Part shown: positions 1-64,000 of the stretch, piece by piece
How the letters are laid out: every line of letters starts with the position of its first letter
How positions within the stretch are numbered: position 1 is the stretch's first letter
Origin: Hymenobacter sp. APR13
Lineage (GTDB): Bacteria; Bacteroidota; Bacteroidia; Cytophagales; Hymenobacteraceae
Assembly (NCBI RefSeq): GCF_000737515.1
Contig: NZ_CP006587.1
Location: 3,095,001-3,159,000 of the forward strand
Direction of reading: 5' to 3'
Length of the DNA: 64,000 bases
The notes under the pieces: model-generated
The model's input: only the letters and a program-made list of their open reading frames with translations
Told to the model about the DNA's origin: nothing
Database searches by the model: none
Translations under genes and position numbers: made by a program

Positions 1-192
1 CTCGTCATCCACCGGTACAATGCCCAGGGCCTTGTTTTTCATGGTGACCACGCCGTAGATGCCGCGCCCGCCGCCGGGGTTGAGCACCTGGTCTTCGCGC
101 ACCGAAATCCAGGGGTTGTGGTATTTCACTTCGGTGCTGAGCACCTGCCAGGGGTTGTGATTTTCGTCGAGCGACGGATCGGGGTAGTGCAT
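1..192 (-). CDS. Nudix hydrolase, N-terminal 64 residues (truncated by window edge)
   Basis: The frame reads MHYPDPSLDENHNPWQVLST and continues with KYHNPWISVREDQV, a glycine-rich turn and GIYGVVTMKNKALGIVPVDDE, then leaves the window. This opening (short leader, two NPW elements, a strand with V-x-E-D, then the start of the Nudix beta-sheet) resembles ADP-ribose-pyrophosphatase-type Nudix proteins. The Nudix box itself (GX5EX7REUXEEXGU) would lie to the left and cannot be seen. The ATG at 192 is preferred because a TACCTTTG promoter element lies 29 bases upstream. Substrate cannot be predicted; the family call is likely but rests on the N-terminus only. Confidence 0.7.
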   Translation of the reverse strand, partial: MHYPDPSLDENHNPWQVLSTEVKYHNPWISVREDQVLNPGGGRGIYGVVTMKNKALGIVPVDDE

Positions 193-220
193 GAGCGGCA
201 GCCTGATAAACGGTAGGCGG

Positions 221-228
221 CAAAGGTA
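221..228 (-). promoter_or_regulatory. -7 promoter element of the Nudix gene
   Basis: On the minus strand the bases read TACCTTTG, a full match to the Bacteroidetes -7 consensus TAnnTTTG. It sits 29 bases before the ATG at 192, the same spacing as at the porin gene (28 bases). Confidence 0.6.
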
Positions 229-340
229 CGGGCGGGGCGTAATTGGCATCCGTCGGGCGAGCGGGCGGCTTGGTCGGCGAAATCAGGCAGTTGGCCAAAT
301 AATTTAGGCCAAGCTGCTGATGGTGAGTAGTTTTGTTTCA

Positions 341-484
341 TTCAAGAAGGCGCGGGGGAGTTTTGTGGAAAGGAAGGCCTCTCCCGTACCGAGTCGGATG
401 AATGATAAGAGTAGGGTGGATGATTACTAAAGTCGTCCGGCGCCGAATGCAAAAGACCGTTGCCGCCCCGCAACGGTCTTTTTG
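341..484 (+). ncRNA. Candidate small RNA between a -7 element and a terminator
   Basis: TAGTTTTG at 328-335 matches TAnnTTTG, and an intrinsic terminator ends near 484, giving a putative transcript of about 140 bases with no open frame of note. Inside it a GGGAG (about 353) can pair with CTCCC (about 386). No -33 TTG is visible at the usual spacing, and the terminator has no other obvious upstream gene. This is inference from signal positions; no known RNA family is recognised. Confidence 0.3.
451..484. terminator. Intrinsic terminator, usable on both strands
   Basis: Stem GACCGTTGC (455-463), loop CGCCCC, stem GCAACGGTC (470-478), flanked by AAAA on the left and TTTTTTG on the right. No coding gene ends here on either strand. 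Confidence 0.75.
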
Positions 485-613
485 TTTGGGGCTTGGCTGA
501 AGGCAGAGGGCTGGCGCCGGGCCGCCGGCCAAGATTCTGTTTCAACCTGCGTTCTGATGCCGCCGTACCAGTACTACGCCGGCTGCTCACATTCCGGTCG
601 GCGTTGCATGTGT

Positions 614-859
614 ATGGCCAATCAGCCCAAAAACCAGCCCAACCAGAATGCTCAACCCGGCGACCCGCTCTTCAACCTGAAGCACGCGCAGGCCGAATCG
701 GAGCTGACCGCCCAGACCGGTGGCCTCGGCCCCACCACCAACATCTACACCAGCACCGACGAAGACGCGGAGCTCGACGAAGGCCCACGCGACAAACAAG
801 GATTACGCCGCGGCGAAACCCCACCCAGTGAAGGTTCTGCCGCCGGCAGCCACAAATAA
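614..859 (+). CDS. Small hydrophilic protein of unknown function, 81 aa
   Basis: The frame begins MANQPKNQPNQNAQPGDPLF and is rich in N, Q, P, E and D with no hydrophobic segment, so the product is probably a soluble, largely disordered protein. The frame is open further upstream, with ATGs at 482, 557 and 608; I chose 614 because composition changes there and the upstream part is Cys/Arg-rich and looks non-coding. No family is recognised. It stands alone: a terminator lies upstream, and a hairpin and a terminator lie downstream. It could be spurious, but the acidic, low-complexity composition is like that of small annotated proteins in this group. Confidence 0.5.
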   Translation: MANQPKNQPNQNAQPGDPLFNLKHAQAESELTAQTGGLGPTTNIYTSTDEDAELDEGPRDKQGLRRGETPPSEGSAAGSHK

Positions 860-865
860 GCAGCG

Positions 866-970
866 AGTATTGAGTGCCTAGCATGGAGTATTAAGCATTG
901 AGCAATTGGTGCTCAATGCGGAGTAATCTCTTCCAACTACTCCATACTCTCTACCAGTTACCCAATACCA
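866..970. repeat. Word-repeat palindrome (weak copy) with inner hairpin
   Basis: The left part repeats GAGTATTGAG/GGAGTATTAAG words and the right part carries complementary CTACTCCATACTC words. The inner hairpin GCATTGAGCA-ATTGG-TGCTCAATGC (894-918) is perfect. It belongs to the same class of palindrome as 1630-1822 but is less regular. Confidence 0.5.
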
Positions 971-971
971 G

Positions 972-1016
972 AAAGGGCCTCTCCGGGTGCGTCAGCCGCC
1001 GGGGAGGCCTTTTTGT
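972..1016 (+). terminator. Intrinsic terminator
   Basis: AAAGGGCCTCTCCGG pairs with CCGGGGAGGCCT, followed by TTTTGTT. It probably ends the transcript of the small gene at 614-859 and insulates rnhB. Confidence 0.65.
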
Positions 1017-1040
1017 TGGGCGCTGCGCCGTAGGTGGCCT

Positions 1041-1048
1041 TACCTTTG
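1041..1048 (+). promoter_or_regulatory. -7 promoter element of rnhB
   Basis: TACCTTTG matches TAnnTTTG. The ATG at 1054 follows only 5 bases later, about where transcription would start, so the mRNA may be leaderless. A TTG at 1016-1018 may be the -33 element (spacer 22). Confidence 0.55.
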
Positions 1049-1053
1049 GGGCT

Positions 1054-1629
1054 ATGTTGCTTGCTTCCTACACTGACCATCCGCTCGAAGCGGGCCTCGA
1101 TGAAGCCGGGCGCGGCTGCCTGGCCGGCCCGGTATTCGCGGCGGCCGTGATTCTGCCGCCCGATTTCGCGCCCGCCTACCTCAACGATTCCAAGCAGCTA
1201 AGCGCCCGCCGCCGCACGGCGCTACGGGCCGAAATCTGTGAGCACGCCGTGGCCTGGGCCGTAGCCGAGGCCTCACCCGCCGAAATTGCTACCGTCAATA
1301 TTGCCCAGGCCAGCTACCTGGCCATGCACCGCGCTGTGGCGGCGCTCGGCGTGGTGCCCACCCACCTGGCCGTCGATGGCAACCGGTTCAAGCCGTACGC
1401 GGGCATCGAGCACACCTGCCTGATCAAGGGCGACACCCGCTTCCGGCACATTGCAGCGGCCTCCATCCTGGCCAAAACCTTCCGCGACGAGCGGATGGCC
1501 GAGCTGGCCGAGCTGTTTCCGGGCTACGGCTGGGAGCAGAATGCCGGCTACCCCACGCCTGCACACCGCGCCGCCATCCGCCAGCACGGCCCCACCGAGC
1601 ACCACCGCATGGGCTTTCGGTTGCTGTGA
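1054..1629 (+). CDS. rnhB: Ribonuclease HII
   Basis: This enzyme cleaves the RNA strand of RNA-DNA hybrids in the cytoplasm and starts ribonucleotide excision repair. The 191-residue length is typical. Acidic active-site residues are visible: D16-E17 in GLDEAGRG, D108 in AVDGN and D145 in AKTFRD. Also present are the DSKQL motif (45-49) and a C-terminal GYPTPAHRAAI segment with GPTEHHRMGF, typical of the family. The frame is open back to 898, but the ATG at 1054 directly follows a TACCTTTG promoter element and gives the normal N-terminus. The gene is alone on its strand, facing the response-regulator gene across a large palindrome. Confidence 0.95.
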   Translation: MLLASYTDHPLEAGLDEAGRGCLAGPVFAAAVILPPDFAPAYLNDSKQLSARRRTALRAEICEHAVAWAVAEASPAEIATVNIAQASYLAMHRAVAALGVVPTHLAVDGNRFKPYAGIEHTCLIKGDTRFRHIAAASILAKTFRDERMAELAELFPGYGWEQNAGYPTPAHRAAIRQHGPTEHHRMGFRLL

Positions 1630-1822
1630 GTGGGTGAGGAGGTGATGAGGTGAAGTGGTGATGGAGTGATGAGGACGAAATAAAAAGAACGTCATTTCGA
1701 GCGGAGCGAGGAATCTCGCCAGTGTAGTAACTGATTCTACCACACTGGCGAGATTCCTCGCTCCACTCGGAATGACGTTCTTACTTCTTCACTCCATCAC
1801 CTCATTCCTTCATCACCTCACT
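1630..1822. repeat. Composite palindrome: word-repeat arms around a REP-like core
   Basis: The left arm (about 1627-1675) has no C and repeats GTGATGAGG-like words. The right arm (about 1781-1836) has no G and repeats the complement CCTCATCAC. The core at 1685-1782 is a near-perfect inverted repeat carrying GAACGTCATTTCGAGCGG and its mirror image, around an AGTGTAG/CTACCACACT centre. It fills the junction between two convergent genes and reaches both stop codons. Confidence 0.85.
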
Positions 1823-2246
1823 ACTCTTTCATCTTCAGCAGATCCAGAAACAGGCTGAAGCCGTCGACGGTCGTGCCGCCTTCGCCGAAGCTGTCGAAGC
1901 TTAGGGGCTTGATGATGTAGCCGCTGACGGCCAGATTCTGGGCTTTCAGCCGCTCCGACTCCAGGTCGGAGGTGGTGGTGATGAACACGTTCAGGTTGAC
2001 AAACTCTGGGTCGGAGCGCAGCTGCTCCAGCAGTTCCAGGCCGTTCATGCGGGGCATGTTGATGTCGAGCATTACTACGCTGGGGTGCTCAATCTTGGTC
2101 TGGTCGGCTTCGCCACGCAGCATGTTCAGGGCTTCGCGGCCGTTGCGGGCAATGTGCAGTGGCACGGTAATGTTATTCTTCCGAAGCTCACGCTGCACAT
2201 TCATGATGTCCATTTGGTCGTCTTCGACTAGAAGGATACTAGGCAT
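1821..2246 (-). CDS. Response regulator, single CheY-like receiver domain (Rcp1 type)
   Basis: The 141-residue protein is a lone receiver domain with no output domain. The acidic pocket is D9-D10 in LVEDD, the phospho-acceptor is D61 in VMLDINMPRMNG, the switch threonines lie near 90-92, and the conserved lysine is K113 in IIKPLS. Receivers of this Rcp1-like type usually pass phosphoryl groups from a sensor kinase by protein contact instead of binding DNA. The ATG at 2246 is preferred over an upstream one at 2300 because the canonical receiver starts MPSILLVEDD. It lies 57 bases after the histidine kinase on the same strand, probably in one operon and as its partner. Confidence 0.9.
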   Translation of the reverse strand: MPSILLVEDDQMDIMNVQRELRKNNITVPLHIARNGREALNMLRGEADQTKIEHPSVVMLDINMPRMNGLELLEQLRSDPEFVNLNVFITTTSDLESERLKAQNLAVSGYIIKPLSFDSFGEGGTTVDGFSLFLDLLKMKE

Positions 2247-2303
2247 AGCGGGTGTTGGTTGGTAGGGGCGGAAAACGTAAAACGAAAGCCATATGGCCAA
2301 AGG

Positions 2304-3845
2304 CTATACGGCAATCAGGGGTTTGGGGGCTGAACTGCCGAGGCCGGGCCGGCTGGCTGACGGCTGGCGAGGCCAGGTGAAATAGAACGTGGCACCCTGT
2401 CCTTCGGCCGACTCGATGCGGATGGTGCCGCCCTGCCGCTCCACAATTTTCTTCACAATGGCTAGTCCCACGCCTGTGCTTTCCAGCGTGTCGCGCTCGG
2501 TCAGGGTCTGGAAAATGACGAAAATCCGCTCGTGGTATTCGGGCGCAATGCCGGGACCATTGTCTGCCACGGAGAAGGTGAAGAAGCTTTTTTCTTCGGT
2601 GCAGCCGATGCGCACGACGCCGGCTTCGGGGTGCGGGTGGTATTTGGCGGCGTTGCTGATGAGGTTGGTGAACACCTGCTGCAGCTGCACCCGGTTGGTG
2701 ACCAGAGTGGGCAAATAAAACGGCAACTCCACCTCAAACCCATCTGGCAACTCCAGCGAGTCGATGATTTCGCGCAGCAACTGCCGCACAAACACGGGCT
2801 CGTCAGCCTGGGCGGTGCGGCCCACCCGCGCCAGATCCAGGATGCCCGTGATAAGGTGCTCCATGCGCCGCACCCGTGTGCGCATCAGCAGCAAAAATTC
2901 TTGAATGTGGGGCGGCGTGTCCTGGCCCAGGTCTTCTTCAATCCAGCGCGAGGCACTCTCGATGCCTCGCAACGGCGCTTTCAGGTCGTGCGACACCACG
3001 TAGGCAAACTGGTCGAGCTCCTGATTGCGGCGCTCCAGTTGTGTGATGTTGCCGTTGATGGTAGCCGCCATCTGATTCAGCGACACCGACAAAGCGCTGA
3101 GCTCGTCGCCGGCCGTATCGGTGAGCTGCGTGTGGTACTCGCCGGCCGCAATCTGCGACGACAGCGACACCATGGTCTGGATGCGCCGCCCGATGAGGCG
3201 CGTGAGGTACAGGGCCCCGGCCAGCCCCAGCGCAATAGCCAGCAGCGTAGTGCCCACCGAAATCAGGCGGGTTTCGCGGATGCTCTCCTGCAGTTTGATG
3301 CCCTGCTTTTCGCGCAGCAGTAGCTCCTGATGGGCAAAGGCGGCAAACAGCACCCGAATCTGGTCGGTGAGGCGCTTGCCGGCCAGCCCTTCGGCCTGAG
3401 GGCGGTGGAGCATGCCCTGCAGGCCAGCTTGGTCGGGCAGGCGGCGGCGGGCTTCGCGCTTTTCCTGAATGAGGCTGTGCGAATACACCAGCCACTCGCG
3501 GAAAATATGGCGGGCCCGCAGAATGCGGGCATGCTGAGCCGGGTTGCCGTCAAGGTCGGTCAGCAGCTGCTCGAAGTGCGTAATCAGGTACCGCTCGCCT
3601 TCGTGGTAGGGCTCCAGGGTTTCTTCCTTGCCAATCAGCAGAAAGCCCCGAAAGCCGTTTTCCATGTCCACGATGCTGCGCAGCAGGGTAGAGGCCTCCG
3701 AGGAAGTGCGCTGCGAGAGCTGCACGCGCCGGGCGTTGCGCAGCACCTTACGCGAGAGCTGGTAGTTGACGAATACCACCCCCACAAACAGCAGCAGAAT
3801 AACCAGAAAACCGGTGAAGAGCTTGGTGGAGAGCTTGAGCTTCAT
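2304..3845 (-). CDS. Membrane sensor histidine kinase with CHASE3 domain
   Basis: 513 residues. TM helix 1 is at about 9-28, followed by an extracytoplasmic region of about 160 residues with the CHASE3-like pattern (DMENGFRGFLLIG at 60-72). TM helix 2 is at about 195-217, then HAMP (about 215-270), the HisKA box with H287 in VVSHDLKAPLRG, an N box NLISNAAKY (394-402), DNGPGI (428-433) and GVGLAIV (458-464). The kinase half resembles phytochrome-type kinases that work with Rcp1-like receivers, which fits the receiver gene next to it. An ATG at 3845 gives a clean N-terminal TM start, although the frame is open to 4034. The stimulus is unknown. Confidence 0.92.
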   Translation of the reverse strand: MKLKLSTKLFTGFLVILLLFVGVVFVNYQLSRKVLRNARRVQLSQRTSSEASTLLRSIVDMENGFRGFLLIGKEETLEPYHEGERYLITHFEQLLTDLDGNPAQHARILRARHIFREWLVYSHSLIQEKREARRRLPDQAGLQGMLHRPQAEGLAGKRLTDQIRVLFAAFAHQELLLREKQGIKLQESIRETRLISVGTTLLAIALGLAGALYLTRLIGRRIQTMVSLSSQIAAGEYHTQLTDTAGDELSALSVSLNQMAATINGNITQLERRNQELDQFAYVVSHDLKAPLRGIESASRWIEEDLGQDTPPHIQEFLLLMRTRVRRMEHLITGILDLARVGRTAQADEPVFVRQLLREIIDSLELPDGFEVELPFYLPTLVTNRVQLQQVFTNLISNAAKYHPHPEAGVVRIGCTEEKSFFTFSVADNGPGIAPEYHERIFVIFQTLTERDTLESTGVGLAIVKKIVERQGGTIRIESAEGQGATFYFTWPRQPSASRPGLGSSAPKPLIAV

Positions 3846-3989
3846 GAGCAACGAAAAAAAGACGGCAGCCGCAAATCTGCTGTCGGGTACGCAGGCGCCC
3901 GGCCAGAGTTGGCGGCCGGCGCGGGCCAGGCGCTGCCGCCATGCCCGCCCGGCGAAGATACCCGATACCGACTGCCGCGCGGAAATGGC

Positions 3990-3997
3990 TAATTTCG
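3990..3997 (+). promoter_or_regulatory. Possible -7 element of gcvT
   Basis: TAATTTCG matches TAnnTTTG except for one base and lies 49 bases before the gcvT start. A weak but suitably placed candidate. Confidence 0.35.
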
Positions 3998-4046
3998 CCC
4001 CGCCGCCGGGCGGCGCCCTCACCTTCCCACCCACTTCTATTTACTG

Positions 4047-5153
4047 ATGAGCGAAAATCTCAAAACCGTAGTCCTGAATGACGTGCACCAGCAGCTGGGT
4101 GCCAAGATGGTGCCCTTTGCCGGCTACAACATGCCCGTGCGCTACTCCTCCGACCTCGACGAGCACCACACCGTGCGCCGGGCGGTGGGCATCTTCGACG
4201 TGTCGCACATGGGCGAGTTCCGGGTGCGCGGCCCGCAGGCCCTCGACCTGATTCAGCGCGTAACCAGCAACGACGCCAGCAAGCTCACCGACGGCAAGGC
4301 CCAATACTCCTGCCTACCCAACGCCGACGGCGGCATCGTGGACGATTTGCTGGTGTACAAGCTGGCCGACGAAGACTACATGCTGGTGGTGAATGCCTCC
4401 AACATCGACAAAGACTGGAACTGGATCAGTAAGCACAATACCCAGGGCGCCGACCTGGAAAACGTGTCGGACCAGATGAGCCTGTTTGCGGTGCAGGGCC
4501 CCAAAACCAGCCAGGCGCTACAGTCCCTCACCGACGTTGACCTGAGCACCATTCCGTACTACTCGTTCGTGCAGGGCACATTTGCCGGTGTTGACGACGT
4601 GATTATCTCGGCCACGGGCTACACCGGCGCGGGCGGCTTCGAGCTGTACGTGCCCAACGAGCACGCCAAAGCCGTGTGGGACAAGGTAATGGAAGCCGGT
4701 CAGCCCTACGGCCTGAAGCCCATCGGCCTCGGCGCCCGCGACACGCTGCGCCTGGAAATGGGCTACTGCCTCTATGGCAACGACATCGACGACACCACTT
4801 CGCCGCTGGAAGCCGGCCTAGGCTGGGTGACCAAGTTCACCAAGGACTTCACCAACGCCGAAAGCCTGAAGCAGCAGAAAGAAGCGGGCGTAGCACGCAA
4901 GCTGGTGGGCTTCCTGATGGACGGCCCCGGCATCCCGCGCGGCCACTACGAGCTGGTAAACGAAGCCGGCGAGAAAATCGGGGACGTGACCAGCGGCACC
5001 CAGTCGCCGAGCTTGAGCAAGGGCATTGGCCTGGGTTACGTGCAAACCGAGCTCAGCAAGCCCGGCAGCAAGGTGTTCGTGCAAATCCGGGGCAAAAACC
5101 AGCCAGCCACGGTGGTGAAGCTGCCCTTCGTGCCCGGCACGGAAGAAGCGTAA
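4047..5153 (+). CDS. gcvT: Aminomethyltransferase (glycine cleavage T protein)
   Basis: GcvT transfers the methylene group from the aminomethyl-lipoyl H protein to tetrahydrofolate, releasing ammonia, in the cytoplasmic glycine cleavage system. At 368 residues it has standard length. Family signatures are visible: [11 protein letters not shown] near the N-terminus, [22 protein letters not shown] with the folate-site aspartate, [18 protein letters not shown], and the C-terminal [12 protein letters not shown] with GYV. No other glycine-cleavage gene (gcvH, gcvP) is in the window, so the system is dispersed here, as is common in Bacteroidota. The start is [12 protein letters not shown]. Confidence 0.96.
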
Positions 5154-5170
5154 GCTGAATAGTAAATATC

Positions 5171-5274
5171 TGTCATCCTGAGGCGGCAGCCGAAGGAGCT
5201 TATTGCGTCAGGACGAGTAGTCCAGCTGTATTGCAGGCGCACTAAGGTCCTTCGGCTACCGCCTCAGGATGACA
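5171..5274. repeat. REP-like palindrome, family B
   Basis: The left arm starts TGTCATCCTGAGGCGGCAGC and runs on through CGAAGGAGCTTA. The right arm is its near-exact complement, TAAGGTCCTTCGGCTACCGC through CTCAGGATGACA. The centre is about 40 bases. It lies between gcvT and comB, which are codirectional. Confidence 0.85.
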
Positions 5275-5303
5275 GCTTTTTTGTAGCATTCCTGATTGAC
5301 CTT

Positions 5304-6017
5304 ATGCCCACGATTGATATCTGCTTCTCGCCGGAGCTGTTGCCGCTTTTCAACCTGCAGGGCCGCGTGGCGGTGGTGGTCGACGTGCTGCGCGCCACCT
5401 CTTCCATTGTGGCGGCGCTGGCGTCGGGCGTTACGCACCTGGTGCCGGTGAGTGAGCTGGCCGAATGCCGCGCGCTGGCCGCCGAGGGCTACCTCACCGC
5501 CGCCGAGCGCGACGGCCGCCAGGCCGAAGGCGTGGACCTCGGCAACTCGCCCTTCGGCTACCTCGATGGCGTGGTGCCGGTGCGCGGCCGCGCCGTGGCC
5601 ATCACCACTACCAATGGTACCCGTGCCCTGCACCTCGCCCAAACGGCCGATGCCGTCGTGGTGGGCGCGTTCCTGAACCTGCAGGCCGTGGCCGACTTCG
5701 TGCGCCAGCAGCAGAAAGATGTGGTAGTGGTCTGTGCCGGCTGGAAAGGCCTGTTCTGCCTCGAAGACACGCTCTTCGGCGGCGCCCTGGCCGCCCGCCT
5801 CGCCGACACCTTCGACACCACTGCCTCCGACGCCACCCTGGCCGCCCTCGACCTGTGGCAAGCCGCCGAAGCGGACGTAGCCGGCTACCTGCTCAAATCG
5901 TCGCACGTGCGCCGCCTCAACAGCCTGGAGCTGCACAAAGACATGGAATTCTGCGTGCGCCCCGACGTGTACAACCTCGTGCCGCTGTTTCGGGAGGGGA
6001 AGATTGAGGTGGTTTGA
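5304..6017 (+). CDS. comB: ComB-family 2-phosphosulfolactate phosphatase
   Basis: The 237-residue protein matches ComB, the Mg-dependent phosphatase that converts 2-phosphosulfolactate to sulfolactate. Motifs seen are VVDVLRATSSIVAALASG near residue 25, LGNSPFGY near 80, ITTTNGTRALH near 100, and CAGWKGLFCLEDTLFGG near 150. In methanogens this step leads to coenzyme M; many non-methanogens, including Bacteroidota, carry comB without the rest. No comA, comC or sulfonate gene is adjacent, so the substrate here is open; a sulfonolipid or sulfolactate role is only a guess. The last codons run into the C-free arm of the downstream palindrome. Confidence 0.88.
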   Translation: MPTIDICFSPELLPLFNLQGRVAVVVDVLRATSSIVAALASGVTHLVPVSELAECRALAAEGYLTAAERDGRQAEGVDLGNSPFGYLDGVVPVRGRAVAITTTNGTRALHLAQTADAVVVGAFLNLQAVADFVRQQQKDVVVVCAGWKGLFCLEDTLFGGALAARLADTFDTTASDATLAALDLWQAAEADVAGYLLKSSHVRRLNSLELHKDMEFCVRPDVYNLVPLFREGKIEVV

Positions 6018-6150
6018 GTGGTTTGAGGTGATGAAGTAATGAAGGGATGAAGTGATGAGGTGAATAGCAGAACGTCATTCCTCGCAAGCTCGGAATGACG
6101 TTCTGCTATTCACCTCATCACTTCATCACCCCATCACCTCAAACCACCCC
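6007..6150. repeat. Composite palindrome: word-repeat arms around a REP-like core
   Basis: From 6001 to about 6066 there is no C; from about 6107 to 6160 there is no G. The arms carry GATGAAGTGATGAGG and its complement, and the core (6067-6106) is GCAGAACGTCATTCC plus its mirror image. It sits between comB and the convergent MazG-like gene and overlaps the comB stop codon. Confidence 0.85.
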
Positions 6151-6155
6151 ATCCC

Positions 6156-6482
6156 TTAATTCAGCTTCTTATTATTGCGGTGGCGGTCGGCGTCGCGGAG
6201 GGTTTTCTTGGCTAGGTTGCGCTGCAGGGCGTCGGTGAGGTTGATGCCGGTCTGGTTGGCCAAGCAGATAACCACGAACAGCACGTCGGCCAGCTCATCG
6301 GCCAGCACCTTGTCCTTGTCGGATTCCTTGAACGACTGCTCGCCGTACTGCCGGGCAATGATGCGGGCCACTTCGCCCACTTCCTCGGTAAGCATGGCCA
6401 TGTTGGTCAGCTCGTTGAAATACCGGACGCCGGTGGTCTGAATCCAATGGTCGACGGTTTGCTGGGCTTCTTCGATGGTCAT
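6156..6482 (-). CDS. MazG-like nucleotide pyrophosphohydrolase, 108 aa
   Basis: Single-domain all-alpha NTP pyrophosphohydrolase of the MazG/dCTPase superfamily. Metal-binding acidic motifs are visible: E33-E34 and E37 in LTEEVGEVARI, and E63 with D66 in DELADVLF. These enzymes hydrolyse nucleoside triphosphates (often non-canonical or damaged) to monophosphate and pyrophosphate; the exact substrate cannot be read from sequence. The ATG at 6482 is followed immediately upstream by the 16-base tandem repeat, so that repeat forms the 5' leader of its transcript. It is codirectional with dtd, 269 bases upstream. Confidence 0.88.
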   Translation of the reverse strand: MTIEEAQQTVDHWIQTTGVRYFNELTNMAMLTEEVGEVARIIARQYGEQSFKESDKDKVLADELADVLFVVICLANQTGINLTDALQRNLAKKTLRDADRHRNNKKLN

Positions 6483-6486
6483 GGGG

Positions 6487-6550
6487 GAGTAACTGAGTAG
6501 TTGAGTAACTGAGTAGTTGAGTAACTGAGTAGTTGAGTAACTGAGTAGTT
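6487..6550. repeat. 16-base tandem repeat, four perfect copies
   Basis: The unit GAGTAACTGAGTAGTT occurs four times without change and then decays (to about 6596). The complementary words CTACTCAGTTACTCC occur at about 6731-6765, so the array is the left arm of a larger palindrome enclosing the family C repeat. Confidence 0.9.
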
Positions 6551-6610
6551 GAGTAACTGAGTAAAGAGTAGCCGAGTAGTTGGGTAAGGGAGTAACTGCT
6601 GTTACGCAGC

Positions 6611-6703
6611 GGCAGTAGCGCGAACTTTGTAGTTCGCGTCTCCGCGCCGTTCAAACGATTCCAGCGGCGCAGTAGCGCGAACTACAAAGTTCGCGCTACT
6701 GCC
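6611..6703. repeat. REP-like inverted repeat, family C
   Basis: GGCAGTAGCGCGAACTTTGT and following bases (6611-6638) are inverted at 6676-6703. The right copy is itself a perfect hairpin, GCAGTAGCGCGAACT-ACAA-AGTTCGCGCTACTGC (6670-6703). A diverged copy of the same element is at 13028-13073. Confidence 0.85.
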
Positions 6704-6751
6704 CTCAACGTTCTGCGCAAGCCGGAATAGCCTACTCAGTTACTCCCTTAC

Positions 6752-7204
6752 TCAGCTACTCTCAGGCGAGTCCAGCACGATGGTGACGGGGCCGTCGTTG
6801 AGCAACTCCACCTGCATGTCGGCCCCGAATTCGCCGGTGGGTACGGGCTGGCCCAGCAGCTGCTCCAGCTGTTGCACAAACTGCTCGTAGAGCGGAATGG
6901 CAATCGGCGGCGGGGCGGCGCCGGTGTAGCTGGGACGGTTGCCTTTGCGGGCATCAGCCAGCAGCGTAAACTGGCTCACCACCAGCACCTGCCCGTCCAC
7001 GTCCTGCACCGAGCGGTTCATCTTGCCTTCCTCATCGGAGAAGATGCGTAGCTGCGTGAGCTTGCGCGCCATCCAGTCGAGCGACGTAGCGGTGTCGGTG
7101 GGGGAGAAGCCGGCCAGCACCAGCAGGCCCGGCCCGATCTGGCCCGTAATGCGGCCTTCGACGGTAACGCTGGCGTGCCGGACGCGCTGAATAACGGTGC
7201 GCAT
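6752..7204 (-). CDS. dtd: D-aminoacyl-tRNA deacylase
   Basis: Dtd hydrolyses D-amino acids (and glycine misloaded on tRNA-Ala) from tRNA, protecting translation. The length of 150 residues is standard. The active-site motifs SQFTLLAD (77-84) and NDGPVT (136-141) and the N-terminus [15 protein letters not shown] are all present. The ATG at 7204 has a TATCTTTG promoter element 38 bases upstream, which is shared back-to-back with the divergent glycosyltransferase promoter. The last four residues (PESS) follow the usual family end and reach into the repeat-rich spacer. Confidence 0.95.
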
Positions 7205-7242
7205 AAGGTGGAGTGTGGGGTTGGTGGAGTGGTGGATTGGGG

Positions 7243-7250
7243 CAAAGATA
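7243..7250 (-). promoter_or_regulatory. -7 promoter element of dtd
   Basis: Minus-strand TATCTTTG, 38 bases before the dtd ATG; its mirror image serves the opposite gene 28 bases away. Confidence 0.6.
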
Positions 7251-7278
7251 GCGCTCCATGATCCGCCCGGGATGACTG

Positions 7279-7286
7279 TATCTTTG
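7279..7286 (+). promoter_or_regulatory. -7 promoter element of the glycosyltransferase gene
   Basis: TATCTTTG, 29 bases before the TTG start at 7316. This spacing supports the non-ATG start. Confidence 0.6.
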
Positions 7287-7315
7287 CCAACCCATCAACC
7301 CATCAACCCGCCATC

Positions 7316-8860
7316 TTGCGTCTGTCGTTTCGGTTGTCTGCTTTCTGGTTGCCGCTGCTTGCCCTGCTGGCCGTGGTGGCGGTGCGCCTGCACGGCCTGG
7401 GCCAGGTAGCGTTACCCGACTACGACTCAGTGCGCAACTGGCAGATTGTGCAGGAAGTGGCCCACGGCAACCTGCGCAACCTGTTTCACCACGGTAGCCC
7501 CGGCTTCTCGCTGCTCTACGCCCCGGTGGCCTGGCTAACCTCCGACTACCACGTGTTCCAGGGCCTGAACGGGCTGGTGGCCGTGGCGGCGCTGGGCTGG
7601 CTGGTGCAGTGGGTTGCCCGCGAATGGCGCCTCACCGCGCCGGAAACTGCCCTGCTGCTGCTGTTCACGGGTACCTCCGTGTTCCTCACCTTCTCCGGCC
7701 GCGACTTCACCATGGGCTCGTGGAGTTTGCTGCTGTTTGTGGGGCTGCTGCGGGCGCACTACCGGCGGCTGCAACAGCCCAGTGCGGCGGCGCTGCTGCG
7801 GGCGGCCGTGTGGCTGGCGGCCGGGCTCAGCATCAACTACAAATTTCTGCTCACGCTGCCCATTCTGCTGGTGCTGGAGCTGTTCTACGGTGGCCGGCTG
7901 CTCTGGCAGTGGCGCAACCTGGGGCGGGTGCTGCTGGTGCTGGCCGCGCCCTACGTGTTGCTGGGCGCGCTGGGCGCCGCCGGCGGAGTGCCGTGGTACC
8001 GGTGGCCGGCCGTGTACTACAACCTGGTGTTTCCGGGCGCCCAAAACGCCGCCGGCCGCACCGGCCACCTGCGCTTCGACGGGCTCTACTACCTGCGCTT
8101 CCTGCGCGACTTCGAGTCGCCGGTGCTGGGGCCAGGGCTGGCGGCGGGGCTGTGGCTGCTGAGGCGACGACTAGGGCGGTTAGGGCAGCTGGCGCGGCCG
8201 CGCTGGCCGTGGCCCGCGCCGGGGCTGGCGCTGTATCTGACGGTGTGGGCCGGTTGCTTTCTGGTGGGCATGTCGTTGCTGCTGAAAGCGCCGCGGGGGA
8301 TGCTGCTGGCGTATCCGCTGCTGTACGTGCTGGCGTTTCTTGGGCTGCGGGAGCTGCTGCGCCGGTGGGCGGGGCCTGCGGTGGGGCAGGGGCTGCTGGC
8401 GGCCGTGATGCTGCTGGCCGTGGCGTTCAACCTCTTCCGGATTCAGCGCGAAATCTACGCTTACGCGCCCACCCGCTATGGGCAAGTGGCCGCCTGGCTG
8501 CAGCAGCAGCAGCCTGGGCCGGTGCGCGTGGCCAGCACCCTCAGCCTGGGAGTGGCCCCCTTCCTGGCTGCGTCTGACACTGTTTCGGTCATCGTGAAGG
8601 AAGCCGACCTCGCCCAGGCCCGCCGCCAGGGCATACAGTACGTGCTGCTCGACGCCACCTGGCGGGTCGTCAATGCCACCGCCTTCGACTCATTGCGCCG
8701 CCAGCCGCCGCTGGTCGCCTGGCCTGAGCCGCTGCTCACCGCGCCGCTGCTGTTCCTGGAGCATTCCGAGTACACCGGCCTCGGCTACGAAGAAACCCTG
8801 CAGCTGCAGCGCGCCGCCCAGGATTCCGCCCAGCTGCGCCTCTACCGCCTGCGGCCCTGA
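7316..8860 (+). CDS. GT-C-type multi-pass membrane glycosyltransferase (GT39/ArnT-like)
   Basis: 514 residues with about ten or more hydrophobic helices. The first helix (about 9-26) is followed by PDYDSVRNW, an acidic loop like the catalytic first extracytoplasmic loop of GT-C enzymes, which use lipid-linked sugars to modify proteins or lipids outside the membrane. GRDFTMGSWSLL in mid-protein is also typical of the GT39-like group. The C-terminal third is a soluble extracytoplasmic region. The start is TTG at 7316: no ATG occurs before about 7710 in frame, the first helix would otherwise be lost, and a promoter element lies 29 bases upstream. No partner genes are adjacent; acceptor and donor are unknown. 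Confidence 0.75.
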   Translation: MRLSFRLSAFWLPLLALLAVVAVRLHGLGQVALPDYDSVRNWQIVQEVAHGNLRNLFHHGSPGFSLLYAPVAWLTSDYHVFQGLNGLVAVAALGWLVQWVAREWRLTAPETALLLLFTGTSVFLTFSGRDFTMGSWSLLLFVGLLRAHYRRLQQPSAAALLRAAVWLAAGLSINYKFLLTLPILLVLELFYGGRLLWQWRNLGRVLLVLAAPYVLLGALGAAGGVPWYRWPAVYYNLVFPGAQNAAGRTGHLRFDGLYYLRFLRDFESPVLGPGLAAGLWLLRRRLGRLGQLARPRWPWPAPGLALYLTVWAGCFLVGMSLLLKAPRGMLLAYPLLYVLAFLGLRELLRRWAGPAVGQGLLAAVMLLAVAFNLFRIQREIYAYAPTRYGQVAAWLQQQQPGPVRVASTLSLGVAPFLAASDTVSVIVKEADLAQARRQGIQYVLLDATWRVVNATAFDSLRRQPPLVAWPEPLLTAPLLFLEHSEYTGLGYEETLQLQRAAQDSAQLRLYRLRP

Positions 8861-8950
8861 TTATGATCTGGCCGGCGGCAGCCGCTGTTCAACTAACTGC
8901 CGGCCGCGCCTCTTCCACGATTCCACCAGCACAACGTCAACTGGCGACAA

Positions 8951-8980
8951 CCGGTCGGACGGCTAACACCGTCTGACCGG
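8951..8980 (+). other. Hairpin downstream of the glycosyltransferase gene
   Basis: CCGGTCGGACGG (8951-8962) and CCGTCTGACCGG (8969-8980) form a near-perfect 12-base stem with a 6-base loop and no T-run. It may stabilise the mRNA 3' end before the terminator that follows. Confidence 0.5.
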
Positions 8981-9004
8981 CATATCTGCTTTGAACCCAG
9001 CAAC

Positions 9005-9032
9005 AAAAAAGCAGCCCGAAGGCTGCTTTTTT
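9005..9032. terminator. Bidirectional intrinsic terminator
   Basis: AAAAAAGCAGCC-CGAA-GGCTGCTTTTTT, a 12-base stem with a tetraloop, between two convergent genes (the glycosyltransferase and the SGNH lipoprotein). Confidence 0.85.
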
Positions 9033-9058
9033 ACAAAAGGGAAGTACCAGCTGGCGGC

Positions 9059-10423
9059 TTACGGATTGGCCTGCGTGGGCAGGTTGTTCACGTTGATCAG
9101 CGGAATGCTGGTGTTGTAGCTTTCGTTGATTTTGCGTAGAAACACGTTGGCCAGCAGCGCATTGCCACGGGGCGTCAGCGTGGTGCGGTCCAGCGAGTAG
9201 AAGTTGCCGCGCACCAGCTCCGGCGTGTAGTTCACCCCGTTGATATTGATGTTGCCGGCCACCTGCGAAAACAGCGCGTCGTTGGTGTCGATGAGCGGCA
9301 GCTTGAACGTGGTGTTGGCCAGCGCCGCCATTCCCGTGCGGAAGTCCTCGGCCACCTGGCTGATGCGGGCTACTTCGAGGTAGTCCAGCACGTCGGCCCC
9401 GCTGACCGGGTTCTGGCGGCTGCCGTAGGGGCGGGTCTGGGGTGCGCCCGTCACCGACTCCAGCCGCCCGATGCGGCGCTGGCCGCTGGGCAGCACGTAG
9501 TCTTCACCCGAAACCACCTGAATGGCCCCTGTGAAGGCGCGCACAAACAGCGTGTCGTTGGCAGTAGCGGTGTTCTGGCGCAGACGCTGCTGCACGTCGA
9601 GGCCGCGGCTCAGGCGCAGGACAGGCAGGGTAGCCAGGGAAGGCGGCAGCGCCACCACGCCGGCGCGCCCGCCCGCCGACAGCTGGGCCAGCAGCAGCCG
9701 GGCATTGGCTGTGAGGGTCGATGCGGAAGGCAGCGGACCGCAGTTGCCGCCGCTCACCACGTAGGGCAGCAGGTCATCGAGGCCCGCGAAAAACGTGAAG
9801 AACGAGGCGTTGGCGCTGGCCGTCGTTACCACCTGCAGGTAAGTGCGGTTGTCGTTGGCCGGCAGCAGCCGCTCGAAATAAGGGTTGAACAGACCGATGC
9901 GGGTGAGGTTGGCCGTGTTGCCAAGGCCCGCGATGCTGATCTGGCTGAGGCGCAGGCCAGACACGCCCAGGTTCTGCGGCAGCGTGGCGCCCGCACGGGG
10001 GTAGAGGTACAGCGTATCGGCGCCGTTGCAGCCGGTGGTGTTGACGAAGCGGGCCAGCGTGGCGGCCGGCTTCACGCGGGTCGTGCGGGGCAGGCCGTTG
10101 GCCTCAAACCCGGCCAGCGTGAGGTAGCCGGTGCCGGCTCCGTCGGCCAGCAGCGGCTGGGTGAAGGTGGCGTTGGCATCTACCTTGGCAAACTGCCCGG
10201 CAATCAGGTTGGCGTAGGAATACGACTGGCTGGCGCTCGTCAGGCCGCCATCGGCAAAACCAGCCGTGTAGGAGTCGCCGACGGCCAGGTAGCGGGTCAG
10301 GTCGAGGCCATTGCTGCTCAGGGCGGGCACGGGCTGGTCGGGCGAGCAGCCCGCCAGCAGCAGCAGGGCGCCGGCCGTAGCGGGCAGCGCCGCCCGCAGA
10401 ATTGAAGTAGAAAAAGTATGCAC
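9059..10423 (-). CDS. SGNH/GDSL-family hydrolase, predicted lipoprotein
   Basis: 454 residues. A lipoprotein signal ends in LLLAGC with C26 as the lipidated cysteine. The GDSL block is YLAVGDSYTAGF with S51 as candidate nucleophile. Further on, FAGLDDLLPYVVSGG resembles the block with the family's oxyanion-hole residues. Such enzymes are esterases or lipases of varied specificity; this one is probably anchored in the outer membrane or periplasm. It follows the FadL/OmpP1-type porin gene by 46 bases on the same strand, so the two are probably co-transcribed, and an esterase working with an outer-membrane channel for hydrophobic compounds is a reasonable inference. Confidence 0.8.
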   Translation of the reverse strand: MHTFSTSILRAALPATAGALLLLAGCSPDQPVPALSSNGLDLTRYLAVGDSYTAGFADGGLTSASQSYSYANLIAGQFAKVDANATFTQPLLADGAGTGYLTLAGFEANGLPRTTRVKPAATLARFVNTTGCNGADTLYLYPRAGATLPQNLGVSGLRLSQISIAGLGNTANLTRIGLFNPYFERLLPANDNRTYLQVVTTASANASFFTFFAGLDDLLPYVVSGGNCGPLPSASTLTANARLLLAQLSAGGRAGVVALPPSLATLPVLRLSRGLDVQQRLRQNTATANDTLFVRAFTGAIQVVSGEDYVLPSGQRRIGRLESVTGAPQTRPYGSRQNPVSGADVLDYLEVARISQVAEDFRTGMAALANTTFKLPLIDTNDALFSQVAGNININGVNYTPELVRGNFYSLDRTTLTPRGNALLANVFLRKINESYNTSIPLINVNNLPTQANP

Positions 10424-10469
10424 TAAAGTCAGGCCTTAAATGAGAAGGGAAGCGGGCATGAGCCGCCGA

Positions 10470-11723
10470 CTACTTAACCGGGCTGGCCGCACGGCCCCCA
10501 AACGAGTAGGAAAGCCCCACAGCCGCCGTCTGTACCGCCGTGCGGTACGAGCCGTCGATGTTGCTTACCACGTCGCGCGACGGGTTCACGCGGGCGCGCC
10601 GCTCGCCGCCCTGGGCGTAGCTGTAGGCCAGATCCAGCAGCAGGTTGGATTTCAGCGCCAAACTCAAGCCCACGGAGCCCCCGAGCAGGTTGGCGTCGGG
10701 TAGGTCGGGCGAGATAAACTCGTCGCGCACGGGCGTTTCGTCGTAGCTCACGCCGCCGCGCACGCTCAGGTTGGGCGTTACGGTATACTCGGCGCCTACG
10801 CGGAAGGCCATGGCGTCTTCGTAGCGGCGGCCGGCCGTCACGCGGGAAGCATTATCCAGCTCGAAGTTCAGCGAATCGTAGCGGCTCCAGCTGGTGAGGT
10901 GAAAGTCAAACGTCACCAGCAGGTTCTTGGTCATGCGGTCGGCCATACCCACGGCCAGGGTGGAAGGCAGCTCCAGATCGGTGCGGAAGCCGGCCCGGGC
11001 CGGGAACTGCGCGGCATCCCGCTCCGGAATGTTGGCGTAGGCGGCCTCGCCGTTGCGTACTTTCAGCGTCACGGGCGTACGGTAGCTGATGCCGAAAGCC
11101 AGGTTGTCGGCGGTGCGGCCATACAGGCCCACATTGGCGCCGTAGCCGCTGCCGCTGCCCGTAAACAGGGCCTGGGCGGTTGGGTCGTCGTACTGGCCCA
11201 AAGCGCGCTGCTGGCGCATGTCGCCGTAGGCATAAATCATGCCGGCACCCAGGCTGAAATTCTCGCTGAGCTGGTAGCCTACCGTGGGCTGCACATACAG
11301 GCTGGTAAAGCGGGCTTCCTGCACCACGCTACGGCCCTCCCAGTTCGAAGGCCACTTAGTGTTGTAGCCGAAGGGCTGATTAACACTCAACCCCACGCTG
11401 AATTTGCTGTTGAGGCGCGTGGCGGCGTAGAAGTAGCCGCTCGGCTGGGGCTGCAGCTCCTGGCGCGTAAGGCGCCGCGAGTCGGTGCCTACAAACGAGG
11501 ACAGCCGCGCCGTGCCCAGGCCGCCCACGCTCACGTGGGTCAGCGAGTCGAGGTGGCCCAGCGCCCCAGGATTGTAGTAGAGCACGGCAATGTCGCGCAC
11601 GTACGCCGTACCAGCCCCGCCCAGCCCCAGCAGGCGCGCACTCTGCGGCGCCGACTGAAAGCCGCCAGCGGTGGCGGAAAGCGAAAGAAACAGAAAACCA
11701 GAAAGAAAGTAATGACGCGCCAT
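10470..11723 (-). CDS. Outer-membrane transport protein, OmpP1/FadL/TodX-like
   Basis: 417 residues: a signal peptide (MARHYFLSGFLFLSLSATAG), an N-terminal region with SARLLGLGGAGTAYV and YYNPGAL, the hallmark of the FadL-type plug, then alternating beta-strands of a 14-strand barrel ending in VGLSYSF. Family members bring long-chain fatty acids or other hydrophobic molecules across the outer membrane. The frame is open upstream to 11873, but the ATG at 11723 starts the signal peptide and is 28 bases from a TACCTTTG promoter element. It is the first gene of a likely two-gene operon with the SGNH lipoprotein. Confidence 0.85.
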   Translation of the reverse strand: MARHYFLSGFLFLSLSATAGGFQSAPQSARLLGLGGAGTAYVRDIAVLYYNPGALGHLDSLTHVSVGGLGTARLSSFVGTDSRRLTRQELQPQPSGYFYAATRLNSKFSVGLSVNQPFGYNTKWPSNWEGRSVVQEARFTSLYVQPTVGYQLSENFSLGAGMIYAYGDMRQQRALGQYDDPTAQALFTGSGSGYGANVGLYGRTADNLAFGISYRTPVTLKVRNGEAAYANIPERDAAQFPARAGFRTDLELPSTLAVGMADRMTKNLLVTFDFHLTSWSRYDSLNFELDNASRVTAGRRYEDAMAFRVGAEYTVTPNLSVRGGVSYDETPVRDEFISPDLPDANLLGGSVGLSLALKSNLLLDLAYSYAQGGERRARVNPSRDVVSNIDGSYRTAVQTAAVGLSYSFGGRAASPVK

Positions 11724-11750
11724 GCAGACAGGGTTTCGGACAATAGGCCG

Positions 11751-11758
11751 CAAAGGTA
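11751..11758 (-). promoter_or_regulatory. -7 promoter element of the porin-SGNH operon
   Basis: Minus-strand TACCTTTG followed by GCGGC, 28 bases before the ATG at 11723, the same spacing as at the Nudix gene. Confidence 0.6.
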
Positions 11759-11895
11759 GCGTTCTGAGGTGATTAAGTGAGTAGGCCGCTAAGGGATTAC
11801 GCGGGAAATTCCACCGGCCGCTTCTGCGGTCTGCAGCGCCCCGGATACGCCCTGCCGCGCGGGCTTTTTCCAACGTTTCCCGCGCGTGCTCCGGG

Positions 11896-12942
11896 CTAGC
11901 GCTTCACGCCGAGGCTGTCCAGCGCGTGCTGGTAGCGGCGGGCGTTCTGGCGGTGCTCGGCGTAGGTTTCGGCGAAGTCGGAGAAGCCGCTCAGGTCGGC
12001 GCGGGCGCAGAAAAACAGGTAGCGGTGCGCCGCCGGCCGCAGCACCGCATCCAGGCTCTGGCGGTTGGCCGACGTGATGGGGCCGGGTGGCAGGCCCTTG
12101 TGGCGGTAGGTGTTGTAGGGCGAGTCCACCAGCTTGTCGCGATTGAGCACCCGCTTCACCCCAAAGTTGCCGATGGCCCACAGCAGCGTAGGGTCGGCCT
12201 GGAGGCGCATGCCGCGCCGCAGCCGGTTGAGGTACACGCCCGCAATAACCGGCTTGTCCTCTTTCTTGGCCGTTTCGCGCTGCACGATGCTGGCCAGCAC
12301 GTGCACCTCGGGCACGGTCAGCTGCAGCGAATCGGCCCGCTGGCGGCGCTGCGCGGTCCAGAAGCGGCGGTGCGTGGCCGCGGCTGAATCCAAGAACGTG
12401 CGCGCCGAGGTGTTCCAGAAGGCCCGGTAGGGGCCGGGCAGAAACAGCGTCAGGATGGTGGTGGTGTCGAGCTGGTAGCGGCGGCGCAGGTAGGCATTGT
12501 TCTGCAGCAGCCGGCGCAGCTCCAGCGAGTCGGCCTCCAACTGCCGGCTGATCTGGCGCGTGAGCTGGGGCTTGTACTTGAAGGCGTCGAGCGTGAAGGC
12601 CACCGTGTCCTGGCGGCCGGCCAGCAGCATCTCCAGCAGCGCGGCGTTGCCGAGGCCGGGCGCCAGCCGGTAGCGGCCGGGGCGCACGTGGGCCGGATAC
12701 TCGCGCTGCGTGGCCAGCCACTCAAACGTGCCGGGGTCGCGCAGCAGCTCCTGCCGCCGCAGCGAGTCGCGCACGGCCGGCCAGCCCGCGCCCGTCCGGA
12801 TGTACAGATACGCGGCCCCGTACGGCGACTCGGCCACGTTGGGCTGCCACAGCACGCGCCACGCGCCGTATAGCGCCGCGCCGCCAGTTAGTAGCAGCAC
12901 AACAAGCACAAACCAAAGCCAAGAGCGGGCAGCAGTAGTCAA
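11896..12942 (-). CDS. mltG: Endolytic murein transglycosylase MltG
   Basis: This inner-membrane lytic transglycosylase (YceG family) cuts nascent glycan strands and helps to end peptidoglycan synthesis. 348 residues: a TM helix at about 8-26, a LysM-like subdomain (about 40-140), and the catalytic core with the glutamate E223 in ASIVQRETAKKEDK, then GVYLNRLRRGMRLQADPT and the family end PYNTYRHKGLPPGPITS. I place the start at TTG 12942. The frame is open to 12975, but a TACCTTTG promoter element occupies 12973-12980, so the mRNA cannot cover that upstream part. The promoter therefore sets the start. Confidence 0.88.
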   Translation of the reverse strand: MTTAARSWLWFVLVVLLLTGGAALYGAWRVLWQPNVAESPYGAAYLYIRTGAGWPAVRDSLRRQELLRDPGTFEWLATQREYPAHVRPGRYRLAPGLGNAALLEMLLAGRQDTVAFTLDAFKYKPQLTRQISRQLEADSLELRRLLQNNAYLRRRYQLDTTTILTLFLPGPYRAFWNTSARTFLDSAAATHRRFWTAQRRQRADSLQLTVPEVHVLASIVQRETAKKEDKPVIAGVYLNRLRRGMRLQADPTLLWAIGNFGVKRVLNRDKLVDSPYNTYRHKGLPPGPITSANRQSLDAVLRPAAHRYLFFCARADLSGFSDFAETYAEHRQNARRYQHALDSLGVKR

Positions 12943-12972
12943 AAGCAGCAGAGAACAGTGAAACCAAAGTCC

Positions 12973-12980
12973 CAAAGGTA
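12973..12980 (-). promoter_or_regulatory. -7 promoter element of mltG
   Basis: Minus-strand TACCTTTG, 30 bases before the TTG at 12942. It excludes a start codon at 12975. Confidence 0.6.
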
Positions 12981-12983
12981 ACG

Positions 12984-13163
12984 CGCCGCGCGGCTGTGGC
13001 CCGGACTTCAGTCCGGCGCCCGAAACCGTTCGAACGGCGCGGGGACGTCAACTGCACAATTCGCGCTACTGCCAATCGCGCTGCTCAAGGAAGGGTGCTG
13101 CGTGAAAGTGATGTTCAGTAGCCACGGGCTCCGGACTAAAGTCCGGGCCACAGCCACGCGGCG
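12984..13163. repeat. 33-base inverted repeat with internal CCGGACT palindromes
   Basis: The left arm (12984-13016) starts CGCCGCGCGGCTGTGGCCCG and ends GACTTCAGTCCGG. The right arm (13131-13163) is its complement with two mismatches. Each arm ends in its own short palindrome, CCGGACTnnAGTCCGG. Confidence 0.8.
13028..13073. repeat. REP-like element, family C, diverged copy
   Basis: GTTCGAACGGCGCGGGGACG and the following bases to TTCGCGCTACTGCC match the complement of 6611-6658 with several changes. It lies inside the loop of the 12984-13163 inverted repeat. Confidence 0.6.
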
Positions 13164-13323
13164 CGGTTCCGCATGGCCGCTACGCGGCCGCCGGTTCGGA
13201 AACCGGCCCGGCGGGGCGGCGTACGGTCTTGCCGACTTTGTCGGCGCAGACCGTCGCCAGCGCAGTCGTCGCCACCACTACGAACTACGAGCGACTAATA
13301 ACTAACAACGAGCAACCAAAAAC

Positions 13324-14808
13324 CTACTCGCCGTTGACCAGGGCCGCAATGGCTTCAGCGGCTTCCTGCTGGCTCTGGCGGCGCGCAATTTCCACGGGCG
13401 GCGCGGCCCGTACTTCGCAGTCGGGGATGGAGCACCGCTCGCAGGTTTCGTTGACGCGCTTCTGTACGATGGCCGGGTCGTTGAGGAACTGCACTTTCTG
13501 GCGCAGGTTGTCGTCGCAGAGCAGGCCCACGGTTACGCTCACCGCCGGCTCGTTGGCTGTGCCGGCGCGGGCCAGCGAGAGGCACAGGTACTCGTCTTCG
13601 TTGGGGTAGCGCGAGCGTTGGGTGCCCAGCACGAAGGCCGGCGCCGGGCCGGCCGCCTGCTCCCGCGCCTCCCGGATCAGGCGAATGGACACCCAGCGGC
13701 GGCAGTATTTCTCGTGCAGCTCGTTGCCGTGCGGGTTGTGCAGGCGCGACAGATGCAGCTCCTTGCTCAGCAGGTAGGCCGCGTCGGCATCGGCTTGGTC
13801 GAAGCGCAGGAAAAACAAACTCTGGATACCGAAGTAGCGCGGCAGCAGGTTGGTGATGCGCTGCATGAACATCTCCGGCGACACGTCATACTTCGTGAGC
13901 ATAGCCTGCAGCAGCTCCGGTTGCCAGGTGGCCTGCCCGAAAAAGTCCTGCAGGTCGCGCACCAGGCTTTCTTCCTCCATCAGCAGCGCCCCGGCGAAAT
14001 AAGACGCCTTGAAGTTGTTGAGCACCTCATCGAAGGAATGCACCGGGAAGGTGGCATTCACGTAGGGCCGCTCCTTCAGATTGAGGTAGTTGAAAGCCAC
14101 CTCCCGGCCCAGCACAAACGACTCCTGTGCCTTGCTCAAACCCGGCCGCAGCAGCAGCGTGCGGGTTTTGGGCTGGAACACCGACCGCAGCCGGCCCAGC
14201 GCCGCGTACTCCGCCAGCTTCTCCCGGTCGAGGCGGTAGCCGTATTTCTGGCTGAGCACCCGCTCCAGCTGGGTGGTGTCGAAGGGAGCCCGGGTGCTCA
14301 GGTTCTGCTCGCCGCAGAAGGTTCGTACGTCCTGCTCCAGCTCCTCGAAGTAGTTGTCGTGCATCTCCTGGTAAGAGCGCAACGCGGCCAGAAAAAAGCT
14401 TTCCTGCCGCATTTCGTAGTTGCGGGCTATTTCGAAGATGGTGCTGATGAAGGCGTTCATCTTGGCCGGCGCGTCGGCAATCAGCTCCACGATGCGCAGC
14501 GGGTCCAGCCCGAACATCTCCAGCGGAAATTCCTTCAGCAGATCCGACTGCAGCAGCTCCGAAATCGGCTCCAGCCGCCGGCTCAGCGTCAGAGACGTGA
14601 GCTGGTCGTAGCTGACGCCCAGTACCTTGCTCAGGCCCAGAATCTTGTCAGCCTTGGGGTATTTCTTGCCTTTCTCAATCTCATTGAGGTAGGATACCGA
14701 CACGTCGCAGGCCCGGGCCAGCTCGGCGGGCGTGAAGCCGCGCTCCTGGCGCAGCTCGCGCAGTTTCAGCCCGAAAATGAGTCGGACAACCTGACCGTGG
14801 CTTAGCAT
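13324..14808 (-). CDS. XRE-family regulator of the RamB type (ImmA/IrrE-like plus DUF2083)
   Basis: 494 residues. An N-terminal helix-turn-helix of Cro/CI type (about 8-62, with ELARACDVSVSYLNEIEKGK) is followed by a long ImmA/IrrE-like region and a C-terminal DUF2083-type segment with the cysteines ETCERCSIPDCEVR. The HExxH zinc motif of active ImmA peptidases is replaced by GREVAFNYL, so protease activity is unlikely. In actinobacteria RamB and related short-chain-fatty-acyl regulators control aceA, aceB and acetate genes. Here the gene is divergent from aceB-aceA, which points to the same job. It probably binds the palindrome at 14939-14952 and may also control itself. Confidence 0.85.
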   Translation of the reverse strand: MLSHGQVVRLIFGLKLRELRQERGFTPAELARACDVSVSYLNEIEKGKKYPKADKILGLSKVLGVSYDQLTSLTLSRRLEPISELLQSDLLKEFPLEMFGLDPLRIVELIADAPAKMNAFISTIFEIARNYEMRQESFFLAALRSYQEMHDNYFEELEQDVRTFCGEQNLSTRAPFDTTQLERVLSQKYGYRLDREKLAEYAALGRLRSVFQPKTRTLLLRPGLSKAQESFVLGREVAFNYLNLKERPYVNATFPVHSFDEVLNNFKASYFAGALLMEEESLVRDLQDFFGQATWQPELLQAMLTKYDVSPEMFMQRITNLLPRYFGIQSLFFLRFDQADADAAYLLSKELHLSRLHNPHGNELHEKYCRRWVSIRLIREAREQAAGPAPAFVLGTQRSRYPNEDEYLCLSLARAGTANEPAVSVTVGLLCDDNLRQKVQFLNDPAIVQKRVNETCERCSIPDCEVRAAPPVEIARRQSQQEAAEAIAALVNGE

Positions 14809-14938
14809 TTATATAGGAGAGATGGGTAGAAGCAGGAGAGGAGAGCGGACGGGGAGCGGCGCGTGCCAGCAAAAAATGGCGGCGGTGCGGCATCCGGAAC
14901 CGCGCAAATCAACGCAAATTCAATGGGTTATAAAAATT

Positions 14939-14970
14939 AGCGAAAATTCGCTTGTTTAATAAAATTCGCT
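14939..14970. promoter_or_regulatory. Candidate operator for the RamB-like regulator
   Basis: AGCGAA-AA-TTCGCT (14939-14952) is a perfect inverted repeat, and AAAATTCGCT (14961-14970) repeats the half-site 5 bases before the aceB -7 element. GCAAATT and GCAAATC at 14903-14920 may be further weak half-sites. The position suits a repressor of aceB, but the link to the regulator is inference from gene order. Confidence 0.5.
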
Positions 14971-14974
14971 GAGC

Positions 14975-14982
14975 TACGTTTG
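14975..14982 (+). promoter_or_regulatory. -7 promoter element of aceB
   Basis: TACGTTTG matches TAnnTTTG and lies 52 bases before the ATG at 15034, directly after the repeated TTCGCT half-site. Confidence 0.55.
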
Positions 14983-15033
14983 TTCTGTCCTCAGCGTAGG
15001 GCCCCGATTGTTCTCACATTCAACCGATTCCCC

Positions 15034-16665
15034 ATGTTACCCTTCGCCGACCTCGAACCTGCCGTAGCTGCTCCCGCCTTCCTGACGCCGGAGCGCGTGA
15101 AAATCACTGGGGCGTATTCGCCGGAGTTTGCTGAAATCCTGACGCCGTCGGCGCTGGCGTTTGTGGCCGAGCTGCACCGCCGCTTCGACCACACGCGGCA
15201 GGCGCTGCTTAAGCGCCGCGAGGAGCGGCAGCAGGCATTTGAGGCCGGCCAGCTGCCCGACTTTCTGCCCGAAACGCGCCTGATCCGCGAAAAGCCCTGG
15301 ACCGTGGCCCCCATCCCGGCCGACCTGCAGGACCGCCGGGTGGAAATCACGGGGCCCGTCGAGCGGAAGATGATCATCAATGCCCTGAACTCGGGGGCGA
15401 AGGTGTTCATGGCCGATCTGGAGGATTCCAACTCGCCCACCTGGGCCAACGTGGTGGAAGGCCAGCGCAACCTGCGCGACGCCGTGCGGCGCACCATTTC
15501 GCTGAGCACGCCCACCAAAGAGTACAAGCTGAACGAGCAGACCGCCGTGCTGATGGTGCGCCCCCGCGGCTGGCACCTGCTGGAAAAGCACATGCTGGTG
15601 GATGGCGAGCCGGTCAGTGCCGCCTTCTTTGATTTCGGGCTCTACTATTTCCACAACGCCCACGAGCTGTGCGCCCGCGGCACGGCCCCGTATTTCTACC
15701 TGCCCAAAATCGAGAGCCACCTGGAAGCCCGCCTCTGGAACGACGTGTTTGGGTTTGCGCAATGGTCGCTGAAGCAGCAGAAGTGCACCATCAAGGCCAC
15801 GGTGCTGATTGAAACGCTGCCGGCCGCCTTCGAGCTCAACGAAATACTGTATGAGCTGCGCGAGCACAGCGCCGGCCTCAACTGCGGCCGCTGGGACTAC
15901 ATTTTCAGCTACATCAAGCGCCTGGGCCTGAAGCCCGAATTCCGCCTGCCCAACCGCGCCGACGTGACCATGGCTGTGCCGTTCATGGCCTCTTACTCGC
16001 AGCTCGTCATCCAGACCTGCCACCGCCGCGGCGTGCATGCCATCGGGGGCATGGCCGCCCAGATTCCCATCAAGAACAACCCCGAAGCCAACGAAGCCGC
16101 GCTGGAGAAAGTCCGGCTGGACAAGGTGCGCGAGGCTCGCAACGGCCACGACGGCACCTGGGTGGCCCACCCCGGCCTGGTGCCGGTGGCGCTGGCGGTG
16201 TTTGATGAGCTGATGCCCGAGCCCAACCAGATTGCCAACAAGCGCGAAGATCTGGTGGTAACGGCCGAAGACCTAGTGCGCGCCCCGCAAGGCCAGATCA
16301 CCGAGGAAGGCGTCAAGCTCAACATCGACGTGGCGGTGCAATACTTGGAATCGTGGCTGGGCGGCAACGGCTGCGTGCCCATCTACAACCTGATGGAAGA
16401 CGCCGCCACCGCCGAAATCAGCCGGGCGCAGGTGTGGCAGTGGCTGCACACGCCCGGCACCGTACTCGCCGACGGCCGTCCGCTCACGGTGGAGCTCTAC
16501 CGCAGCCTGGTGCCCGGCCAGCTGGAGAAAATCCGGGCGCTGGTAGGGGAGGAGCGCTACGCTGCTGGCCGCTACATCGAAGCTGCCCGTCTGTTCGATA
16601 AGCTGGTGATGAGCGAGAAATTCATCGAGTTCCTGACCGTAGCCGCCTACGAGCAGCTGCTCTAG
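15034..16665 (+). CDS. aceB: Malate synthase A
   Basis: This enzyme condenses glyoxylate with acetyl-CoA to malate, the second step of the glyoxylate bypass used for growth on acetate and fatty acids. 543 residues is typical of isoform A. Signature segments are [47 protein letters not shown], and [20 protein letters not shown] followed by [13 protein letters not shown]. The start MLPFADLEP at 15034 is preferred over a TTG at 14980, which overlaps the promoter element. aceA follows after a REP-like palindrome. Confidence 0.96.
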
Positions 16666-16666
16666 C

Positions 16667-16744
16667 TGTCATTCCGAGCGGAGCGAGGAATCTGGGTAGC
16701 CTCGCAGCACGGCTACCAGATTCCTCGCTTCGCTCGGAATGACA
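16667..16744. repeat. REP-like palindrome, family A
   Basis: TGTCATTCCGAGCGGAGCGA followed by GGAATCTGGGTAGCC (16667-16701) is mirrored at 16711-16744. It is the same sequence family as the cores at 1685-1782 and 6067-6106. It lies right after the aceB stop codon, between aceB and aceA. Confidence 0.9.
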
Positions 16745-16831
16745 CTCGACACTTCCTGACTTAAAAAAGCCGCTCCGCGAGCCGGCCGGCTACGCTTTTG
16801 CCTTCACTTTCACCCTTTTATTCCAACTACC

Positions 16832-18112
<1,281 letters not shown>

Positions 18113-18114
18113 AA

Positions 18115-18297
18115 CGCGGATTTTGTGGATTAAGCGGATTGGTCGGATTTCGGTGACGATTGACGGACCATTAAAAACAGAAGAGGCTTGCCACACGGCA
18201 AGCCTCTTCTGTTTTTATGTGCCCAGGGACAGTGAAACTGGCAACAAACGAATCGTCACCGAAATCCGACCAATCCGCTTAATCCACAAAATCCGCG
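18115..18297. repeat. 47-base perfect inverted repeat of the CGGATT type (family D)
   Basis: The left arm (18115-18161) begins CGCGGATTTTGTGGATTAAG and the right arm (18251-18297) is its exact complement over 47 bases. GGATT recurs four times in the arm (GCGGATT, GTGGATT, GCGGATT, TCGGATT). A terminator hairpin sits in the middle. It fills the junction between convergent aceA and rnd. Confidence 0.9.
18172..18217. terminator. Bidirectional intrinsic terminator between aceA and rnd
   Basis: TAAAAACAGAAGAGGCTTGC plus C pairs perfectly with its complement across a 4-base ACAC loop (21-base stem), with A and T runs at the outer ends for both directions. Confidence 0.9.
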
Positions 18298-18299
18298 AT

Positions 18300-19469
18300 T
18301 CAGAAAGCAGTGGCGATGCTCTGGTAGTCGAGGCCGTGGCGCTGGGTGGTTTCCTGCAGGATGGTTTTCTGCCAGGGGCGCAGCACCTGGTCGGCACCCA
18401 GCTCGATGATGTCGGCCACGAGGCGGTTGGACAGCACCAGGTTGGCCACGTAGCCATTGTGGTCAGTGGTGATGTGGTTTTTGAGCTGAAGCAGCAACTG
18501 CTCGCGGGCATCGGCGCGGTTGGCCTTCTCGCCGCTGAGGCGGCGGCGGAACGGGAAGCGGCGCTGTTCGCCCGTGGCGGCCGGCTCCGGTACGGCCACG
18601 AAATTGTCGGGCGAGAGGGCCGTGAGCTGCTCCAGATATGGGGTACGCTTCAGCTCAGGGTGCAGGCCGCGGGCGTTTTTCCAGTCGTTGAGGCTGCGGG
18701 GCGTGTCGCGCACCAGCTCCGGCAGCCGCTCGTTGGCAAACACCATGTAGGGCGGCCGGTCGATCTGGCGGGCTACCTGGTCGCGGAGCATGTACAGGTC
18801 GCGGAACAGGGGCATTTCCTGGGGCAGGATGCGGTATTTGCCGGCCACGCGCAGGTACGGGCGCTCGTCGCGGGTGTAGCGCACTTCTTCCAGGGCCGCG
18901 TTCTCCTCGTCGGCCCAATGCAGGCGGCCCAGGGCGGCCAGCTTGTCGCGAAGGCGGTCGGCCAGCTCGAACAGGTAGAGCACGTCGTTGGCGGCGTAGA
19001 GCTTCTGCGCTTCCGTGAGCGGACGCTTCAGCCAGTTGGACTTCTGCTCGCCCTTGTCCACTTCCAGCCCCAGCTCGGCCTGAATCAGGCGGCCCAGCGA
19101 GATATTGTTGTCCGACTCGGCTAGCAGGGTGTATTGCACGCTGGTATCGGTGATGTTGCGCACGTGCACGCCGTAGAGCTCATCGAGCAGCAGAATATCC
19201 GACTTGCAGGAGTGGAACACCTTTTCCACGGCCGGGTCGCGCAGAATGGCCCAGAGGGGCTCCAGGTCGTGGGCGGGGTTGGTGAGCGGCAGCGGGTCGA
19301 TGAGCAGCATAGCTTGGCCATCAAAAATCTGAATCAGCGCCAGATTGCGGCCATAGCGGTGGCGCATGTCGTCAAACTCCAGGTCGATGGCAATGCGGGG
19401 GGCCGTGCTGAGTGCCAGGGCGGCCTGCTGCACTTCTGCAGCGGTGGTAAGGTACTGAATGGCAGACAT
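18300..19469 (-). CDS. rnd: Ribonuclease D
   Basis: A 3'-5' exoribonuclease that trims tRNA and other stable RNA 3' ends. 389 residues. DEDD exonuclease motifs are visible: D and E in IAIDLEFDDM, VFHSCKSDILLL (exo II), and LYAANDVLYLFEL (exo III, with Y and D). An HRDC domain follows at about 200-285 (RDLYMLRDQVARQIDRPPYM region). The C-terminal part is shorter than in E. coli. The ATG at 19469 is chosen over a TTG at 19499 because MSAIQYLTT is a usual beginning. The gene is convergent with aceA. Confidence 0.93.
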   Translation of the reverse strand: MSAIQYLTTAAEVQQAALALSTAPRIAIDLEFDDMRHRYGRNLALIQIFDGQAMLLIDPLPLTNPAHDLEPLWAILRDPAVEKVFHSCKSDILLLDELYGVHVRNITDTSVQYTLLAESDNNISLGRLIQAELGLEVDKGEQKSNWLKRPLTEAQKLYAANDVLYLFELADRLRDKLAALGRLHWADEENAALEEVRYTRDERPYLRVAGKYRILPQEMPLFRDLYMLRDQVARQIDRPPYMVFANERLPELVRDTPRSLNDWKNARGLHPELKRTPYLEQLTALSPDNFVAVPEPAATGEQRRFPFRRRLSGEKANRADAREQLLLQLKNHITTDHNGYVANLVLSNRLVADIIELGADQVLRPWQKTILQETTQRHGLDYQSIATAF

Positions 19470-19534
19470 TCGCAAACAGGGGAAGAGAGCGGCAGACAAC
19501 GCCGGCCGCTGGGTACTGGCCGGGCCAACTCCGG

Positions 19535-19542
19535 TAAAGGTA
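19535..19542 (-). promoter_or_regulatory. Possible -7 element of rnd
   Basis: Minus-strand TACCTTTA, one base off TAnnTTTG, 65 bases before the rnd ATG. Confidence 0.4.
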
Positions 19543-19632
19543 GCTAGTCGCTACACGCAAACCCAACCAGTTATTAAAGGCCGGTTAAAGTCAGTAAGTA
19601 GCATGTTAAAAAATATATGATGATTTTGCGTG

Positions 19633-19640
19633 CAAATTTG
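19633..19640 (+). promoter_or_regulatory. Probable -7 region of the susC-susD operon
   Basis: CAAATTTG followed by TGGCCTTGA. The 13 bases TTTGTGGCCTTGA recur exactly at the actA promoter (43230-43242), where they extend a full TACATTTG element. The leader to the ATG would be about 110 bases. Confidence 0.45.
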
Positions 19641-19754
19641 TGGCCTTGAGCATCTAGTGAAAGGTGTTGTAGGCTTTAGTTGTCATTGTTTTTCCATCTG
19701 GCGGTCTTGCCGGATATTTTTCACTCTAATAGGCTCTTATCAGAGTCAGGTAGT

Positions 19755-22700
19755 ATGAAACAAACTTCACTCATTCCTATACTGTGCGCCGTTGCAGCGG
19801 CTACGTCGGTGCCCGCTATGGCGCAGACGCGGGCCGTAACCGGCCGCATCACGGGTGCCGACGGCACCGGCCTGCCCGGTGTGACGGTGCTGGAGCGCGG
19901 CACCACCAACGGCGCCAGCACCAGCGCCGACGGCAGCTTCTCGCTGACCGTGCAGCCCGGCGCCACGCTGGTGGTTAGCTCCATCGGCTACAACACCCAG
20001 AACATTGTGGTAGGCGACCGGACCACGGTGGCCATCACGCTGCAGGAAAACTCAGTGGCCCTGAGCGAGGCTGTGGTTATCGGCTACGGCAGCCAGGCCA
20101 AATCGGAGCTGACCGGCTCCGTGACGCAGGTAATGGCCAAGGACGTGCAGAACGTGCCGACCGTGAGCTTCGAGCAGGCCATCCAGGGCCGCACGCCGGG
20201 CGTGCAGATCAACCAGGGCTCGGGCAAGCTGGGCGCCGGCGTTAACATCCGGGTGCGGGGTTCGTCGTCGGTGACGGCCTCCAACCAGCCGCTGTACGTT
20301 ATCGACGGTATTCCCGTGACGTCCAACGACGTGGGCGTGGCATTTGGCGAAACCACCAACCCGCTGGCCGACCTCAACCCCAACGACATTGAAAGTATCT
20401 CGATTCTGAAGGATGCCGCCTCGTCGGCCATCTACGGCTCGCGCGCTTCCAACGGCGTGGTGCTGGTGACCACCAAAAAAGGCCGCCAGGGCCAGACCCG
20501 CGTGAACGTGGGCGCTTACTTTGGCCGCAGTGAGGCTACCCGCACCCGCGAATTCCTCAACGCGGCCCAGTACAAGGAGCTGTTCGGCGAAGCCATCACC
20601 AACGCCTCGCTGATTGACGACTCCTACATCAACTTCTTCTACGGCGCGAATCCGGACCTGGCAGAAGTGTTTGCCAGCGAAGCCGGCATCGACTACAACT
20701 CGACGCTGGACACCGACTGGGCCGGGGCCGCGTTCCGCAAGGGCAAGGTGGCGCAGTACGATTTCAACGTGAGCGGCGGCGACGCCAAGACGCGTTTCTT
20801 CATCAGCAGCACCTACAACGACCAGACCGGTATCATCATCGGCAACCGTTACCGCCGGGGCAGCTTCCGCGCCAACCTCGACCACAGCATCAGCGACAAG
20901 ATGCGCGTGGGCGTGAACGTGTCGCTGGTACGCTCCATCAACGACCGGGTAGCCGACGACAACGACTTCGCCAACCCCGTGCAGCTGAACGCCCTGCCGC
21001 CGCTGCAGGCCAAGTACCTGGCCAACGGCAAGGTGAACCAGAGCACGCTCTACTACAACAACTTAGCGGAGTTGGGCTCCACCAACCGTTCGGGCAACTA
21101 CCGCTCGTTCAGCTCGGCCTACCTGTCGTACAACCCCATCAAGGAGCTGACGCTGCGCACCGAAGTGGGCGGTGACTTCCTCAACATCAACGAGGAGCTG
21201 TACCGCGGCGTGGAAACCGAAACCGGCCGCTCGCGCAATGGCTACGCCTTCGAGAGCCAGGGCAACGTGGTGAACTACACCACCAACAACACGGCCACCT
21301 ACGCCACCAGCTTCAACGAAGACCACTCGGTTGAGGCCCTGGCTGGTTTCTCGTTCCAGCGCTACAACCAGAAGTCGGTATCGTCGGAGGGCACCACGTT
21401 CCCGAACGACCAGTTCCGCAAGATTGCCAGCGCCGCCAAAATCACGGCCGGCGACTCGCGCGTGAACGAGTACGTGTTCCTGTCGTACTTCGGCCGCCTG
21501 AACTACAACTTCCGCGAGAAGTACCTGCTGTCGGGTAGCATCCGGGCCGACAAGTCGTCGCGCTTCGGGGCCGACAAGCGCACCGGCATTTTCCCGGCCG
21601 GCTCGGCAGGTTGGGTGGTTTCCAACGAAGACTTTCTGCGCGACAACAGCGTGGTGAGTTTGCTGAAGCTGCGCGCCTCATACGGCCTGACCGGCAATGC
21701 CGAAATCGGTAACTACTTCTCGCGCAGCCTCTACGAAGCCGTACCTTACGCTGACCAGGCCGGTATCCGGCCCACGCAGCTCGGCAACGACGTACTGACC
21801 TGGGAGAATACGGCGCAGGCCGACCTGGGCCTGGAGTTCGGCTTCCTCAACAACCGTATTTCGGGTGAGGTGGACGTGTACCAGAAAAACACCAGCGACC
21901 TGCTGCTGGCCCGCCAGCTGCCCTACACCGGCGGCTACAACAACATCTACAAGAACCTGGGCGAGATGCGCAACCGGGGCCTGGAGGTGTCGCTGAACAC
22001 GCGCAACATCGACAACGCGTTCAAATGGACCACCAACTTCAACATCTCGTTTAACCGCAACGAAATCACGGACCTGAGCGGTCAGGAAATCGTGTCGGGC
22101 GGCCGCAACCTGAGCCGCGTGCGCGTGGGTGAGCCTATCGGCGTGTTCTACGGCGTGAAGTACGCCGGCGTAGACCCGGAAAACGGCGACGCCCTGTTCT
22201 TCGACGCCGACGGCAACACCACCAATGTGTACAGCCAGGGCGCGGTGCAGCGCATCGGCAACCCCAACCCTAAGTACACGGGCGGCTTCAACAACACGTT
22301 CAGCTATAAAGGCTTCGAGCTGGGCGTGCTCACGCAGTTCACTTACGGCAACGACATCTACAACATTGCCGGGGTGTACCAGTCGGTGAACGGCGACTAC
22401 TTCGACAACCAGACCCTCGACCAGCTGACGCGCTGGCAGAAGCCGGGCGACATCACCAAGGTACCGCAGGCCCGCTACTTCGAGAGCAACGGCACGCAGG
22501 TATCGTCGCGCTGGATTGAGGACGGCTCGTTCTTCCGCCTCAAAAACGTAACGCTGGGCTACACCGTGCCGGCCGAGCTGGCCAAGAAAGCCTTCCTGCA
22601 GTCGGCCCGCGTGTACGTGACCGGCCAGAACCTGCTGACCCTGACCGACTACAACGGCTACGACCCCGAGGTAAACACGGGCTTTGTGGGCGGCAACACG

Positions 22701-22799
22701 GCGGCAGGCGTGCAGAGCGGCAACTATATCCTGGGCCACGACTTCTACACGCCGCCACTGGCTAAAACGTGGCTGGTGGGTCTGAACCTCGGTTTTTAA
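19755..22799 (+). CDS. SusC/RagA-family TonB-linked outer-membrane protein
   Basis: 1014 residues. Signal peptide (about 1-24, ending AMAQ), a carboxypeptidase-regulatory-like domain (about 25-100), a TonB plug with the SusC signature SSAIYGSRASNGVVLVTTKKG near 225-245, then a long beta-barrel ending KTWLVGLNLGF. SusC proteins import oligosaccharides, peptides or other ligands together with a SusD lipoprotein lid, driven by TonB. The ATG at 19755 starts the signal peptide; the frame is open to 19680. susD follows after 21 bases. No glycoside hydrolase, sulfatase or sigma/anti-sigma gene is adjacent, so the ligand cannot be inferred. Confidence 0.95.
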   Translation: MKQTSLIPILCAVAAATSVPAMAQTRAVTGRITGADGTGLPGVTVLERGTTNGASTSADGSFSLTVQPGATLVVSSIGYNTQNIVVGDRTTVAITLQENSVALSEAVVIGYGSQAKSELTGSVTQVMAKDVQNVPTVSFEQAIQGRTPGVQINQGSGKLGAGVNIRVRGSSSVTASNQPLYVIDGIPVTSNDVGVAFGETTNPLADLNPNDIESISILKDAASSAIYGSRASNGVVLVTTKKGRQGQTRVNVGAYFGRSEATRTREFLNAAQYKELFGEAITNASLIDDSYINFFYGANPDLAEVFASEAGIDYNSTLDTDWAGAAFRKGKVAQYDFNVSGGDAKTRFFISSTYNDQTGIIIGNRYRRGSFRANLDHSISDKMRVGVNVSLVRSINDRVADDNDFANPVQLNALPPLQAKYLANGKVNQSTLYYNNLAELGSTNRSGNYRSFSSAYLSYNPIKELTLRTEVGGDFLNINEELYRGVETETGRSRNGYAFESQGNVVNYTTNNTATYATSFNEDHSVEALAGFSFQRYNQKSVSSEGTTFPNDQFRKIASAAKITAGDSRVNEYVFLSYFGRLNYNFREKYLLSGSIRADKSSRFGADKRTGIFPAGSAGWVVSNEDFLRDNSVVSLLKLRASYGLTGNAEIGNYFSRSLYEAVPYADQAGIRPTQLGNDVLTWENTAQADLGLEFGFLNNRISGEVDVYQKNTSDLLLARQLPYTGGYNNIYKNLGEMRNRGLEVSLNTRNIDNAFKWTTNFNISFNRNEITDLSGQEIVSGGRNLSRVRVGEPIGVFYGVKYAGVDPENGDALFFDADGNTTNVYSQGAVQRIGNPNPKYTGGFNNTFSYKGFELGVLTQFTYGNDIYNIAGVYQSVNGDYFDNQTLDQLTRWQKPGDITKVPQARYFESNGTQVSSRWIEDGSFFRLKNVTLGYTVPAELAKKAFLQSARVYVTGQNLLTLTDYNGYDPEVNTGFVGGNTAAGVQSGNYILGHDFYTPPLAKTWLVGLNLGF

Positions 22800-22820
22800 A
22801 TCTTAACGACGACCTTCCTC

Positions 22821-24215
22821 ATGAAAATATCTTCTTTTAGCCGCACTGCCGCCCTCGGGCTGTTCCTGACGCTGGGCCTGTCGGCGTGCGAAAAGCAGCT
22901 GGACCTGGACCCCCGCCAATCCGTTGACGCCGCCACCGCTCTGGACTCGCCCGAGAAGGTGCAGAGCGCGCTGGTGGGCGCCTACGCCCGCCTGGGCACC
23001 GGCAACCTCTACGGCACCAACTTCACGCTGCTGCCCGAGCTGCTGGCTTCCGACAACTATGTGCTGTGGCAGGGCACGTTCACCAGCTACCGCGACGTGT
23101 TCCGCCGGCAGCTGACCAACAACAACACCGAGGCCACCCGCACCTGGCAGCTGGCCTACCAGACCATCAACTTCACCAACCTGATTCTGGAGGCCCTGCC
23201 CGTGGTGACGGACGCCGACGATAAGGCCCAGTACGAAGGCGAGGCCCGCTTTATCCGCGGCGCCTTGTTCTTTGAGCTGGTGCGCCTCTACGGGCTGCCC
23301 TACCAGGCTGGCCTGGCCAACCCCGGCGTGCCCCTGGCCCTGACGGCCAACAAAACCGAAGAGCAGGCTTCCCAGCAGATTGCCCGCGCCACTGTAGGCG
23401 AAGTATACACGCAGGTGCTGGCCGACCTGCGCGCCGCCGAGCAGCTGCTGCCCGAGGAAAACCCGCGCGGCAACGGCCGAGTAAACAAATTCTCGGCGAA
23501 AGCCATGCTGGCCCGGGTATACCTGCAGCAAGGCAACTACGCGCAGGCCCGCAACCTGGCCAACCAGGTGATTGAGGACGGCGCCAATGTGGGCCTGGAC
23601 CTGACGCCGTCGGTGACGGCGCCGTTCCGAGTGCGCAACTCGTCGGAGTCGCTGTTTGAGATTCAGCAAAACGACCAGTACAACGCCGGCACCGCCAACG
23701 ACGGGCTGACCACCTTCTTTGCGCCGTCCAACAAAGGCCGCGGCGACGTAGCCGTGCTGGACCCGTTCCTGGCTCTGTTTGAGCCCAACGACCTGCGTGG
23801 GCCGGACGCCGGGCTGCTGTTCACGGAAGATACCGGTGGCCGTGCCGGCCGCATCCGGACCACCAAGTGGAACGAGTTTGGCCAGAACCTGCCCATCATC
23901 CGTTTGGCTGAGATGTACCTGACGCGCGCCGAAGCCAACTTTGAGTTGGGCTCTGCCGTGGGCGCCACGCCGCTGGTTGATATCAACACCATCCGGGAGC
24001 GGGCCAATGCCACCCCGCTGACGACTGTCACGCTCAACGACATCCTGCTGGAGCGTCAGCTGGAGCTGGCCTTCGAGGGCGTCCGGATTCACGACATCAA
24101 GCGGCGGCAGCGCACCACCGGTACGCTGGCCTGGAACAGCCCGCGCCTGGTGTTCCCGATTCCGCTCTACGAGCTGAACCTCAACAAAGCCCTGGTACAG
24201 AACCCCGGCTACTAG
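22821..24215 (+). CDS. SusD/RagB-family outer-membrane lipoprotein
   Basis: 464 residues. The lipoprotein signal ends LGLSAC with C23 lipidated. The TPR-like alpha-helical SusD fold is indicated by EAAFIRGALFF-like EGEARFIRGALFFELVRLYG (about 137-156), KFSAKAMLARVYLQQGNY near 225, and the C-terminal ILLERQLELAFEGVRIHDIKR with NPGY at the end. It forms the surface lid over its SusC partner and binds the ligand. Same operon as susC (21-base gap). A strong bidirectional terminator follows. Confidence 0.94.
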   Translation: MKISSFSRTAALGLFLTLGLSACEKQLDLDPRQSVDAATALDSPEKVQSALVGAYARLGTGNLYGTNFTLLPELLASDNYVLWQGTFTSYRDVFRRQLTNNNTEATRTWQLAYQTINFTNLILEALPVVTDADDKAQYEGEARFIRGALFFELVRLYGLPYQAGLANPGVPLALTANKTEEQASQQIARATVGEVYTQVLADLRAAEQLLPEENPRGNGRVNKFSAKAMLARVYLQQGNYAQARNLANQVIEDGANVGLDLTPSVTAPFRVRNSSESLFEIQQNDQYNAGTANDGLTTFFAPSNKGRGDVAVLDPFLALFEPNDLRGPDAGLLFTEDTGGRAGRIRTTKWNEFGQNLPIIRLAEMYLTRAEANFELGSAVGATPLVDINTIRERANATPLTTVTLNDILLERQLELAFEGVRIHDIKRRQRTTGTLAWNSPRLVFPIPLYELNLNKALVQNPGY

Positions 24216-24231
24216 CCGACGCTCCGCGCTT

Positions 24232-24277
24232 CACTAAAAAAAGCCGCTCCACATATGTGGAGCGGCTTTTTTTAGTG
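24232..24277. terminator. Bidirectional terminator after susD
   Basis: A perfect 46-base palindrome, CACTAAAAAAAGCCGCTCCA and onwards, centred on ACATATGT, with A and T runs on the two sides. It serves susD and the convergent gene at 24397-24864. Confidence 0.9.
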
Positions 24278-24396
24278 GCAAACCCAGCCCGCTGAGCGCT
24301 CAGGCAATCAGCAAAATCATGTGGCGGTATAAAACCTGACCACTGAGTACCCGGCTCAGGCTGTGGAGTAGCCCCGGTGGGGCCTGGTTGCGTTGC

Positions 24397-24864
24397 TTAC
24401 TCGTAGTCGTCTTCGTCGCGCTCGAAATCCAGGGTGGCGGCCAGGGCGGTGGCCTCCCGGATGACGTCGTCCATCAGGGCCTGGGAGTCGGCGTCGAGGG
24501 TGCGCTCGAACAGGTTCAGCAGCAGCTCGCCTTCGTCGTTGACGTAGAGGTTGGTGTAGAGGCGCTCGAAGGCCTTGGCCTCCTTGTGCATCACGTTGTC
24601 GATTTCGGCGATGGAGCGGGCCTGCAGGGCGCGGTTCAGGGCCTCTACCACTTTGCGGCTGTCATCGTTGTCGCCGAGGTCGGAGAGCAGCTGCAGGATG
24701 CTCATGGCCGTAGCCAGCCGCACCCGCTCAAACCGAAACGACAAGTCGCGGGCCGGAGCCTGCTGCAGCTCGCTGTAGGCGGCCAGGGTGGTTGGAGCAA
24801 GAAAAGGGGCCGGGTTGGGCACGCGGCGAAACGCTTCATGCAGTAAGTCTTCGAATGCGGGCAT
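24397..24864 (-). CDS. Protein of unknown function, 155 aa, acidic tail
   Basis: Starts MPAFEDLLHEAFRRVPNPAP and appears all-helical and cytoplasmic, with no signal or TM segment. The middle carries NDDSRKVVEALNRALQARSI and an acidic, leucine-rich stretch; it ends DFERDEDDYE. No family is recognised. It is transcribed alone: a TACCTTTG promoter element is 94 bases upstream and a bidirectional terminator is downstream. Coding quality looks good (third-position GC, conserved-looking helical pattern), so the gene is likely real. Confidence 0.7.
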   Translation of the reverse strand: MPAFEDLLHEAFRRVPNPAPFLAPTTLAAYSELQQAPARDLSFRFERVRLATAMSILQLLSDLGDNDDSRKVVEALNRALQARSIAEIDNVMHKEAKAFERLYTNLYVNDEGELLLNLFERTLDADSQALMDDVIREATALAATLDFERDEDDYE

Positions 24865-24958
24865 AGCAGCAGGGAAACCTGGCGCCAGCTGCCTGAAAAA
24901 AGCCGCTGACGGTTACGGAAAAGGAAAAGCAGGCAGGATATTTTGTAACCCTACGCCG

Positions 24959-24966
24959 CAAAGGTA
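24959..24966 (-). promoter_or_regulatory. -7 promoter element of the 155-aa gene
   Basis: Minus-strand TACCTTTG followed by GCGGC, the same eight bases as at the Nudix, porin, mltG and queA genes. Confidence 0.6.
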
Positions 24967-25064
24967 CGATTGGAAATAAAGCAGGCCGGCACGGTTTTTC
25001 CTGCGGTTTCGTCCTTACCTTCATCATCCCTTCCAAATTCCCGCCCTCTAACCTCCGTTTCCCG

Positions 25065-25331
25065 ATGACGCACAAGAAAAAATGGCTGCTGTTTGCCCCC
25101 AGTGGACTCATGGTAATCGGTTTGGGTTCCTGCCTGGTACAGTGGGCAGCCAGCAAAAAGCAGCACGGTGCTCCCGCCAGCGAATGGGTAGTAGCCGGTA
25201 CCCTGGCCCTGGGCGTGCTTAACGCCGGCATCAGCCTGTTTGGGCGTGGCGTGGCGGAAGGGGTGCTGTATGAACTCAAAGAAAAAGAGCAGGAAGAAAG
25301 CTTCGACTACAACAACGTAGCCCGTTTCTAG
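25065..25331 (+). CDS. Small membrane protein of unknown function, 88 aa
   Basis: MTHKKKWLLFAPSGLMVIGL starts a first TM helix (about 7-28). A second helix lies at about 42-60 (VVAGTLALGVLNAGISLFG), and the tail LKEKEQEESFDYNNVARF is charged. The N-in, C-in hairpin form is typical of small inner-membrane proteins. No family recognised. A weak TACCTTCA (25016-25023) lies upstream and a terminator follows directly. Confidence 0.65.
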   Translation: MTHKKKWLLFAPSGLMVIGLGSCLVQWAASKKQHGAPASEWVVAGTLALGVLNAGISLFGRGVAEGVLYELKEKEQEESFDYNNVARF

Positions 25332-25341
25332 CGTCAGGCTC

Positions 25342-25385
25342 CACAAAAAAAGCTTCCCGGCATTGGCCAGGGAGCTTTTTTTGTG
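25342..25385. terminator. Bidirectional terminator
   Basis: CACAAAAAAAGCTTCCC pairs (with a bulge) with GGGAGCTTTTTTTGTG between the convergent small membrane protein and the CocE-like hydrolase. Confidence 0.8.
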
Positions 25386-25400
25386 CCGTTCTAATGCCGC

Positions 25401-27320
25401 CTACAGCACCTTCAGGGTGAGCTGCGAGGCGTGCTGTGGCGAGTGGTAGAGGCGGTGCGTGGCCGTCTGGAAGTCCTTCTCGTCGGCCTCGAAGATGTTG
25501 GGCACGAAGGTTTGCGGGTTGCGGTCCACCATCGGGAACCAGGTGCTTTGCACCTGCACCATCAGGCGGTGGCCTTTGCGGAAGGTGTGGCACAGGTCCT
25601 GCACCGTAAATGGCACGGCCGTCACCTGGCCTGGCACGAAGGCCTCGGGCTTCTCGAAGCTGTTGCGGAACCGGCCGCGCATCACCTCCGAACGGACCAT
25701 CTGCTGGTAGCCGCCGAGGCGCACGTTGGGCAGCAGGCGCGGGTTATCGGGCGTGTCGTTGGGGTACACGTCGATGATTTTCACCACCCAGTCAGCGTCG
25801 GTGCCGGTGGTGGCCACCTGCAGCAGGGCCTGAATGGGGCCGGCCAGCGTCATGTCCTCAGTCAGCACGTTGGTCTGGTAGGTCAGCACGTCGGGGCGGC
25901 GCGAGGCAAAGCGCTGGTCGTCGGTCATGTACTCTTTGGTCATGCCGGTGGCCATGTTTTCGTTGGACGGCACCGGGTGGGCCGGGTCGCTCAGGTACTG
26001 GTCGAACTCGGCGCCGCTGGCGGGCTTCTCAAACGAAATCATGCCGTTGGGCTGGAAGTACAGCACCTCTTCCTTGGCTTCTTTGGGCGGCCAGGCATCG
26101 AAGGTGCGCCAGCGGTTGGTGCCGCTTTCGAACACAGTGGCCTCGGGCGTGGCGGCGGGCTTGCCGTCTTTCAGGTTGGCTTTGAAGAACGGCGCCTCGA
26201 TTTCCGTCTGGTAGTACTGCGACGGCGACGGGCCGTAGTCGACGTTGCCGACCAGCTCGCCCAAACCGCGGGCCCAGCCGCCGTGCACCCACGGCCCCAT
26301 CACGAGGCCGTTGCGCTGGCCGGGGTTCTGCCGCTCGATGCTCTTGTAGATTTCCAGCGCCCCAAACAGGTCCTCGGCATCGTTGAAGCCGCCCACGGTG
26401 AGGATGGCGGTGCCTTTGTTGAGGTTTTTGAGGTGCGGGCGCAGGTTGCGCTCCTGCCAGAACTGGTCGTAGTTGGGGTGGCTCATCAAGTCCTTCCAGA
26501 AGGCCACCTGGCCTTTGTAGTAGCGGGCATCGGCGTTTTTCAGCGGCCCCATCTTCAGGAAGAAGTCGTAGCCGTCGGGGGTGCCGTGCTTGAAGCCGGG
26601 GTTGCCGGTGGGCGTAGGCGTGGGGCGCGGCAGCCCGAAGCTGGCGTAGAAGTTGAAGGCGTGGGGCAGGAAAAACGCGCCGTTGTGGTGGAAATCGTCC
26701 CAGAACCAGTCGGCAATGGGGGCCTGGGGCGAGGCGGCTTTCAGGGCCGGGTGGCGGCTGAGCAGGCCGGCGGCGGTGTAGAAGCCGGGGTAGCTGATGC
26801 CCCACTGGCCCACGCGGCCGTTGTTCTTGGGCCCGTTCTTCAGCAGCCAGGCAATGGTATCGAAGGTGTCGGTGCCCTCGTCGATGTCGTTTTTGCCGTT
26901 GTGGGTGTCCTTCTCGGGCCGCATATCCATAAATTCGCCTTCTGACATGTAGCGGCCGCGCACGTCCTGGTAGGCGAAGATGTAGCCGTCGCGCATCATG
27001 GTGCTGCTCGGGCCCAGCACTTTCTTGTAGGTGCCCGGGCCGTAGGGGCCCACCGCGTAGGGCGTGCGGTTGAGCATAATCGGGTACTTCACCTTGTCGG
27101 CGTCGTTGGGCGCGTACACGATGGTGTAGAGCTTGCGGCCGTCGCGCATCGGAATCTGGTATTCCGTTTTGGTGTAGTGCTGCCGGATGTAGAGCGTATC
27201 GGCCATCATCTGGGCCTGGTAGGCTTTTTCGGCGGGCGTGACGAGCTGGGCGTGGGCCGGGGCGGCAGCCGCCAGCAGGATTCCCGCCAGCAGCGCCGTA
27301 CGGAGGTAAGTGTGGGTCAT
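25401..27320 (-). CDS. CocE/NonD-family hydrolase, secreted
   Basis: 639 residues. A signal peptide (1-24, PAHA|Q) is followed by an alpha/beta-hydrolase domain. The nucleophile is S176 in GQWGISYPGFYT; RDGYIFAYQDVRGRYMSEGEF (110-130) is the family's typical region. The C-terminal third is the jelly-roll domain of X-Pro dipeptidyl-peptidase/cocaine-esterase proteins, ending QLTLKVL. Members hydrolyse esters, glutaryl-acylated antibiotics or X-Pro peptides. The nearby M14 peptidase suggests, without proving it, a role in peptide use in the periplasm. A TAGTTTGG near 27354-27361 may be part of its promoter. Confidence 0.9.
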   Translation of the reverse strand: MTHTYLRTALLAGILLAAAAPAHAQLVTPAEKAYQAQMMADTLYIRQHYTKTEYQIPMRDGRKLYTIVYAPNDADKVKYPIMLNRTPYAVGPYGPGTYKKVLGPSSTMMRDGYIFAYQDVRGRYMSEGEFMDMRPEKDTHNGKNDIDEGTDTFDTIAWLLKNGPKNNGRVGQWGISYPGFYTAAGLLSRHPALKAASPQAPIADWFWDDFHHNGAFFLPHAFNFYASFGLPRPTPTPTGNPGFKHGTPDGYDFFLKMGPLKNADARYYKGQVAFWKDLMSHPNYDQFWQERNLRPHLKNLNKGTAILTVGGFNDAEDLFGALEIYKSIERQNPGQRNGLVMGPWVHGGWARGLGELVGNVDYGPSPSQYYQTEIEAPFFKANLKDGKPAATPEATVFESGTNRWRTFDAWPPKEAKEEVLYFQPNGMISFEKPASGAEFDQYLSDPAHPVPSNENMATGMTKEYMTDDQRFASRRPDVLTYQTNVLTEDMTLAGPIQALLQVATTGTDADWVVKIIDVYPNDTPDNPRLLPNVRLGGYQQMVRSEVMRGRFRNSFEKPEAFVPGQVTAVPFTVQDLCHTFRKGHRLMVQVQSTWFPMVDRNPQTFVPNIFEADEKDFQTATHRLYHSPQHASQLTLKVL

Positions 27321-27494
27321 GGGAAGAGAGAAAAAGAACGGCTAACAGACACCCCAAACTACCATAGGCTGCGCAACTTTTCCGCGCCGGGCGGGACTTT
27401 CAGCGAATCCGGGTGCCGCGCAGCCGACTTTCGCGGTACCCGGCATCTGTCACCCGCTGCTTACCTTGCCGCCTTCAATCCTTTCCGCTACCTG

Positions 27495-30092
27495 ATGAGA
27501 GAAGTGTACTGCCTCCCCCGTAGGCTTACCGCTATGCTGGCCTGCGGGCTGGCGCTGCTGGGTGGCCCGGCCGCGCTGCCGGCCCACGCCCAGACCACCC
27601 CCGCCACCCCGGCCGAAACCGGCGCGCTGCTCACGCCCGCGCAGTTTCTGGGCTACGAGCTGGGTGCCCGCTTCACGCCGCACGCCACGCTGCTGCGCTA
27701 CGTAGAGCACGTGGCCGCCCACTCCACCGGCCGTATGCGCGTGCAGCCCTACGGCAGCACCTACGAAAACCGCCCGCTGGAAGTGGTGCAGGTCGGGACG
27801 CCCGAAAACCTGGCCCGCCTCGACGATATCCGCCAGAACAACCTGCGCCTGGCCGGCCTGCAGTCCGGCACCGCCCGCACCGAGGCGCCGGCCGTGGTGT
27901 GGCTCAGCTACAACATCCACGGCAACGAGGCCGTGTCGTCGGAGGCCGTGATGCAGGTGCTGTATGACCTGGCCAACCCCCAGAACGAGCAAACCCGTGA
28001 GTACCTGCAGCACACCGTGCTGCTGATTGACCCCTGCGTGAACCCCGACGGCCACGAGCGGTACGCGCAGTGGTATAACCGCGTGCGGGCCCAGTCGCCG
28101 AACGCCTCGCCCTACGCCTGGGAGCACCACGAGCCCTGGCCCGGCGGCCGCTACAACCACTACTACTTCGACCTGAACCGCGACTGGGCCTGGCAGACCC
28201 AGCAGGAGAGCCGCCAGCGCCTCACGCTCTACAACCAGTGGCTGCCCCAGGTGCACGCCGACTTCCACGAAATGGGCCCCGACGACCCGTACTACTTCTC
28301 GCCGGCCGCCAAGCCCTATCACGAGGATATTACCGACTTCCAGCGCAAGTTTCAGGGCATTATCGGGGACTACAACCGCACGGTGTTCGACAAAAACAAC
28401 TGGCTGTACTTCACCCGCGAAACCTACGACCTATTCTACCCCAGCTACGGCGACACCTATCCGTCGTTCAACGGCGCCATCGGCATGACCTACGAGCAGG
28501 GCGGCTCGGGCCGCGCCGGCGTGCGCTACGCCAAGGCCGACGGCGACACGCTCACGCTGGCCCAGCGCATCAGCCACCACCACGCCGCCAGTTTGGCTAC
28601 CATCCGCGCCGCTTCCGAGCGCCAGCCCGAGCTTATCCGGGAGTTCAAGAAATACTTCGATGATGCCCGCACCAAGCCGCGCGGCACCTACAAGACGTTC
28701 GTGGTAGCCGGCGCCGGCGACCCGGGCCAGCTGAAGGCTTTCACGCAGTATCTGGAGCGCCAGCAGATTCAGTACGGCTACGCGCCGCGCCGCCAACGCA
28801 CCCGCGGCTTCAACTACTTCTCTGGCAAAGAGGAAAACGTGCAGGTGGAAGCCCAGGACGTGGTGGTAAGCATGTTTCAGCCGAAATCCACGCTGGTAAA
28901 GGTGCTGTTTGAGCCCCGCCCGGCCCTGGAAGACTCCCTGACGTACGACATCACCGCCTGGGCGCTGCCGTACTCGTTCGGCCTGAAATCGTACGCCCTG
29001 AAAGACCGGATTGCCACCGACGGCAAGGCCCCCAGCAAAGCCACGCTCAACAACTCGGCCGCCACCGGCCAGCCCTACGCCTACGTGGCGCGTTGGAACA
29101 ACCTGCAGGACGTGCGGTTCCTGAGCCGCCTGCTGCAGCAGAAAGTGAAAGTGCGCGTGGCAGGCCGGGCCTTTGAGGCCGAAGGCCAGAAGTACCTGCC
29201 CGGCACGCTGGTTATCACCCGCACCGGCAATGAAACCATGGGCGCGAAATTCGACCAGCTGGTGCGCGCCCAGGCCGATTCGTCGGGTGTGATGCTGCAG
29301 GCCGTGAAATCGGGCTTCTCGACCTCCGGGGCCGACCTGGGCTCGGGCTACGTGCGCAACGTGGCGCGGCCCAACGTGGCCGTAGTGGCCGGCGAAGGCG
29401 TATCGTCGACGGCATTTGGGGAGGTGTGGCACTTCTTCGAGCAGCAGATCGGCTACCCCGTCACGGTGCTGGGCTCCGATTACCTGCGCTCGGTGCCGTT
29501 GGCTAAGTTCGACGTGTTGATTCTGCCCGATGGCGACTATTCCGACATCTACAACGAGCGGCAGCTGGAAGCTCTCAAAACGTGGGTGCGCGGCGGTGGC
29601 CGCCTCATTGCCATGGAAGGTGCCTCGGCGTTCCTGGCCGGCAAAAAAGACTTCCTGCTGCGCGTGAAACCCGCCGACAGCTCAGCCACCAAAAAAGCCA
29701 ATCCTTACCGCCTGCTCAAACCCTACGCCAACGCTGAGCGGGAGCAGATCGGGCAGCGCGTGCAGGGCAGCGTATACCGCGTGCAGCTCGACAACACCCA
29801 CCCGCTGGCCTTCGGCTACGGCGACACCTACTTTGCCTTGGTGCGCGACACCCTCAACTACCGCTACTTGGGCGAAGGTGGCTGGAACGTGGGTGTGCTC
29901 AAGCGCGACAACTACGCCGCCGGTTTCGCTGGCCGCCAGGCCCGCCGCAAGCTCACGGATACGTTCGTGTTCGGCGCCCAGGACATGGGCCGCGGCCAGG
30001 TCATCTACATGGCCGACAACCCGCTGTTCCGGGGCTTCTGGCAGGGCGGTAAGCTGCTGTTCGGCAACGCCCTGTTCTTCGTGGGCCAATAG
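27495..30092 (+). CDS. M14-family zinc carboxypeptidase, secreted, two-domain
   Basis: 865 residues. Signal peptide (about 12-33, ending AHAQ). The zinc site is H142 and E145 in YNIHGNEAVSSE, with the third ligand probably at H254/H258 in VHADFHEMG; DPCVNPDGHERY and FDLNRDW are the usual substrate-binding segments and MTYEQGG supplies the catalytic glutamate. The C-terminal half (about 640-865) resembles a class-I glutamine-amidotransferase-like fold (LILPDGDYSDIYNERQLEAL, TWVRGGGRLIAMEG). The ATG at 27495 is preferred; a later ATG at 27534 is possible. It is divergent from the CocE gene. It probably digests peptides in the periplasm. Confidence 0.9.
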   Translation: MREVYCLPRRLTAMLACGLALLGGPAALPAHAQTTPATPAETGALLTPAQFLGYELGARFTPHATLLRYVEHVAAHSTGRMRVQPYGSTYENRPLEVVQVGTPENLARLDDIRQNNLRLAGLQSGTARTEAPAVVWLSYNIHGNEAVSSEAVMQVLYDLANPQNEQTREYLQHTVLLIDPCVNPDGHERYAQWYNRVRAQSPNASPYAWEHHEPWPGGRYNHYYFDLNRDWAWQTQQESRQRLTLYNQWLPQVHADFHEMGPDDPYYFSPAAKPYHEDITDFQRKFQGIIGDYNRTVFDKNNWLYFTRETYDLFYPSYGDTYPSFNGAIGMTYEQGGSGRAGVRYAKADGDTLTLAQRISHHHAASLATIRAASERQPELIREFKKYFDDARTKPRGTYKTFVVAGAGDPGQLKAFTQYLERQQIQYGYAPRRQRTRGFNYFSGKEENVQVEAQDVVVSMFQPKSTLVKVLFEPRPALEDSLTYDITAWALPYSFGLKSYALKDRIATDGKAPSKATLNNSAATGQPYAYVARWNNLQDVRFLSRLLQQKVKVRVAGRAFEAEGQKYLPGTLVITRTGNETMGAKFDQLVRAQADSSGVMLQAVKSGFSTSGADLGSGYVRNVARPNVAVVAGEGVSSTAFGEVWHFFEQQIGYPVTVLGSDYLRSVPLAKFDVLILPDGDYSDIYNERQLEALKTWVRGGGRLIAMEGASAFLAGKKDFLLRVKPADSSATKKANPYRLLKPYANAEREQIGQRVQGSVYRVQLDNTHPLAFGYGDTYFALVRDTLNYRYLGEGGWNVGVLKRDNYAAGFAGRQARRKLTDTFVFGAQDMGRGQVIYMADNPLFRGFWQGGKLLFGNALFFVGQ

Positions 30093-30096
30093 CAGC

Positions 30097-30140
30097 ACGG
30101 ATTTTTGCGGATTATCCGGATTTCACGGATTTCGTGGATG
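30097..30140. repeat. CGGATT-rich repeat fragment (family D)
   Basis: ACGGATTTTTGCGGATTATC followed by CGGATTTCACGGATTTCGTG: four spaced CGGATT words, like the arm of the 18115-18297 element, here without a mirrored partner. Confidence 0.65.
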
Positions 30141-30160
30141 GCGCGGGCGAATTTCGCTGC

Positions 30161-30214
30161 CGTAGAACAACAAAAAGGGCTTGCCAGATGGCAAGCCCTT
30201 TTTGTTGTTCTACG
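30161..30214. terminator. Bidirectional terminator with 25-base stem
   Basis: CGTAGAACAACAAAAAGGGC plus TTGCC pairs perfectly with its complement across an AGAT loop, between the convergent M14 peptidase and the small basic protein gene. Confidence 0.9.
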
Positions 30215-30264
30215 AATAAGTCAGACCATCCGGGAAACCCGGTTGGTCCGGCTGATACCGTGAT

Positions 30265-30582
30265 TTAGTCAACCACGTCTTCAGCTTTGTTTTTCACGGC
30301 TTTGGCGCCTTTCTTGATGCCACGGCCGGCTTTTTTAGCGCCTTTCTCTACAGTACGGCCGGTTTTTTTACCAGCGTACTTAACGTCTTCTTTGGTGTTG
30401 TAGGCCTTCTGACCAGCTTCCGTACGGCCGGTGCGGGTTTCAGTTTTCACCGTACCGTTGTCGCGCACGGTGGTTTCGGCTTTGGCGCCGGTAGCTTCGT
30501 CACGCACAACTACTTTGTCGCCTTGGGCGAAGGCGGCAGTGGAAAAGGTAGCTGCAGCAAGCAGCATGAGCATCTTTTTCAT
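30265..30582 (-). CDS. Small secreted basic repeat protein of unknown function, 105 aa
   Basis: A signal peptide (MKKMLMLLAAATFSTAAFAQ) is followed by a VVVRDEATGAKAE strand region and a Lys-rich tail with repeated units GKKTGRTVEKGAKKAGRGIK and KGAKAVKNKAEDVVD. The tail has an approximate 11-residue period of the kind seen in LEA-like or cell-surface amphipathic helices. No family is recognised with confidence. The ATG at 30582 starts the signal peptide; the frame is open to 30663. It is probably transcribed alone. Confidence 0.75.
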   Translation of the reverse strand: MKKMLMLLAAATFSTAAFAQGDKVVVRDEATGAKAETTVRDNGTVKTETRTGRTEAGQKAYNTKEDVKYAGKKTGRTVEKGAKKAGRGIKKGAKAVKNKAEDVVD

Positions 30583-30706
30583 GATTTCTGATTTTAGGAG
30601 AGGTTTAGCTAAACCTGAGCCCTTATACGGCGCCCCTGAAATAGGTTGCTGAAGCGGATACAAATGCGGTTTTCACGCCCGCAAAAGCCGAACTGACCTT
30701 CCCGGG

Positions 30707-31945
30707 TTACGGCAGAAGCAGTGAAGAGTCGCCGTAGCTCAGGAAACGGTAGCCTTTGGCCAGCGCGTGGTCGTAAACGCGGCGCCAATCGGGGCCGAGC
30801 AAGGCGGCTACCAGCAGGAGTAGCGTGCTTTCGGGCTGGTGGAAGTTGGTAACCAGCCCCTGAATGAGGCGGAAGCGGTAGCCGGGCGCGATGAGCAGCT
30901 GGGTGGTAGCGTGCAGCGCGTCCTGCTGCTGCTGGTCGAGGTGGTGCAGCAGGGCCTGCAGGGCAGCGGCCGTGGGCAGGTCGGAGCCGGGCTCGTAGGG
31001 CTGCCACTGGCTTACGTGGGGCGTGCTGTCGGTCGGGAGCAGGCCCTGCGCAGCCTGCACGCCCAGCCAGTACAGGCTTTCCAGCGTGCGCAGGCTGGTG
31101 GTACCCACGGCAATAACCGGGTGCGGGGCGTGGTGCAGCAGTTGCTCCAGTACCGCCCGGCTCACGCTGATAGGCTCGCCGTGCATGGCGTGGCCGTCCA
31201 TGCGGTCGGCTTTTACAGGCTGGAAGGTGCCGGCGCCCACGTGCAGCGTCACGCGGGCCTGCTGGTGGCCGCGTTCAGCCAGTTCGGCCAGCACGGCCTC
31301 GGAGAAGTGCAGGCCGGCTGTGGGGGCCGCTACGGCGCCTTCGTGGGCAGCGTACACGGTTTGGTAGCGCACGGCGTCCACGGCGGTGTCGTCGCGGTTG
31401 AGGTAGGGGGGGAGGGGCAGGTGGCCGGCGCCGCGCAGCACTTCGGCAAAGGGCAGCGTGGCCGGCTCCCAGCTGAACTGAATCAATGAATAGCCCTCGG
31501 CGGTGGCTTCCAGCCGCTCGGCCGTGAGGGTGGCGGGCGCACCCAGCGCCTCAAACTCCAGCAACACCGGCCCGGATTTCCAGCGCTTGCCATTCCCGAC
31601 CAGGCATTTCCAGACGCAGCTGCCCGTTTGCTGCATGGCGGGCTCCAAAGCCCGGTGCGGCGCTACCGGCTCCAGGCAAAACAGCTCGATCTGGCCGCCG
31701 GTGGGCTTGTGGCAAAACAGGCGGGCCCGCACCACTTTGGTGTCGTTGAACACCAGCAGCGAACCGGCCGGCAGCACGACCGGCAGCTCGTGAAACGTGC
31801 GGTCTTCAATAGCGCCCTGGCGGCTCAGCAGCAGCCGCGACTGGTCGCGCTGGGCCAGGGGCTCGGGTGCAATCCGCTCGGGCGGGAGCTGGTAGGTGAA
31901 GTCGTGGATGGAAAGCTGGCGCGGGTCGGGCAGGGAACTGGACAT
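30707..31945 (-). CDS. queA: S-adenosylmethionine:tRNA ribosyltransferase-isomerase
   Basis: QueA transfers and rearranges the ribosyl part of SAM onto preQ1-modified tRNA, giving epoxyqueuosine at the wobble position 34. 412 residues, somewhat longer than the ~350 of E. coli. Family marks seen: HDFTYQLPPERIAPEPLAQRD at the start, VFNDTKVVRARL, APTAGLHFSEAVL, THVGAGTFQPVK-like TLHVGAGTFQPVKAD, and the end NFHQPESTLLLLVAALLG. A minus-strand TACCTTTG starts 6 bases before the ATG, so the message is probably leaderless. The methyltransferase gene lies 51 bases upstream on the same strand. Confidence 0.95.
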   Translation of the reverse strand: MSSSLPDPRQLSIHDFTYQLPPERIAPEPLAQRDQSRLLLSRQGAIEDRTFHELPVVLPAGSLLVFNDTKVVRARLFCHKPTGGQIELFCLEPVAPHRALEPAMQQTGSCVWKCLVGNGKRWKSGPVLLEFEALGAPATLTAERLEATAEGYSLIQFSWEPATLPFAEVLRGAGHLPLPPYLNRDDTAVDAVRYQTVYAAHEGAVAAPTAGLHFSEAVLAELAERGHQQARVTLHVGAGTFQPVKADRMDGHAMHGEPISVSRAVLEQLLHHAPHPVIAVGTTSLRTLESLYWLGVQAAQGLLPTDSTPHVSQWQPYEPGSDLPTAAALQALLHHLDQQQQDALHATTQLLIAPGYRFRLIQGLVTNFHQPESTLLLLVAALLGPDWRRVYDHALAKGYRFLSYGDSSLLLP

Positions 31946-31950
31946 GGGCG

Positions 31951-31958
31951 CAAAGGTA
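31951..31958 (-). promoter_or_regulatory. -7 promoter element of queA
   Basis: Minus-strand TACCTTTG followed by GCGCCC and then directly the ATG at 31945. Transcription would start at or beside the start codon. Confidence 0.6.
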
Positions 31959-31996
31959 GCCCAGGGCCGTCATTGCGCCTATATTCCGGCCAGCGC

Positions 31997-32782
31997 TTAC
32001 TTGGCGCGCCGGAAAATCAGCAGGTGCTGCTGCGGCAGCGTCTGGCGGTTTTCCACGAACTCCAGGCCGGCGGCCTCCACTTCCTTGCGGGCCTGGGCCT
32101 CGCTCATCTTGTGGATGCGCTTGATGGGCACGTTGGGGTCTTCGGCGCGGTACTCCACCAGCGCCAGCCGTCCGCCCGGCCGCAGCGACTTGTAAATCGA
32201 CTGCATCATTTCGCGCGGGTGGTCGAATTCGTGGTAGGCGTCCACAATCAGCACCAGATCCACGCCGGCGGCCGGCAGGTTGGGGTTATGCACGGTGCCG
32301 AGCACGGGCTGCACGTTGGGCGCCTTGTTGCGCGCTTTGTTGTCGCGCAGGTACTCAATCATCTCCGGCTGAATATCCACGGCCAGCACCTTGCCTTTCG
32401 CTACCAGCGGGCTGATGCGAAAGGAAAAGTAGCCGGTGCCCGCTCCAATGTCGGCCACCACATCGGTGGGTTTCAGCTGTAGCTCGCGCAGCAGAATGTC
32501 GGTGCCTTCCTCTTCCTGCCGGTCGTTGCGCTCCAGCCAGTCGGCCCCTTCGTGGCCCATTACGTGGGCAATCTGGCGGCCCTGGTAATACTTGCCGATG
32601 CCGTTGGGGTCCTGCGGGGCTGCTATCCGGTAGCCGGAGGTATCGGGGGCAGCCGATGGGTTGTCCTGCAGCCGGCGCTCTGCGCTCATGGCGGCAGAGC
32701 TTTCCATAGGCGTTTGGGTGCAGGCGGTTGGAAGCAGCAGGGCAGACAGCACAGCTGCCTGAAACAAGGGGTAAGAAGTCAT
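31997..32782 (-). CDS. Class I SAM-dependent methyltransferase with lipoprotein-like N-terminus
   Basis: 261 residues. The N-terminus is a hydrophobic segment ending LLPTAC, which fits a lipoprotein signal, followed by a polar linker. The rest is a methyltransferase fold: motif I DVVADIGAGTGYFSFRIS, LAVDIQPEMIEYL, LVLIVDAYHEFDHP and RLALVEYRAEDPNVP. SAM is cytoplasmic, so an exported methyltransferase would be odd; either the segment is a membrane anchor facing inward or the domain binds something else outside. The start could be ATG 32782 or GTG 32788. Substrate is unknown. It precedes queA on the same strand. Confidence 0.8.
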   Translation of the reverse strand: MTSYPLFQAAVLSALLLPTACTQTPMESSAAMSAERRLQDNPSAAPDTSGYRIAAPQDPNGIGKYYQGRQIAHVMGHEGADWLERNDRQEEEGTDILLRELQLKPTDVVADIGAGTGYFSFRISPLVAKGKVLAVDIQPEMIEYLRDNKARNKAPNVQPVLGTVHNPNLPAAGVDLVLIVDAYHEFDHPREMMQSIYKSLRPGGRLALVEYRAEDPNVPIKRIHKMSEAQARKEVEAAGLEFVENRQTLPQQHLLIFRRAK

Positions 32783-32977
32783 ACGCACAGGTGCAAATAA
32801 ACTGTGTTCCGCTCAACATTCCAGCTGGCGGAAGCGTTCGGCAGCGTTTGGTAGGCAACAAGTACTACACGTAAATCGGGGCTGAAATGGCTATACAGCG
32901 TACTTTTTTTTCGCCGTGTTCTATTTTGTATCGTACAAAGTCCGTTCTTAACACTTTCACCAACCTTTCTACTTCTT

Positions 32978-33568
32978 ATGAAGCACCTCTTCCAACACCT
33001 GCCCAAGCTGGCGGCCGTTGCCGCCATTGCCCTGAGTATGAGCAGCTGCAACCGCGCCGAGTACGCTATGCTGCCCAAGACCACGCCCTACCACGCCACC
33101 TACCATGGAACTGCCAAGCCGGCTCCGGCTCCCGTAGCTCAGCAGGAAGAAGTAGCAGTAGTGGAAGCGCCAGCTACTGCAGTTGAAGAAAAAAATATGG
33201 CTACTGCCGCCGTGGTAGCGCCCGCGGCTGCTCCGGCAGTTGCCGAGAAGCCTGCTACGGTAGCTGCTGCTAAGCCAGCTCCCGCCACGGCCGCCCCGCA
33301 GAAGCTGCGTCTGGCCGAGCGTATAGCCCTCAACAAAGTGGCTAAGAAGCTCGATAAATATGCTCCAAAGCTGCAGATCAAGCAGAAGAGCGAGACGGCC
33401 AAAGCCAATGCCATCAGTGGCAACTTGCGCACTGGTATCATCCTGTTGCTGATTGGTCTGTTGGTGTCGCTGTTCGGCGGGATTAGCGGTATATTCAGCC
33501 TCATCGGTGGTATCATTGCTATCGTCGGCCTGATCTTCATCATCCTCTGGCTGCTCGACGAGTTGTAA
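32978..33568 (+). CDS. Ala/Pro-rich lipoprotein with two C-terminal membrane helices, unknown function
   Basis: 196 residues. The lipoprotein signal ends LSMSSC (C24). Then come a low-complexity A/P/V/E/K linker (about 45-105), a basic helical stretch (LRLAERIALNKVAKKLDKYA), and two adjoining strongly hydrophobic helices at the C-terminus (about 148-193) separated by a glycine turn. A lipid anchor and TM helices in one protein is unusual. The gene at 33721 has the same architecture (lipobox, low-complexity linker, two TM) and may be a diverged paralogue. A perfect terminator follows, so the two are not simply one transcript. Confidence 0.7.
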   Translation: MKHLFQHLPKLAAVAAIALSMSSCNRAEYAMLPKTTPYHATYHGTAKPAPAPVAQQEEVAVVEAPATAVEEKNMATAAVVAPAAAPAVAEKPATVAAAKPAPATAAPQKLRLAERIALNKVAKKLDKYAPKLQIKQKSETAKANAISGNLRTGIILLLIGLLVSLFGGISGIFSLIGGIIAIVGLIFIILWLLDEL

Positions 33569-33587
33569 GTCTAGGTTTCTTATTTGT

Positions 33588-33626
33588 AAAAAAGGCCCTT
33601 CCGGTACACCGGAAGGGCCTTTTTTG
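33588..33626 (+). terminator. Intrinsic terminator
   Basis: AAAAAAGGCCCTTCCGGT-AC-ACCGGAAGGGCCTTTTTT: a perfect 18-base stem with a 2-base loop, 20 bases after the stop codon at 33568. Confidence 0.85.
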
Positions 33627-33720
33627 TGGGTTGCAGCCGCATTACGTTAGCTATATTCCGGCTGTCTGATACAAGCAGGAGGGAATAACGCTTTCTTGCG
33701 CCGTATTCTCCCAGATTATT

Positions 33721-34323
33721 ATGAAAGGTTATTCATTAGTGGCATGGTTAAGTGTTGCACTGCTGTTGGGCAGCTGCCAGAGCCAGCAGGCTTTCCTATT
33801 TCACCCAGCCTCCACCACGCACTCTTCGGTATCGGCAGTGGCACATGAGCCACTGGAGCCAGCTGCGGGGTATGCCGTTGCGCCGGAGCTGACGGCCGAA
33901 TTGCCGACATCGGCTGCCAGCAGCAACCCGGTTAGGTCCGCTCGCACGGTACCGACTCCACCGTCAGCAACAACTGCAACGCCGTTGGCGCTCGAACGCG
34001 TAACGCCAGCTAAGCTGCAAATCGCGCCGGATACCTCTCTAATACGGCCGGCCGTTGACATCCCACTTCGCAAGATCAAGGAAACTGACCTGTTTACGAA
34101 ACTGGTGCGGGTAGTGGGTGTACTCGTGCTTTTAGCCGCAATTGCGCTGTTCATCACTGCCTTTACCACTACTTCAACCGGCTGGACCGCTTTTGCCTTT
34201 TTGCTGTATGGGAGTACTGCGCTCTTAATGAGCATTCCGTTCTTCCTTTTCAGGGGCAAGAACAGCCCGCGCCGGCAGGAATTGGAACGGCGCCGCGCTG
34301 CCCGCAAAGCTGCGGCCGGCTAA
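33721..34323 (+). CDS. Lipoprotein with linker and two membrane helices, unknown function
   Basis: 200 residues. The lipoprotein signal ends LLLGSC (C19). A Ser/Thr/Ala/Pro-rich linker (about 25-105) is followed by IPLRKIKETDLFTKLVRV, two TM helices (about 127-147 and 155-176) and a basic tail RRQELERRRAARKAAAG. The layout matches the gene before it. Codon use is slightly less GC-biased than in the neighbours. It is convergent with priA, only 17 bases away, with no visible terminator between them. Confidence 0.7.
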   Translation: MKGYSLVAWLSVALLLGSCQSQQAFLFHPASTTHSSVSAVAHEPLEPAAGYAVAPELTAELPTSAASSNPVRSARTVPTPPSATTATPLALERVTPAKLQIAPDTSLIRPAVDIPLRKIKETDLFTKLVRVVGVLVLLAAIALFITAFTTTSTGWTAFAFLLYGSTALLMSIPFFLFRGKNSPRRQELERRRAARKAAAG

Positions 34324-34340
34324 AAGGGCAGTGGCTTCCA

Positions 34341-36890
34341 CTACATCGGGTCCACATCGGCCACGAAGCGGGCTTGCTTGTAGTCCTTCTGGTCACGGAT
34401 TAGGTTGATGGCGTCCAGGATGTCGGCTTTGGCGGCCCGGAGCACCGTATGCTCGCGGCTGAGCTTGATGGTGATTTCCTGCAGGTAGAAGTTGCGGATG
34501 CGGAAGATGTAGGGCGCTTCGGGGCCCAGCACGGCCTCGCGGCCCAGGCGCTCCACCAGCTCGCCGGTGAGCAGGATGGCGGCCCGCTCGCACAGCAGTT
34601 GGTCCATGTGCTTGACCGTGAGCCGGATAATGCGCATGAACGGCGGGTAGCCATGCTCGCGCCGCTGCAGGATTTCGTATTCGTAGAACTCCAGGTAGTC
34701 GTTGCGGATCACCTTGTCGAAAATCACCTGCTGCGGGTCGGCGGTCTGGATGATGACCTTGCCTTTTTTGCCCTTGCGGCCCGCGCGCCCGCTCACCTGC
34801 ACAAACATCTGGAAGGCCCGCTCGTGCGCCCGGAAATCGGGGTAGTGAATGATGCTGTCGGCGTTGATGATGCCTACCAGGCTCACGTTGGCGAAATCGA
34901 GGCCCTTGGTTACCATCTGGGTGCCCACCAGCACGTTGGTGGCCTGCTGCTCGAAGTCGGAAATGATCTGCTGGTAGGAGTTTTTGGCGCGGGTGGTATC
35001 GAGGTCCATGCGCTGCACGTTGGCTTGGGGCAGCATCACCTTCAGGTCGTCCTCAATCTTCTCGGTGCCGAAGCCCACGGTTTTGATATTGCGCGAGCCG
35101 CAGGCCGGGCACTGCACCGGCATCCGGTCATGGTGGCCGCAGTAGTGACAGCGCAGCTCATGGGCCTGCTTGTGGTAGCTGAGGCTCACGGCGCAGTTGG
35201 TGCACTTCGGAATCCAGCCACAGTCCAGGCAGTTGATGAAAGGGGCGTAGCCGCGGCGGTTCTGGAACAGAATCACCTGCTCTTTCTGGGCAAGCTTGCT
35301 TTCCATTTCCGCCATCAGCTCGGGCGTGAAGTGGTTGAGCAGGGTTTTGGCTTCGCGGGCCTTGCGGGTGTCTACCAGCTCAATTTCGGGCAGGCCGGCC
35401 TCGCCGTAGCGCTTGGTGAGGCTCACGAGGCCGTAGCGGCCGGTGCGGGTCTGGTAGTAGGTTTCCACCGACGGCGTGGCTGAGCCCAGCAGGGTTTTGG
35501 CGCCCTGGAAGTTGGCCATCATCAAAGCCACCTCGCGGGCGTTGTAGCGCGGGGCGGGGTCGTACTGCTTGTAGCTGCTTTCGTGCTCTTCATCCACAAT
35601 CAGCAGCGCCAGGTTGTCGAAGGGCAGAAACACCGAGGAGCGCACGCCCACCACCACCTGGAAGCGGCCCGACAGCACGCCGTTCCACACTTCCACCCGC
35701 TCGTTGTCGGAGAACTTGGAGTGGTACACGCCCAGCCGCGAGCCGAACACGCGCATCAGGCGGGTTACAATCTGGGCCGTGAGGGCAATTTCGGGCAGCA
35801 GGTACAGCACCTGCCCGCCGCCGTCCAGCGCCTGCCGGATCAGCTCGATGTAGATTTCCGTCTTGCCCGCGCCCGTCACGCCGTGCAGCAGCACAATGTC
35901 CTTGGTGTTGAACTGGTCGAGAATGTCGTCGTGGGCCGCCTGCTGGGTTTCGCTGAGGCGGAAGTGCATATTGGCCTCCGTGGCATCGTCCAAGGGAAAC
36001 CGCGACACAATCACATCAAACTGCTCCAGCACGCCGTTTTTGATGAGCGTATTCACCGCCGACGGCGACAGGTGCGGCGCCGACGACAAGTAGGCCTTCT
36101 CGATGCCGTTGTGGTTGGCGTGCTCGTTCTGGTACACGGGCACCTTCTGCAGGTAGCGCATCAGCACGTCGAGCTGCTTGGCGCGGCTGGCCAGCTGCGC
36201 AAACAGGCCTTCCAGCGCGGCCTCGGCCACGTAGTGATGGGCCAGCCGCACCTTCTTCACCACCTTCGGCGAGTATTTATCGGCCAGGTGCTCGAACAGG
36301 AAGATGGTTTCCTTGTGCATCAGACTCTTGATGACCTTATGGAAGGACGCAATGCCCAGCACGTCGCCCACTTCCGTGAACGTCATCGACTTGCCTTCCT
36401 CGCCGTCCAGCAGGGCTGCCACTACTTTCTGCTCCTGCTCGCTGAGCGGGTAGCGGTCGGCCTCGTCGGTGTTTAGCCACACCGGATGCAGCTGCACGCG
36501 GCTCTCGGAGTTGAGCTTGAGGGCGGCCGGCAGCGCGGCGTTTATCACCTCGCCCAGGGTGCAGAGGTAGTAGTCGGCCATCCAGCGGAACAGCTTGAGC
36601 TGCGGCTGGGTCACGACAGGTGTTTCGTCGATGAACTCCAGGATGTACTTGGCCTGGTAGTCTTTGGGCGGCGTTTCGTGCACGGCCGCCACAATGCAGC
36701 TCAGGGTGCGCTTGGCCCCAAACTGCACAATCACGCGCCCGCCAATCACGACCTGGTCGTTCAGCTCGAAGGGCACGCGGTAGGTATAGAGCTTGGGCAG
36801 CGGCAGCGGCAGAATCACGTCGGCGAAGAGCGTAACCCGGTCGGCGGCCGGCTCCGGCTGCGGCTGAACAAAGTCGAACGTAAGGCTCAA
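34341..36890 (-). CDS. priA: Primosomal protein N' (replication-restart helicase PriA)
   Basis: A 3'-5' DNA helicase that recognises stalled forks and reloads the replisome. 849 residues. The N-terminal DNA-binding domain (about 18-120, DVILPLPLPKLYTYRVP) is followed by the helicase core: Walker A GVTGAGKTEIY, Walker B LIVDEEHESSYKQYDPAPRY, GSATPSVETY, and the C-terminal GTQMVTKGLDFANV and VSGRAGRKGK. Eight zinc-binding cysteines occur in CLDCGWIPKCTNC and CHYC / CPACGS. A TACCTTTC (36911-36918) may be its promoter. Convergent with the lipoprotein gene at 33721. Confidence 0.96.
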   Translation of the reverse strand: MSLTFDFVQPQPEPAADRVTLFADVILPLPLPKLYTYRVPFELNDQVVIGGRVIVQFGAKRTLSCIVAAVHETPPKDYQAKYILEFIDETPVVTQPQLKLFRWMADYYLCTLGEVINAALPAALKLNSESRVQLHPVWLNTDEADRYPLSEQEQKVVAALLDGEEGKSMTFTEVGDVLGIASFHKVIKSLMHKETIFLFEHLADKYSPKVVKKVRLAHHYVAEAALEGLFAQLASRAKQLDVLMRYLQKVPVYQNEHANHNGIEKAYLSSAPHLSPSAVNTLIKNGVLEQFDVIVSRFPLDDATEANMHFRLSETQQAAHDDILDQFNTKDIVLLHGVTGAGKTEIYIELIRQALDGGGQVLYLLPEIALTAQIVTRLMRVFGSRLGVYHSKFSDNERVEVWNGVLSGRFQVVVGVRSSVFLPFDNLALLIVDEEHESSYKQYDPAPRYNAREVALMMANFQGAKTLLGSATPSVETYYQTRTGRYGLVSLTKRYGEAGLPEIELVDTRKAREAKTLLNHFTPELMAEMESKLAQKEQVILFQNRRGYAPFINCLDCGWIPKCTNCAVSLSYHKQAHELRCHYCGHHDRMPVQCPACGSRNIKTVGFGTEKIEDDLKVMLPQANVQRMDLDTTRAKNSYQQIISDFEQQATNVLVGTQMVTKGLDFANVSLVGIINADSIIHYPDFRAHERAFQMFVQVSGRAGRKGKKGKVIIQTADPQQVIFDKVIRNDYLEFYEYEILQRREHGYPPFMRIIRLTVKHMDQLLCERAAILLTGELVERLGREAVLGPEAPYIFRIRNFYLQEITIKLSREHTVLRAAKADILDAINLIRDQKDYKQARFVADVDPM

Positions 36891-36959
36891 AGGAAAATCA
36901 GTCAGAAAGCGAAAGGTAAAGATACACGCTAGCCCGGCGCGGTGCTGCAGAAGTTCGCG

Positions 36960-38990
<2,031 letters not shown>

Positions 38991-39007
38991 GAGCAGGAGA
39001 GGAAGTG

Positions 39008-39040
39008 AAAAACAAAACCCGGCCGCTGGGGGCCGGGTTT
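39008..39040 (-). terminator. Intrinsic terminator of the GSCFA gene
   Basis: On the minus strand AAACCCGGCC pairs with GGCCGGGTTT and is followed by TGTTTTT, 15 bases after the stop codon at 39055. Confidence 0.8.
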
Positions 39041-39054
39041 CGAATTACAAAGGA

Positions 39055-41568
39055 TTAAGCATTTTCCGGCGGAGTATCCGGTTTGGCAGGCTTCTTACGC
39101 GGTGGCCGGGCGGGCTTGTCGGCCGGTTCCGGTTTAGCGGCCGGGGCTACTTTCTTCGCTGGGGCGGCCTTCTTCGCCGCCGGGGCTTTCGGGGCCGTAG
39201 GCTTCTTGGCGGCTGCCTGCCGAGCTGGCTTAGCTGGCTTCGAAGCCGGGGCCGCTGGCGCCACGACTGCTTCCGTCACTGGTTCGGGGGCTTGCGGGGC
39301 GGCCGGTGCCGGCTTGGCCTTGCGTGGTGGCCGGGCCGCTTTGGGCTTGGTGGCTGATGGAGCGGCGGATTCCGGGGTTGCAGGGGCTTCCGCCGCAGCT
39401 TCCTGAGAAGGAGCTGCGGCGGCCGACACGTCCGGTGCCGGTACGGCGGCAGGAGTGACTTTGGCCTTGCGGGCTGGCGCCCGGCGTGCCTTGGGCACTG
39501 CTGCTATGGCCGCAGGGGCACTGCTGGTTGCTTCTGCGGCAGGCGCAGGCGTCCGTGCGGGTTCTGGTGCTTCTGCTGCCACAGGCGCTGCGGGAAGCGG
39601 CGAGAGGGCAGGAGCTGGAACAGCAGCAGAGCGGGCACTGAGAGTTGCCTTGCCGGATTCTGTCAGGCGGCCGGAAGCACCGGTGCCTACCGTTACCGGA
39701 ATGGCGGGCGCAGCTTTGGGCGCCGGCTCTGGTGCAGGAACTGATGCAGCAGGCTCAGGGCTTTCCGGCGCCGGCTCTCCGGCGTACAGTGGCTTTTGAC
39801 GCGCGCCGCCCCGATGTGGCTTCCGCAGCGCATCGGCGCGCTTTTCGCTGGCCGAGCGGCCCGTGCGCGCCGGACGTTGCGCAGCATCAGCTTCCTCAGG
39901 CTCCTGGTTTGTAGCGGGTGCCGTGGCTTCAGTCAGCTGGATGGCTGGCTGCTCCTGGGGCACGGCAGCACTGGTAGGGGCTGGCTCAATGCTGGTGGGT
40001 TCAGTGGCGGCCGCCGGAAGCAACTCCTCTGGAGCGTCTACGGTCACCATGGCCTCGGTATTGTCGGTGGCCTGCGCGGCATTCTGGCCTCGGCCTCGTC
40101 CACGGCGCGAGTTGCGTTTCCGCCGCTCGAGTGCCGTTTGCGGTGCCATTTCCGGGTCGGCCATAACCGATACTGCCGGGGCCGCGGGAAGTGGGGTAGG
40201 GGCTACTGCCTGCTCAGCTGGTAGCGCACTGCCTTCGGCGGCGGCCAACTCTGCGGCCAGGCGGGCGGCATGCTTCTTCTTGTTGCGTTTGGCGCCACCG
40301 CGGCTCCGGCGCTTCTTCTTTGGCGCAAGGGCATCCAGCACGTCGGCAGCATCCGATTCAGCTGTGGCGGCATCGTCGTCTTCTGCGTCCTCGTCGTCTA
40401 CCGCCAGCACATCCGGGGCAGCGGTATCGTCACCCCGAACAGACTCGAATTCCTCGAACTCTTCCACTTCCTCGGCCGCTACGGGCGCGGGTGCCGCTGC
40501 CTGAGCTCTTGCCGGCGCAGCGTATGCGCCAATGTCAATCCGCTCCTCGCCGTCGTCTTCCAGCTCCGGCTCGGGCTTGGCCACGGGCAACGGCAGATTC
40601 TGCAGTTGATGGCGCACTTCCAGCAGCTCCATCCGCACATCGGTTTGCGAAGCCAGACGCTCCAGCTTGGCCAGCGTGCTTTCCAGGAACTGGCGATGCT
40701 CCGGCGCGGCTGCGTGCAGCGGACGGTGGCTGAGGGCCTGGCGCACAGCCTCCCATTCCTTGCGGAAGCGGCCGAAGCCCGCATCAAAGTAGGTGCGGGC
40801 AAACCGCTCCCAGATGTAGTCTTCCGCCACCTTCGATGGGTGCAGCATATCTTCCGCGTAGAAGCGGTAGTCGCGCAGATCGTCCAGCAGCAGCTCGTAG
40901 GCCGGGAAGTACGATACGTCGGGCAGCAACTCGCTCAGGTAGTGGCAGGCCACCCGCAGCACCGATTTACTTACGGCGTTCAGCGGCAGCGTATCCTTGG
41001 CGTGGCGCACCGGGCTTACCGTCAGCACAAAGCGCAGCTTCGGATTGTGCAGCCGCAGGTAGGCGTGCGTTTCCGCTACTGTATTGATGATTTCATCCGG
41101 CGTCAGAAGCTCTTTCTCGAACTTCTCGGCGGGTAGCTTGTGGCAGTTGCTCACCAGCTCGCCGGTTTCCTTGTAGCGGTACACCCACGCCGAGCCCAGC
41201 GTCAGCACCACCACATCGGCGGTGGCCACAAATACGCCCGTATCGCGCAGTAGCTGCTGGGTTTGCTGCAGCAGCTCCACCGGCGAGTCGGCGCCGTGCG
41301 TGGCGTGCAGGTCGAGGCTCTGCCAGCGGCCCCGGGCCTCTACCACGTGCTGCTGCCAGTCCTGCTCTTCGCCCGCGGCGGCGCGCAGCAGGCGGCAGGC
41401 GGCCAGCGGATTGAAAACGGTGCCAAACGGGTTAACCAGCGTCGCCACCTTGTCGGCAGCGAGGCGCGAGCCAATGCTGTCGGAAAAGCAGGAGCCGATA
41501 GTCAGCACGCGCGCGGAGAGCGGCAGCTGCTGCGGGTGCGGAGTAAGCGGTAATTCAGTGCGAAACAT
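39055..41568 (-). CDS. GSCFA-domain protein with a long histone-H1-like Ala/Pro/Lys tail
   Basis: 837 residues. Residues 1 to about 300 form the GSCFA domain (SGNH-hydrolase relative), with the name-giving RVLTIGSCFSDSIGSRLA near 27-44, VVLTLGSAWVYRY, and the final DMLHPSKVAEDYIWERFA. Residues from about 330 are low-complexity: an acidic stretch (EEVEEFEEFESV), a basic block KKKRRSRGGAKRNKKKHAAR near 430, then several hundred Ala/Pro-rich residues ending in PAAKKAAPAKKVAPAAK units like bacterial H1 homologues. The ATG at 41568 is 4 bases from a TATCTTTT element. Typical GSCFA proteins stop at about 320 residues. Function unknown. Confidence 0.85.
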   Translation of the reverse strand: MFRTELPLTPHPQQLPLSARVLTIGSCFSDSIGSRLAADKVATLVNPFGTVFNPLAACRLLRAAAGEEQDWQQHVVEARGRWQSLDLHATHGADSPVELLQQTQQLLRDTGVFVATADVVVLTLGSAWVYRYKETGELVSNCHKLPAEKFEKELLTPDEIINTVAETHAYLRLHNPKLRFVLTVSPVRHAKDTLPLNAVSKSVLRVACHYLSELLPDVSYFPAYELLLDDLRDYRFYAEDMLHPSKVAEDYIWERFARTYFDAGFGRFRKEWEAVRQALSHRPLHAAAPEHRQFLESTLAKLERLASQTDVRMELLEVRHQLQNLPLPVAKPEPELEDDGEERIDIGAYAAPARAQAAAPAPVAAEEVEEFEEFESVRGDDTAAPDVLAVDDEDAEDDDAATAESDAADVLDALAPKKKRRSRGGAKRNKKKHAARLAAELAAAEGSALPAEQAVAPTPLPAAPAVSVMADPEMAPQTALERRKRNSRRGRGRGQNAAQATDNTEAMVTVDAPEELLPAAATEPTSIEPAPTSAAVPQEQPAIQLTEATAPATNQEPEEADAAQRPARTGRSASEKRADALRKPHRGGARQKPLYAGEPAPESPEPAASVPAPEPAPKAAPAIPVTVGTGASGRLTESGKATLSARSAAVPAPALSPLPAAPVAAEAPEPARTPAPAAEATSSAPAAIAAVPKARRAPARKAKVTPAAVPAPDVSAAAAPSQEAAAEAPATPESAAPSATKPKAARPPRKAKPAPAAPQAPEPVTEAVVAPAAPASKPAKPARQAAAKKPTAPKAPAAKKAAPAKKVAPAAKPEPADKPARPPRKKPAKPDTPPENA

Positions 41569-41572
41569 TCCT

Positions 41573-41580
41573 AAAAGATA
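41573..41580 (-). promoter_or_regulatory. Possible -7 element of the GSCFA gene
   Basis: Minus-strand TATCTTTT (one base off TAnnTTTG), ending 4 bases before the ATG at 41568, which again implies a leaderless message. Confidence 0.45.
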
Positions 41581-41692
41581 CGGCCAAAACAAGCCAACGG
41601 ACGGGCAACCTACTCAACATCGTGCGTTCAACCAAACACGCTGCTCCCGGAGCCATGTTCCTGCAGGGAAAGCAGGCAGTGCCGAAGCAGGT

Positions 41693-41733
41693 AAAAAAAA
41701 GGCCCGACTGTGCAAACAGCCGGGCCTTTCTTC
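41693..41733 (-). terminator. Intrinsic terminator of the rpsF-rpsR-rplI operon
   Basis: On the minus strand AAAGGCCCGGCTGT and ACAGTCGGGCCTTT form a 14-base stem with one mismatch, followed by eight T, just after the rplI stop. Confidence 0.85.
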
Positions 41734-41745
41734 AAGAGAATGAGC

Positions 41746-42189
41746 TTATTCAGCTACCACGTTGAAACGCACTTTGTGCTTCACTTCGCGGTGCAGGTCC
41801 ACCGTAGCGGTGTACTCGCCTACCGAGCCGGGCTCCTGGTCGAAGGAGAGACGCTTGCGCTCTACGTCGATACCTTTAGCCTTCAGGGCGTCGGCCAGCT
41901 GCAGCGTGGTTACGCGGCCGAAGATTTTGCCGCTCTCACCTACTTTGGCTGGGATGTCCAGAACTACGTCACCGATTTTGTCGGCAATAGCCTGAGCGTC
42001 GCCTTTCACTTTGTCGGCTTTGTGAGCAGCCTGACGGATGTTTTCAGCAACGATTTTCTTGTTGGTCTTGTCGGCCAGGATAGCCAGACCCTGCGGGAGC
42101 AGGTAGTTGCGACCGAAGCCGGGCTTCACCGTTACGGTGTCGTTCTTGTAGCCCAGGCCCTTTACGTCGTCTTTCAGAATTACTTCCAT
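41746..42189 (-). CDS. rplI: 50S ribosomal protein L9
   Basis: 147 residues, standard length. The N-terminus MEVILKDDVKGLGYKNDTV and VKPGFGRNYLLPQGLA are the L9 signature; a long helix and the C-terminal domain (VTTLQLADALKAKGIDVERK) follow. L9 binds 23S rRNA near the L1 stalk and affects reading-frame maintenance. It is the last gene of the rpsF-rpsR-rplI operon; its 5' leader includes an A/C-rich word-repeat arm. Confidence 0.98.
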   Translation of the reverse strand: MEVILKDDVKGLGYKNDTVTVKPGFGRNYLLPQGLAILADKTNKKIVAENIRQAAHKADKVKGDAQAIADKIGDVVLDIPAKVGESGKIFGRVTTLQLADALKAKGIDVERKRLSFDQEPGSVGEYTATVDLHREVKHKVRFNVVAE

Positions 42190-42284
42190 GTCTTTATAGA
42201 GTTGTTAGTTGCTGGTTGCTGGTTGTTAGTCACTGTGCAGGCACAAGACCGTTAACTGACAACTGACAACTAAACACTGACAAC
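42190..42284. repeat. Word-repeat palindrome inside the ribosomal-protein operon
   Basis: The left arm repeats GTTGTTAGTTGCTGGTTGCTGG and the right arm repeats its complement as AACTGACAACTGACAACTAA. The arms pair imperfectly over about 30 bases. It separates rpsR and rplI; on the mRNA the A/C-rich arm stands before the rplI start. Confidence 0.75.
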
Positions 42285-42536
42285 TTATTTCAACGAGTCG
42301 GTTACGTAAGGCATCAGGGCGAGGTGGCGAGCCTTGGCCACAGCCTGAGCTACCTTGCGCTGGAACTTGAGGCTGGTGCCCGTGATACGGCGGGGCAGAA
42401 TGCGGCCCTGCTCGTTCACAAACTTCAGCAGGAAGTTCGGATCCTTGTAATCAACATACTTGATGCCGTTCTTCTTGAAGCGGCAATACTTCTTGCGGGT
42501 ATCCTGCTTGTGGATACGTTCGTTGGCGAGACTCAT
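42285..42536 (-). CDS. rpsR: 30S ribosomal protein S18
   Basis: 83 residues from ATG 42536: MSLANERIHKQDTRKKYCRF, then KKNGIKYVDYKDPNFLLKFV and GRILPRRITGTSLKFQRKVA, the S18 signature. It binds S6 on the platform of the small subunit. A TTG at 42557 would overlap the rpsF stop and add seven residues; the ATG 10 bases after that stop gives the usual N-terminus of this group. Confidence 0.97.
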   Translation of the reverse strand: MSLANERIHKQDTRKKYCRFKKNGIKYVDYKDPNFLLKFVNEQGRILPRRITGTSLKFQRKVAQAVAKARHLALMPYVTDSLK

Positions 42537-42546
42537 CTTCTTAGGC

Positions 42547-42921
42547 TTACTGGGCAACGGCTTCCGATTGTTTAGCTTTCTGCTGGTTCATTTCGCCCTT
42601 ACGACGACGCTCGGCGTAGGCTACTGCGTTTTTGTCCAGCACGGTGGTGAGGAAGCGGATGATCCGCTCGTCACGACGAAACGCGAGTTCCAGCGTGTCC
42701 ACAATGTTGCCCGAGCCAGTGAACTCCACAAGGAAGTAATAGCCGGTGTTTTTCTTCTGAATTGGGTACGCCAGTTTTTTGAGGCCCCAAGCTTCAGTGT
42801 TGATGATGTCGGCGCTATTTTCCTTAAGCACCTGCGAGAACTTCTCGACCGTCTCTTGCACTTGGCTCTCGTTCAGAACGGGAGTCAGAATGAAGACCGT
42901 CTCGTAATTTCTTACTTCCAT
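42547..42921 (-). CDS. rpsF: 30S ribosomal protein S6
   Basis: 124 residues. [20 protein letters not shown] begins the ferredoxin-like fold; [20 protein letters not shown] is the S6 signature. The Q/K-rich tail is of usual length. First gene of the rpsF-rpsR-rplI operon, with a promoter element 43 bases upstream. S6 and S18 form a dimer; in other bacteria the pair can bind its own leader for feedback, which could be tested here. Confidence 0.98.
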
Positions 42922-42964
42922 TACGACGGGGTGAAATATGATGTGAAAAAAATCAATGAGCCGG

Positions 42965-42972
42965 CAAAGATA
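42965..42972 (-). promoter_or_regulatory. -7 promoter element of the rpsF operon
   Basis: Minus-strand TATCTTTG followed by CCGG, 43 bases before the rpsF ATG. Confidence 0.6.
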
Positions 42973-43225
42973 CGCTTTTTATCCTATTACCAGCACAGTC
43001 ATTTCAGAATATACCTGGCGGGCCGCAGAAGCCTAATAGCTTATTTATCAGCAGGCAAACCTTATGCGTAGGCAGTAGTTAACAAAAGCAGAGAAGGAAA
43101 GCCCTGAGTAGCAAGCCTGCATCACCTATATAGAGAGGAATCAGAATTCCTTTTAGAATGCTTCCAGACAAGCTTCGCAGGGCGAAAATTAGCCCGAACG
43201 GGTTTGTTCTCTGGGTTTCCCGACC

Positions 43226-43233
43226 TACATTTG
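43226..43233 (+). promoter_or_regulatory. -7 promoter element of the act-cox gene block
   Basis: TACATTTG, with a TTG at 43204-43206 as -33 (19-base spacer), 48 bases before the actA ATG. The bases TTTGTGGCCTTGA (43230-43242) are shared exactly with the susC promoter. Confidence 0.65.
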
Positions 43234-43281
43234 TGGCCTTGAAGCACCCCCCGCGTTTCTTTTTTCCAGTCAATTTGTGCT

Positions 43282-44637
43282 ATGAATAGCATCCGACTTC
43301 GTCCCCTTTCCCGCCTCTTTCTCGCTCTTTTCCTGACGTTTGCTGCCGTAGGTAACTCTTCGGCGCAGGATGTTGGGTCGGCCCCGGCCGTGAGCAAAGA
43401 AGGTGTGGCACCCGGCGCTACGGCTGCCGCCACTCCCGCCACGGCTACTGCCCCCGCTGCTGGCGGTGGTGATGCTGCCGCCATTGCCGCCGGCGATGCC
43501 CTTTTTAAAGGCAACTGCGCCCAGTGCCACGCCATCAACGACGTGGTGGTTGGTCCGGCTCTGGCCGGTATCACCAAGCGCCGTCCGGTATCCTGGTTGA
43601 TTCCATGGATCAAGAATTCCAGCAAAGTAGTAGCCAGCGGCGACGAGTACGCCGTGAAAATCTACAACCAGTACCAGAAGCAGCAGATGCCCAGCTTCCA
43701 GCTGAGCGACACGGAGATTACCTCGATTCTGGCCTACGTTACGGCTGAAGAAGGTAAAACTGCTGGCGCCCCTGGTGGTGCAACCGGCATCAAGCCCGGC
43801 GACGGCGACAAAGCCGCAGTTGACGGCACGGACGCTGCCAATGGCGAAGCCGGCGGTGGCAAATACATGGATATCCTGCTCATCGTACTGGTAGTGGTGC
43901 TGATTGTGCTGGTGGTAACGCTGGTTATCATTGCCAACATTATGAAGGACGTGCTCCGCGGCCGCAAAGACCTCGACGGTCGCGACGTGGAAGTGCTGGA
44001 GCAGCGCACCGATTGGAGCAAGCTCTACAAGTCGCCGGTACTGCGCGGCATTGCCGGTGTGGTATTCGTGCTGGCTATCCTCTATACTTCGGTACAGGGT
44101 GCCATGGGTGTGGGCCTGACCCAGGGCTACCAGCCTACCCAGCCAATTGCCTTCTCGCACAAACTGCACGCCGGTGAAAACCAGATCAACTGCGCTTACT
44201 GCCACACCTCGGTGTACAAGAGCAAGTCGGCTAACATTCCTTCGGCCAACATCTGCATGAACTGCCACTCGCAGATCAAGACGGAGTCGCCCGAAATCAA
44301 GAAGATCTACCGCGCTATTGAGCGCAAGCAGCCTATCCAGTGGGTGCGTGTGCACAACCTGCCCGATCTGGCGTACTTCAACCACTCGCAGCACACGCAA
44401 GTGGGTGGTATCGAGTGCCAGACCTGCCACGGTCCGATCCAGAACATGGAAGTAGTGTATCAGTACTCGGCCCTGACCATGGGCTGGTGCATCAACTGCC
44501 ACCGCGAAACTCCGCTCAACACGAAGGGCAACGGCTACTACAACAACCTGGTGAAGCTGCACGACAGCGCCAATGGTGCCGCTCCTTTCACGGTGTCGTC
44601 GAACGGCGGCACGGAGTGCTCGAAGTGCCACTATTAA
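43282..44637 (+). CDS. actA: Alternative complex III subunit ActA with fused N-terminal monoheme cytochrome c
   Basis: 451 residues. Signal peptide, an A/P/G-rich linker, then a class I cytochrome c domain with CAQCH (79-83) and PALAGI. A TM helix at about 200-222 and a second at about 255-275 precede the pentaheme ActA part with CAYCH, CMNCH, CQTCH, CINCH and CSKCH, the last one ending the protein. ACIII oxidises menaquinol and passes electrons through these hemes to the oxidase. In the families I know ActA has five hemes and the single heme is on ActE; here six motifs are in ActA and ActE has its own. First gene of the operon. Confidence 0.92.
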   Translation: MNSIRLRPLSRLFLALFLTFAAVGNSSAQDVGSAPAVSKEGVAPGATAAATPATATAPAAGGGDAAAIAAGDALFKGNCAQCHAINDVVVGPALAGITKRRPVSWLIPWIKNSSKVVASGDEYAVKIYNQYQKQQMPSFQLSDTEITSILAYVTAEEGKTAGAPGGATGIKPGDGDKAAVDGTDAANGEAGGGKYMDILLIVLVVVLIVLVVTLVIIANIMKDVLRGRKDLDGRDVEVLEQRTDWSKLYKSPVLRGIAGVVFVLAILYTSVQGAMGVGLTQGYQPTQPIAFSHKLHAGENQINCAYCHTSVYKSKSANIPSANICMNCHSQIKTESPEIKKIYRAIERKQPIQWVRVHNLPDLAYFNHSQHTQVGGIECQTCHGPIQNMEVVYQYSALTMGWCINCHRETPLNTKGNGYYNNLVKLHDSANGAAPFTVSSNGGTECSKCHY

Positions 44638-44791
44638 TCGCCTGACTGAATCCTGCGCCGCCGGAAAGCTTATCTTCCCGGCAGCGCAGGATTCTCCGCC
44701 GAAACGCCCTTAAAAAAAGCCTTCAACTTGCCGGCGGCGCCGACTCAGAAAACCCGGCCCGCGCCCGCAAGACCCTAAGTCCCCATAACAA

Positions 44792-47700
44792 ATGCAAGAG
44801 TCGCCCAAGTACTGGAAGGGAATTGAGGAACTGGAGAACTCACCGGAGTTCATGAAGAATGCACTCACCGAGTTTGCAGACTTCCTGCCGGTGAAGGAAA
44901 CCTATGGCTCTTCCGACGCTACGGTAGCCCCGCGCCGCGACTTCCTCAAGCTCATGGGCTTCGGCCTGGCCGCCGCTACCCTCGCCAGCTGCGAAACCCC
45001 CATCAAAAAGGCTATTCCTTACCTGAATAAGCCGGAAGAAGTAGATCCAGGCATCGCCAACTTCTACGCTTCCACTTATTTCACGGGCCAGGACTACAAC
45101 AGCGTGCTGGTGAAGACCCGCGAGGGTCGTCCGATCAAGCTGGAAGGCAACCCCGAGTCGCCGATTACGCGTGGTGGCCTGTCGGCCCGCGCCCAGGCTT
45201 CGGTTCTGAGCCTCTACGACGGTGCTCGTCTGCAGCACTTCGCTATCAAAGGCGCGAAGAAGGACAAAGACCAGGTTGACCAGGAAATCCGCACGGCTCT
45301 GGCCGCGGGTGGACGCGTCGCCATCGTGTCGCCGACCATCATCAGCCCCAGCACCAAGAAAGTTATTGCTGAATTCGCGAGCCGCTATGCTGGTACCGAG
45401 CACGTCATGTATGACGTGAATTCGGCTTCGGGCCTGCTCCGCGCCAATGGCGGGGTGCTACCCAGCTACGATTTCAGCAAAGCCGACATTATTGTAAGCC
45501 TCGGTGCCGACTTCCTCGGTACCTGGATTTCGCCAGTAGAATTCGCGCGCCAGTACGTGACCAACCGCAAGGTTAGCTCCGACAAGCGCTCCATGTCGCG
45601 CCACTACCAGTTCGAAAGCGCCCTGACCCTGACCGGCTCCAACGCCGATGTACGGGTGCCGGTGAAGCCTTCGGAAATGGGCGCTACCGCCATTGCCCTC
45701 TACAACGGTATTGCTGGCGGCGCTGCTGCTGGCAGCCCACAGCTAAAAAAGGCCGTTGCTGACCTGAAAGCAGCTGGCAGCCGTGGCCTCGTGGTTTCAG
45801 GTTCCAACGACCCGGCTGTTCAGGCCCTCGTTACCGCCATCAACCAGAGCCTCGGCAGTGCTGCCGTCGACGTGTCCACGCCCTCGATGGTGCGCCAGGG
45901 CGACGACGCCCGCATGGACCGGCTGGTGAAGGATATCATCGGTGGCCAGATTGCTACGGTGATTTTCTACCACGCCAACCCTGTGTTCGACCACCCCATG
46001 GGTGCTCAGTTGGCCGAAGCGCTGAAAGGTGGCAAAGTGAAAACCACCATTTCGCTGAACGACCGTCTCGACGAAACCGGCAGCCTGTGCACCTACGCCG
46101 CTCCCGACCACCACTGGATGGAGTCGTGGAACGACTACGAGCCGAAGCGTGGCTACCTGAGCCTGGCCCAGCCGGTGATTTCACCGCTGTTTGCCACGCG
46201 TCAGGCGCAGGATTCGCTGCTGACTTGGGCCGGTAACCCAACCAGCTATTACAACTACCTCCGCACTCAGTGGCAGGCCATAACCGGCGGTGATGCCAAA
46301 GCCTGGGACAAGGCTGTACACGATGGTGTAGCCATGGGCTCGGCCTTGGCTGCTACTCCTGCACAAGGTGCTGCTATGGGTGCCGCCGAAGCCATCAGCG
46401 CTATCAATTCGGCTCCCAAGCTCACGGGCACGGAGCTTTTTATCTACGAGAAAGTAGGCGTGGGCAACGGCTCGGAAGGCAACAACCCCTGGCTGCAGGA
46501 GCTGCCCGACCCGGTATCGAAAGCCACCTGGGGCAACTACGTGGCCGTGCCGCGCAAGATGGCCGAGGAAAAAGGCTGGGCCCAAGGCGACGTGCTGAAA
46601 GTAACGGCCAATGGCAAGTCCATTGAGCTGCCCGTACTGATTCAGCCCGGCCAGGCCGCTGGCTCGGTTTCGATTGCCCTTGGCTACGGCCGCACGAAAG
46701 CTGGCAAAGTAGGCGACAAAGTAGGGGAGAACGTACTGCCCTTGGCAGTAATGCGCAACGGTGCTGTTCAGTACTCCAACTCGGTGACGCTGGAGAAAAC
46801 CGGTGCTACCTCGCCTATCGCCCAGACCCAGACCCACCACACCATCATGGACCGCAAGCCGGTGGTGCAGGAGTCGACGCTGGCCCAGTACATCAAAAAC
46901 CCGAAAGAGGTAACCGAGTACGAGCTGCTCACGACGCCGGAAGGCAACGTGAAACCTAATAAGGTTTCGCTGTGGCAGGACTATGAGTACAAGAACCACC
47001 ACTGGGGCATGGCCATCGACCTCAACTCCTGCATCGGCTGCGGCTCGTGCGTAGTTGGGTGCCAGGCTGAAAACAACGTGGCCGTAGTAGGCAAGCAGGA
47101 GGTTATCAACCGCCGCGAGATGCACTGGATGCGCATCGACCGCTACTACAGCTCCGACGCCAGCAAGGAGGACTTCGAAACCAAAGGCAAGCTGGCGACC
47201 TACGCCGCTATGGAAGACCCTTCCGAGAACCCCTCGGTTATCTTCCAGCCGATGATGTGCCAGCACTGCAACCACGCTCCGTGCGAAACGGTGTGCCCCG
47301 TACTGGCTACCACCCACAGCTCGGAAGGTCTCAACCAGATGACCTACAACCGTTGCGTTGGTACCCGCTATTGCGCTAACAACTGCCCGTACAAGGTGCG
47401 TCGCTTCAACTGGTTCTCGTACTACTCCAACGAGAAGTTCGAAGCCGTGAACGGCCACATGTTCACCGACCTCGGCCGCATGGTGCTGAACCCGGACGTA
47501 ACGGTACGTGCCCGTGGTGTGATGGAGAAATGCTCGCTCTGCGTGCAGCGTATCCAGCTCGGCAAGCTCGAAGCCAAAAAGGAAAAGCGTCGTCCGAAGG
47601 ATGGCGAGATTGTTTCGGCCTGCGCCCAGTCCTGCCCCACGCAGGCTATCGTATTCGGCGACATGCGTGACCCCGAGTCGCGTCTGTCCAAGCTGTTGCG

Positions 47701-47809
47701 TCGGGAAGACGGTGAGCGTGCGTTCCACGTGCTCGACGCCATCAACGTGCAGCCGAACATGACCTATTTGACGAAAATCCGCAACACGGAAGAAGTTCGC
47801 AACGCGTAA
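44792..47809 (+). CDS. actB: Alternative complex III subunit ActB (iron-sulfur protein)
   Basis: 1005 residues. A twin-arginine-like signal RRDFLKLMGFGLAAATLASC (48-67) lies well inside, after an N-terminal extension, and ends in a lipobox cysteine. The middle resembles a molybdopterin oxidoreductase that has lost its cofactor, as known for ActB. The C-terminal ferredoxin-like part (about 745-960) has CIGCGSCVVGCQAENN, MCQHCNHAPCETVCP, YCANNCPYK, CSLCVQRI and CAQSCPTQA, enough for four clusters. It accepts electrons from the quinol site and passes them to ActA. 154 bases after actA. Confidence 0.95.
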   Translation: MQESPKYWKGIEELENSPEFMKNALTEFADFLPVKETYGSSDATVAPRRDFLKLMGFGLAAATLASCETPIKKAIPYLNKPEEVDPGIANFYASTYFTGQDYNSVLVKTREGRPIKLEGNPESPITRGGLSARAQASVLSLYDGARLQHFAIKGAKKDKDQVDQEIRTALAAGGRVAIVSPTIISPSTKKVIAEFASRYAGTEHVMYDVNSASGLLRANGGVLPSYDFSKADIIVSLGADFLGTWISPVEFARQYVTNRKVSSDKRSMSRHYQFESALTLTGSNADVRVPVKPSEMGATAIALYNGIAGGAAAGSPQLKKAVADLKAAGSRGLVVSGSNDPAVQALVTAINQSLGSAAVDVSTPSMVRQGDDARMDRLVKDIIGGQIATVIFYHANPVFDHPMGAQLAEALKGGKVKTTISLNDRLDETGSLCTYAAPDHHWMESWNDYEPKRGYLSLAQPVISPLFATRQAQDSLLTWAGNPTSYYNYLRTQWQAITGGDAKAWDKAVHDGVAMGSALAATPAQGAAMGAAEAISAINSAPKLTGTELFIYEKVGVGNGSEGNNPWLQELPDPVSKATWGNYVAVPRKMAEEKGWAQGDVLKVTANGKSIELPVLIQPGQAAGSVSIALGYGRTKAGKVGDKVGENVLPLAVMRNGAVQYSNSVTLEKTGATSPIAQTQTHHTIMDRKPVVQESTLAQYIKNPKEVTEYELLTTPEGNVKPNKVSLWQDYEYKNHHWGMAIDLNSCIGCGSCVVGCQAENNVAVVGKQEVINRREMHWMRIDRYYSSDASKEDFETKGKLATYAAMEDPSENPSVIFQPMMCQHCNHAPCETVCPVLATTHSSEGLNQMTYNRCVGTRYCANNCPYKVRRFNWFSYYSNEKFEAVNGHMFTDLGRMVLNPDVTVRARGVMEKCSLCVQRIQLGKLEAKKEKRRPKDGEIVSACAQSCPTQAIVFGDMRDPESRLSKLLRREDGERAFHVLDAINVQPNMTYLTKIRNTEEVRNA

Positions 47810-47812
47810 ATC

Positions 47813-47911
47813 AGTAGTTGGGGGCTTGGGAGTTTGGGGTCTTGGTTTTACCAGATACCACTGCCGCAAAAAGCTGAGCCCCTAAGTTCCCAAGACCCAA
47901 AATTCTAAAAC
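47813..47911. repeat. Word-repeat palindrome between actB and actC
   Basis: The left arm repeats TTGGGGGCTTGGGAGTTTGG-type words; the right arm carries GCCCCTAAGTTCCCAAGACC. The arms are complementary over about 25-30 bases around an unrelated centre. The G-poor arm stands directly before the actC ATG. Confidence 0.75.
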
Positions 47912-47912
47912 T

Positions 47913-49370
47913 ATGCAGCACGTATCGCCTGTACGGGAGCCGCTCGTAACCGGGGGGAAAACGTACCACGACGTCACTCAGGACGTGTGCCGCCAGGTAG
48001 AAGCCGCTCCCAACGTCCGTTGGATGGCCGCCCTGGCCGTGGCTCTCTTCTTCCTTGGCGTATTCTTCTACTCCGTGTACCGCACCTTGTGGTACGGCAT
48101 CGGCGAATGGGGCCTGAACAAAACCGTTGGCTGGGCCTGGGACATCACCAACTTCGTATGGTGGGTAGGTATCGGCCACGCCGGCACCCTGATTTCGGCA
48201 GTACTGCTGCTGTTCCGCCAGAAGTGGCGTACCTCCATCAACCGGGCTGCTGAGGCCATGACCATTTTCGCAGTAATCTGCGCGGCCATGTTCCCGGTAC
48301 TGCACATGGGCCGTCCTTGGCTCGCCTTCTATGTGTTCCCGCTGCAGAACACGCTGGGCTCGCTGTGGGTGAACTTCAATTCGCCGCTCCTCTGGGACGT
48401 ATTCGCCATCTCGACCTACTTCACGGTGTCGCTGGTGTTCTGGTACACGGGTCTGGTACCTGACTTCGCCACCATCCGTGACCGGGCTAAAGGTCCGATT
48501 GCCAAAGTAGCTTACTCGCTGCTGAGCATGGGCTGGAAAGGCTCGGCCAAGCACTGGAGCCGCTACGAAACGGTGTCGTTGATTCTGGCAGGTGTTTCGA
48601 CCCCGCTGGTACTCTCGGTACACACCATCGTATCGATGGACTTTGCCACCTCGGTAGTACCAGGCTGGCACACCACCATCTTCCCTCCCTACTTCGTAGC
48701 GGGCGCTATCTTCTCGGGTTTCGCCATGGTACTGACGCTGATGCTCATTACCCGCGTAGTATTCAAGCTGGAAGACTACATCACGCTGGAGCACATTGCC
48801 CTCATGAACAAAATCATGATGGTGACCGGCTCGATCGTAGGGGTAGCCTACATCACCGAGTTCTTCATTGCTTGGTACTCGGGCGTTGAGTTCGAGCAGT
48901 ACGCCTTCATCAACCGCGCAACCGGTCCTTACTGGTGGGCTTACTGGTCGATGATGACCTGCAACGTAATTACGCCTCAGCTGGTGTGGATTCGTCGGGT
49001 GCGCTACAGCATTCCGCTGACGTTCATCCTGTCGATCATCGTAAACATCGGTATGTGGTTCGAGCGTTTCGTGATTATCGTAACCTCGCTGCACCGCGAC
49101 TACCTGCCATCGAGCTGGGCTATGTTCTCGCCTAGCATCATCGACATCGGTATCTATGTTGGTACGCTGGGTCTATTCTTCACCTTGTTCCTGCTGTTTG
49201 CCAAGTTCTTCCCAGTAATCAACATGGCAGAAGTAAAGTCGGTACTGAAGTACACGGTCGATAACGGCCCGACGTACACCGGCCACGACCCGCATCACCA
49301 CGCAGTTCATCAACCCGCCACCCACGGCGTGCCGGCTTCGGCTCCCATAAACTACGATAAGCATGACTAA
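47913..49370 (+). CDS. actC: Alternative complex III subunit ActC (NrfD/PsrC-like membrane protein)
   Basis: 485 residues with about ten TM helices. The PsrC/NrfD fold is shown by WVGIGHAGTLISAVLLLFRQ, the H-containing helix AAMFPVLHMGRPW, and SVHTIVSMDFATSVVPGWHT. It holds one quinol site of the complex, together with ActB. It overlaps actD by 8 bases. The C-terminus is His-rich (HDPHHHAVHQPATH). Confidence 0.95.
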   Translation: MQHVSPVREPLVTGGKTYHDVTQDVCRQVEAAPNVRWMAALAVALFFLGVFFYSVYRTLWYGIGEWGLNKTVGWAWDITNFVWWVGIGHAGTLISAVLLLFRQKWRTSINRAAEAMTIFAVICAAMFPVLHMGRPWLAFYVFPLQNTLGSLWVNFNSPLLWDVFAISTYFTVSLVFWYTGLVPDFATIRDRAKGPIAKVAYSLLSMGWKGSAKHWSRYETVSLILAGVSTPLVLSVHTIVSMDFATSVVPGWHTTIFPPYFVAGAIFSGFAMVLTLMLITRVVFKLEDYITLEHIALMNKIMMVTGSIVGVAYITEFFIAWYSGVEFEQYAFINRATGPYWWAYWSMMTCNVITPQLVWIRRVRYSIPLTFILSIIVNIGMWFERFVIIVTSLHRDYLPSSWAMFSPSIIDIGIYVGTLGLFFTLFLLFAKFFPVINMAEVKSVLKYTVDNGPTYTGHDPHHHAVHQPATHGVPASAPINYDKHD

Positions 49371-49887
49371 GCGCTTCGCCCTCGGCATCTTCGAAGACGA
49401 AGACGTGCTGCTGCACGCCGTTGAAAACGTCCGCGAAGCGGGCGTGAAAATCTACGAAGTCTTCACCCCGTTCCCCATCCACGGCATCGACGATGCCCTC
49501 GGCATCGAACGGTCGCGGCTGCCCATCGCCGCGTTCTTCTACGGGCTGGTTGGTCTGTGCTTCGCCCTGTGGCTGCAGATCTACACGCTCGGTTTCGACT
49601 GGCCGATGATCATCGGTGGTAAGCCGCACATCGCGTTGCCGGCCTTCATTCCGGTATCCTTCGAATTGACGGTATTCTTCTGCTGCCATGGCATGGTGAT
49701 TACCTTCTATACCATCAGCAAGCTGTACCCCCGCTGGAAGACGCCCGTTCTGGACGTGCGCTCCACCGACGACAAGTTTGTGATGGCCATCGAACTGAAC
49801 GAGAAGACCGACCTGAACCATCTGACGCAGCTGCTGCGCGCCAACGGCGCCTCAGAGGTGAACGAAAAAGAAATGACCAAATTCTAA
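49363..49887 (+). CDS. actD: Alternative complex III subunit ActD (DUF3341)
   Basis: 174 residues. The cytoplasmic N-terminal region (FALGIFEDEDVLLHAVENVR) is followed by two TM helices (about 55-78 and 96-118) and a C-terminal soluble part. This is the DUF3341 family, a membrane subunit of ACIII. It starts 8 bases inside actC and its TAATG stop-start overlaps actE, indicating translational coupling. Confidence 0.94.
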   Translation: MTKRFALGIFEDEDVLLHAVENVREAGVKIYEVFTPFPIHGIDDALGIERSRLPIAAFFYGLVGLCFALWLQIYTLGFDWPMIIGGKPHIALPAFIPVSFELTVFFCCHGMVITFYTISKLYPRWKTPVLDVRSTDDKFVMAIELNEKTDLNHLTQLLRANGASEVNEKEMTKF

Positions 49888-50636
49888 TGACGCATTCGCT
49901 GAAACTAGGTCTGCAAGCGTCGGCAATTCTGTTTGCCTCGGTGCTGACCACCGGCTGCAACCGCGCCGATGATCCTGGCATTGAGTACGCTCCGGAGATG
50001 TACGAATCTATTCCGTACGACCCCCTGCGTCAGGTGAATGCCAATACGGTAAACCCGATGGGCATCAACGAGCGCACCCCCGTGGTGGGCACCGTGGCCC
50101 GCGGCAAAGCCGAGTATTACTCACACATCGCCAAAGACGATGTGGCTACTGCTGAAACCAAGCTGCGCAACCCGTACTCCTATACCAAGGAGAATTTGGA
50201 GGAAGGCAAGTCGCTGTATGTGCGCAACTGCCAGCACTGCCACGGTGAGCAGGGCGACGGCCAAGGTCCGGTAGGCATCAAGTTCAAAGGTGTACCGAAC
50301 TACTCGGCTGGCGCTTACAAAACCATGAACGACGGGCACATCTACCACGTCATTCAATGGGGCCGCAACCGCATGATGCCGCACGGCTCGCAGGTAAACC
50401 CTGAAGAGCGCTGGAAGATTGCCATGTACGTTCGCGCACTGCAACTGGGCAAAGGTGCTGATGGCGTAGCCGACCTGCTGAAAGCCAACGGCGCCTCAGC
50501 TGCTGGTGTAGCCGCAGCCGACTCGTCGCAGACCACTGACACGCAAACGCAGGCGCCTGTTCAGGAAGCGCAGGCAGACAAAGGCTCGGAAACTCCGGGC
50601 CAAGGAGACCAGGCACGTAACGGCACCGCAAACTAA
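49887..50636 (+). CDS. actE: Alternative complex III subunit ActE (monoheme cytochrome c lipoprotein)
   Basis: 249 residues. A lipoprotein signal ends LTTGC (C24). A cytochrome c fold follows with the heme motif CQHCH in YVRNCQHCHGEQGDGQGP, and the methionine ligand probably in NRMMPHGSQ. The C-terminal about 60 residues are a low-complexity Q/A/D tail. ActE passes electrons onwards, to the oxidase or a carrier. It starts on the last base of actD and is followed by actF after 6 bases. Confidence 0.94.
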   Translation: MTHSLKLGLQASAILFASVLTTGCNRADDPGIEYAPEMYESIPYDPLRQVNANTVNPMGINERTPVVGTVARGKAEYYSHIAKDDVATAETKLRNPYSYTKENLEEGKSLYVRNCQHCHGEQGDGQGPVGIKFKGVPNYSAGAYKTMNDGHIYHVIQWGRNRMMPHGSQVNPEERWKIAMYVRALQLGKGADGVADLLKANGASAAGVAAADSSQTTDTQTQAPVQEAQADKGSETPGQGDQARNGTAN

Positions 50637-50642
50637 TCCACT

Positions 50643-51962
50643 ATGGCAACTCTGACGCAACACGAAGGCGTTACGGCGGAATACCTGGAGATTTCAGCCG
50701 GTACTCGCAAGAAATTCATGATGATCATCCTGGCGGGCGTTCTGCTGCTAGTGACGGGTCTGATTGTCGCTTACTTCAACATCGGCGCGGAGCACGCTGA
50801 AGGCGCTGCTGGTGCCCACGGTGCTACTGCTGGTCATGCAGGCGGCCACCACGGCAGCCCGCTTTGGCTGAAGCGCCTGATTGTAAGCCTTTGGCACAAC
50901 AACGTATTCTTCACCGGGGTATCGGTAGTGGGCACGGTATTCATGGCCATCCAATATGTAGCCTACGCCGGCTGGTCAGTTCTGATTAAGCGGGTATATG
51001 AGGCCCTCAGCGCCTGGGTAATTCCGGGCGGTGTGTTGATGGTTATCATCTTCTGCCTGGGCCTGATCAACAACGACATCTTCCACTGGACGGTGCCGGG
51101 CATAATGGAGAAGGGCAGCGAAACTTACGACGCCATCATTGCTGGTAAGTCGGGCTTCCTGAACATGCCGTTTTACCTGGGCCGCATGATCGTCTTCATT
51201 GCTATCTGGGCTTTCTTCACCAAAAAGCTGCGCGACCTGTCGCTGGCCGAAGACCTGAACGGCGGCACGGAGTATTTCCATAAGTGCATCAACGTATCGG
51301 CCCTGTTCCTCGTGCTGTTCGCCGTTTCCTCGTCGATTGCGGCCTGGGACTGGGTGATGTCGGTTGACGTACACTGGTTCTCGACCATGTTCGGCTGGTA
51401 CGTATTTGCCTCGTGGTGGGTATCGGGCATTGCTGCCACCACGCTGTGCACCATCCTGCTGAAGGATGCCGGCTACTTGCGCTGGGTTAAAGCAGGCCAC
51501 CTGCACGATCTGGGCAAGTTTATGTTCGGCTTCAGCATCTTCTGGACCTACGTATGGTTCTCGCAGTTCATGCTGATCTGGTACGCTAACCTTCCTGAGG
51601 AAGCTGTGTACTTCAACCAGCGCTTGGGCGGCTTCAACGGTCAGTACACATGGCTGTTCTTTTTCAACCTGCTCATCAACTTTGCCTTCCCTTTCCTTGT
51701 TCTGATGACGCGGGATGCAAAGCGCCAGATGATCATGCTGAAAATCGTTACCATCGCCATTCTGATTGGTCACTGGTTTGACTTCTATTTGATGATCATG
51801 CCTGCAACTATGCAGGAGAATAACGGGTTCATCATTGAGTTCGGGGTTGCGTTGGTGTTCCTGGGTAGCTTCCTGCTGCTCATGACTAAGCGACTGGCGC
51901 AAGCCTCGCTGGTGCCGCTGCACCATCCGTTCCTCGACGAGAGCGTGCATCACACCACCTAA
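50643..51962 (+). CDS. actF: Alternative complex III subunit ActF (NrfD-like membrane protein)
   Basis: 439 residues with about ten TM helices. A paralogue of ActC in fold: DVHWFSTMFGWYVFASWWVS, the segment YVWFSQFMLIWYANLPEE and FPFLVLMTRDAKRQ mark the ActF family. It has a His/Gly/Ala-rich loop near the first helix (HAEGAAGAHGATAGHAGGHH). It ends the act gene set; an inverted repeat separates it from coxB. Confidence 0.94.
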   Translation: MATLTQHEGVTAEYLEISAGTRKKFMMIILAGVLLLVTGLIVAYFNIGAEHAEGAAGAHGATAGHAGGHHGSPLWLKRLIVSLWHNNVFFTGVSVVGTVFMAIQYVAYAGWSVLIKRVYEALSAWVIPGGVLMVIIFCLGLINNDIFHWTVPGIMEKGSETYDAIIAGKSGFLNMPFYLGRMIVFIAIWAFFTKKLRDLSLAEDLNGGTEYFHKCINVSALFLVLFAVSSSIAAWDWVMSVDVHWFSTMFGWYVFASWWVSGIAATTLCTILLKDAGYLRWVKAGHLHDLGKFMFGFSIFWTYVWFSQFMLIWYANLPEEAVYFNQRLGGFNGQYTWLFFFNLLINFAFPFLVLMTRDAKRQMIMLKIVTIAILIGHWFDFYLMIMPATMQENNGFIIEFGVALVFLGSFLLLMTKRLAQASLVPLHHPFLDESVHHTT

Positions 51963-51975
51963 TCAGACATGAGTG

Positions 51976-52017
51976 CCGGCAGGGGAGAGGCAAATTCCTT
52001 TTGCTTCTCTCCTTGCC
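51976..52017 (+). other. Intercistronic hairpin between actF and coxB
   Basis: GGCAGGGGAGAGGCAAA (51978-51994) and TTTGCTTCTCTCCTTGCC (about 52000-52017) form a stem of about 16-18 bases with small imperfections and no T-run. It lies after the actF stop (51962), 33 bases before the coxB ATG. Confidence 0.65.
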
Positions 52018-52049
52018 AGCCTCGCAAATCTCACCTCTTTCCTTACCCA

Positions 52050-53111
52050 ATGACTGCTCTTGGTATTCTGCTGGTACTGGTGTTGCTGCTGGTCGTATTC
52101 GGCCTGCTGTTCCGCCTCCAGATTCTGACCTCGATTTTCTCTGGCAGCTCGGCCCGCGAATTTGGGATGAGCAACCGCGTCAACGCGGTGCTGATGATTG
52201 TCTTTATGGTAGTCGGTGGTGCGGCCTTCGCTTGGTCGTTCGGCGACAACTTCAATAAAATGAATCCGCCGATTGCCTCCGTTCACGGCTTGGCAACGGA
52301 GCGTATGTTCTGGACCACGATGATCATCATCGGCATCGTGTTTGTTCTGACGCAGGTAGCTTTGTTCTACTACTCCTACAAGTACCAGCAAAAGGAAGGT
52401 CGTCGGGCCTACTTCTTCCCCCATAACAACAAGATCGAAATCATCTGGACGGTAATTCCTGCCATTGTGATGGCAGGTCTGGTGTTTGCTGGCTGGAAAG
52501 AATGGACTCGTATCACCGGCCCGGCTCCCAAAGACTCGGTTGTGCTGGAAGTAATGGGCAAGCAGTTCAACTGGCTTGTACGCTACCCCGGCCGTGACCT
52601 TAAGCTCGGCGTAGTAAACTACCGCCTGATTGACGCCACCAACGAATTCGGCTTCGACCTGACCGATAAAACGGGTCTGGATGACTTTGTTGCTGGTGAG
52701 ATCCACGTGCCAAAAGGCCACCCTGTATTGCTGAAGATCCGCTCGCGCGACGTATTGCACGCAGTATATATGCCGCATTTCCGCGTGCAGATGTACGCAG
52801 TGCCTGGTATGCCAACCAAATTCTGGTTCACGCCTACCAAGACGACCGACGAGATGCGCGCCGAGCTGGGCAACCCCAAGTTCAACTATGAACTGGCTTG
52901 CAACCAGATCTGTGGCCGTGGTCACTTCGCCATGAAGCTCAACATCGTGGTGGACGAGCCGGACGACTACGTAGCCTGGTTTGGTCAGCAAAAATCTTTT
53001 TCTGAACAGAACCCAGATGTGCTGGCTTCTTTCAAACAGAAAGAGGAAAAGCTGGTTGTAAAAGAGGCTGCTGCCGCCGTGACGGTGCCTGCTGCCAACG
53101 CTTCACTCTAG
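52050..53111 (+). CDS. coxB: Cytochrome c oxidase subunit II
   Basis: 353 residues. Carries the CuA site of aa3 oxidase: HAVYMPHFRVQMYAVPGMP and the C-terminal CNQICGRGHFAMKL, with both cysteines, histidine and methionine. The protein has about four TM segments (near 2-20, 44-63, 85-106, 125-145), two more than the usual hairpin. It lacks a fused cytochrome c domain, so the oxidase is aa3, not caa3. The ATG at 52050 is chosen over one at 51969: the latter would put the hairpin in the coding region and add a polar stretch before the first helix. coxA follows after 28 bases. Confidence 0.94.
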   Translation: MTALGILLVLVLLLVVFGLLFRLQILTSIFSGSSAREFGMSNRVNAVLMIVFMVVGGAAFAWSFGDNFNKMNPPIASVHGLATERMFWTTMIIIGIVFVLTQVALFYYSYKYQQKEGRRAYFFPHNNKIEIIWTVIPAIVMAGLVFAGWKEWTRITGPAPKDSVVLEVMGKQFNWLVRYPGRDLKLGVVNYRLIDATNEFGFDLTDKTGLDDFVAGEIHVPKGHPVLLKIRSRDVLHAVYMPHFRVQMYAVPGMPTKFWFTPTKTTDEMRAELGNPKFNYELACNQICGRGHFAMKLNIVVDEPDDYVAWFGQQKSFSEQNPDVLASFKQKEEKLVVKEAAAAVTVPAANASL

Positions 53112-53139
53112 TTCAACGCAGTTAATTTGTACGCTTTTT

Positions 53140-54993
53140 ATGGCTGCTAATCTTCCCACTCAAGTGCAGGGGGGCATCGGGGTAACCGAGCCAGGCATCT
53201 TGCACGATGAGCACCTGCACGACGATCATCATCACGATCAGCACTGGCTGTTCAAGTACGTGTTCAGCACGGACCACAAGGTGATTGCCAAGCAGTTTCT
53301 GATTACGGGTATCTTCTGGGCTATCCTGGGTGGTACTCTCTCCAGCTTGTTCCGTCTGCAGCTCGGCTGGCCCGAGTCGACGATGGAGTGGCTGACGCCT
53401 GTGTTGGGCAAATGGATTGAAGCTGGCAAGCTGAATCCGGAGTTCTATCTGGCCCTTGTAACGATGCACGGCACCATCATGGTGTTCTTCGTGCTGACTG
53501 CTGGCCTGTCGGGTACATTCTCCAACTTCCTAATTCCGCTGCAGGTTGGTGCCCGCGACATGGCTTCGGGCTTTATGAACATGCTTTCGTACTGGTTCTT
53601 CTTTGTATCCGGTATCATCATGTTTACCTCGATGTTCCTCGAAACCGGTCCTGCTTCTGCTGGCTGGACAATCTATCCGCCGCTGAGCGCCCTGCCCCAG
53701 GCTATTCCTGGCTCCGGCATGGGTATGACGATGTGGCTGGTGTCGATGGCGCTGTTCATCGTGTCGCAGCTGCTGGGTGGTGTTAACTACATCACTACAG
53801 TTATTAACCTGCGTACCCGCGGCATGAGCATGAGCAAGCTGCCGCTCACCATCTGGTCGTTCTTCTTGACGGCTATCCTGGGCCTGTTGTCGTTCCCGGT
53901 ACTGTTCTCGGCGGCCCTGCTGCTAATCTTCGACCGTTCGTTCGGCACGTCGTTCTTCCTGTCGGATATTTACATTGCCGGTCAGGCTCTGAATAACACG
54001 GGTGGTTCGCCGGTACTGTTCCAGCACTTGTTCTGGTTCCTGGGTCACCCCGAGGTGTACATCGTAATCATGCCTGCTATGGGTATGGTGTCGGAGATCC
54101 TCGCCACCAACGCTCGTAAACCGATCTTCGGCTACCGCGCCATGATTGGCTCGCTGCTGGGTATCTCGTTGCTGTCGTTCGTCGTGTGGGCTCACCATAT
54201 GTTCGTAACGGGCATGAACCCCTTCCTCGGATCGGTCTTCATGTTCCTGACGCTGATCATCGCCGTACCATCGGCCGTGAAAACCTTCAACTGGCTGGCT
54301 ACGCTGTGGCGCGGTAACATCCGCTTCACCACCGCCATGTTGTTCTCGATTGGTTTCGTGTCGCTGTTCATCTCGGGTGGTCTGACGGGTATCATCCTCG
54401 GTAACGCCGCGCTGGACATCCAGATGCATAACACCTACTTCGTGGTAGCTCACTTCCACTTGGTAATGGGTAGCTCGGCGTTCTTCGGCCTGTTTGCCGG
54501 TGTGTATCACTGGTTCCCCAAAATGTTTGGCCGCATGATGGACGAGAAGCTGGGCTACATCCACTTCTGGTTGACTTTCGTGGGTGTATATCTGGTGTTC
54601 CTGCCGATGCACTACGTAGGTATCGCCGGTTTCCCTCGCCGCTACTACGCTTGGACGGGCTTCGATTCGTTCAGCCAGTTTGCTGACCTGAACAAGTTCA
54701 TTTCGGTGGCCGCTATTCTGGCATTCTTCGCTCAGTTCGTGTTCATCTTCAACTTCTTCTACAGCATCTTCCGCGGCCGTCGTGCCAGCGAAAACCCTTG
54801 GCGTTCGACTACGCTGGAGTGGACCACGCCTGTCAACCCTGGCCACGGCAACTGGCCCGGCGAGATTCCGGCTGTGTATCGTTGGCCCTATGACTATAGC
54901 AAGCCAGGTGCTGAAGACGACTTCATCCCGCAGAACGTACCGTATTCGAAGACCCAGTCCTCGAACCTGCCGTACGAGAGCGAAATGGAATAG
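53140..54993 (+). CDS. coxA: Cytochrome c oxidase subunit I
   Basis: 617 residues with twelve or more TM helices. It carries heme a, heme a3 and CuB. Ligand motifs are FWFLGHPEVYIVIMPAMG (CuB histidine with cross-linked tyrosine), WAHHMFVTGMNP (CuB histidines) and VVAHFHLVMGSS (both heme ligands). Near the N-terminus is a His-rich segment DEHLHDDHHHDQHW. The C-terminal region after residue about 545 is soluble. It is the catalytic subunit of the oxidase supplied by ACIII. Confidence 0.97.
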   Translation: MAANLPTQVQGGIGVTEPGILHDEHLHDDHHHDQHWLFKYVFSTDHKVIAKQFLITGIFWAILGGTLSSLFRLQLGWPESTMEWLTPVLGKWIEAGKLNPEFYLALVTMHGTIMVFFVLTAGLSGTFSNFLIPLQVGARDMASGFMNMLSYWFFFVSGIIMFTSMFLETGPASAGWTIYPPLSALPQAIPGSGMGMTMWLVSMALFIVSQLLGGVNYITTVINLRTRGMSMSKLPLTIWSFFLTAILGLLSFPVLFSAALLLIFDRSFGTSFFLSDIYIAGQALNNTGGSPVLFQHLFWFLGHPEVYIVIMPAMGMVSEILATNARKPIFGYRAMIGSLLGISLLSFVVWAHHMFVTGMNPFLGSVFMFLTLIIAVPSAVKTFNWLATLWRGNIRFTTAMLFSIGFVSLFISGGLTGIILGNAALDIQMHNTYFVVAHFHLVMGSSAFFGLFAGVYHWFPKMFGRMMDEKLGYIHFWLTFVGVYLVFLPMHYVGIAGFPRRYYAWTGFDSFSQFADLNKFISVAAILAFFAQFVFIFNFFYSIFRGRRASENPWRSTTLEWTTPVNPGHGNWPGEIPAVYRWPYDYSKPGAEDDFIPQNVPYSKTQSSNLPYESEME

Positions 54994-55015
54994 TCACCAT
55001 TTGACAATCTTCCCG

Positions 55016-55054
55016 AAACGGGCCGCTGTATTTACGGCGGCCCGTTTTGTTTTA
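55016..55054 (+). terminator. Intrinsic terminator after coxA
   Basis: AAACGGGCCG (55016-55025) pairs with CGGCCCGTTT (55038-55047), followed by TGTTTT. Confidence 0.8.
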
Positions 55055-55169
55055 CGGCAAACCAAGCCTGTTGCATTGCTGTTTTACTGATGGTCCGGGT
55101 GCCGCCAGTACTGGTAGCTACTCCCTTTTTCTGACTGATGGCACAACGAGATGTTGGGCCCCTTTTTCT

Positions 55170-56261
55170 ATGAATCAACCTGCTTTTGTGAGGCGGTTTC
55201 GCTTCTTCGGGATTCTGACGGTGGTGGCAGTATATCTGCTGATTCTGGTCGGTGGTATCGTCCGGAGTACGGGCTCCGGTATGGGCTGCCCCGACTGGCC
55301 CAAGTGCTTTGGAACCTGGGTGCCACCCACGGCGGTAGGCCAGTTGCCAGTCAACTACAAGGAAATTTATACGGAGCAGCGGGTAGCCAAAAACCAGCGC
55401 ATTGCCAAGACGCTGGATAAGTTGGGATTCAAGCAGGTGGCCGCTCAAATTTTTGACCACCCCACGCAATACATCGAAACCGACTTCAACGCCACCAAAA
55501 CCTGGATTGAGTACCTAAACCGGCTGCTGGGGGCCTTAATTGGCGTTTTCATTTTCCTGACGGTGCTGCTGGCCTTACCGTATCTGCGCCGTGACCCGGT
55601 GGTGTTTGGGCTGGCCTTCCTTTCGCTGCTGCTGACTGGCTTCCAGGGCTGGCTGGGCTCGTTGGTGGTGTCTACTAACCTGCTGCCTGAAATGGTGACG
55701 GTGCACATGGCCGTCGCGCTGCTGATTGTGGCGCTGCTGATTTATGCTGTTGACCGCTCACAGCGGGTAGGGCAGGACAGCCAGGATGTTGAACCATTCT
55801 GGACGCCGTCAGCGGGCCTTAGCCTGTGGCTGTGGGTGATTACGCTGGCCACCTTTGGCCAGATTATTCTGGGCACCCAGGTGCGGGAGCAGATAGACGT
55901 AGTAGCCGCGGCCGCCGACTATGGCAGCCGCGCCAACTGGGTGGAGCAGCTGGGCCTGACGTTTAAGGTACACCGCTCGTTTTCGCTGCTGCTGCTGCTG
56001 CTGAACCTGTACGTAGCCTTCCGCCTGTACCAGACTCGCTCCCAGCGCCTGCAGCGCCTGGCCAACGTAGTGATTGTGCTGCTGGGCCTGGAAATAGCGG
56101 CTGGTGTCACGCTGGCCTACTTCGCGCTGCCGGCCGCCGTGCAACCGGTGCACCTGACGCTGGCCACCGTGCTTTTTGGAGCACAGTTTCTGACGATTAT
56201 CCGCTACCGCCGCCAGACGAAAACACAGGGGCAGGCCGCTATTCCGCGCGTTGTTGCGTAA
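55170..56261 (+). CDS. ctaA: Heme A synthase (COX15/CtaA)
   Basis: Oxidises the methyl group of heme O to the formyl of heme A. 363 residues, eight TM helices in two related halves. The opening GGIVRSTGSGMGCPDWPKCF is the family signature with its conserved cysteines and glycines; conserved histidines include VTVHMAVALLIV, VHRSFSLLLLL and QPVHLTLATVLF. The ATG at 55170 (MNQPAFVRRF) fits; the frame is open to 55047. A terminator lies upstream, so ctaA likely has its own promoter. ctaB follows after 52 bases. Confidence 0.94.
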   Translation: MNQPAFVRRFRFFGILTVVAVYLLILVGGIVRSTGSGMGCPDWPKCFGTWVPPTAVGQLPVNYKEIYTEQRVAKNQRIAKTLDKLGFKQVAAQIFDHPTQYIETDFNATKTWIEYLNRLLGALIGVFIFLTVLLALPYLRRDPVVFGLAFLSLLLTGFQGWLGSLVVSTNLLPEMVTVHMAVALLIVALLIYAVDRSQRVGQDSQDVEPFWTPSAGLSLWLWVITLATFGQIILGTQVREQIDVVAAAADYGSRANWVEQLGLTFKVHRSFSLLLLLLNLYVAFRLYQTRSQRLQRLANVVIVLLGLEIAAGVTLAYFALPAAVQPVHLTLATVLFGAQFLTIIRYRRQTKTQGQAAIPRVVA

Positions 56262-56313
56262 CTTTGCGGCCCGGTTTGGAGTCCTTCCGCCGCCCGTGTT
56301 GTTTTAACTTCTG

Positions 56314-57177
56314 ATGATCAAAGCCAGGGCGTATTTTCAACTGCTTAAGTTTCGGCTGGCCCTGACGGTCGCCTTCTCCAGTGCCATAGGCTTTTTGCTG
56401 GGGGCTCATGCCTTCGATTGGGGGCGGGCACTGCTGGTGATGCTAGGAGGTCTGGCTATCACTGGTTCGGCCAATACCATCAACCAGATCTACGAAAAAG
56501 ACCTCGACAAGCTGATGAAGCGCACGGCCAACCGGCCGCTGCCCCTCGGGGTTCTGTCGGTGGCGGAGGCTTGGGTGTTCACCGTCGTGCTGGGCGCATT
56601 TGGGTTGGGGCTGCTGGCCTACTGCTTCAATCCGCTGGCGGCGGCGCTGTCCTTGATTTCGCTGATCCTGTACGGCTTCATTTACACGCCGCTCAAGCAG
56701 CTCTCCCCGATCTGTGTGTTTGTGGGCGCCATTCCCGGCGGCCTGCCGCCGTTTATCGGGTGGGTGGCCGCCACCAACGCCATTACCGGCGCCGCCAGCA
56801 TTGGCGGCTGGGTGCTGTTCGGCATTCAGTTTATGTGGCAATTTCCGCACTTCTGGGCTATTGCCTGGGTGCTCGATGAAGACTATCGGGCTGCGGGCTT
56901 TAAGATGCTGCCGTCGCCGGGCCGAAAAGACCTGCGTACGGCCTTCCAGATCATGACCTACACGCTGCTGCTGATTCCTATGAGCCTGCTGCCGCTGCAG
57001 TTTGGCATTAGCGGCAAAGTATCGGCGCTGGTAGCGGTGGTGTGCGGGGTGCTGTTTCTGATGCAGACCTTCTACCTGATGCGCACCTGCTCCAAAAAAG
57101 CGGCCATGAGCATCATGTTCGGCTCTTTTCTGTATCTGCCCATCGTGCAGATAGCCCTTGTTCTCGACAAACTCTAG
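56314..57177 (+). CDS. ctaB: Protoheme IX farnesyltransferase (heme O synthase)
   Basis: Transfers a farnesyl group to heme b, giving heme O for CtaA. 287 residues, about nine TM helices. The UbiA-type motif is NTINQIYEKDLDKLMKRTAN with the following RPLPLGVLS; the second acidic loop is WVLDEDYRAAGFKML. Placed with ctaA in a heme A module within the oxidase block. Confidence 0.95.
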   Translation: MIKARAYFQLLKFRLALTVAFSSAIGFLLGAHAFDWGRALLVMLGGLAITGSANTINQIYEKDLDKLMKRTANRPLPLGVLSVAEAWVFTVVLGAFGLGLLAYCFNPLAAALSLISLILYGFIYTPLKQLSPICVFVGAIPGGLPPFIGWVAATNAITGAASIGGWVLFGIQFMWQFPHFWAIAWVLDEDYRAAGFKMLPSPGRKDLRTAFQIMTYTLLLIPMSLLPLQFGISGKVSALVAVVCGVLFLMQTFYLMRTCSKKAAMSIMFGSFLYLPIVQIALVLDKL

Positions 57178-57298
57178 TAAAGCGTACCGCTTGGTTGACT
57201 CTTTTGCGCAGTTAATTGTTAAAGCTCCGGAGGTAGTGAAATGCCTGACATACGCTGAAACCACTGCCGCCGAAAGAGAGTAACAAACCCCATACTTC

Positions 57299-57886
57299 AT
57301 GCAAACCACCGAATCCTTAGAAACCAAAGAGCCCGGCTCCGGGCTGCACCCGCTGCGGCTGCTGCTGATTCTAATGATCATCAGCATCATCATGATGTTC
57401 GCGGCCTTCACCAGCGGCTTCATCGTGCGCCGCGAAGAAGGCAACTGGCGCGAATTTGATCTGCCCATCAGCCTGCTCTACAACACCATTGTGATTGTGC
57501 TGAGCAGCGTTACCATGCAGTGGGCCTACGCCTCGGCCAAGCACGATGAGCTGGGCCGCGCCAAGCTGGCCATGGGCCTGACCGTGCTGCTGGGCTTCGC
57601 CTTTCTGGTGGGCCAGTGGTTCTCATGGGGCGATTTGGTGGCTGGCCGCACCTATTTTGGTGGGGTAGATGCCAACCCTTCCGGCTCGTTTGTGTATGTA
57701 CTGATGGGCGTCCATGGATTTCACCTCATCACCGGAGTGATTTTTCTGGTCAAGACCTACCTGAAAACCCTTCGCTATCAGGTGCATTCGCGGCAGATGA
57801 TGCCCATCGCCAACTGCACCATCTATTGGCACTTCCTGGGCGGGCTTTGGTTGTACCTGTATTTGTTCCTACTTTTGAACCACTAG
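57299..57886 (+). CDS. Cytochrome c oxidase subunit III-like protein (short, 195 aa)
   Basis: Five TM helices with the subunit III pattern LMGVHGFHLITGVIFLVKTY and the C-terminal CTIYWHFLGGLWLYLYLFLL. In the canonical subunit the final motif is WHFVDxVW; here the aspartate is replaced by GG. It precedes the full-length subunit III gene by 21 bases, so two subunit III homologues occur in series. They may form one oxidase together, or this one may act in assembly. Confidence 0.85.
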   Translation: MQTTESLETKEPGSGLHPLRLLLILMIISIIMMFAAFTSGFIVRREEGNWREFDLPISLLYNTIVIVLSSVTMQWAYASAKHDELGRAKLAMGLTVLLGFAFLVGQWFSWGDLVAGRTYFGGVDANPSGSFVYVLMGVHGFHLITGVIFLVKTYLKTLRYQVHSRQMMPIANCTIYWHFLGGLWLYLYLFLLLNH

Positions 57887-57907
57887 TTTCGTCTTACCCC
57901 GCACTGT

Positions 57908-58684
57908 ATGTCCACGATTTCCACGACGCAGCCCCTCTCTACTGCCAGCGCCGCCGACCGGCCGCGTAGCGGCAACTGGGACGGAGGCAACGAGCCCTTC
58001 AAGGCCAGCTACGGCAAGCTGATGATGTGGTTCTTCCTGCTGTCGGACGCCTTCACGTTCGCCGCGTTCCTGACCACCTACGGCCTGATCCGCCACCGCT
58101 ACCCGGCATTTGATGCCGCTGCTGGCAAGGCGTTCGAGTTTTCGACCGCCTACTGGCCGGTGCCGGACAAAGTATTCAATGGTTTCCCCGGCCTGCACGG
58201 CATGGACGTACCATTGGGCTTTGTGGCCCTGATGACGATGATTCTCATCTTCAGCTCCGTGACGATGGTACTGGCCGTAGAAGCCGGCCACCGCATGGAC
58301 AAGAAGGACGTGCAGAAGTGGCTGTTGTGGACTATCCTGTTCGGGGCCACGTTCCTGGGTTCGCAGGCTTGGGAGTGGAGCCACTTCATCCACGGCACCG
58401 ATGCTGGCACCAAGATGCTGGACGGTACCACGGTATATGGCGCCAACCTAGCCGTGAACCAGTACGGTCCGGTGCTGTTCGCTGACCTGTTCTTCTTCAT
58501 CACCGGTTTCCACGGGACGCACGTATTCTCGGGTGTCTGCTTGCTGGTGTGGTCGTTTATCGCCACCACCAACGGCACCTTTGAAAAGCGTGGCCACTAC
58601 GAAATGGTCGAGAAGATTGGCCTGTACTGGCACTTTGTAGATCTGGTGTGGGTGTTCGTTTTCACCTTCTTCTACCTCGTTTAA
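57908..58684 (+). CDS. Cytochrome c oxidase subunit III
   Basis: 258 residues, seven TM helices. GFHGTHVFSGVCLLVW and the C-terminal GLYWHFVDLVWVFVFTFFYL are canonical. Subunit III stabilises subunit I and its proton uptake. A loop of about 40 residues between helices (KAFEFSTAYWPVPDKVFNG) is longer than usual. A word-repeat palindrome follows the stop codon. Confidence 0.93.
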   Translation: MSTISTTQPLSTASAADRPRSGNWDGGNEPFKASYGKLMMWFFLLSDAFTFAAFLTTYGLIRHRYPAFDAAAGKAFEFSTAYWPVPDKVFNGFPGLHGMDVPLGFVALMTMILIFSSVTMVLAVEAGHRMDKKDVQKWLLWTILFGATFLGSQAWEWSHFIHGTDAGTKMLDGTTVYGANLAVNQYGPVLFADLFFFITGFHGTHVFSGVCLLVWSFIATTNGTFEKRGHYEMVEKIGLYWHFVDLVWVFVFTFFYLV

Positions 58685-58687
58685 ATT

Positions 58688-58775
58688 GTTTAATGGCTGA
58701 AGTGTTGAATGGTTGATCCTTCGACTGACTCGCAGAACCGTAAACCATTTAGCAATTCAACAATTTAACCATTCA
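58688..58775. repeat. Word-repeat palindrome between the subunit III and IV genes
   Basis: The left arm carries GTTTAATGGCTGAAGTGTTG and AATGGTTGA words; the right arm carries AACCATTTAGCAATTCAACA and TTTAACCATTC. The arms pair imperfectly over about 30 bases. The A/C-rich arm leads directly to the next ATG. Confidence 0.7.
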
Positions 58776-58780
58776 CTAAA

Positions 58781-59119
58781 ATGGCTAATCACGCAGGCAC
58801 TGAGCCTACCGCTCCCGGCGAAATCGCCAAGCCAAACACCGGTTGGATCTGGAGGACATTCTGGATTCTGGTTGGCATCACGGCCCTGGAATTCGTCTTC
58901 GTATTCCTGATGGATCCGAGCACGCTCCGCAACTCCATCTTCATCATCCTGACGATCTTCAAGGCGTTCTTCATCGTGGCCGAGTTCATGCACTTGAAGC
59001 ATGAAGTGAAAGCTCTGATCTGGACGATCCTCATTCCGATGGCCCTGCTCGTCTGGCTGCTGATTGCCCTGGTGACGGAAGGTTCTTATCAGAACTCGTT
59101 CTGGAACGTATTCAACTAA
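58781..59119 (+). CDS. Cytochrome c oxidase subunit IV family protein
   Basis: 112 residues with three TM helices (about 24-44, 50-70 and 80-102), including FIVAEFMHLKHEVKALIWTI, the pattern of the small COX4/CyoD-type subunit. It supports assembly and stability of the oxidase. The Sco gene starts 4 bases after its stop. Confidence 0.9.
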   Translation: MANHAGTEPTAPGEIAKPNTGWIWRTFWILVGITALEFVFVFLMDPSTLRNSIFIILTIFKAFFIVAEFMHLKHEVKALIWTILIPMALLVWLLIALVTEGSYQNSFWNVFN

Positions 59120-59123
59120 CTAC

Positions 59124-59789
59124 ATGAGGCCCAAACACGTCCTGTTGTTGGGCCTCATGCTGTTGGTCCCGGTGCTGGCCTTTGTGTTTCTGTACACGTT
59201 CGGCACCAACCGTTACGCGCTGCCCACTTACCTGCCCACGGGCGTCGATTCGACGCTGGTGGAAGGGAAGTGGCGGCGCGATACTGTTTTCCACCAGCTG
59301 GCCGATTTCCGGTTTACGTCGCAATCCGGCCGGGTGGTAACGCAACGCGAGGTGGCGGCCAACGGCCTGTATGTGGCCAACTTCTTCTACACCACCTGCC
59401 CCGGAGCCTGCCCGCGCATGAACAGCCAGATGGCGCGCGTGCAGGAGCGGTACCGCAAAGATCCGCGCGTGAAGCTGGTATCGTTTACCGTTGACCCGGC
59501 CCAGGATTCGGCGGCCGTGCTGGAGCGCTACGCCGAGCGGTATGGTGCCATTGCCGGCAAATGGTTTTTCCTGACCGGAGACAAAACGGCGCTTTACCGG
59601 TTAATCACGGATGAGTTTCGGCTGGAAGCTCCCAAGGGCCAGGCGCCCGGCATCGAGCACAGCCAGAACCTCTACCTCGTAGACCGCGACCATCGGGTGC
59701 GCGGCATCTACGACGGCACCAAAACCAAAGACGTTGAGCGCCTCATGACGGAAATCGACGTGCTGCTCTACTCCTATGAACACGAATAA
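59124..59789 (+). CDS. Sco family copper chaperone/thiol protein
   Basis: 221 residues. An N-terminal TM anchor (about 5-25) is followed by a periplasmic thioredoxin fold with the copper-binding CPGACPRMNSQM motif (C-x3-C) and the histidine in GIEHSQNLYLVDRD. Sco proteins deliver copper to, or reduce, the CuA site of subunit II, encoded in the same block. It overlaps the DUF420 gene by 14 bases. Confidence 0.94.
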   Translation: MRPKHVLLLGLMLLVPVLAFVFLYTFGTNRYALPTYLPTGVDSTLVEGKWRRDTVFHQLADFRFTSQSGRVVTQREVAANGLYVANFFYTTCPGACPRMNSQMARVQERYRKDPRVKLVSFTVDPAQDSAAVLERYAERYGAIAGKWFFLTGDKTALYRLITDEFRLEAPKGQAPGIEHSQNLYLVDRDHRVRGIYDGTKTKDVERLMTEIDVLLYSYEHE

Positions 59790-60330
59790 CCCTTCTGCTT
59801 CTGCCGGCGGCAACACCAAATTCAAGGTGCTGGCGGCCGTGCTTGGCGCAGTCATTCCGGTGGCTGTGGCGGTGCTCCACTTCTTCCCCAACGTGTTCCG
59901 CATCGAAGGCGCGCAGGTGAAGATGCTGCCGGCCGTGAATGCCGTGCTCAACTCCCTGACGGCGCTGCTGCTGATGGCCGGCTACTACTTCATCCGCCGC
60001 AAGGACATTGCCAAGCACCGCGCCATGATGGGGTTGGCCTTTCTGTTGGGCTCCCTGTTTCTGGTGTCGTACGTGGCTTACCACTCGCAGGTGCCCAGCA
60101 CCACGTTTGGCGGGCAGGGCTTGATCCGGAGCTTCTACTACTTCATTCTGATTACGCATATTCTGCTGGCCGCCATTACGGTGGCGCTTGTGCTGTTCAC
60201 GCTGTATTTCGCGCTGACCGAGCAGTTTCAGAAGCACCGCCGCATTGCACGATGGACCTACCCCATCTGGCTGTACGTGTCCGTGACGGGCGTGATTGTG
60301 TACTTCATGATTGCGCCGTACTACACGTAG
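59776..60330 (+). CDS. DUF420 membrane protein (CtaM/YozB-like oxidase assembly factor)
   Basis: 184 residues, about four TM helices after a short N-terminal segment. Conserved histidines lie in KHRAMMGLAF, YVAYHSQVPSTTFGG, ILITHILLAAITVAL and KHRRIARWTYPIW, the DUF420 pattern. In Bacillus and Staphylococcus the homologue CtaM (YozB) is needed for active heme-copper oxidase, and its position here next to Sco fits. It starts 14 bases inside the Sco gene. Confidence 0.9.
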   Translation: MNTNNPSASAGGNTKFKVLAAVLGAVIPVAVAVLHFFPNVFRIEGAQVKMLPAVNAVLNSLTALLLMAGYYFIRRKDIAKHRAMMGLAFLLGSLFLVSYVAYHSQVPSTTFGGQGLIRSFYYFILITHILLAAITVALVLFTLYFALTEQFQKHRRIARWTYPIWLYVSVTGVIVYFMIAPYYT

Positions 60331-60439
60331 CGTGCGCAGAAGGGCTGCCGCCAGAGCAGCATTCTGGCCGGATTGTCAGCAAGAGTACCATTTGTCGTGC
60401 CGGGCAAACCATTCACCTACAAACGCAGTTGGTAAGAGT

Positions 60440-60697
60440 ATGAAAAAGCTGTTTGTAACTTCGGTATTCGCCCTTCTGCTGGGCGTGCTGTTCAGCCTGG
60501 CTCCTAGCCCGGCGGCGGCACAGTGCACCATGTGCAAAACGCAGGTGGAGTCGGCCCGGACGGAAAAGGATGGGTATGACTTCTCGGGCCTCAACAAGGG
60601 CATTCTGTACATGGCGGCCATTCCGTACCTGCTGGTGGGGGCCGTGGGCTACTTCTGGTACCGCAACTCCAAGGCTAAGAAGCCGGCGCGCCGCTAG
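60440..60697 (+). CDS. Small CxxC membrane protein in the oxidase block, 85 aa, unknown function
   Basis: A signal peptide (MKKLFVTSVFALLLGVLFSL, ending AAAQ) is followed at once by CTMCKTQVESARTEKDGYDF, with a CxxC pair, and a C-terminal TM helix (about 56-73) with a basic tail KAKKPARR. A secreted, tail-anchored thiol or metal-binding protein is suggested. The position among Sco, CtaM and DUF983 hints at copper or heme delivery, but no function is known to me. The stop codon overlaps the GTG start of the DUF983 gene by one base. Confidence 0.8.
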   Translation: MKKLFVTSVFALLLGVLFSLAPSPAAAQCTMCKTQVESARTEKDGYDFSGLNKGILYMAAIPYLLVGAVGYFWYRNSKAKKPARR

Positions 60698-61110
60698 TGG
60701 CCCCTCGGGCCGACTCGACGGTGGCGGCCATGCTGGCGCAGAAGTGCCCGCGCTGCCACCGGGGCCCGTTGTTTCGCTACTCAGCGCTGCATCTTACCCG
60801 CTTCGACGATATGTATGAAAGCTGCGCGGTCTGCGGGCAGCACTACGAGCCGGAAGTGGGGTTTTACTGGGGAGCCATGTACATCAGCTACGGTTTCTCG
60901 ACCCTGATTGTGGTGCTGACCGGCGTGCTGCTGTTTTACCTGGCCCACGACCCGCCGGTCTGGGTGTACGTTACGGCGGTGGCCGTAGTGGTTGTTGCCC
61001 TGACGCCATTGCTGTTCCGGTACGCCCGCGTGGTGATGTTGTACTTTTTCGGCGGCATCCGCTACACTCCCCGATTCGCTGAAAGTTTGCCGCTGCGCCC
61101 CGCGGAATAG
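60697..61110 (+). CDS. DUF983 membrane protein with zinc-ribbon-like N-terminus
   Basis: 137 residues. CPRCHRGPLFRYSAL and CAVCGQHYEPEVGFYWGAMY form a four-cysteine zinc ribbon, followed by two TM helices (about 60-90 and 95-115). DUF983 proteins often lie near cytochrome oxidase genes in Bacteroidota and proteobacteria; their role is not settled. The start is GTG 60697 (TAGTG overlap with the gene before) or ATG 60730, which begins MLAQKCPRC and is closer to the usual family start. Confidence 0.85.
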   Translation: MAPRADSTVAAMLAQKCPRCHRGPLFRYSALHLTRFDDMYESCAVCGQHYEPEVGFYWGAMYISYGFSTLIVVLTGVLLFYLAHDPPVWVYVTAVAVVVVALTPLLFRYARVVMLYFFGGIRYTPRFAESLPLRPAE

Positions 61111-61122
61111 GAGCCAGCTAGG

Positions 61123-61150
61123 AAATGCCGCCATTTGGCGGCATTTTTGT
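61123..61150 (+). terminator. Intrinsic terminator ending the act-cox block
   Basis: AAATGCCGCC-ATTT-GGCGGCATTT followed by TTGTTT, 13 bases after the DUF983 stop codon. Confidence 0.85.
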
Positions 61151-61200
61151 TTGGTAGCGGCTTCTGCGTAGCCGTGTGCTGCCGCTCAATCCTGCGCCTG

Positions 61201-64000
61201 TTGAAGTTCGCCCGTTCCCTACCGCTAGCCCTGCTGCTGGCCGCTTTCCTCTGTTTTGCGGGTGCTTTCCTGAGCAACCGGTATGGACAGACGCCCGACG
61301 TGCTGTTGCGCGCCGATGCGCTGCGGCTGCAGAAGCTGGTGCGGGACGCCGAGCAGAAGGCCGAACGGGAAGCCACCGACGTACTGCAGCAGGCAGTCCG
61401 GGGCGAGCTGCGCTTCGGCTCGCTGGTGGGCCGCACGACCTATCCGAGCTTCATCTACCAGAACGGCCAGCTGCGCTACTGGTCCGACCACACCACGCGG
61501 CCCCAGCCCGAAAACGTCGGCCAAAGCTTTCGGGAAAAGCTGGTGGACATGCAGTTTGGGCGCTATCTGGCGCTGCGCCAGGCCTCAGGCCCCTACGTGG
61601 TGCTGACCTATGTGCCGCTGGAAAAACGTTACGGCATCAGCAACCGCTACCTGCGCGAAGGCTCCGAAAAGGCCCTGTTCCGGGGGCTGAACGTGCGGCT
61701 GGTAACCGATAAGAAGCCTGGTCTGCCGGCTATTGAATCGGATGAAGGCCGCTACCTGTTCTCACTGGAGCGCCTGCAGCGCAACCCCATCACCGGCAAG
61801 TACATCCCGATGGCGCTGCTGGTGGTGGGGCTGCTGCTCTATCTGGCCAGCTGGCTGATGTGGGCCCGGCGGCTGTTCGGGGCGGGGCGCGTGCTGGCCG
61901 GCAGCGCGGCGCTGCTGCTGCCGCTGGGCTTGTTGCGAGCCGTGCTGCTGCCGTTGGGGCTGCCGTTTTCCTTTATTGAGCTGCCCTTGTTCGACCCGCG
62001 GGTGTACGCGGCGTCGTGGCTGTCGCCCTCGCTCGGCGACCTGTTCATCAACGCGCTACTGCTAGCGCTGGCGGCTTACTGCGGGCTACGGCTGTTCCGG
62101 CACTACAACCCCACCCGCTGGGTGGAGCGCCTCACCAAAACCTCGGACCGCACGACGGTAGGCGTGGTGGCCGGGGTGCTGTTTTTTGTGCTGCTGGAGC
62201 TGCAGTTTCAGTTCTATTCCAACAGCTTCAACAACTCGCGGGTCATTCTCGACATCACGCAGGATATTTCGGTATCGGGCCTCAAGCTGCTGCTGACGCT
62301 GGCTATTGCCCTGCACACCGGGGCCTATCTGGTGGGGTACTATCTGGTGGCGCAGCTGTTCAGCGCCACGCTGGGTACCGGCAAAGGGCGGGAGGGCGTG
62401 TTTGGCCTGGGTTTGGGGGCGCTGCTGTTTCTGCCGGTGGGCGTGGCACTGGGGCAGGTGCAGGTGATGCTGGTCGGCATCACGCTCTGGATTTTCCTGC
62501 TGCTGCGCCTGACCGGGCTGCGGCGCGTGGCGGCCATGGGCACCTACCAGGTATATCTGTTCATCTTCCTGATGCTCAGTGTCAGCGCGGCCGTGGGGGC
62601 GTTGGCGCTGTTCGAGCACTTCGACCGCCAGCTGGTGCAAAACAAGCAGAACCTGGCCGGCAACCTGCTCACCGACAACGACCTGCAGGGCGAGTTTCTG
62701 CTTACGGAGCGGGCCCGCGAAATTGCGGCCGACCCGCTGATCCGCAAGGTGCTGGCTGGTCCGTTTGCCAACCCGGAAGTGGTGCGCCAGAAAATTGTGA
62801 AGCATTATCTCGGCAACTACTTCGGCAAATACGAAGTCACGATATCGTTTTTTGATGCCGCCGGCCGGCCCATCGGGGCGGGGCAGGGGGCCGAAACCCT
62901 GTCGCAGGCGCGGTACAGGCTGCTGCAGAACTCCACCCGCACCGACCAGCTCAACCTGTTTCTGGTGCGCGGCAGCAACTCGTTCAGCACCCGGCGCTAC
63001 GTGGATTTCGTGGCCGTGCCCGGGGCGGGGCAGGGTACCAACACTGTGCTGCTGGAGCTTAGCCTCAAGAAGCTGACCACCTACAGCGTGGTGCCCGAGC
63101 TGCTGGTCGACCAGAAGCTCTTTCAGCCTGGGCTGGGCGCCGAGCTGAGCTACGCCGGCTACGAGCAGGACCGGCTGGTGTACAGCGAAGGGGATTTCGA
63201 CTACGTGAACCGCCTGCGCCGTCAGCAGTACAACGACCCGCGCCTGTACCGCACGGGGCTGGTGGTGGGCCGCTTCCACCATTTGGCCGTGCGCGACGAA
63301 ACCCAGCACCGCACGGTGGTCGTCACCACGTCCACCTACAGCTTCTCCGACTGGCTGGCCAATTTCTCGTTTCTGTTTTTGCTGCACACCTTCTACTGGC
63401 TGCTGGCCATGGCACTGTACCTGCTGGTGCGCGGCGAGTACCTGGCCGTGCTGCGCACCAACTTCAGCACCAAGATTCAGCTGTTTCTCAACTTCGGGAT
63501 TCTGGTGCCGCTGGTGCTGGTGAGTATTGCCACGGCCAGCCAGGTAACGTCGTCGTATAAGCGCGACCTGCGCCGCACCTACGAGCGGCGCGGCCGCACC
63601 GTGCAGGACAACCTGCTGCAGAACCGCGTCCTGCTCACCGACTCGGCCGGCCGCCCCGCGCTGCTGGCCCTGGCCGACAACGTGGCCTCGCTCACCGAAA
63701 CCGACCTCAACCTCTACGACGCCCGCGGCCAGCTCATCGTCAGCAGCCAGCCCATCATGTTCGAGTCGGGGCTGCTGGGGCCGCTGATGAACCCGCAGGC
63801 CGTGGCGGCGCTCAAGGAGCGCGCCCAGCCGCGGGTGCTGCTGATGGAGCGGGCCGGCTCGCTGTCGTTCAACTCGCTGTATCTGCCGCTACGGGCCGCC
63901 GAAACCGAGGCCGGGCAGGCCGGGCGGGTGCTGGGCTACGTGGGCATTCCGTTCTTCGACTCCGAGAAAGAGCTGGACAACAAGCTGATTGAGCTGATTT
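61201..64000 (+). CDS. Very large multi-pass membrane sensor, N-terminal 933 residues (gene runs off the window)
   Basis: The frame is open from the TTG at 61201 (LKFARSLPLALLLAAFLCFA) to the edge; GTG 61174 is an alternative. Order: TM helix 8-26; extracytoplasmic domain (about 30-200); a block of about eight TM helices (203-475); a second extracytoplasmic domain (about 476-715, SFFDAAGRPIGAGQGAETL region); two TM helices (about 720-745, 760-783); a third extracytoplasmic region with LNLYDARGQLIVSSQPIMF (from 783). No HAMP or kinase domain is reached. By comparison with similar Cytophagales proteins I infer a histidine kinase whose catalytic part lies to the right. The leucine- and CTG-rich composition is as in the neighbours. 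Confidence 0.7.
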   Translation, partial: MKFARSLPLALLLAAFLCFAGAFLSNRYGQTPDVLLRADALRLQKLVRDAEQKAEREATDVLQQAVRGELRFGSLVGRTTYPSFIYQNGQLRYWSDHTTRPQPENVGQSFREKLVDMQFGRYLALRQASGPYVVLTYVPLEKRYGISNRYLREGSEKALFRGLNVRLVTDKKPGLPAIESDEGRYLFSLERLQRNPITGKYIPMALLVVGLLLYLASWLMWARRLFGAGRVLAGSAALLLPLGLLRAVLLPLGLPFSFIELPLFDPRVYAASWLSPSLGDLFINALLLALAAYCGLRLFRHYNPTRWVERLTKTSDRTTVGVVAGVLFFVLLELQFQFYSNSFNNSRVILDITQDISVSGLKLLLTLAIALHTGAYLVGYYLVAQLFSATLGTGKGREGVFGLGLGALLFLPVGVALGQVQVMLVGITLWIFLLLRLTGLRRVAAMGTYQVYLFIFLMLSVSAAVGALALFEHFDRQLVQNKQNLAGNLLTDNDLQGEFLLTERAREIAADPLIRKVLAGPFANPEVVRQKIVKHYLGNYFGKYEVTISFFDAAGRPIGAGQGAETLSQARYRLLQNSTRTDQLNLFLVRGSNSFSTRRYVDFVAVPGAGQGTNTVLLELSLKKLTTYSVVPELLVDQKLFQPGLGAELSYAGYEQDRLVYSEGDFDYVNRLRRQQYNDPRLYRTGLVVGRFHHLAVRDETQHRTVVVTTSTYSFSDWLANFSFLFLLHTFYWLLAMALYLLVRGEYLAVLRTNFSTKIQLFLNFGILVPLVLVSIATASQVTSSYKRDLRRTYERRGRTVQDNLLQNRVLLTDSAGRPALLALADNVASLTETDLNLYDARGQLIVSSQPIMFESGLLGPLMNPQAVAALKERAQPRVLLMERAGSLSFNSLYLPLRAAETEAGQAGRVLGYVGIPFFDSEKELDNKLIELI

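Follow-up and report, generated by a model that had tools for sequence, protein, structure and literature searches.

The window analysed here is the whole stretch G000:C1:3095001-3159000, 64 kb of the 5.0-Mb genome of Hymenobacter sp. APR13 (G000); with gcvT as query the closest relatives are Hymenobacter species, at up to 98% in protein. Several of its gene spacers, among them those between psp and mazG, mazG and dtd, and rpsR and rplI and the one upstream of a COX4 gene, hold palindromes whose two arms are made of short repeated words [Table 1]. A sequence-only reading had listed eight such loci, each with a G/T-rich arm of words facing an A/C-rich arm of the complementary words, and all eight exist as described. 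Whether the arms pair beyond what their composition predicts, the lack of which it had named as a refutation, was examined by comparing the best stem score of each locus with those of 100 shuffles, in which either half was shuffled separately so that composition and polarity were kept. Seven of the eight loci scored above the largest shuffle; the spacer at 42190-42284 stayed within composition when taken alone and is backed by its orthologues, a palindrome being seen by eye at this position in 23 of 30 genomes and the first arm being richer in G than in C in all 20 that were measured. Absent from the earlier list were two similar loci, at 18107-18305 and 30093-30264, the words of which contain GGATT. 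The left arms without C and right arms without G ascribed to two of the loci were confirmed for the first and last 40 nt of those starting at 1627 and 6001, the latter of which extends across the psp stop codon.

Table 1 Word palindromes of the window. Positions are those of the window; each stem score is followed by the largest score among 100 half-wise shuffles.
Position	Strand	Words	Junction	Stem score	Largest shuffle	Arms and core
866..970	.	GAGTATTGAG-type		15	13	
1627..1836	.	TGATGAGG-type		46	17	arms ~1633-1672 and 1786-1819; between them GTCATTTCGAGCGG.. REP-like core, 1685-1782
6001..6160	.	TGATGAAG-type	psp-mazG, convergent	40	24	arms 6011-6064 and 6101-6154; short core, GTCATTCC
6487..6765	.	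GAGTAACTGAGTAGTT	mazG-dtd, codirectional	31	13	left array expanded; GTAGCGCGAAC REP-like core, 6611-6703
7206..7315	.	GGTGGAGT	divergent	15	13	pair CAAAGATA..TATCTTTG
18107..18305	.	GCGGATT	convergent	49	14	terminator-like core, 18172-18217
30093..30264	.	GCGGATT-type	convergent	26	11	terminator-like core, 30161-30214
42190..42284	.	GTTGTCA/GTTGCTG	entire rpsR-rplI spacer	12	18	
47813..47911	.	CTTGGGG-type	codirectional	15	11	
58688..58775	.	TTGAATGG	codirectional, upstream of COX4 gene	15	10	

Some of the cores enclosed by the word arms are REPs, terminators or a promoter-like pair; cores of the first and last of these types had been proposed earlier and both are present, the pair in the core at 7206-7315 being one that we take to be a promoter-like motif. 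By eye, REP-like cores starting with GTCAT or GTAGCG nest within the arms. The words of the mazG-dtd spacer occur in six genomes and its REP core in three of them (the window, G012 and L008), being absent from L001, L004 and L011; this distribution suggests that the core probably arrived later than the words. Searches of the window returned no Rfam match and no tRNA. Elsewhere in the genome, a RAYT-like Y1_Tnp gene (L094:1868-2705, about G000:C1 1061868-1062705) lies between two GTAGAGACGCAATATTTTGCGTCTC palindromes, members of the GTAGAGACGC family that recurs in many G000 spacers. A second Y1_Tnp gene (L257:1576-2318) is seemingly flanked by the inverted pair GGGGCGGCATATTGGTAGAAA / TTTCTACCAATATGCCGCCCC, as judged by eye, and neither GTAGAGACGC nor word palindromes lie alongside it in the stretch examined. 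At the psp-mazG junction, the spacers of five species (L012:11977-12441, L015:11936-12235, L031:11968-12337, L036:11992-12430 and L038:12065-12544) contain repeats with longer units, estimated by eye at about 15-21 nt, for example ones bearing GTGGATCG or GTGCAGCCG.

The order of the arms was next counted at gene junctions, the genes being taken from a simple codon-usage caller that makes edge distances and some starts approximate. A gapped stem finder returned 287 stems from the called junctions of 864 kb of G000 versus 6 after dinucleotide shuffling, and 246 versus 5 from 48 other Hymenobacter loci. Keeping only stems that had words in tandem and loops no shorter than 12 nt left 112 in 2.57 Mb of Hymenobacter DNA, 110 of them distinct, and removal of two REP-like ones yielded a set of 108 word palindromes. 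The first arm was richer in G than in C in 97 of these and poorer in 8, with 3 ties, so that the earlier statement that the G/T arm always comes first stands as a strong majority and not as a rule. The skew is chiefly one of G over C (0.24 per paired nucleotide), the excess of T over A being slight (63:39). In convergent junctions, G-first and C-first palindromes numbered 15 and 3, all three exceptions coming from L011 and from one word family. A held-out test for which the predictions were fixed beforehand, run on 40 new 20-kb stretches (several from genomes sampled elsewhere before), gave 26 word palindromes, 25 of them G-first and one C-first, the latter by eye hardly word-like. A/C-first palindromes, whose being as common as G/T-first ones had been named as the outcome that would speak against a fixed order, are thus a small minority in both sets. 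A crude count of base runs, the signal of which was weakened by a low-GC region where genes were poorly called, found G/T followed by A/C 58 times and the reverse 21 times, compared to 86 and 67 in five shuffles combined. Among other Bacteroidota, an automatic word filter applied to 50 loci retained 19 elements, of which 10 had G>C, 3 had G<C and 6 were tied, a noisy count that consists partly of AT-rich stems; eight loci with evident words, picked by eye in other genera, comprised seven with G>C and one tie (L179), and L077 additionally holds one element at -1. The polarity of the word palindromes is real but not absolute. Since a palindrome reads identically from both strands, a fixed C-poor-first order cannot stem from the direction of replication or transcription; it demands either an intrinsic step that is asymmetric from 5′ to 3′ or strict inheritance from founders.

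Word families were delineated by folding the arms at a period of 7 or 8 and clustering the resulting words, using 202 elements that comprised the junction palindromes, those of the rplI slot and of helix P12 of RNase P RNA (see below), and the hand-picked ones of other genera (9 elements at eight loci). A clear word was found in 174 of the 202, its period being 7 in 101 and 8 in 73. The words fell into 33 families, 29 G-first and 4 C-first (one of the four consisting of GC-rich sequence that barely qualifies as a word), or into 52 families, 47 and 5, with a stricter cut. Order is uniform within families: not one of the 20 families with at least three members combined both orders, and the C-first palindromes mostly had word families of their own, CATTTAAC and AAGCTGC, with most exceptions belonging to the CATTTAAC family alone (four junctions and three P12). 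Order being a family trait, families rather than elements are the fair count. The elements recur across loci and species. Some copies from separate loci can be aligned through the loop, with about 74-80% identity, indicating that at least part of the elements spread as whole units; 39 matches spanned the loop, and the best two among the 25 listed (94 and 85%) are orthologues and not copies from other loci. The earlier view that the loci do not form one dispersed sequence family thus holds in that there are some 33 word families, but has to be amended in that 20 of these have three or more members, some with copies alignable from arm to arm. Expansions confined to one arm were seen as well, with a 16-mer repeated five times on the left of the mazG-dtd palindrome and ACCTGTC repeated six times in a single arm of G060.

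Two positions offer aligned series of varied fillings, which renders the birth and turnover of spacers directly testable. The first is the rpsR-rplI spacer, where the 23 palindromes seen by eye comprise six word sets as we labelled them and the remaining 7 of the 30 genomes have a short, element-free spacer (21 nt long in each of five that were measured). A tree built from the coding DNA on either side, which covered 25 of the 30 genomes since five were lost to the search patterns, requires three changes each for the empty spacer and for the GTTGTCA and TATTGAG types. In this tree G012 groups with G000 and G084 (support 100/98), with flanks that are 96-97% identical; its spacer, in contrast, has 54-55% similarity to those of G000 and G084 but 81% to the spacer of G092, a genome whose flanks match at 83%. 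G012 thus carries a non-homologous spacer that is incongruent with the flanking genes, a switch between near relatives. The divergence starts at the stop codon on the rpsR side, the other boundary not being placeable, and fits a replacement by recombination from a putative donor outside the sample. The short spacer was not found by eye within the filled ones of the 30 genomes. Whether the two arms change together, a check suggested by the sequence-only reading, was followed by eye at one junction (47810-47912) in three genomes, where the arm changes were unmatched.

The second position is helix P12 of the RNase P RNA, a gene devoid of codons. The rnpB gene of the strain (L257:2358-2811, G000:C1:215857-216310) was recognized by a match to RF00010 and carries a word-palindrome insert in P12. 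Over 108 Hymenobacter genomes the length of this match is bimodal, with 57 long (448-497 nt) and 51 short (384-416 nt) genes, a split that rests on our reading of match lengths. From 41 rnpB genes chosen for their length (40 long and one short), P12 was obtained in 40, the pattern being absent in L274; among the 39 long ones scored, the first arm had G>C in 32 and G<C in 3, with 4 ties. The three exceptions carry CATTTAAC words and the four ties AGCT words. Words common to the rplI slot and P12 were not in excess within genomes (0.42 shared 7-mers in the same genome versus 0.64 between different genomes, in 12 genomes with both slots). The presence of such an insert in a catalytic RNA points to a cause at the DNA level. 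In line with this, the stems lack the G.U-over-A.C signature of an intrinsic terminator or conserved RNA hairpin: sense-strand G.T and A.C mismatches numbered 102 and 119 in word stems of codirectional junctions (P 0.28), 27 and 33 in held-out word stems and 49 and 66 in P12. Short-loop hairpins of codirectional junctions, which are probably mostly terminators, displayed 131 G.T versus 66 A.C mismatches (P 4e-6), and 53 versus 27 in the held-out set. The excess in these hairpins indicates that the mismatch test has power, although it may be weak for young arms, since P12, a known RNA helix, shows no G.U excess either.

The reading that we favor, at a probability of roughly 0.35, is that the word palindromes are spacer cassettes made and moved as DNA, in which two arrays of degenerate words, each word 7 or 8 nt long, face each other in inverted orientation around a variable core and would originate by slippage and fold-back. 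Arrays would lengthen by slippage; the C-poor strand would fold back and be copied into the complementary arm, which would place the A/C arm always second; and the finished unit would spread to other spacers and be exchanged between species as a block, its order retained. Slippage followed by templated inversion had been one of the two hypotheses of the sequence-only reading. It is compatible with the 7- and 8-nt units and the one-arm expansions. Fold-back copying may have given rise to the second arm and fixed the polarity; we keep it as the leading step, though an unproved one. The cassette reading draws on the polarity and its uniformity within families, the order seen in P12, the copies alignable through the loop, the switched spacer of G012 and the missing G.U excess; the lack of surplus word sharing between the rplI slot and P12 and a C-first heptamer palindrome on a cyanobacterial plasmid (see below) count against it. 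The C-poor arms of G-first palindromes pair with themselves, G.T allowed, slightly better than expected (6.90 versus a mean of 6.24 for shuffles, the largest of 20 shuffle means being 6.48; n=147). In contrast, the 19 exceptions do not fit fold-back in that their second arm is the better self-pairing one (6.89 versus 5.68), and first arms are only weakly richer in T than in A, though a primer relying on G.T wobble would favor G and T alike. Wobble fold-back as the cause thus found weak support.

Nearly as likely is that inheritance explains the order on its own, the palindromes descending from one or a few old dispersed families the words of which drift; as drift cannot swap arms, the order would have been set by the founders and no polar process would be necessary. 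The uniform order of all 20 larger families, the concentration of the exceptions in CATTTAAC and the alignment of copies across the loop are what such descent would leave behind. Shared 7-mers moreover link 99 of the 108 elements by single linkage, but low-complexity words may chain by chance. Against it, 29 of the 33 families agree in order, and the little-resembling words of other Bacteroidota agree as well at seven of the eight loci picked by eye. A less probable proposition is that a DNA process of Bacteroidota assembles 7- or 8-nt words into inverted arrays and always places the array of the C-poor strand first, whether in a spacer or within the gene of a structured RNA; if true, this polar synthesis, template-switching or telomerase-like, would create gene spacers de novo.

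More doubtful than either is a non-autonomous mobile element whose C-poor 5′ arm would be recognized by a single-strand transposase of the RAYT/HUH or another kind. G000 does possess a true RAYT-REP pair, namely the Y1_Tnp gene with GTAGAGACGC palindromes on both sides, REP-like cores are nested in the word arms, and at least some of the elements spread as whole units. However, the words vary from one family to the next (~33 in all) with no common fixed tag or consensus stem as REPs and REPINs have, tags being carried, by eye, by the cores. The two Y1_Tnp genes are the only ones in G000, and the stretches examined around them show no flanking word palindromes, the P12 of rnpB lying about 340 nt from one of them. 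Compared to a MITE, the arms are not constant, and the empty rplI spacer was not recovered by eye inside the filled ones.

Word palindromes adjoin genes closely: in 65 of 108 neither outer edge is more than 12 nt away from a called gene end, which in the first set held for 44 of 73 word arms versus 17 of 93 REP-like arms. At many junctions the cassette is the entire spacer. Of 38 tandem arrays that lack a partner arm, 35 obey the same side preference. Stop codons contain no C, and start codons contain G. A codon filter might hence tolerate C-poor words past stops, because they carry stops, while upstream of starts it would admit G-poor words, which lack ATG, GTG and TTG; in a spacer-filling palindrome both sides would impose the identical order. 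Read on the sense strand, arrays near stops had G>C over G<C at 77:8 and those near starts G<C over G>C at 76:4, and held-out arrays within 30 nt of a gene end complied in 14 of 14 cases on the stop side and 13 of 13 on the start side, whereas a further held-out prediction was underpowered, with 2 convergent and 11 codirectional stop-side arrays. Stop-side arrays of convergent junctions closed all three frames in 19 of 28 cases, with 10.1 expected from permuted words, and 48 of 85 stop-side arrays start within the gene. The rule was kept and broken by 143 and 7 arrays within 30 nt but by 10 and 5 beyond (Fisher P 0.0017), a comparison confounded by the make-up of the five broken far arrays (two arms of G-first palindromes, one arm of a C-first palindrome and two that are palindrome-free in the set); one held-out far array obeyed and one broke the rule (P 0.069). 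Against this filter, P12 displays the same order (32:3 and 4 ties) and the same excess of stop triplets (all three frames are closed in 15 of 32 arms, compared to an expected 6.1) where there are no codons, so that both traits belong to the words and selection on start and stop codons is largely ruled out as the sole cause. The TAACTGA-type arrays of low-GC Bacteroidota (L169, L178), moreover, read TCAGTTA past stops and are free of stops. We accordingly regard the filter as unlikely.

Least likely of all is the other hypothesis of the sequence-only reading, that selection favors an RNA hairpin beginning with its G/U arm. Of 106 word elements, 77 do lie in codirectional, perhaps co-transcribed junctions, and most abut gene ends on both sides, yet the stems show no sense-strand G.U excess and elements occur in divergent junctions too, so that upkeep as an RNA helix is not supported for the word palindromes.

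A literature search, thin in its coverage of subscription journals and hence a weak negative, retrieved no report on such repeats in Hymenobacter or on polar word palindromes. The nearest known form is that of the STRRs, degenerate tandem 7-nt words of heterocyst-forming cyanobacteria. The Hymenobacter elements share with them degenerate words of about 7 nt repeated in tandem in spacers and a presence in the RNase P RNA gene, the latter known for these cyanobacteria from Vioque 1997 (cited in PMC2858038). Unlike STRRs, they form spacer-filling palindromes of fixed order, with a period of 8 about as common as one of 7 (73 to 101). In 350 kb of an Anabaena plasmid, one clear heptamer palindrome was found (L185:45210-45430, NC_007410 295210-295430); its CAATTCG words are C-first, opposite to Hymenobacter, and a small annotated CDS overlaps with the second arm. 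The likeness to STRRs is one of form.

Oriented heptamer arrays at gene ends are also known from TAACTGA repeats, which, in the sections of MacGregor 2015 (PMC4679880) drawn on here, abut start codons in one orientation, with a reversed set after stops, occur in some Bacteroidetes too, are almost never inverted and are suggested to regulate translation. In contrast to that one word, Hymenobacter has many words and paired arms. Three tandem copies of TAACTGA are absent from G000 and present in 11 of 247 Bacteroidota genomes; because G equals C in this word, its order can be read from T over A only. In two low-GC Bacteroidota (L169, L178), TAACTGA-type arrays stand past stops in the TCAGTTA sense, matching MacGregor's reversed set. 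REP/BIME elements, described in the excerpt of PMC3733652 used here as small spacer palindromes with GTAG or CGTC tags that depend on RAYT transposases and flank their genes, resemble the present elements in being small spacer palindromes, with REP-like units as cores and one family flanking a RAYT gene; they differ in that neither a fixed tag nor a consensus is seen in the word arms, which also adjoin gene ends more often. Finally, the replacement of the rplI spacer, incongruent with the gene tree, is akin to intergenic region switching or horizontal regulatory transfer, in which, according to PMC5890482, closely related strains differ at a locus in that one spacer has given way to another that cannot be aligned with it; unlike the switching described there, nearly all long alleles at the rplI slot are polar word palindromes. 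We class the elements with the heptamer (STRR-like) spacer repeats, as a variant that is polar and palindromic and whose units spread and are exchanged as DNA.
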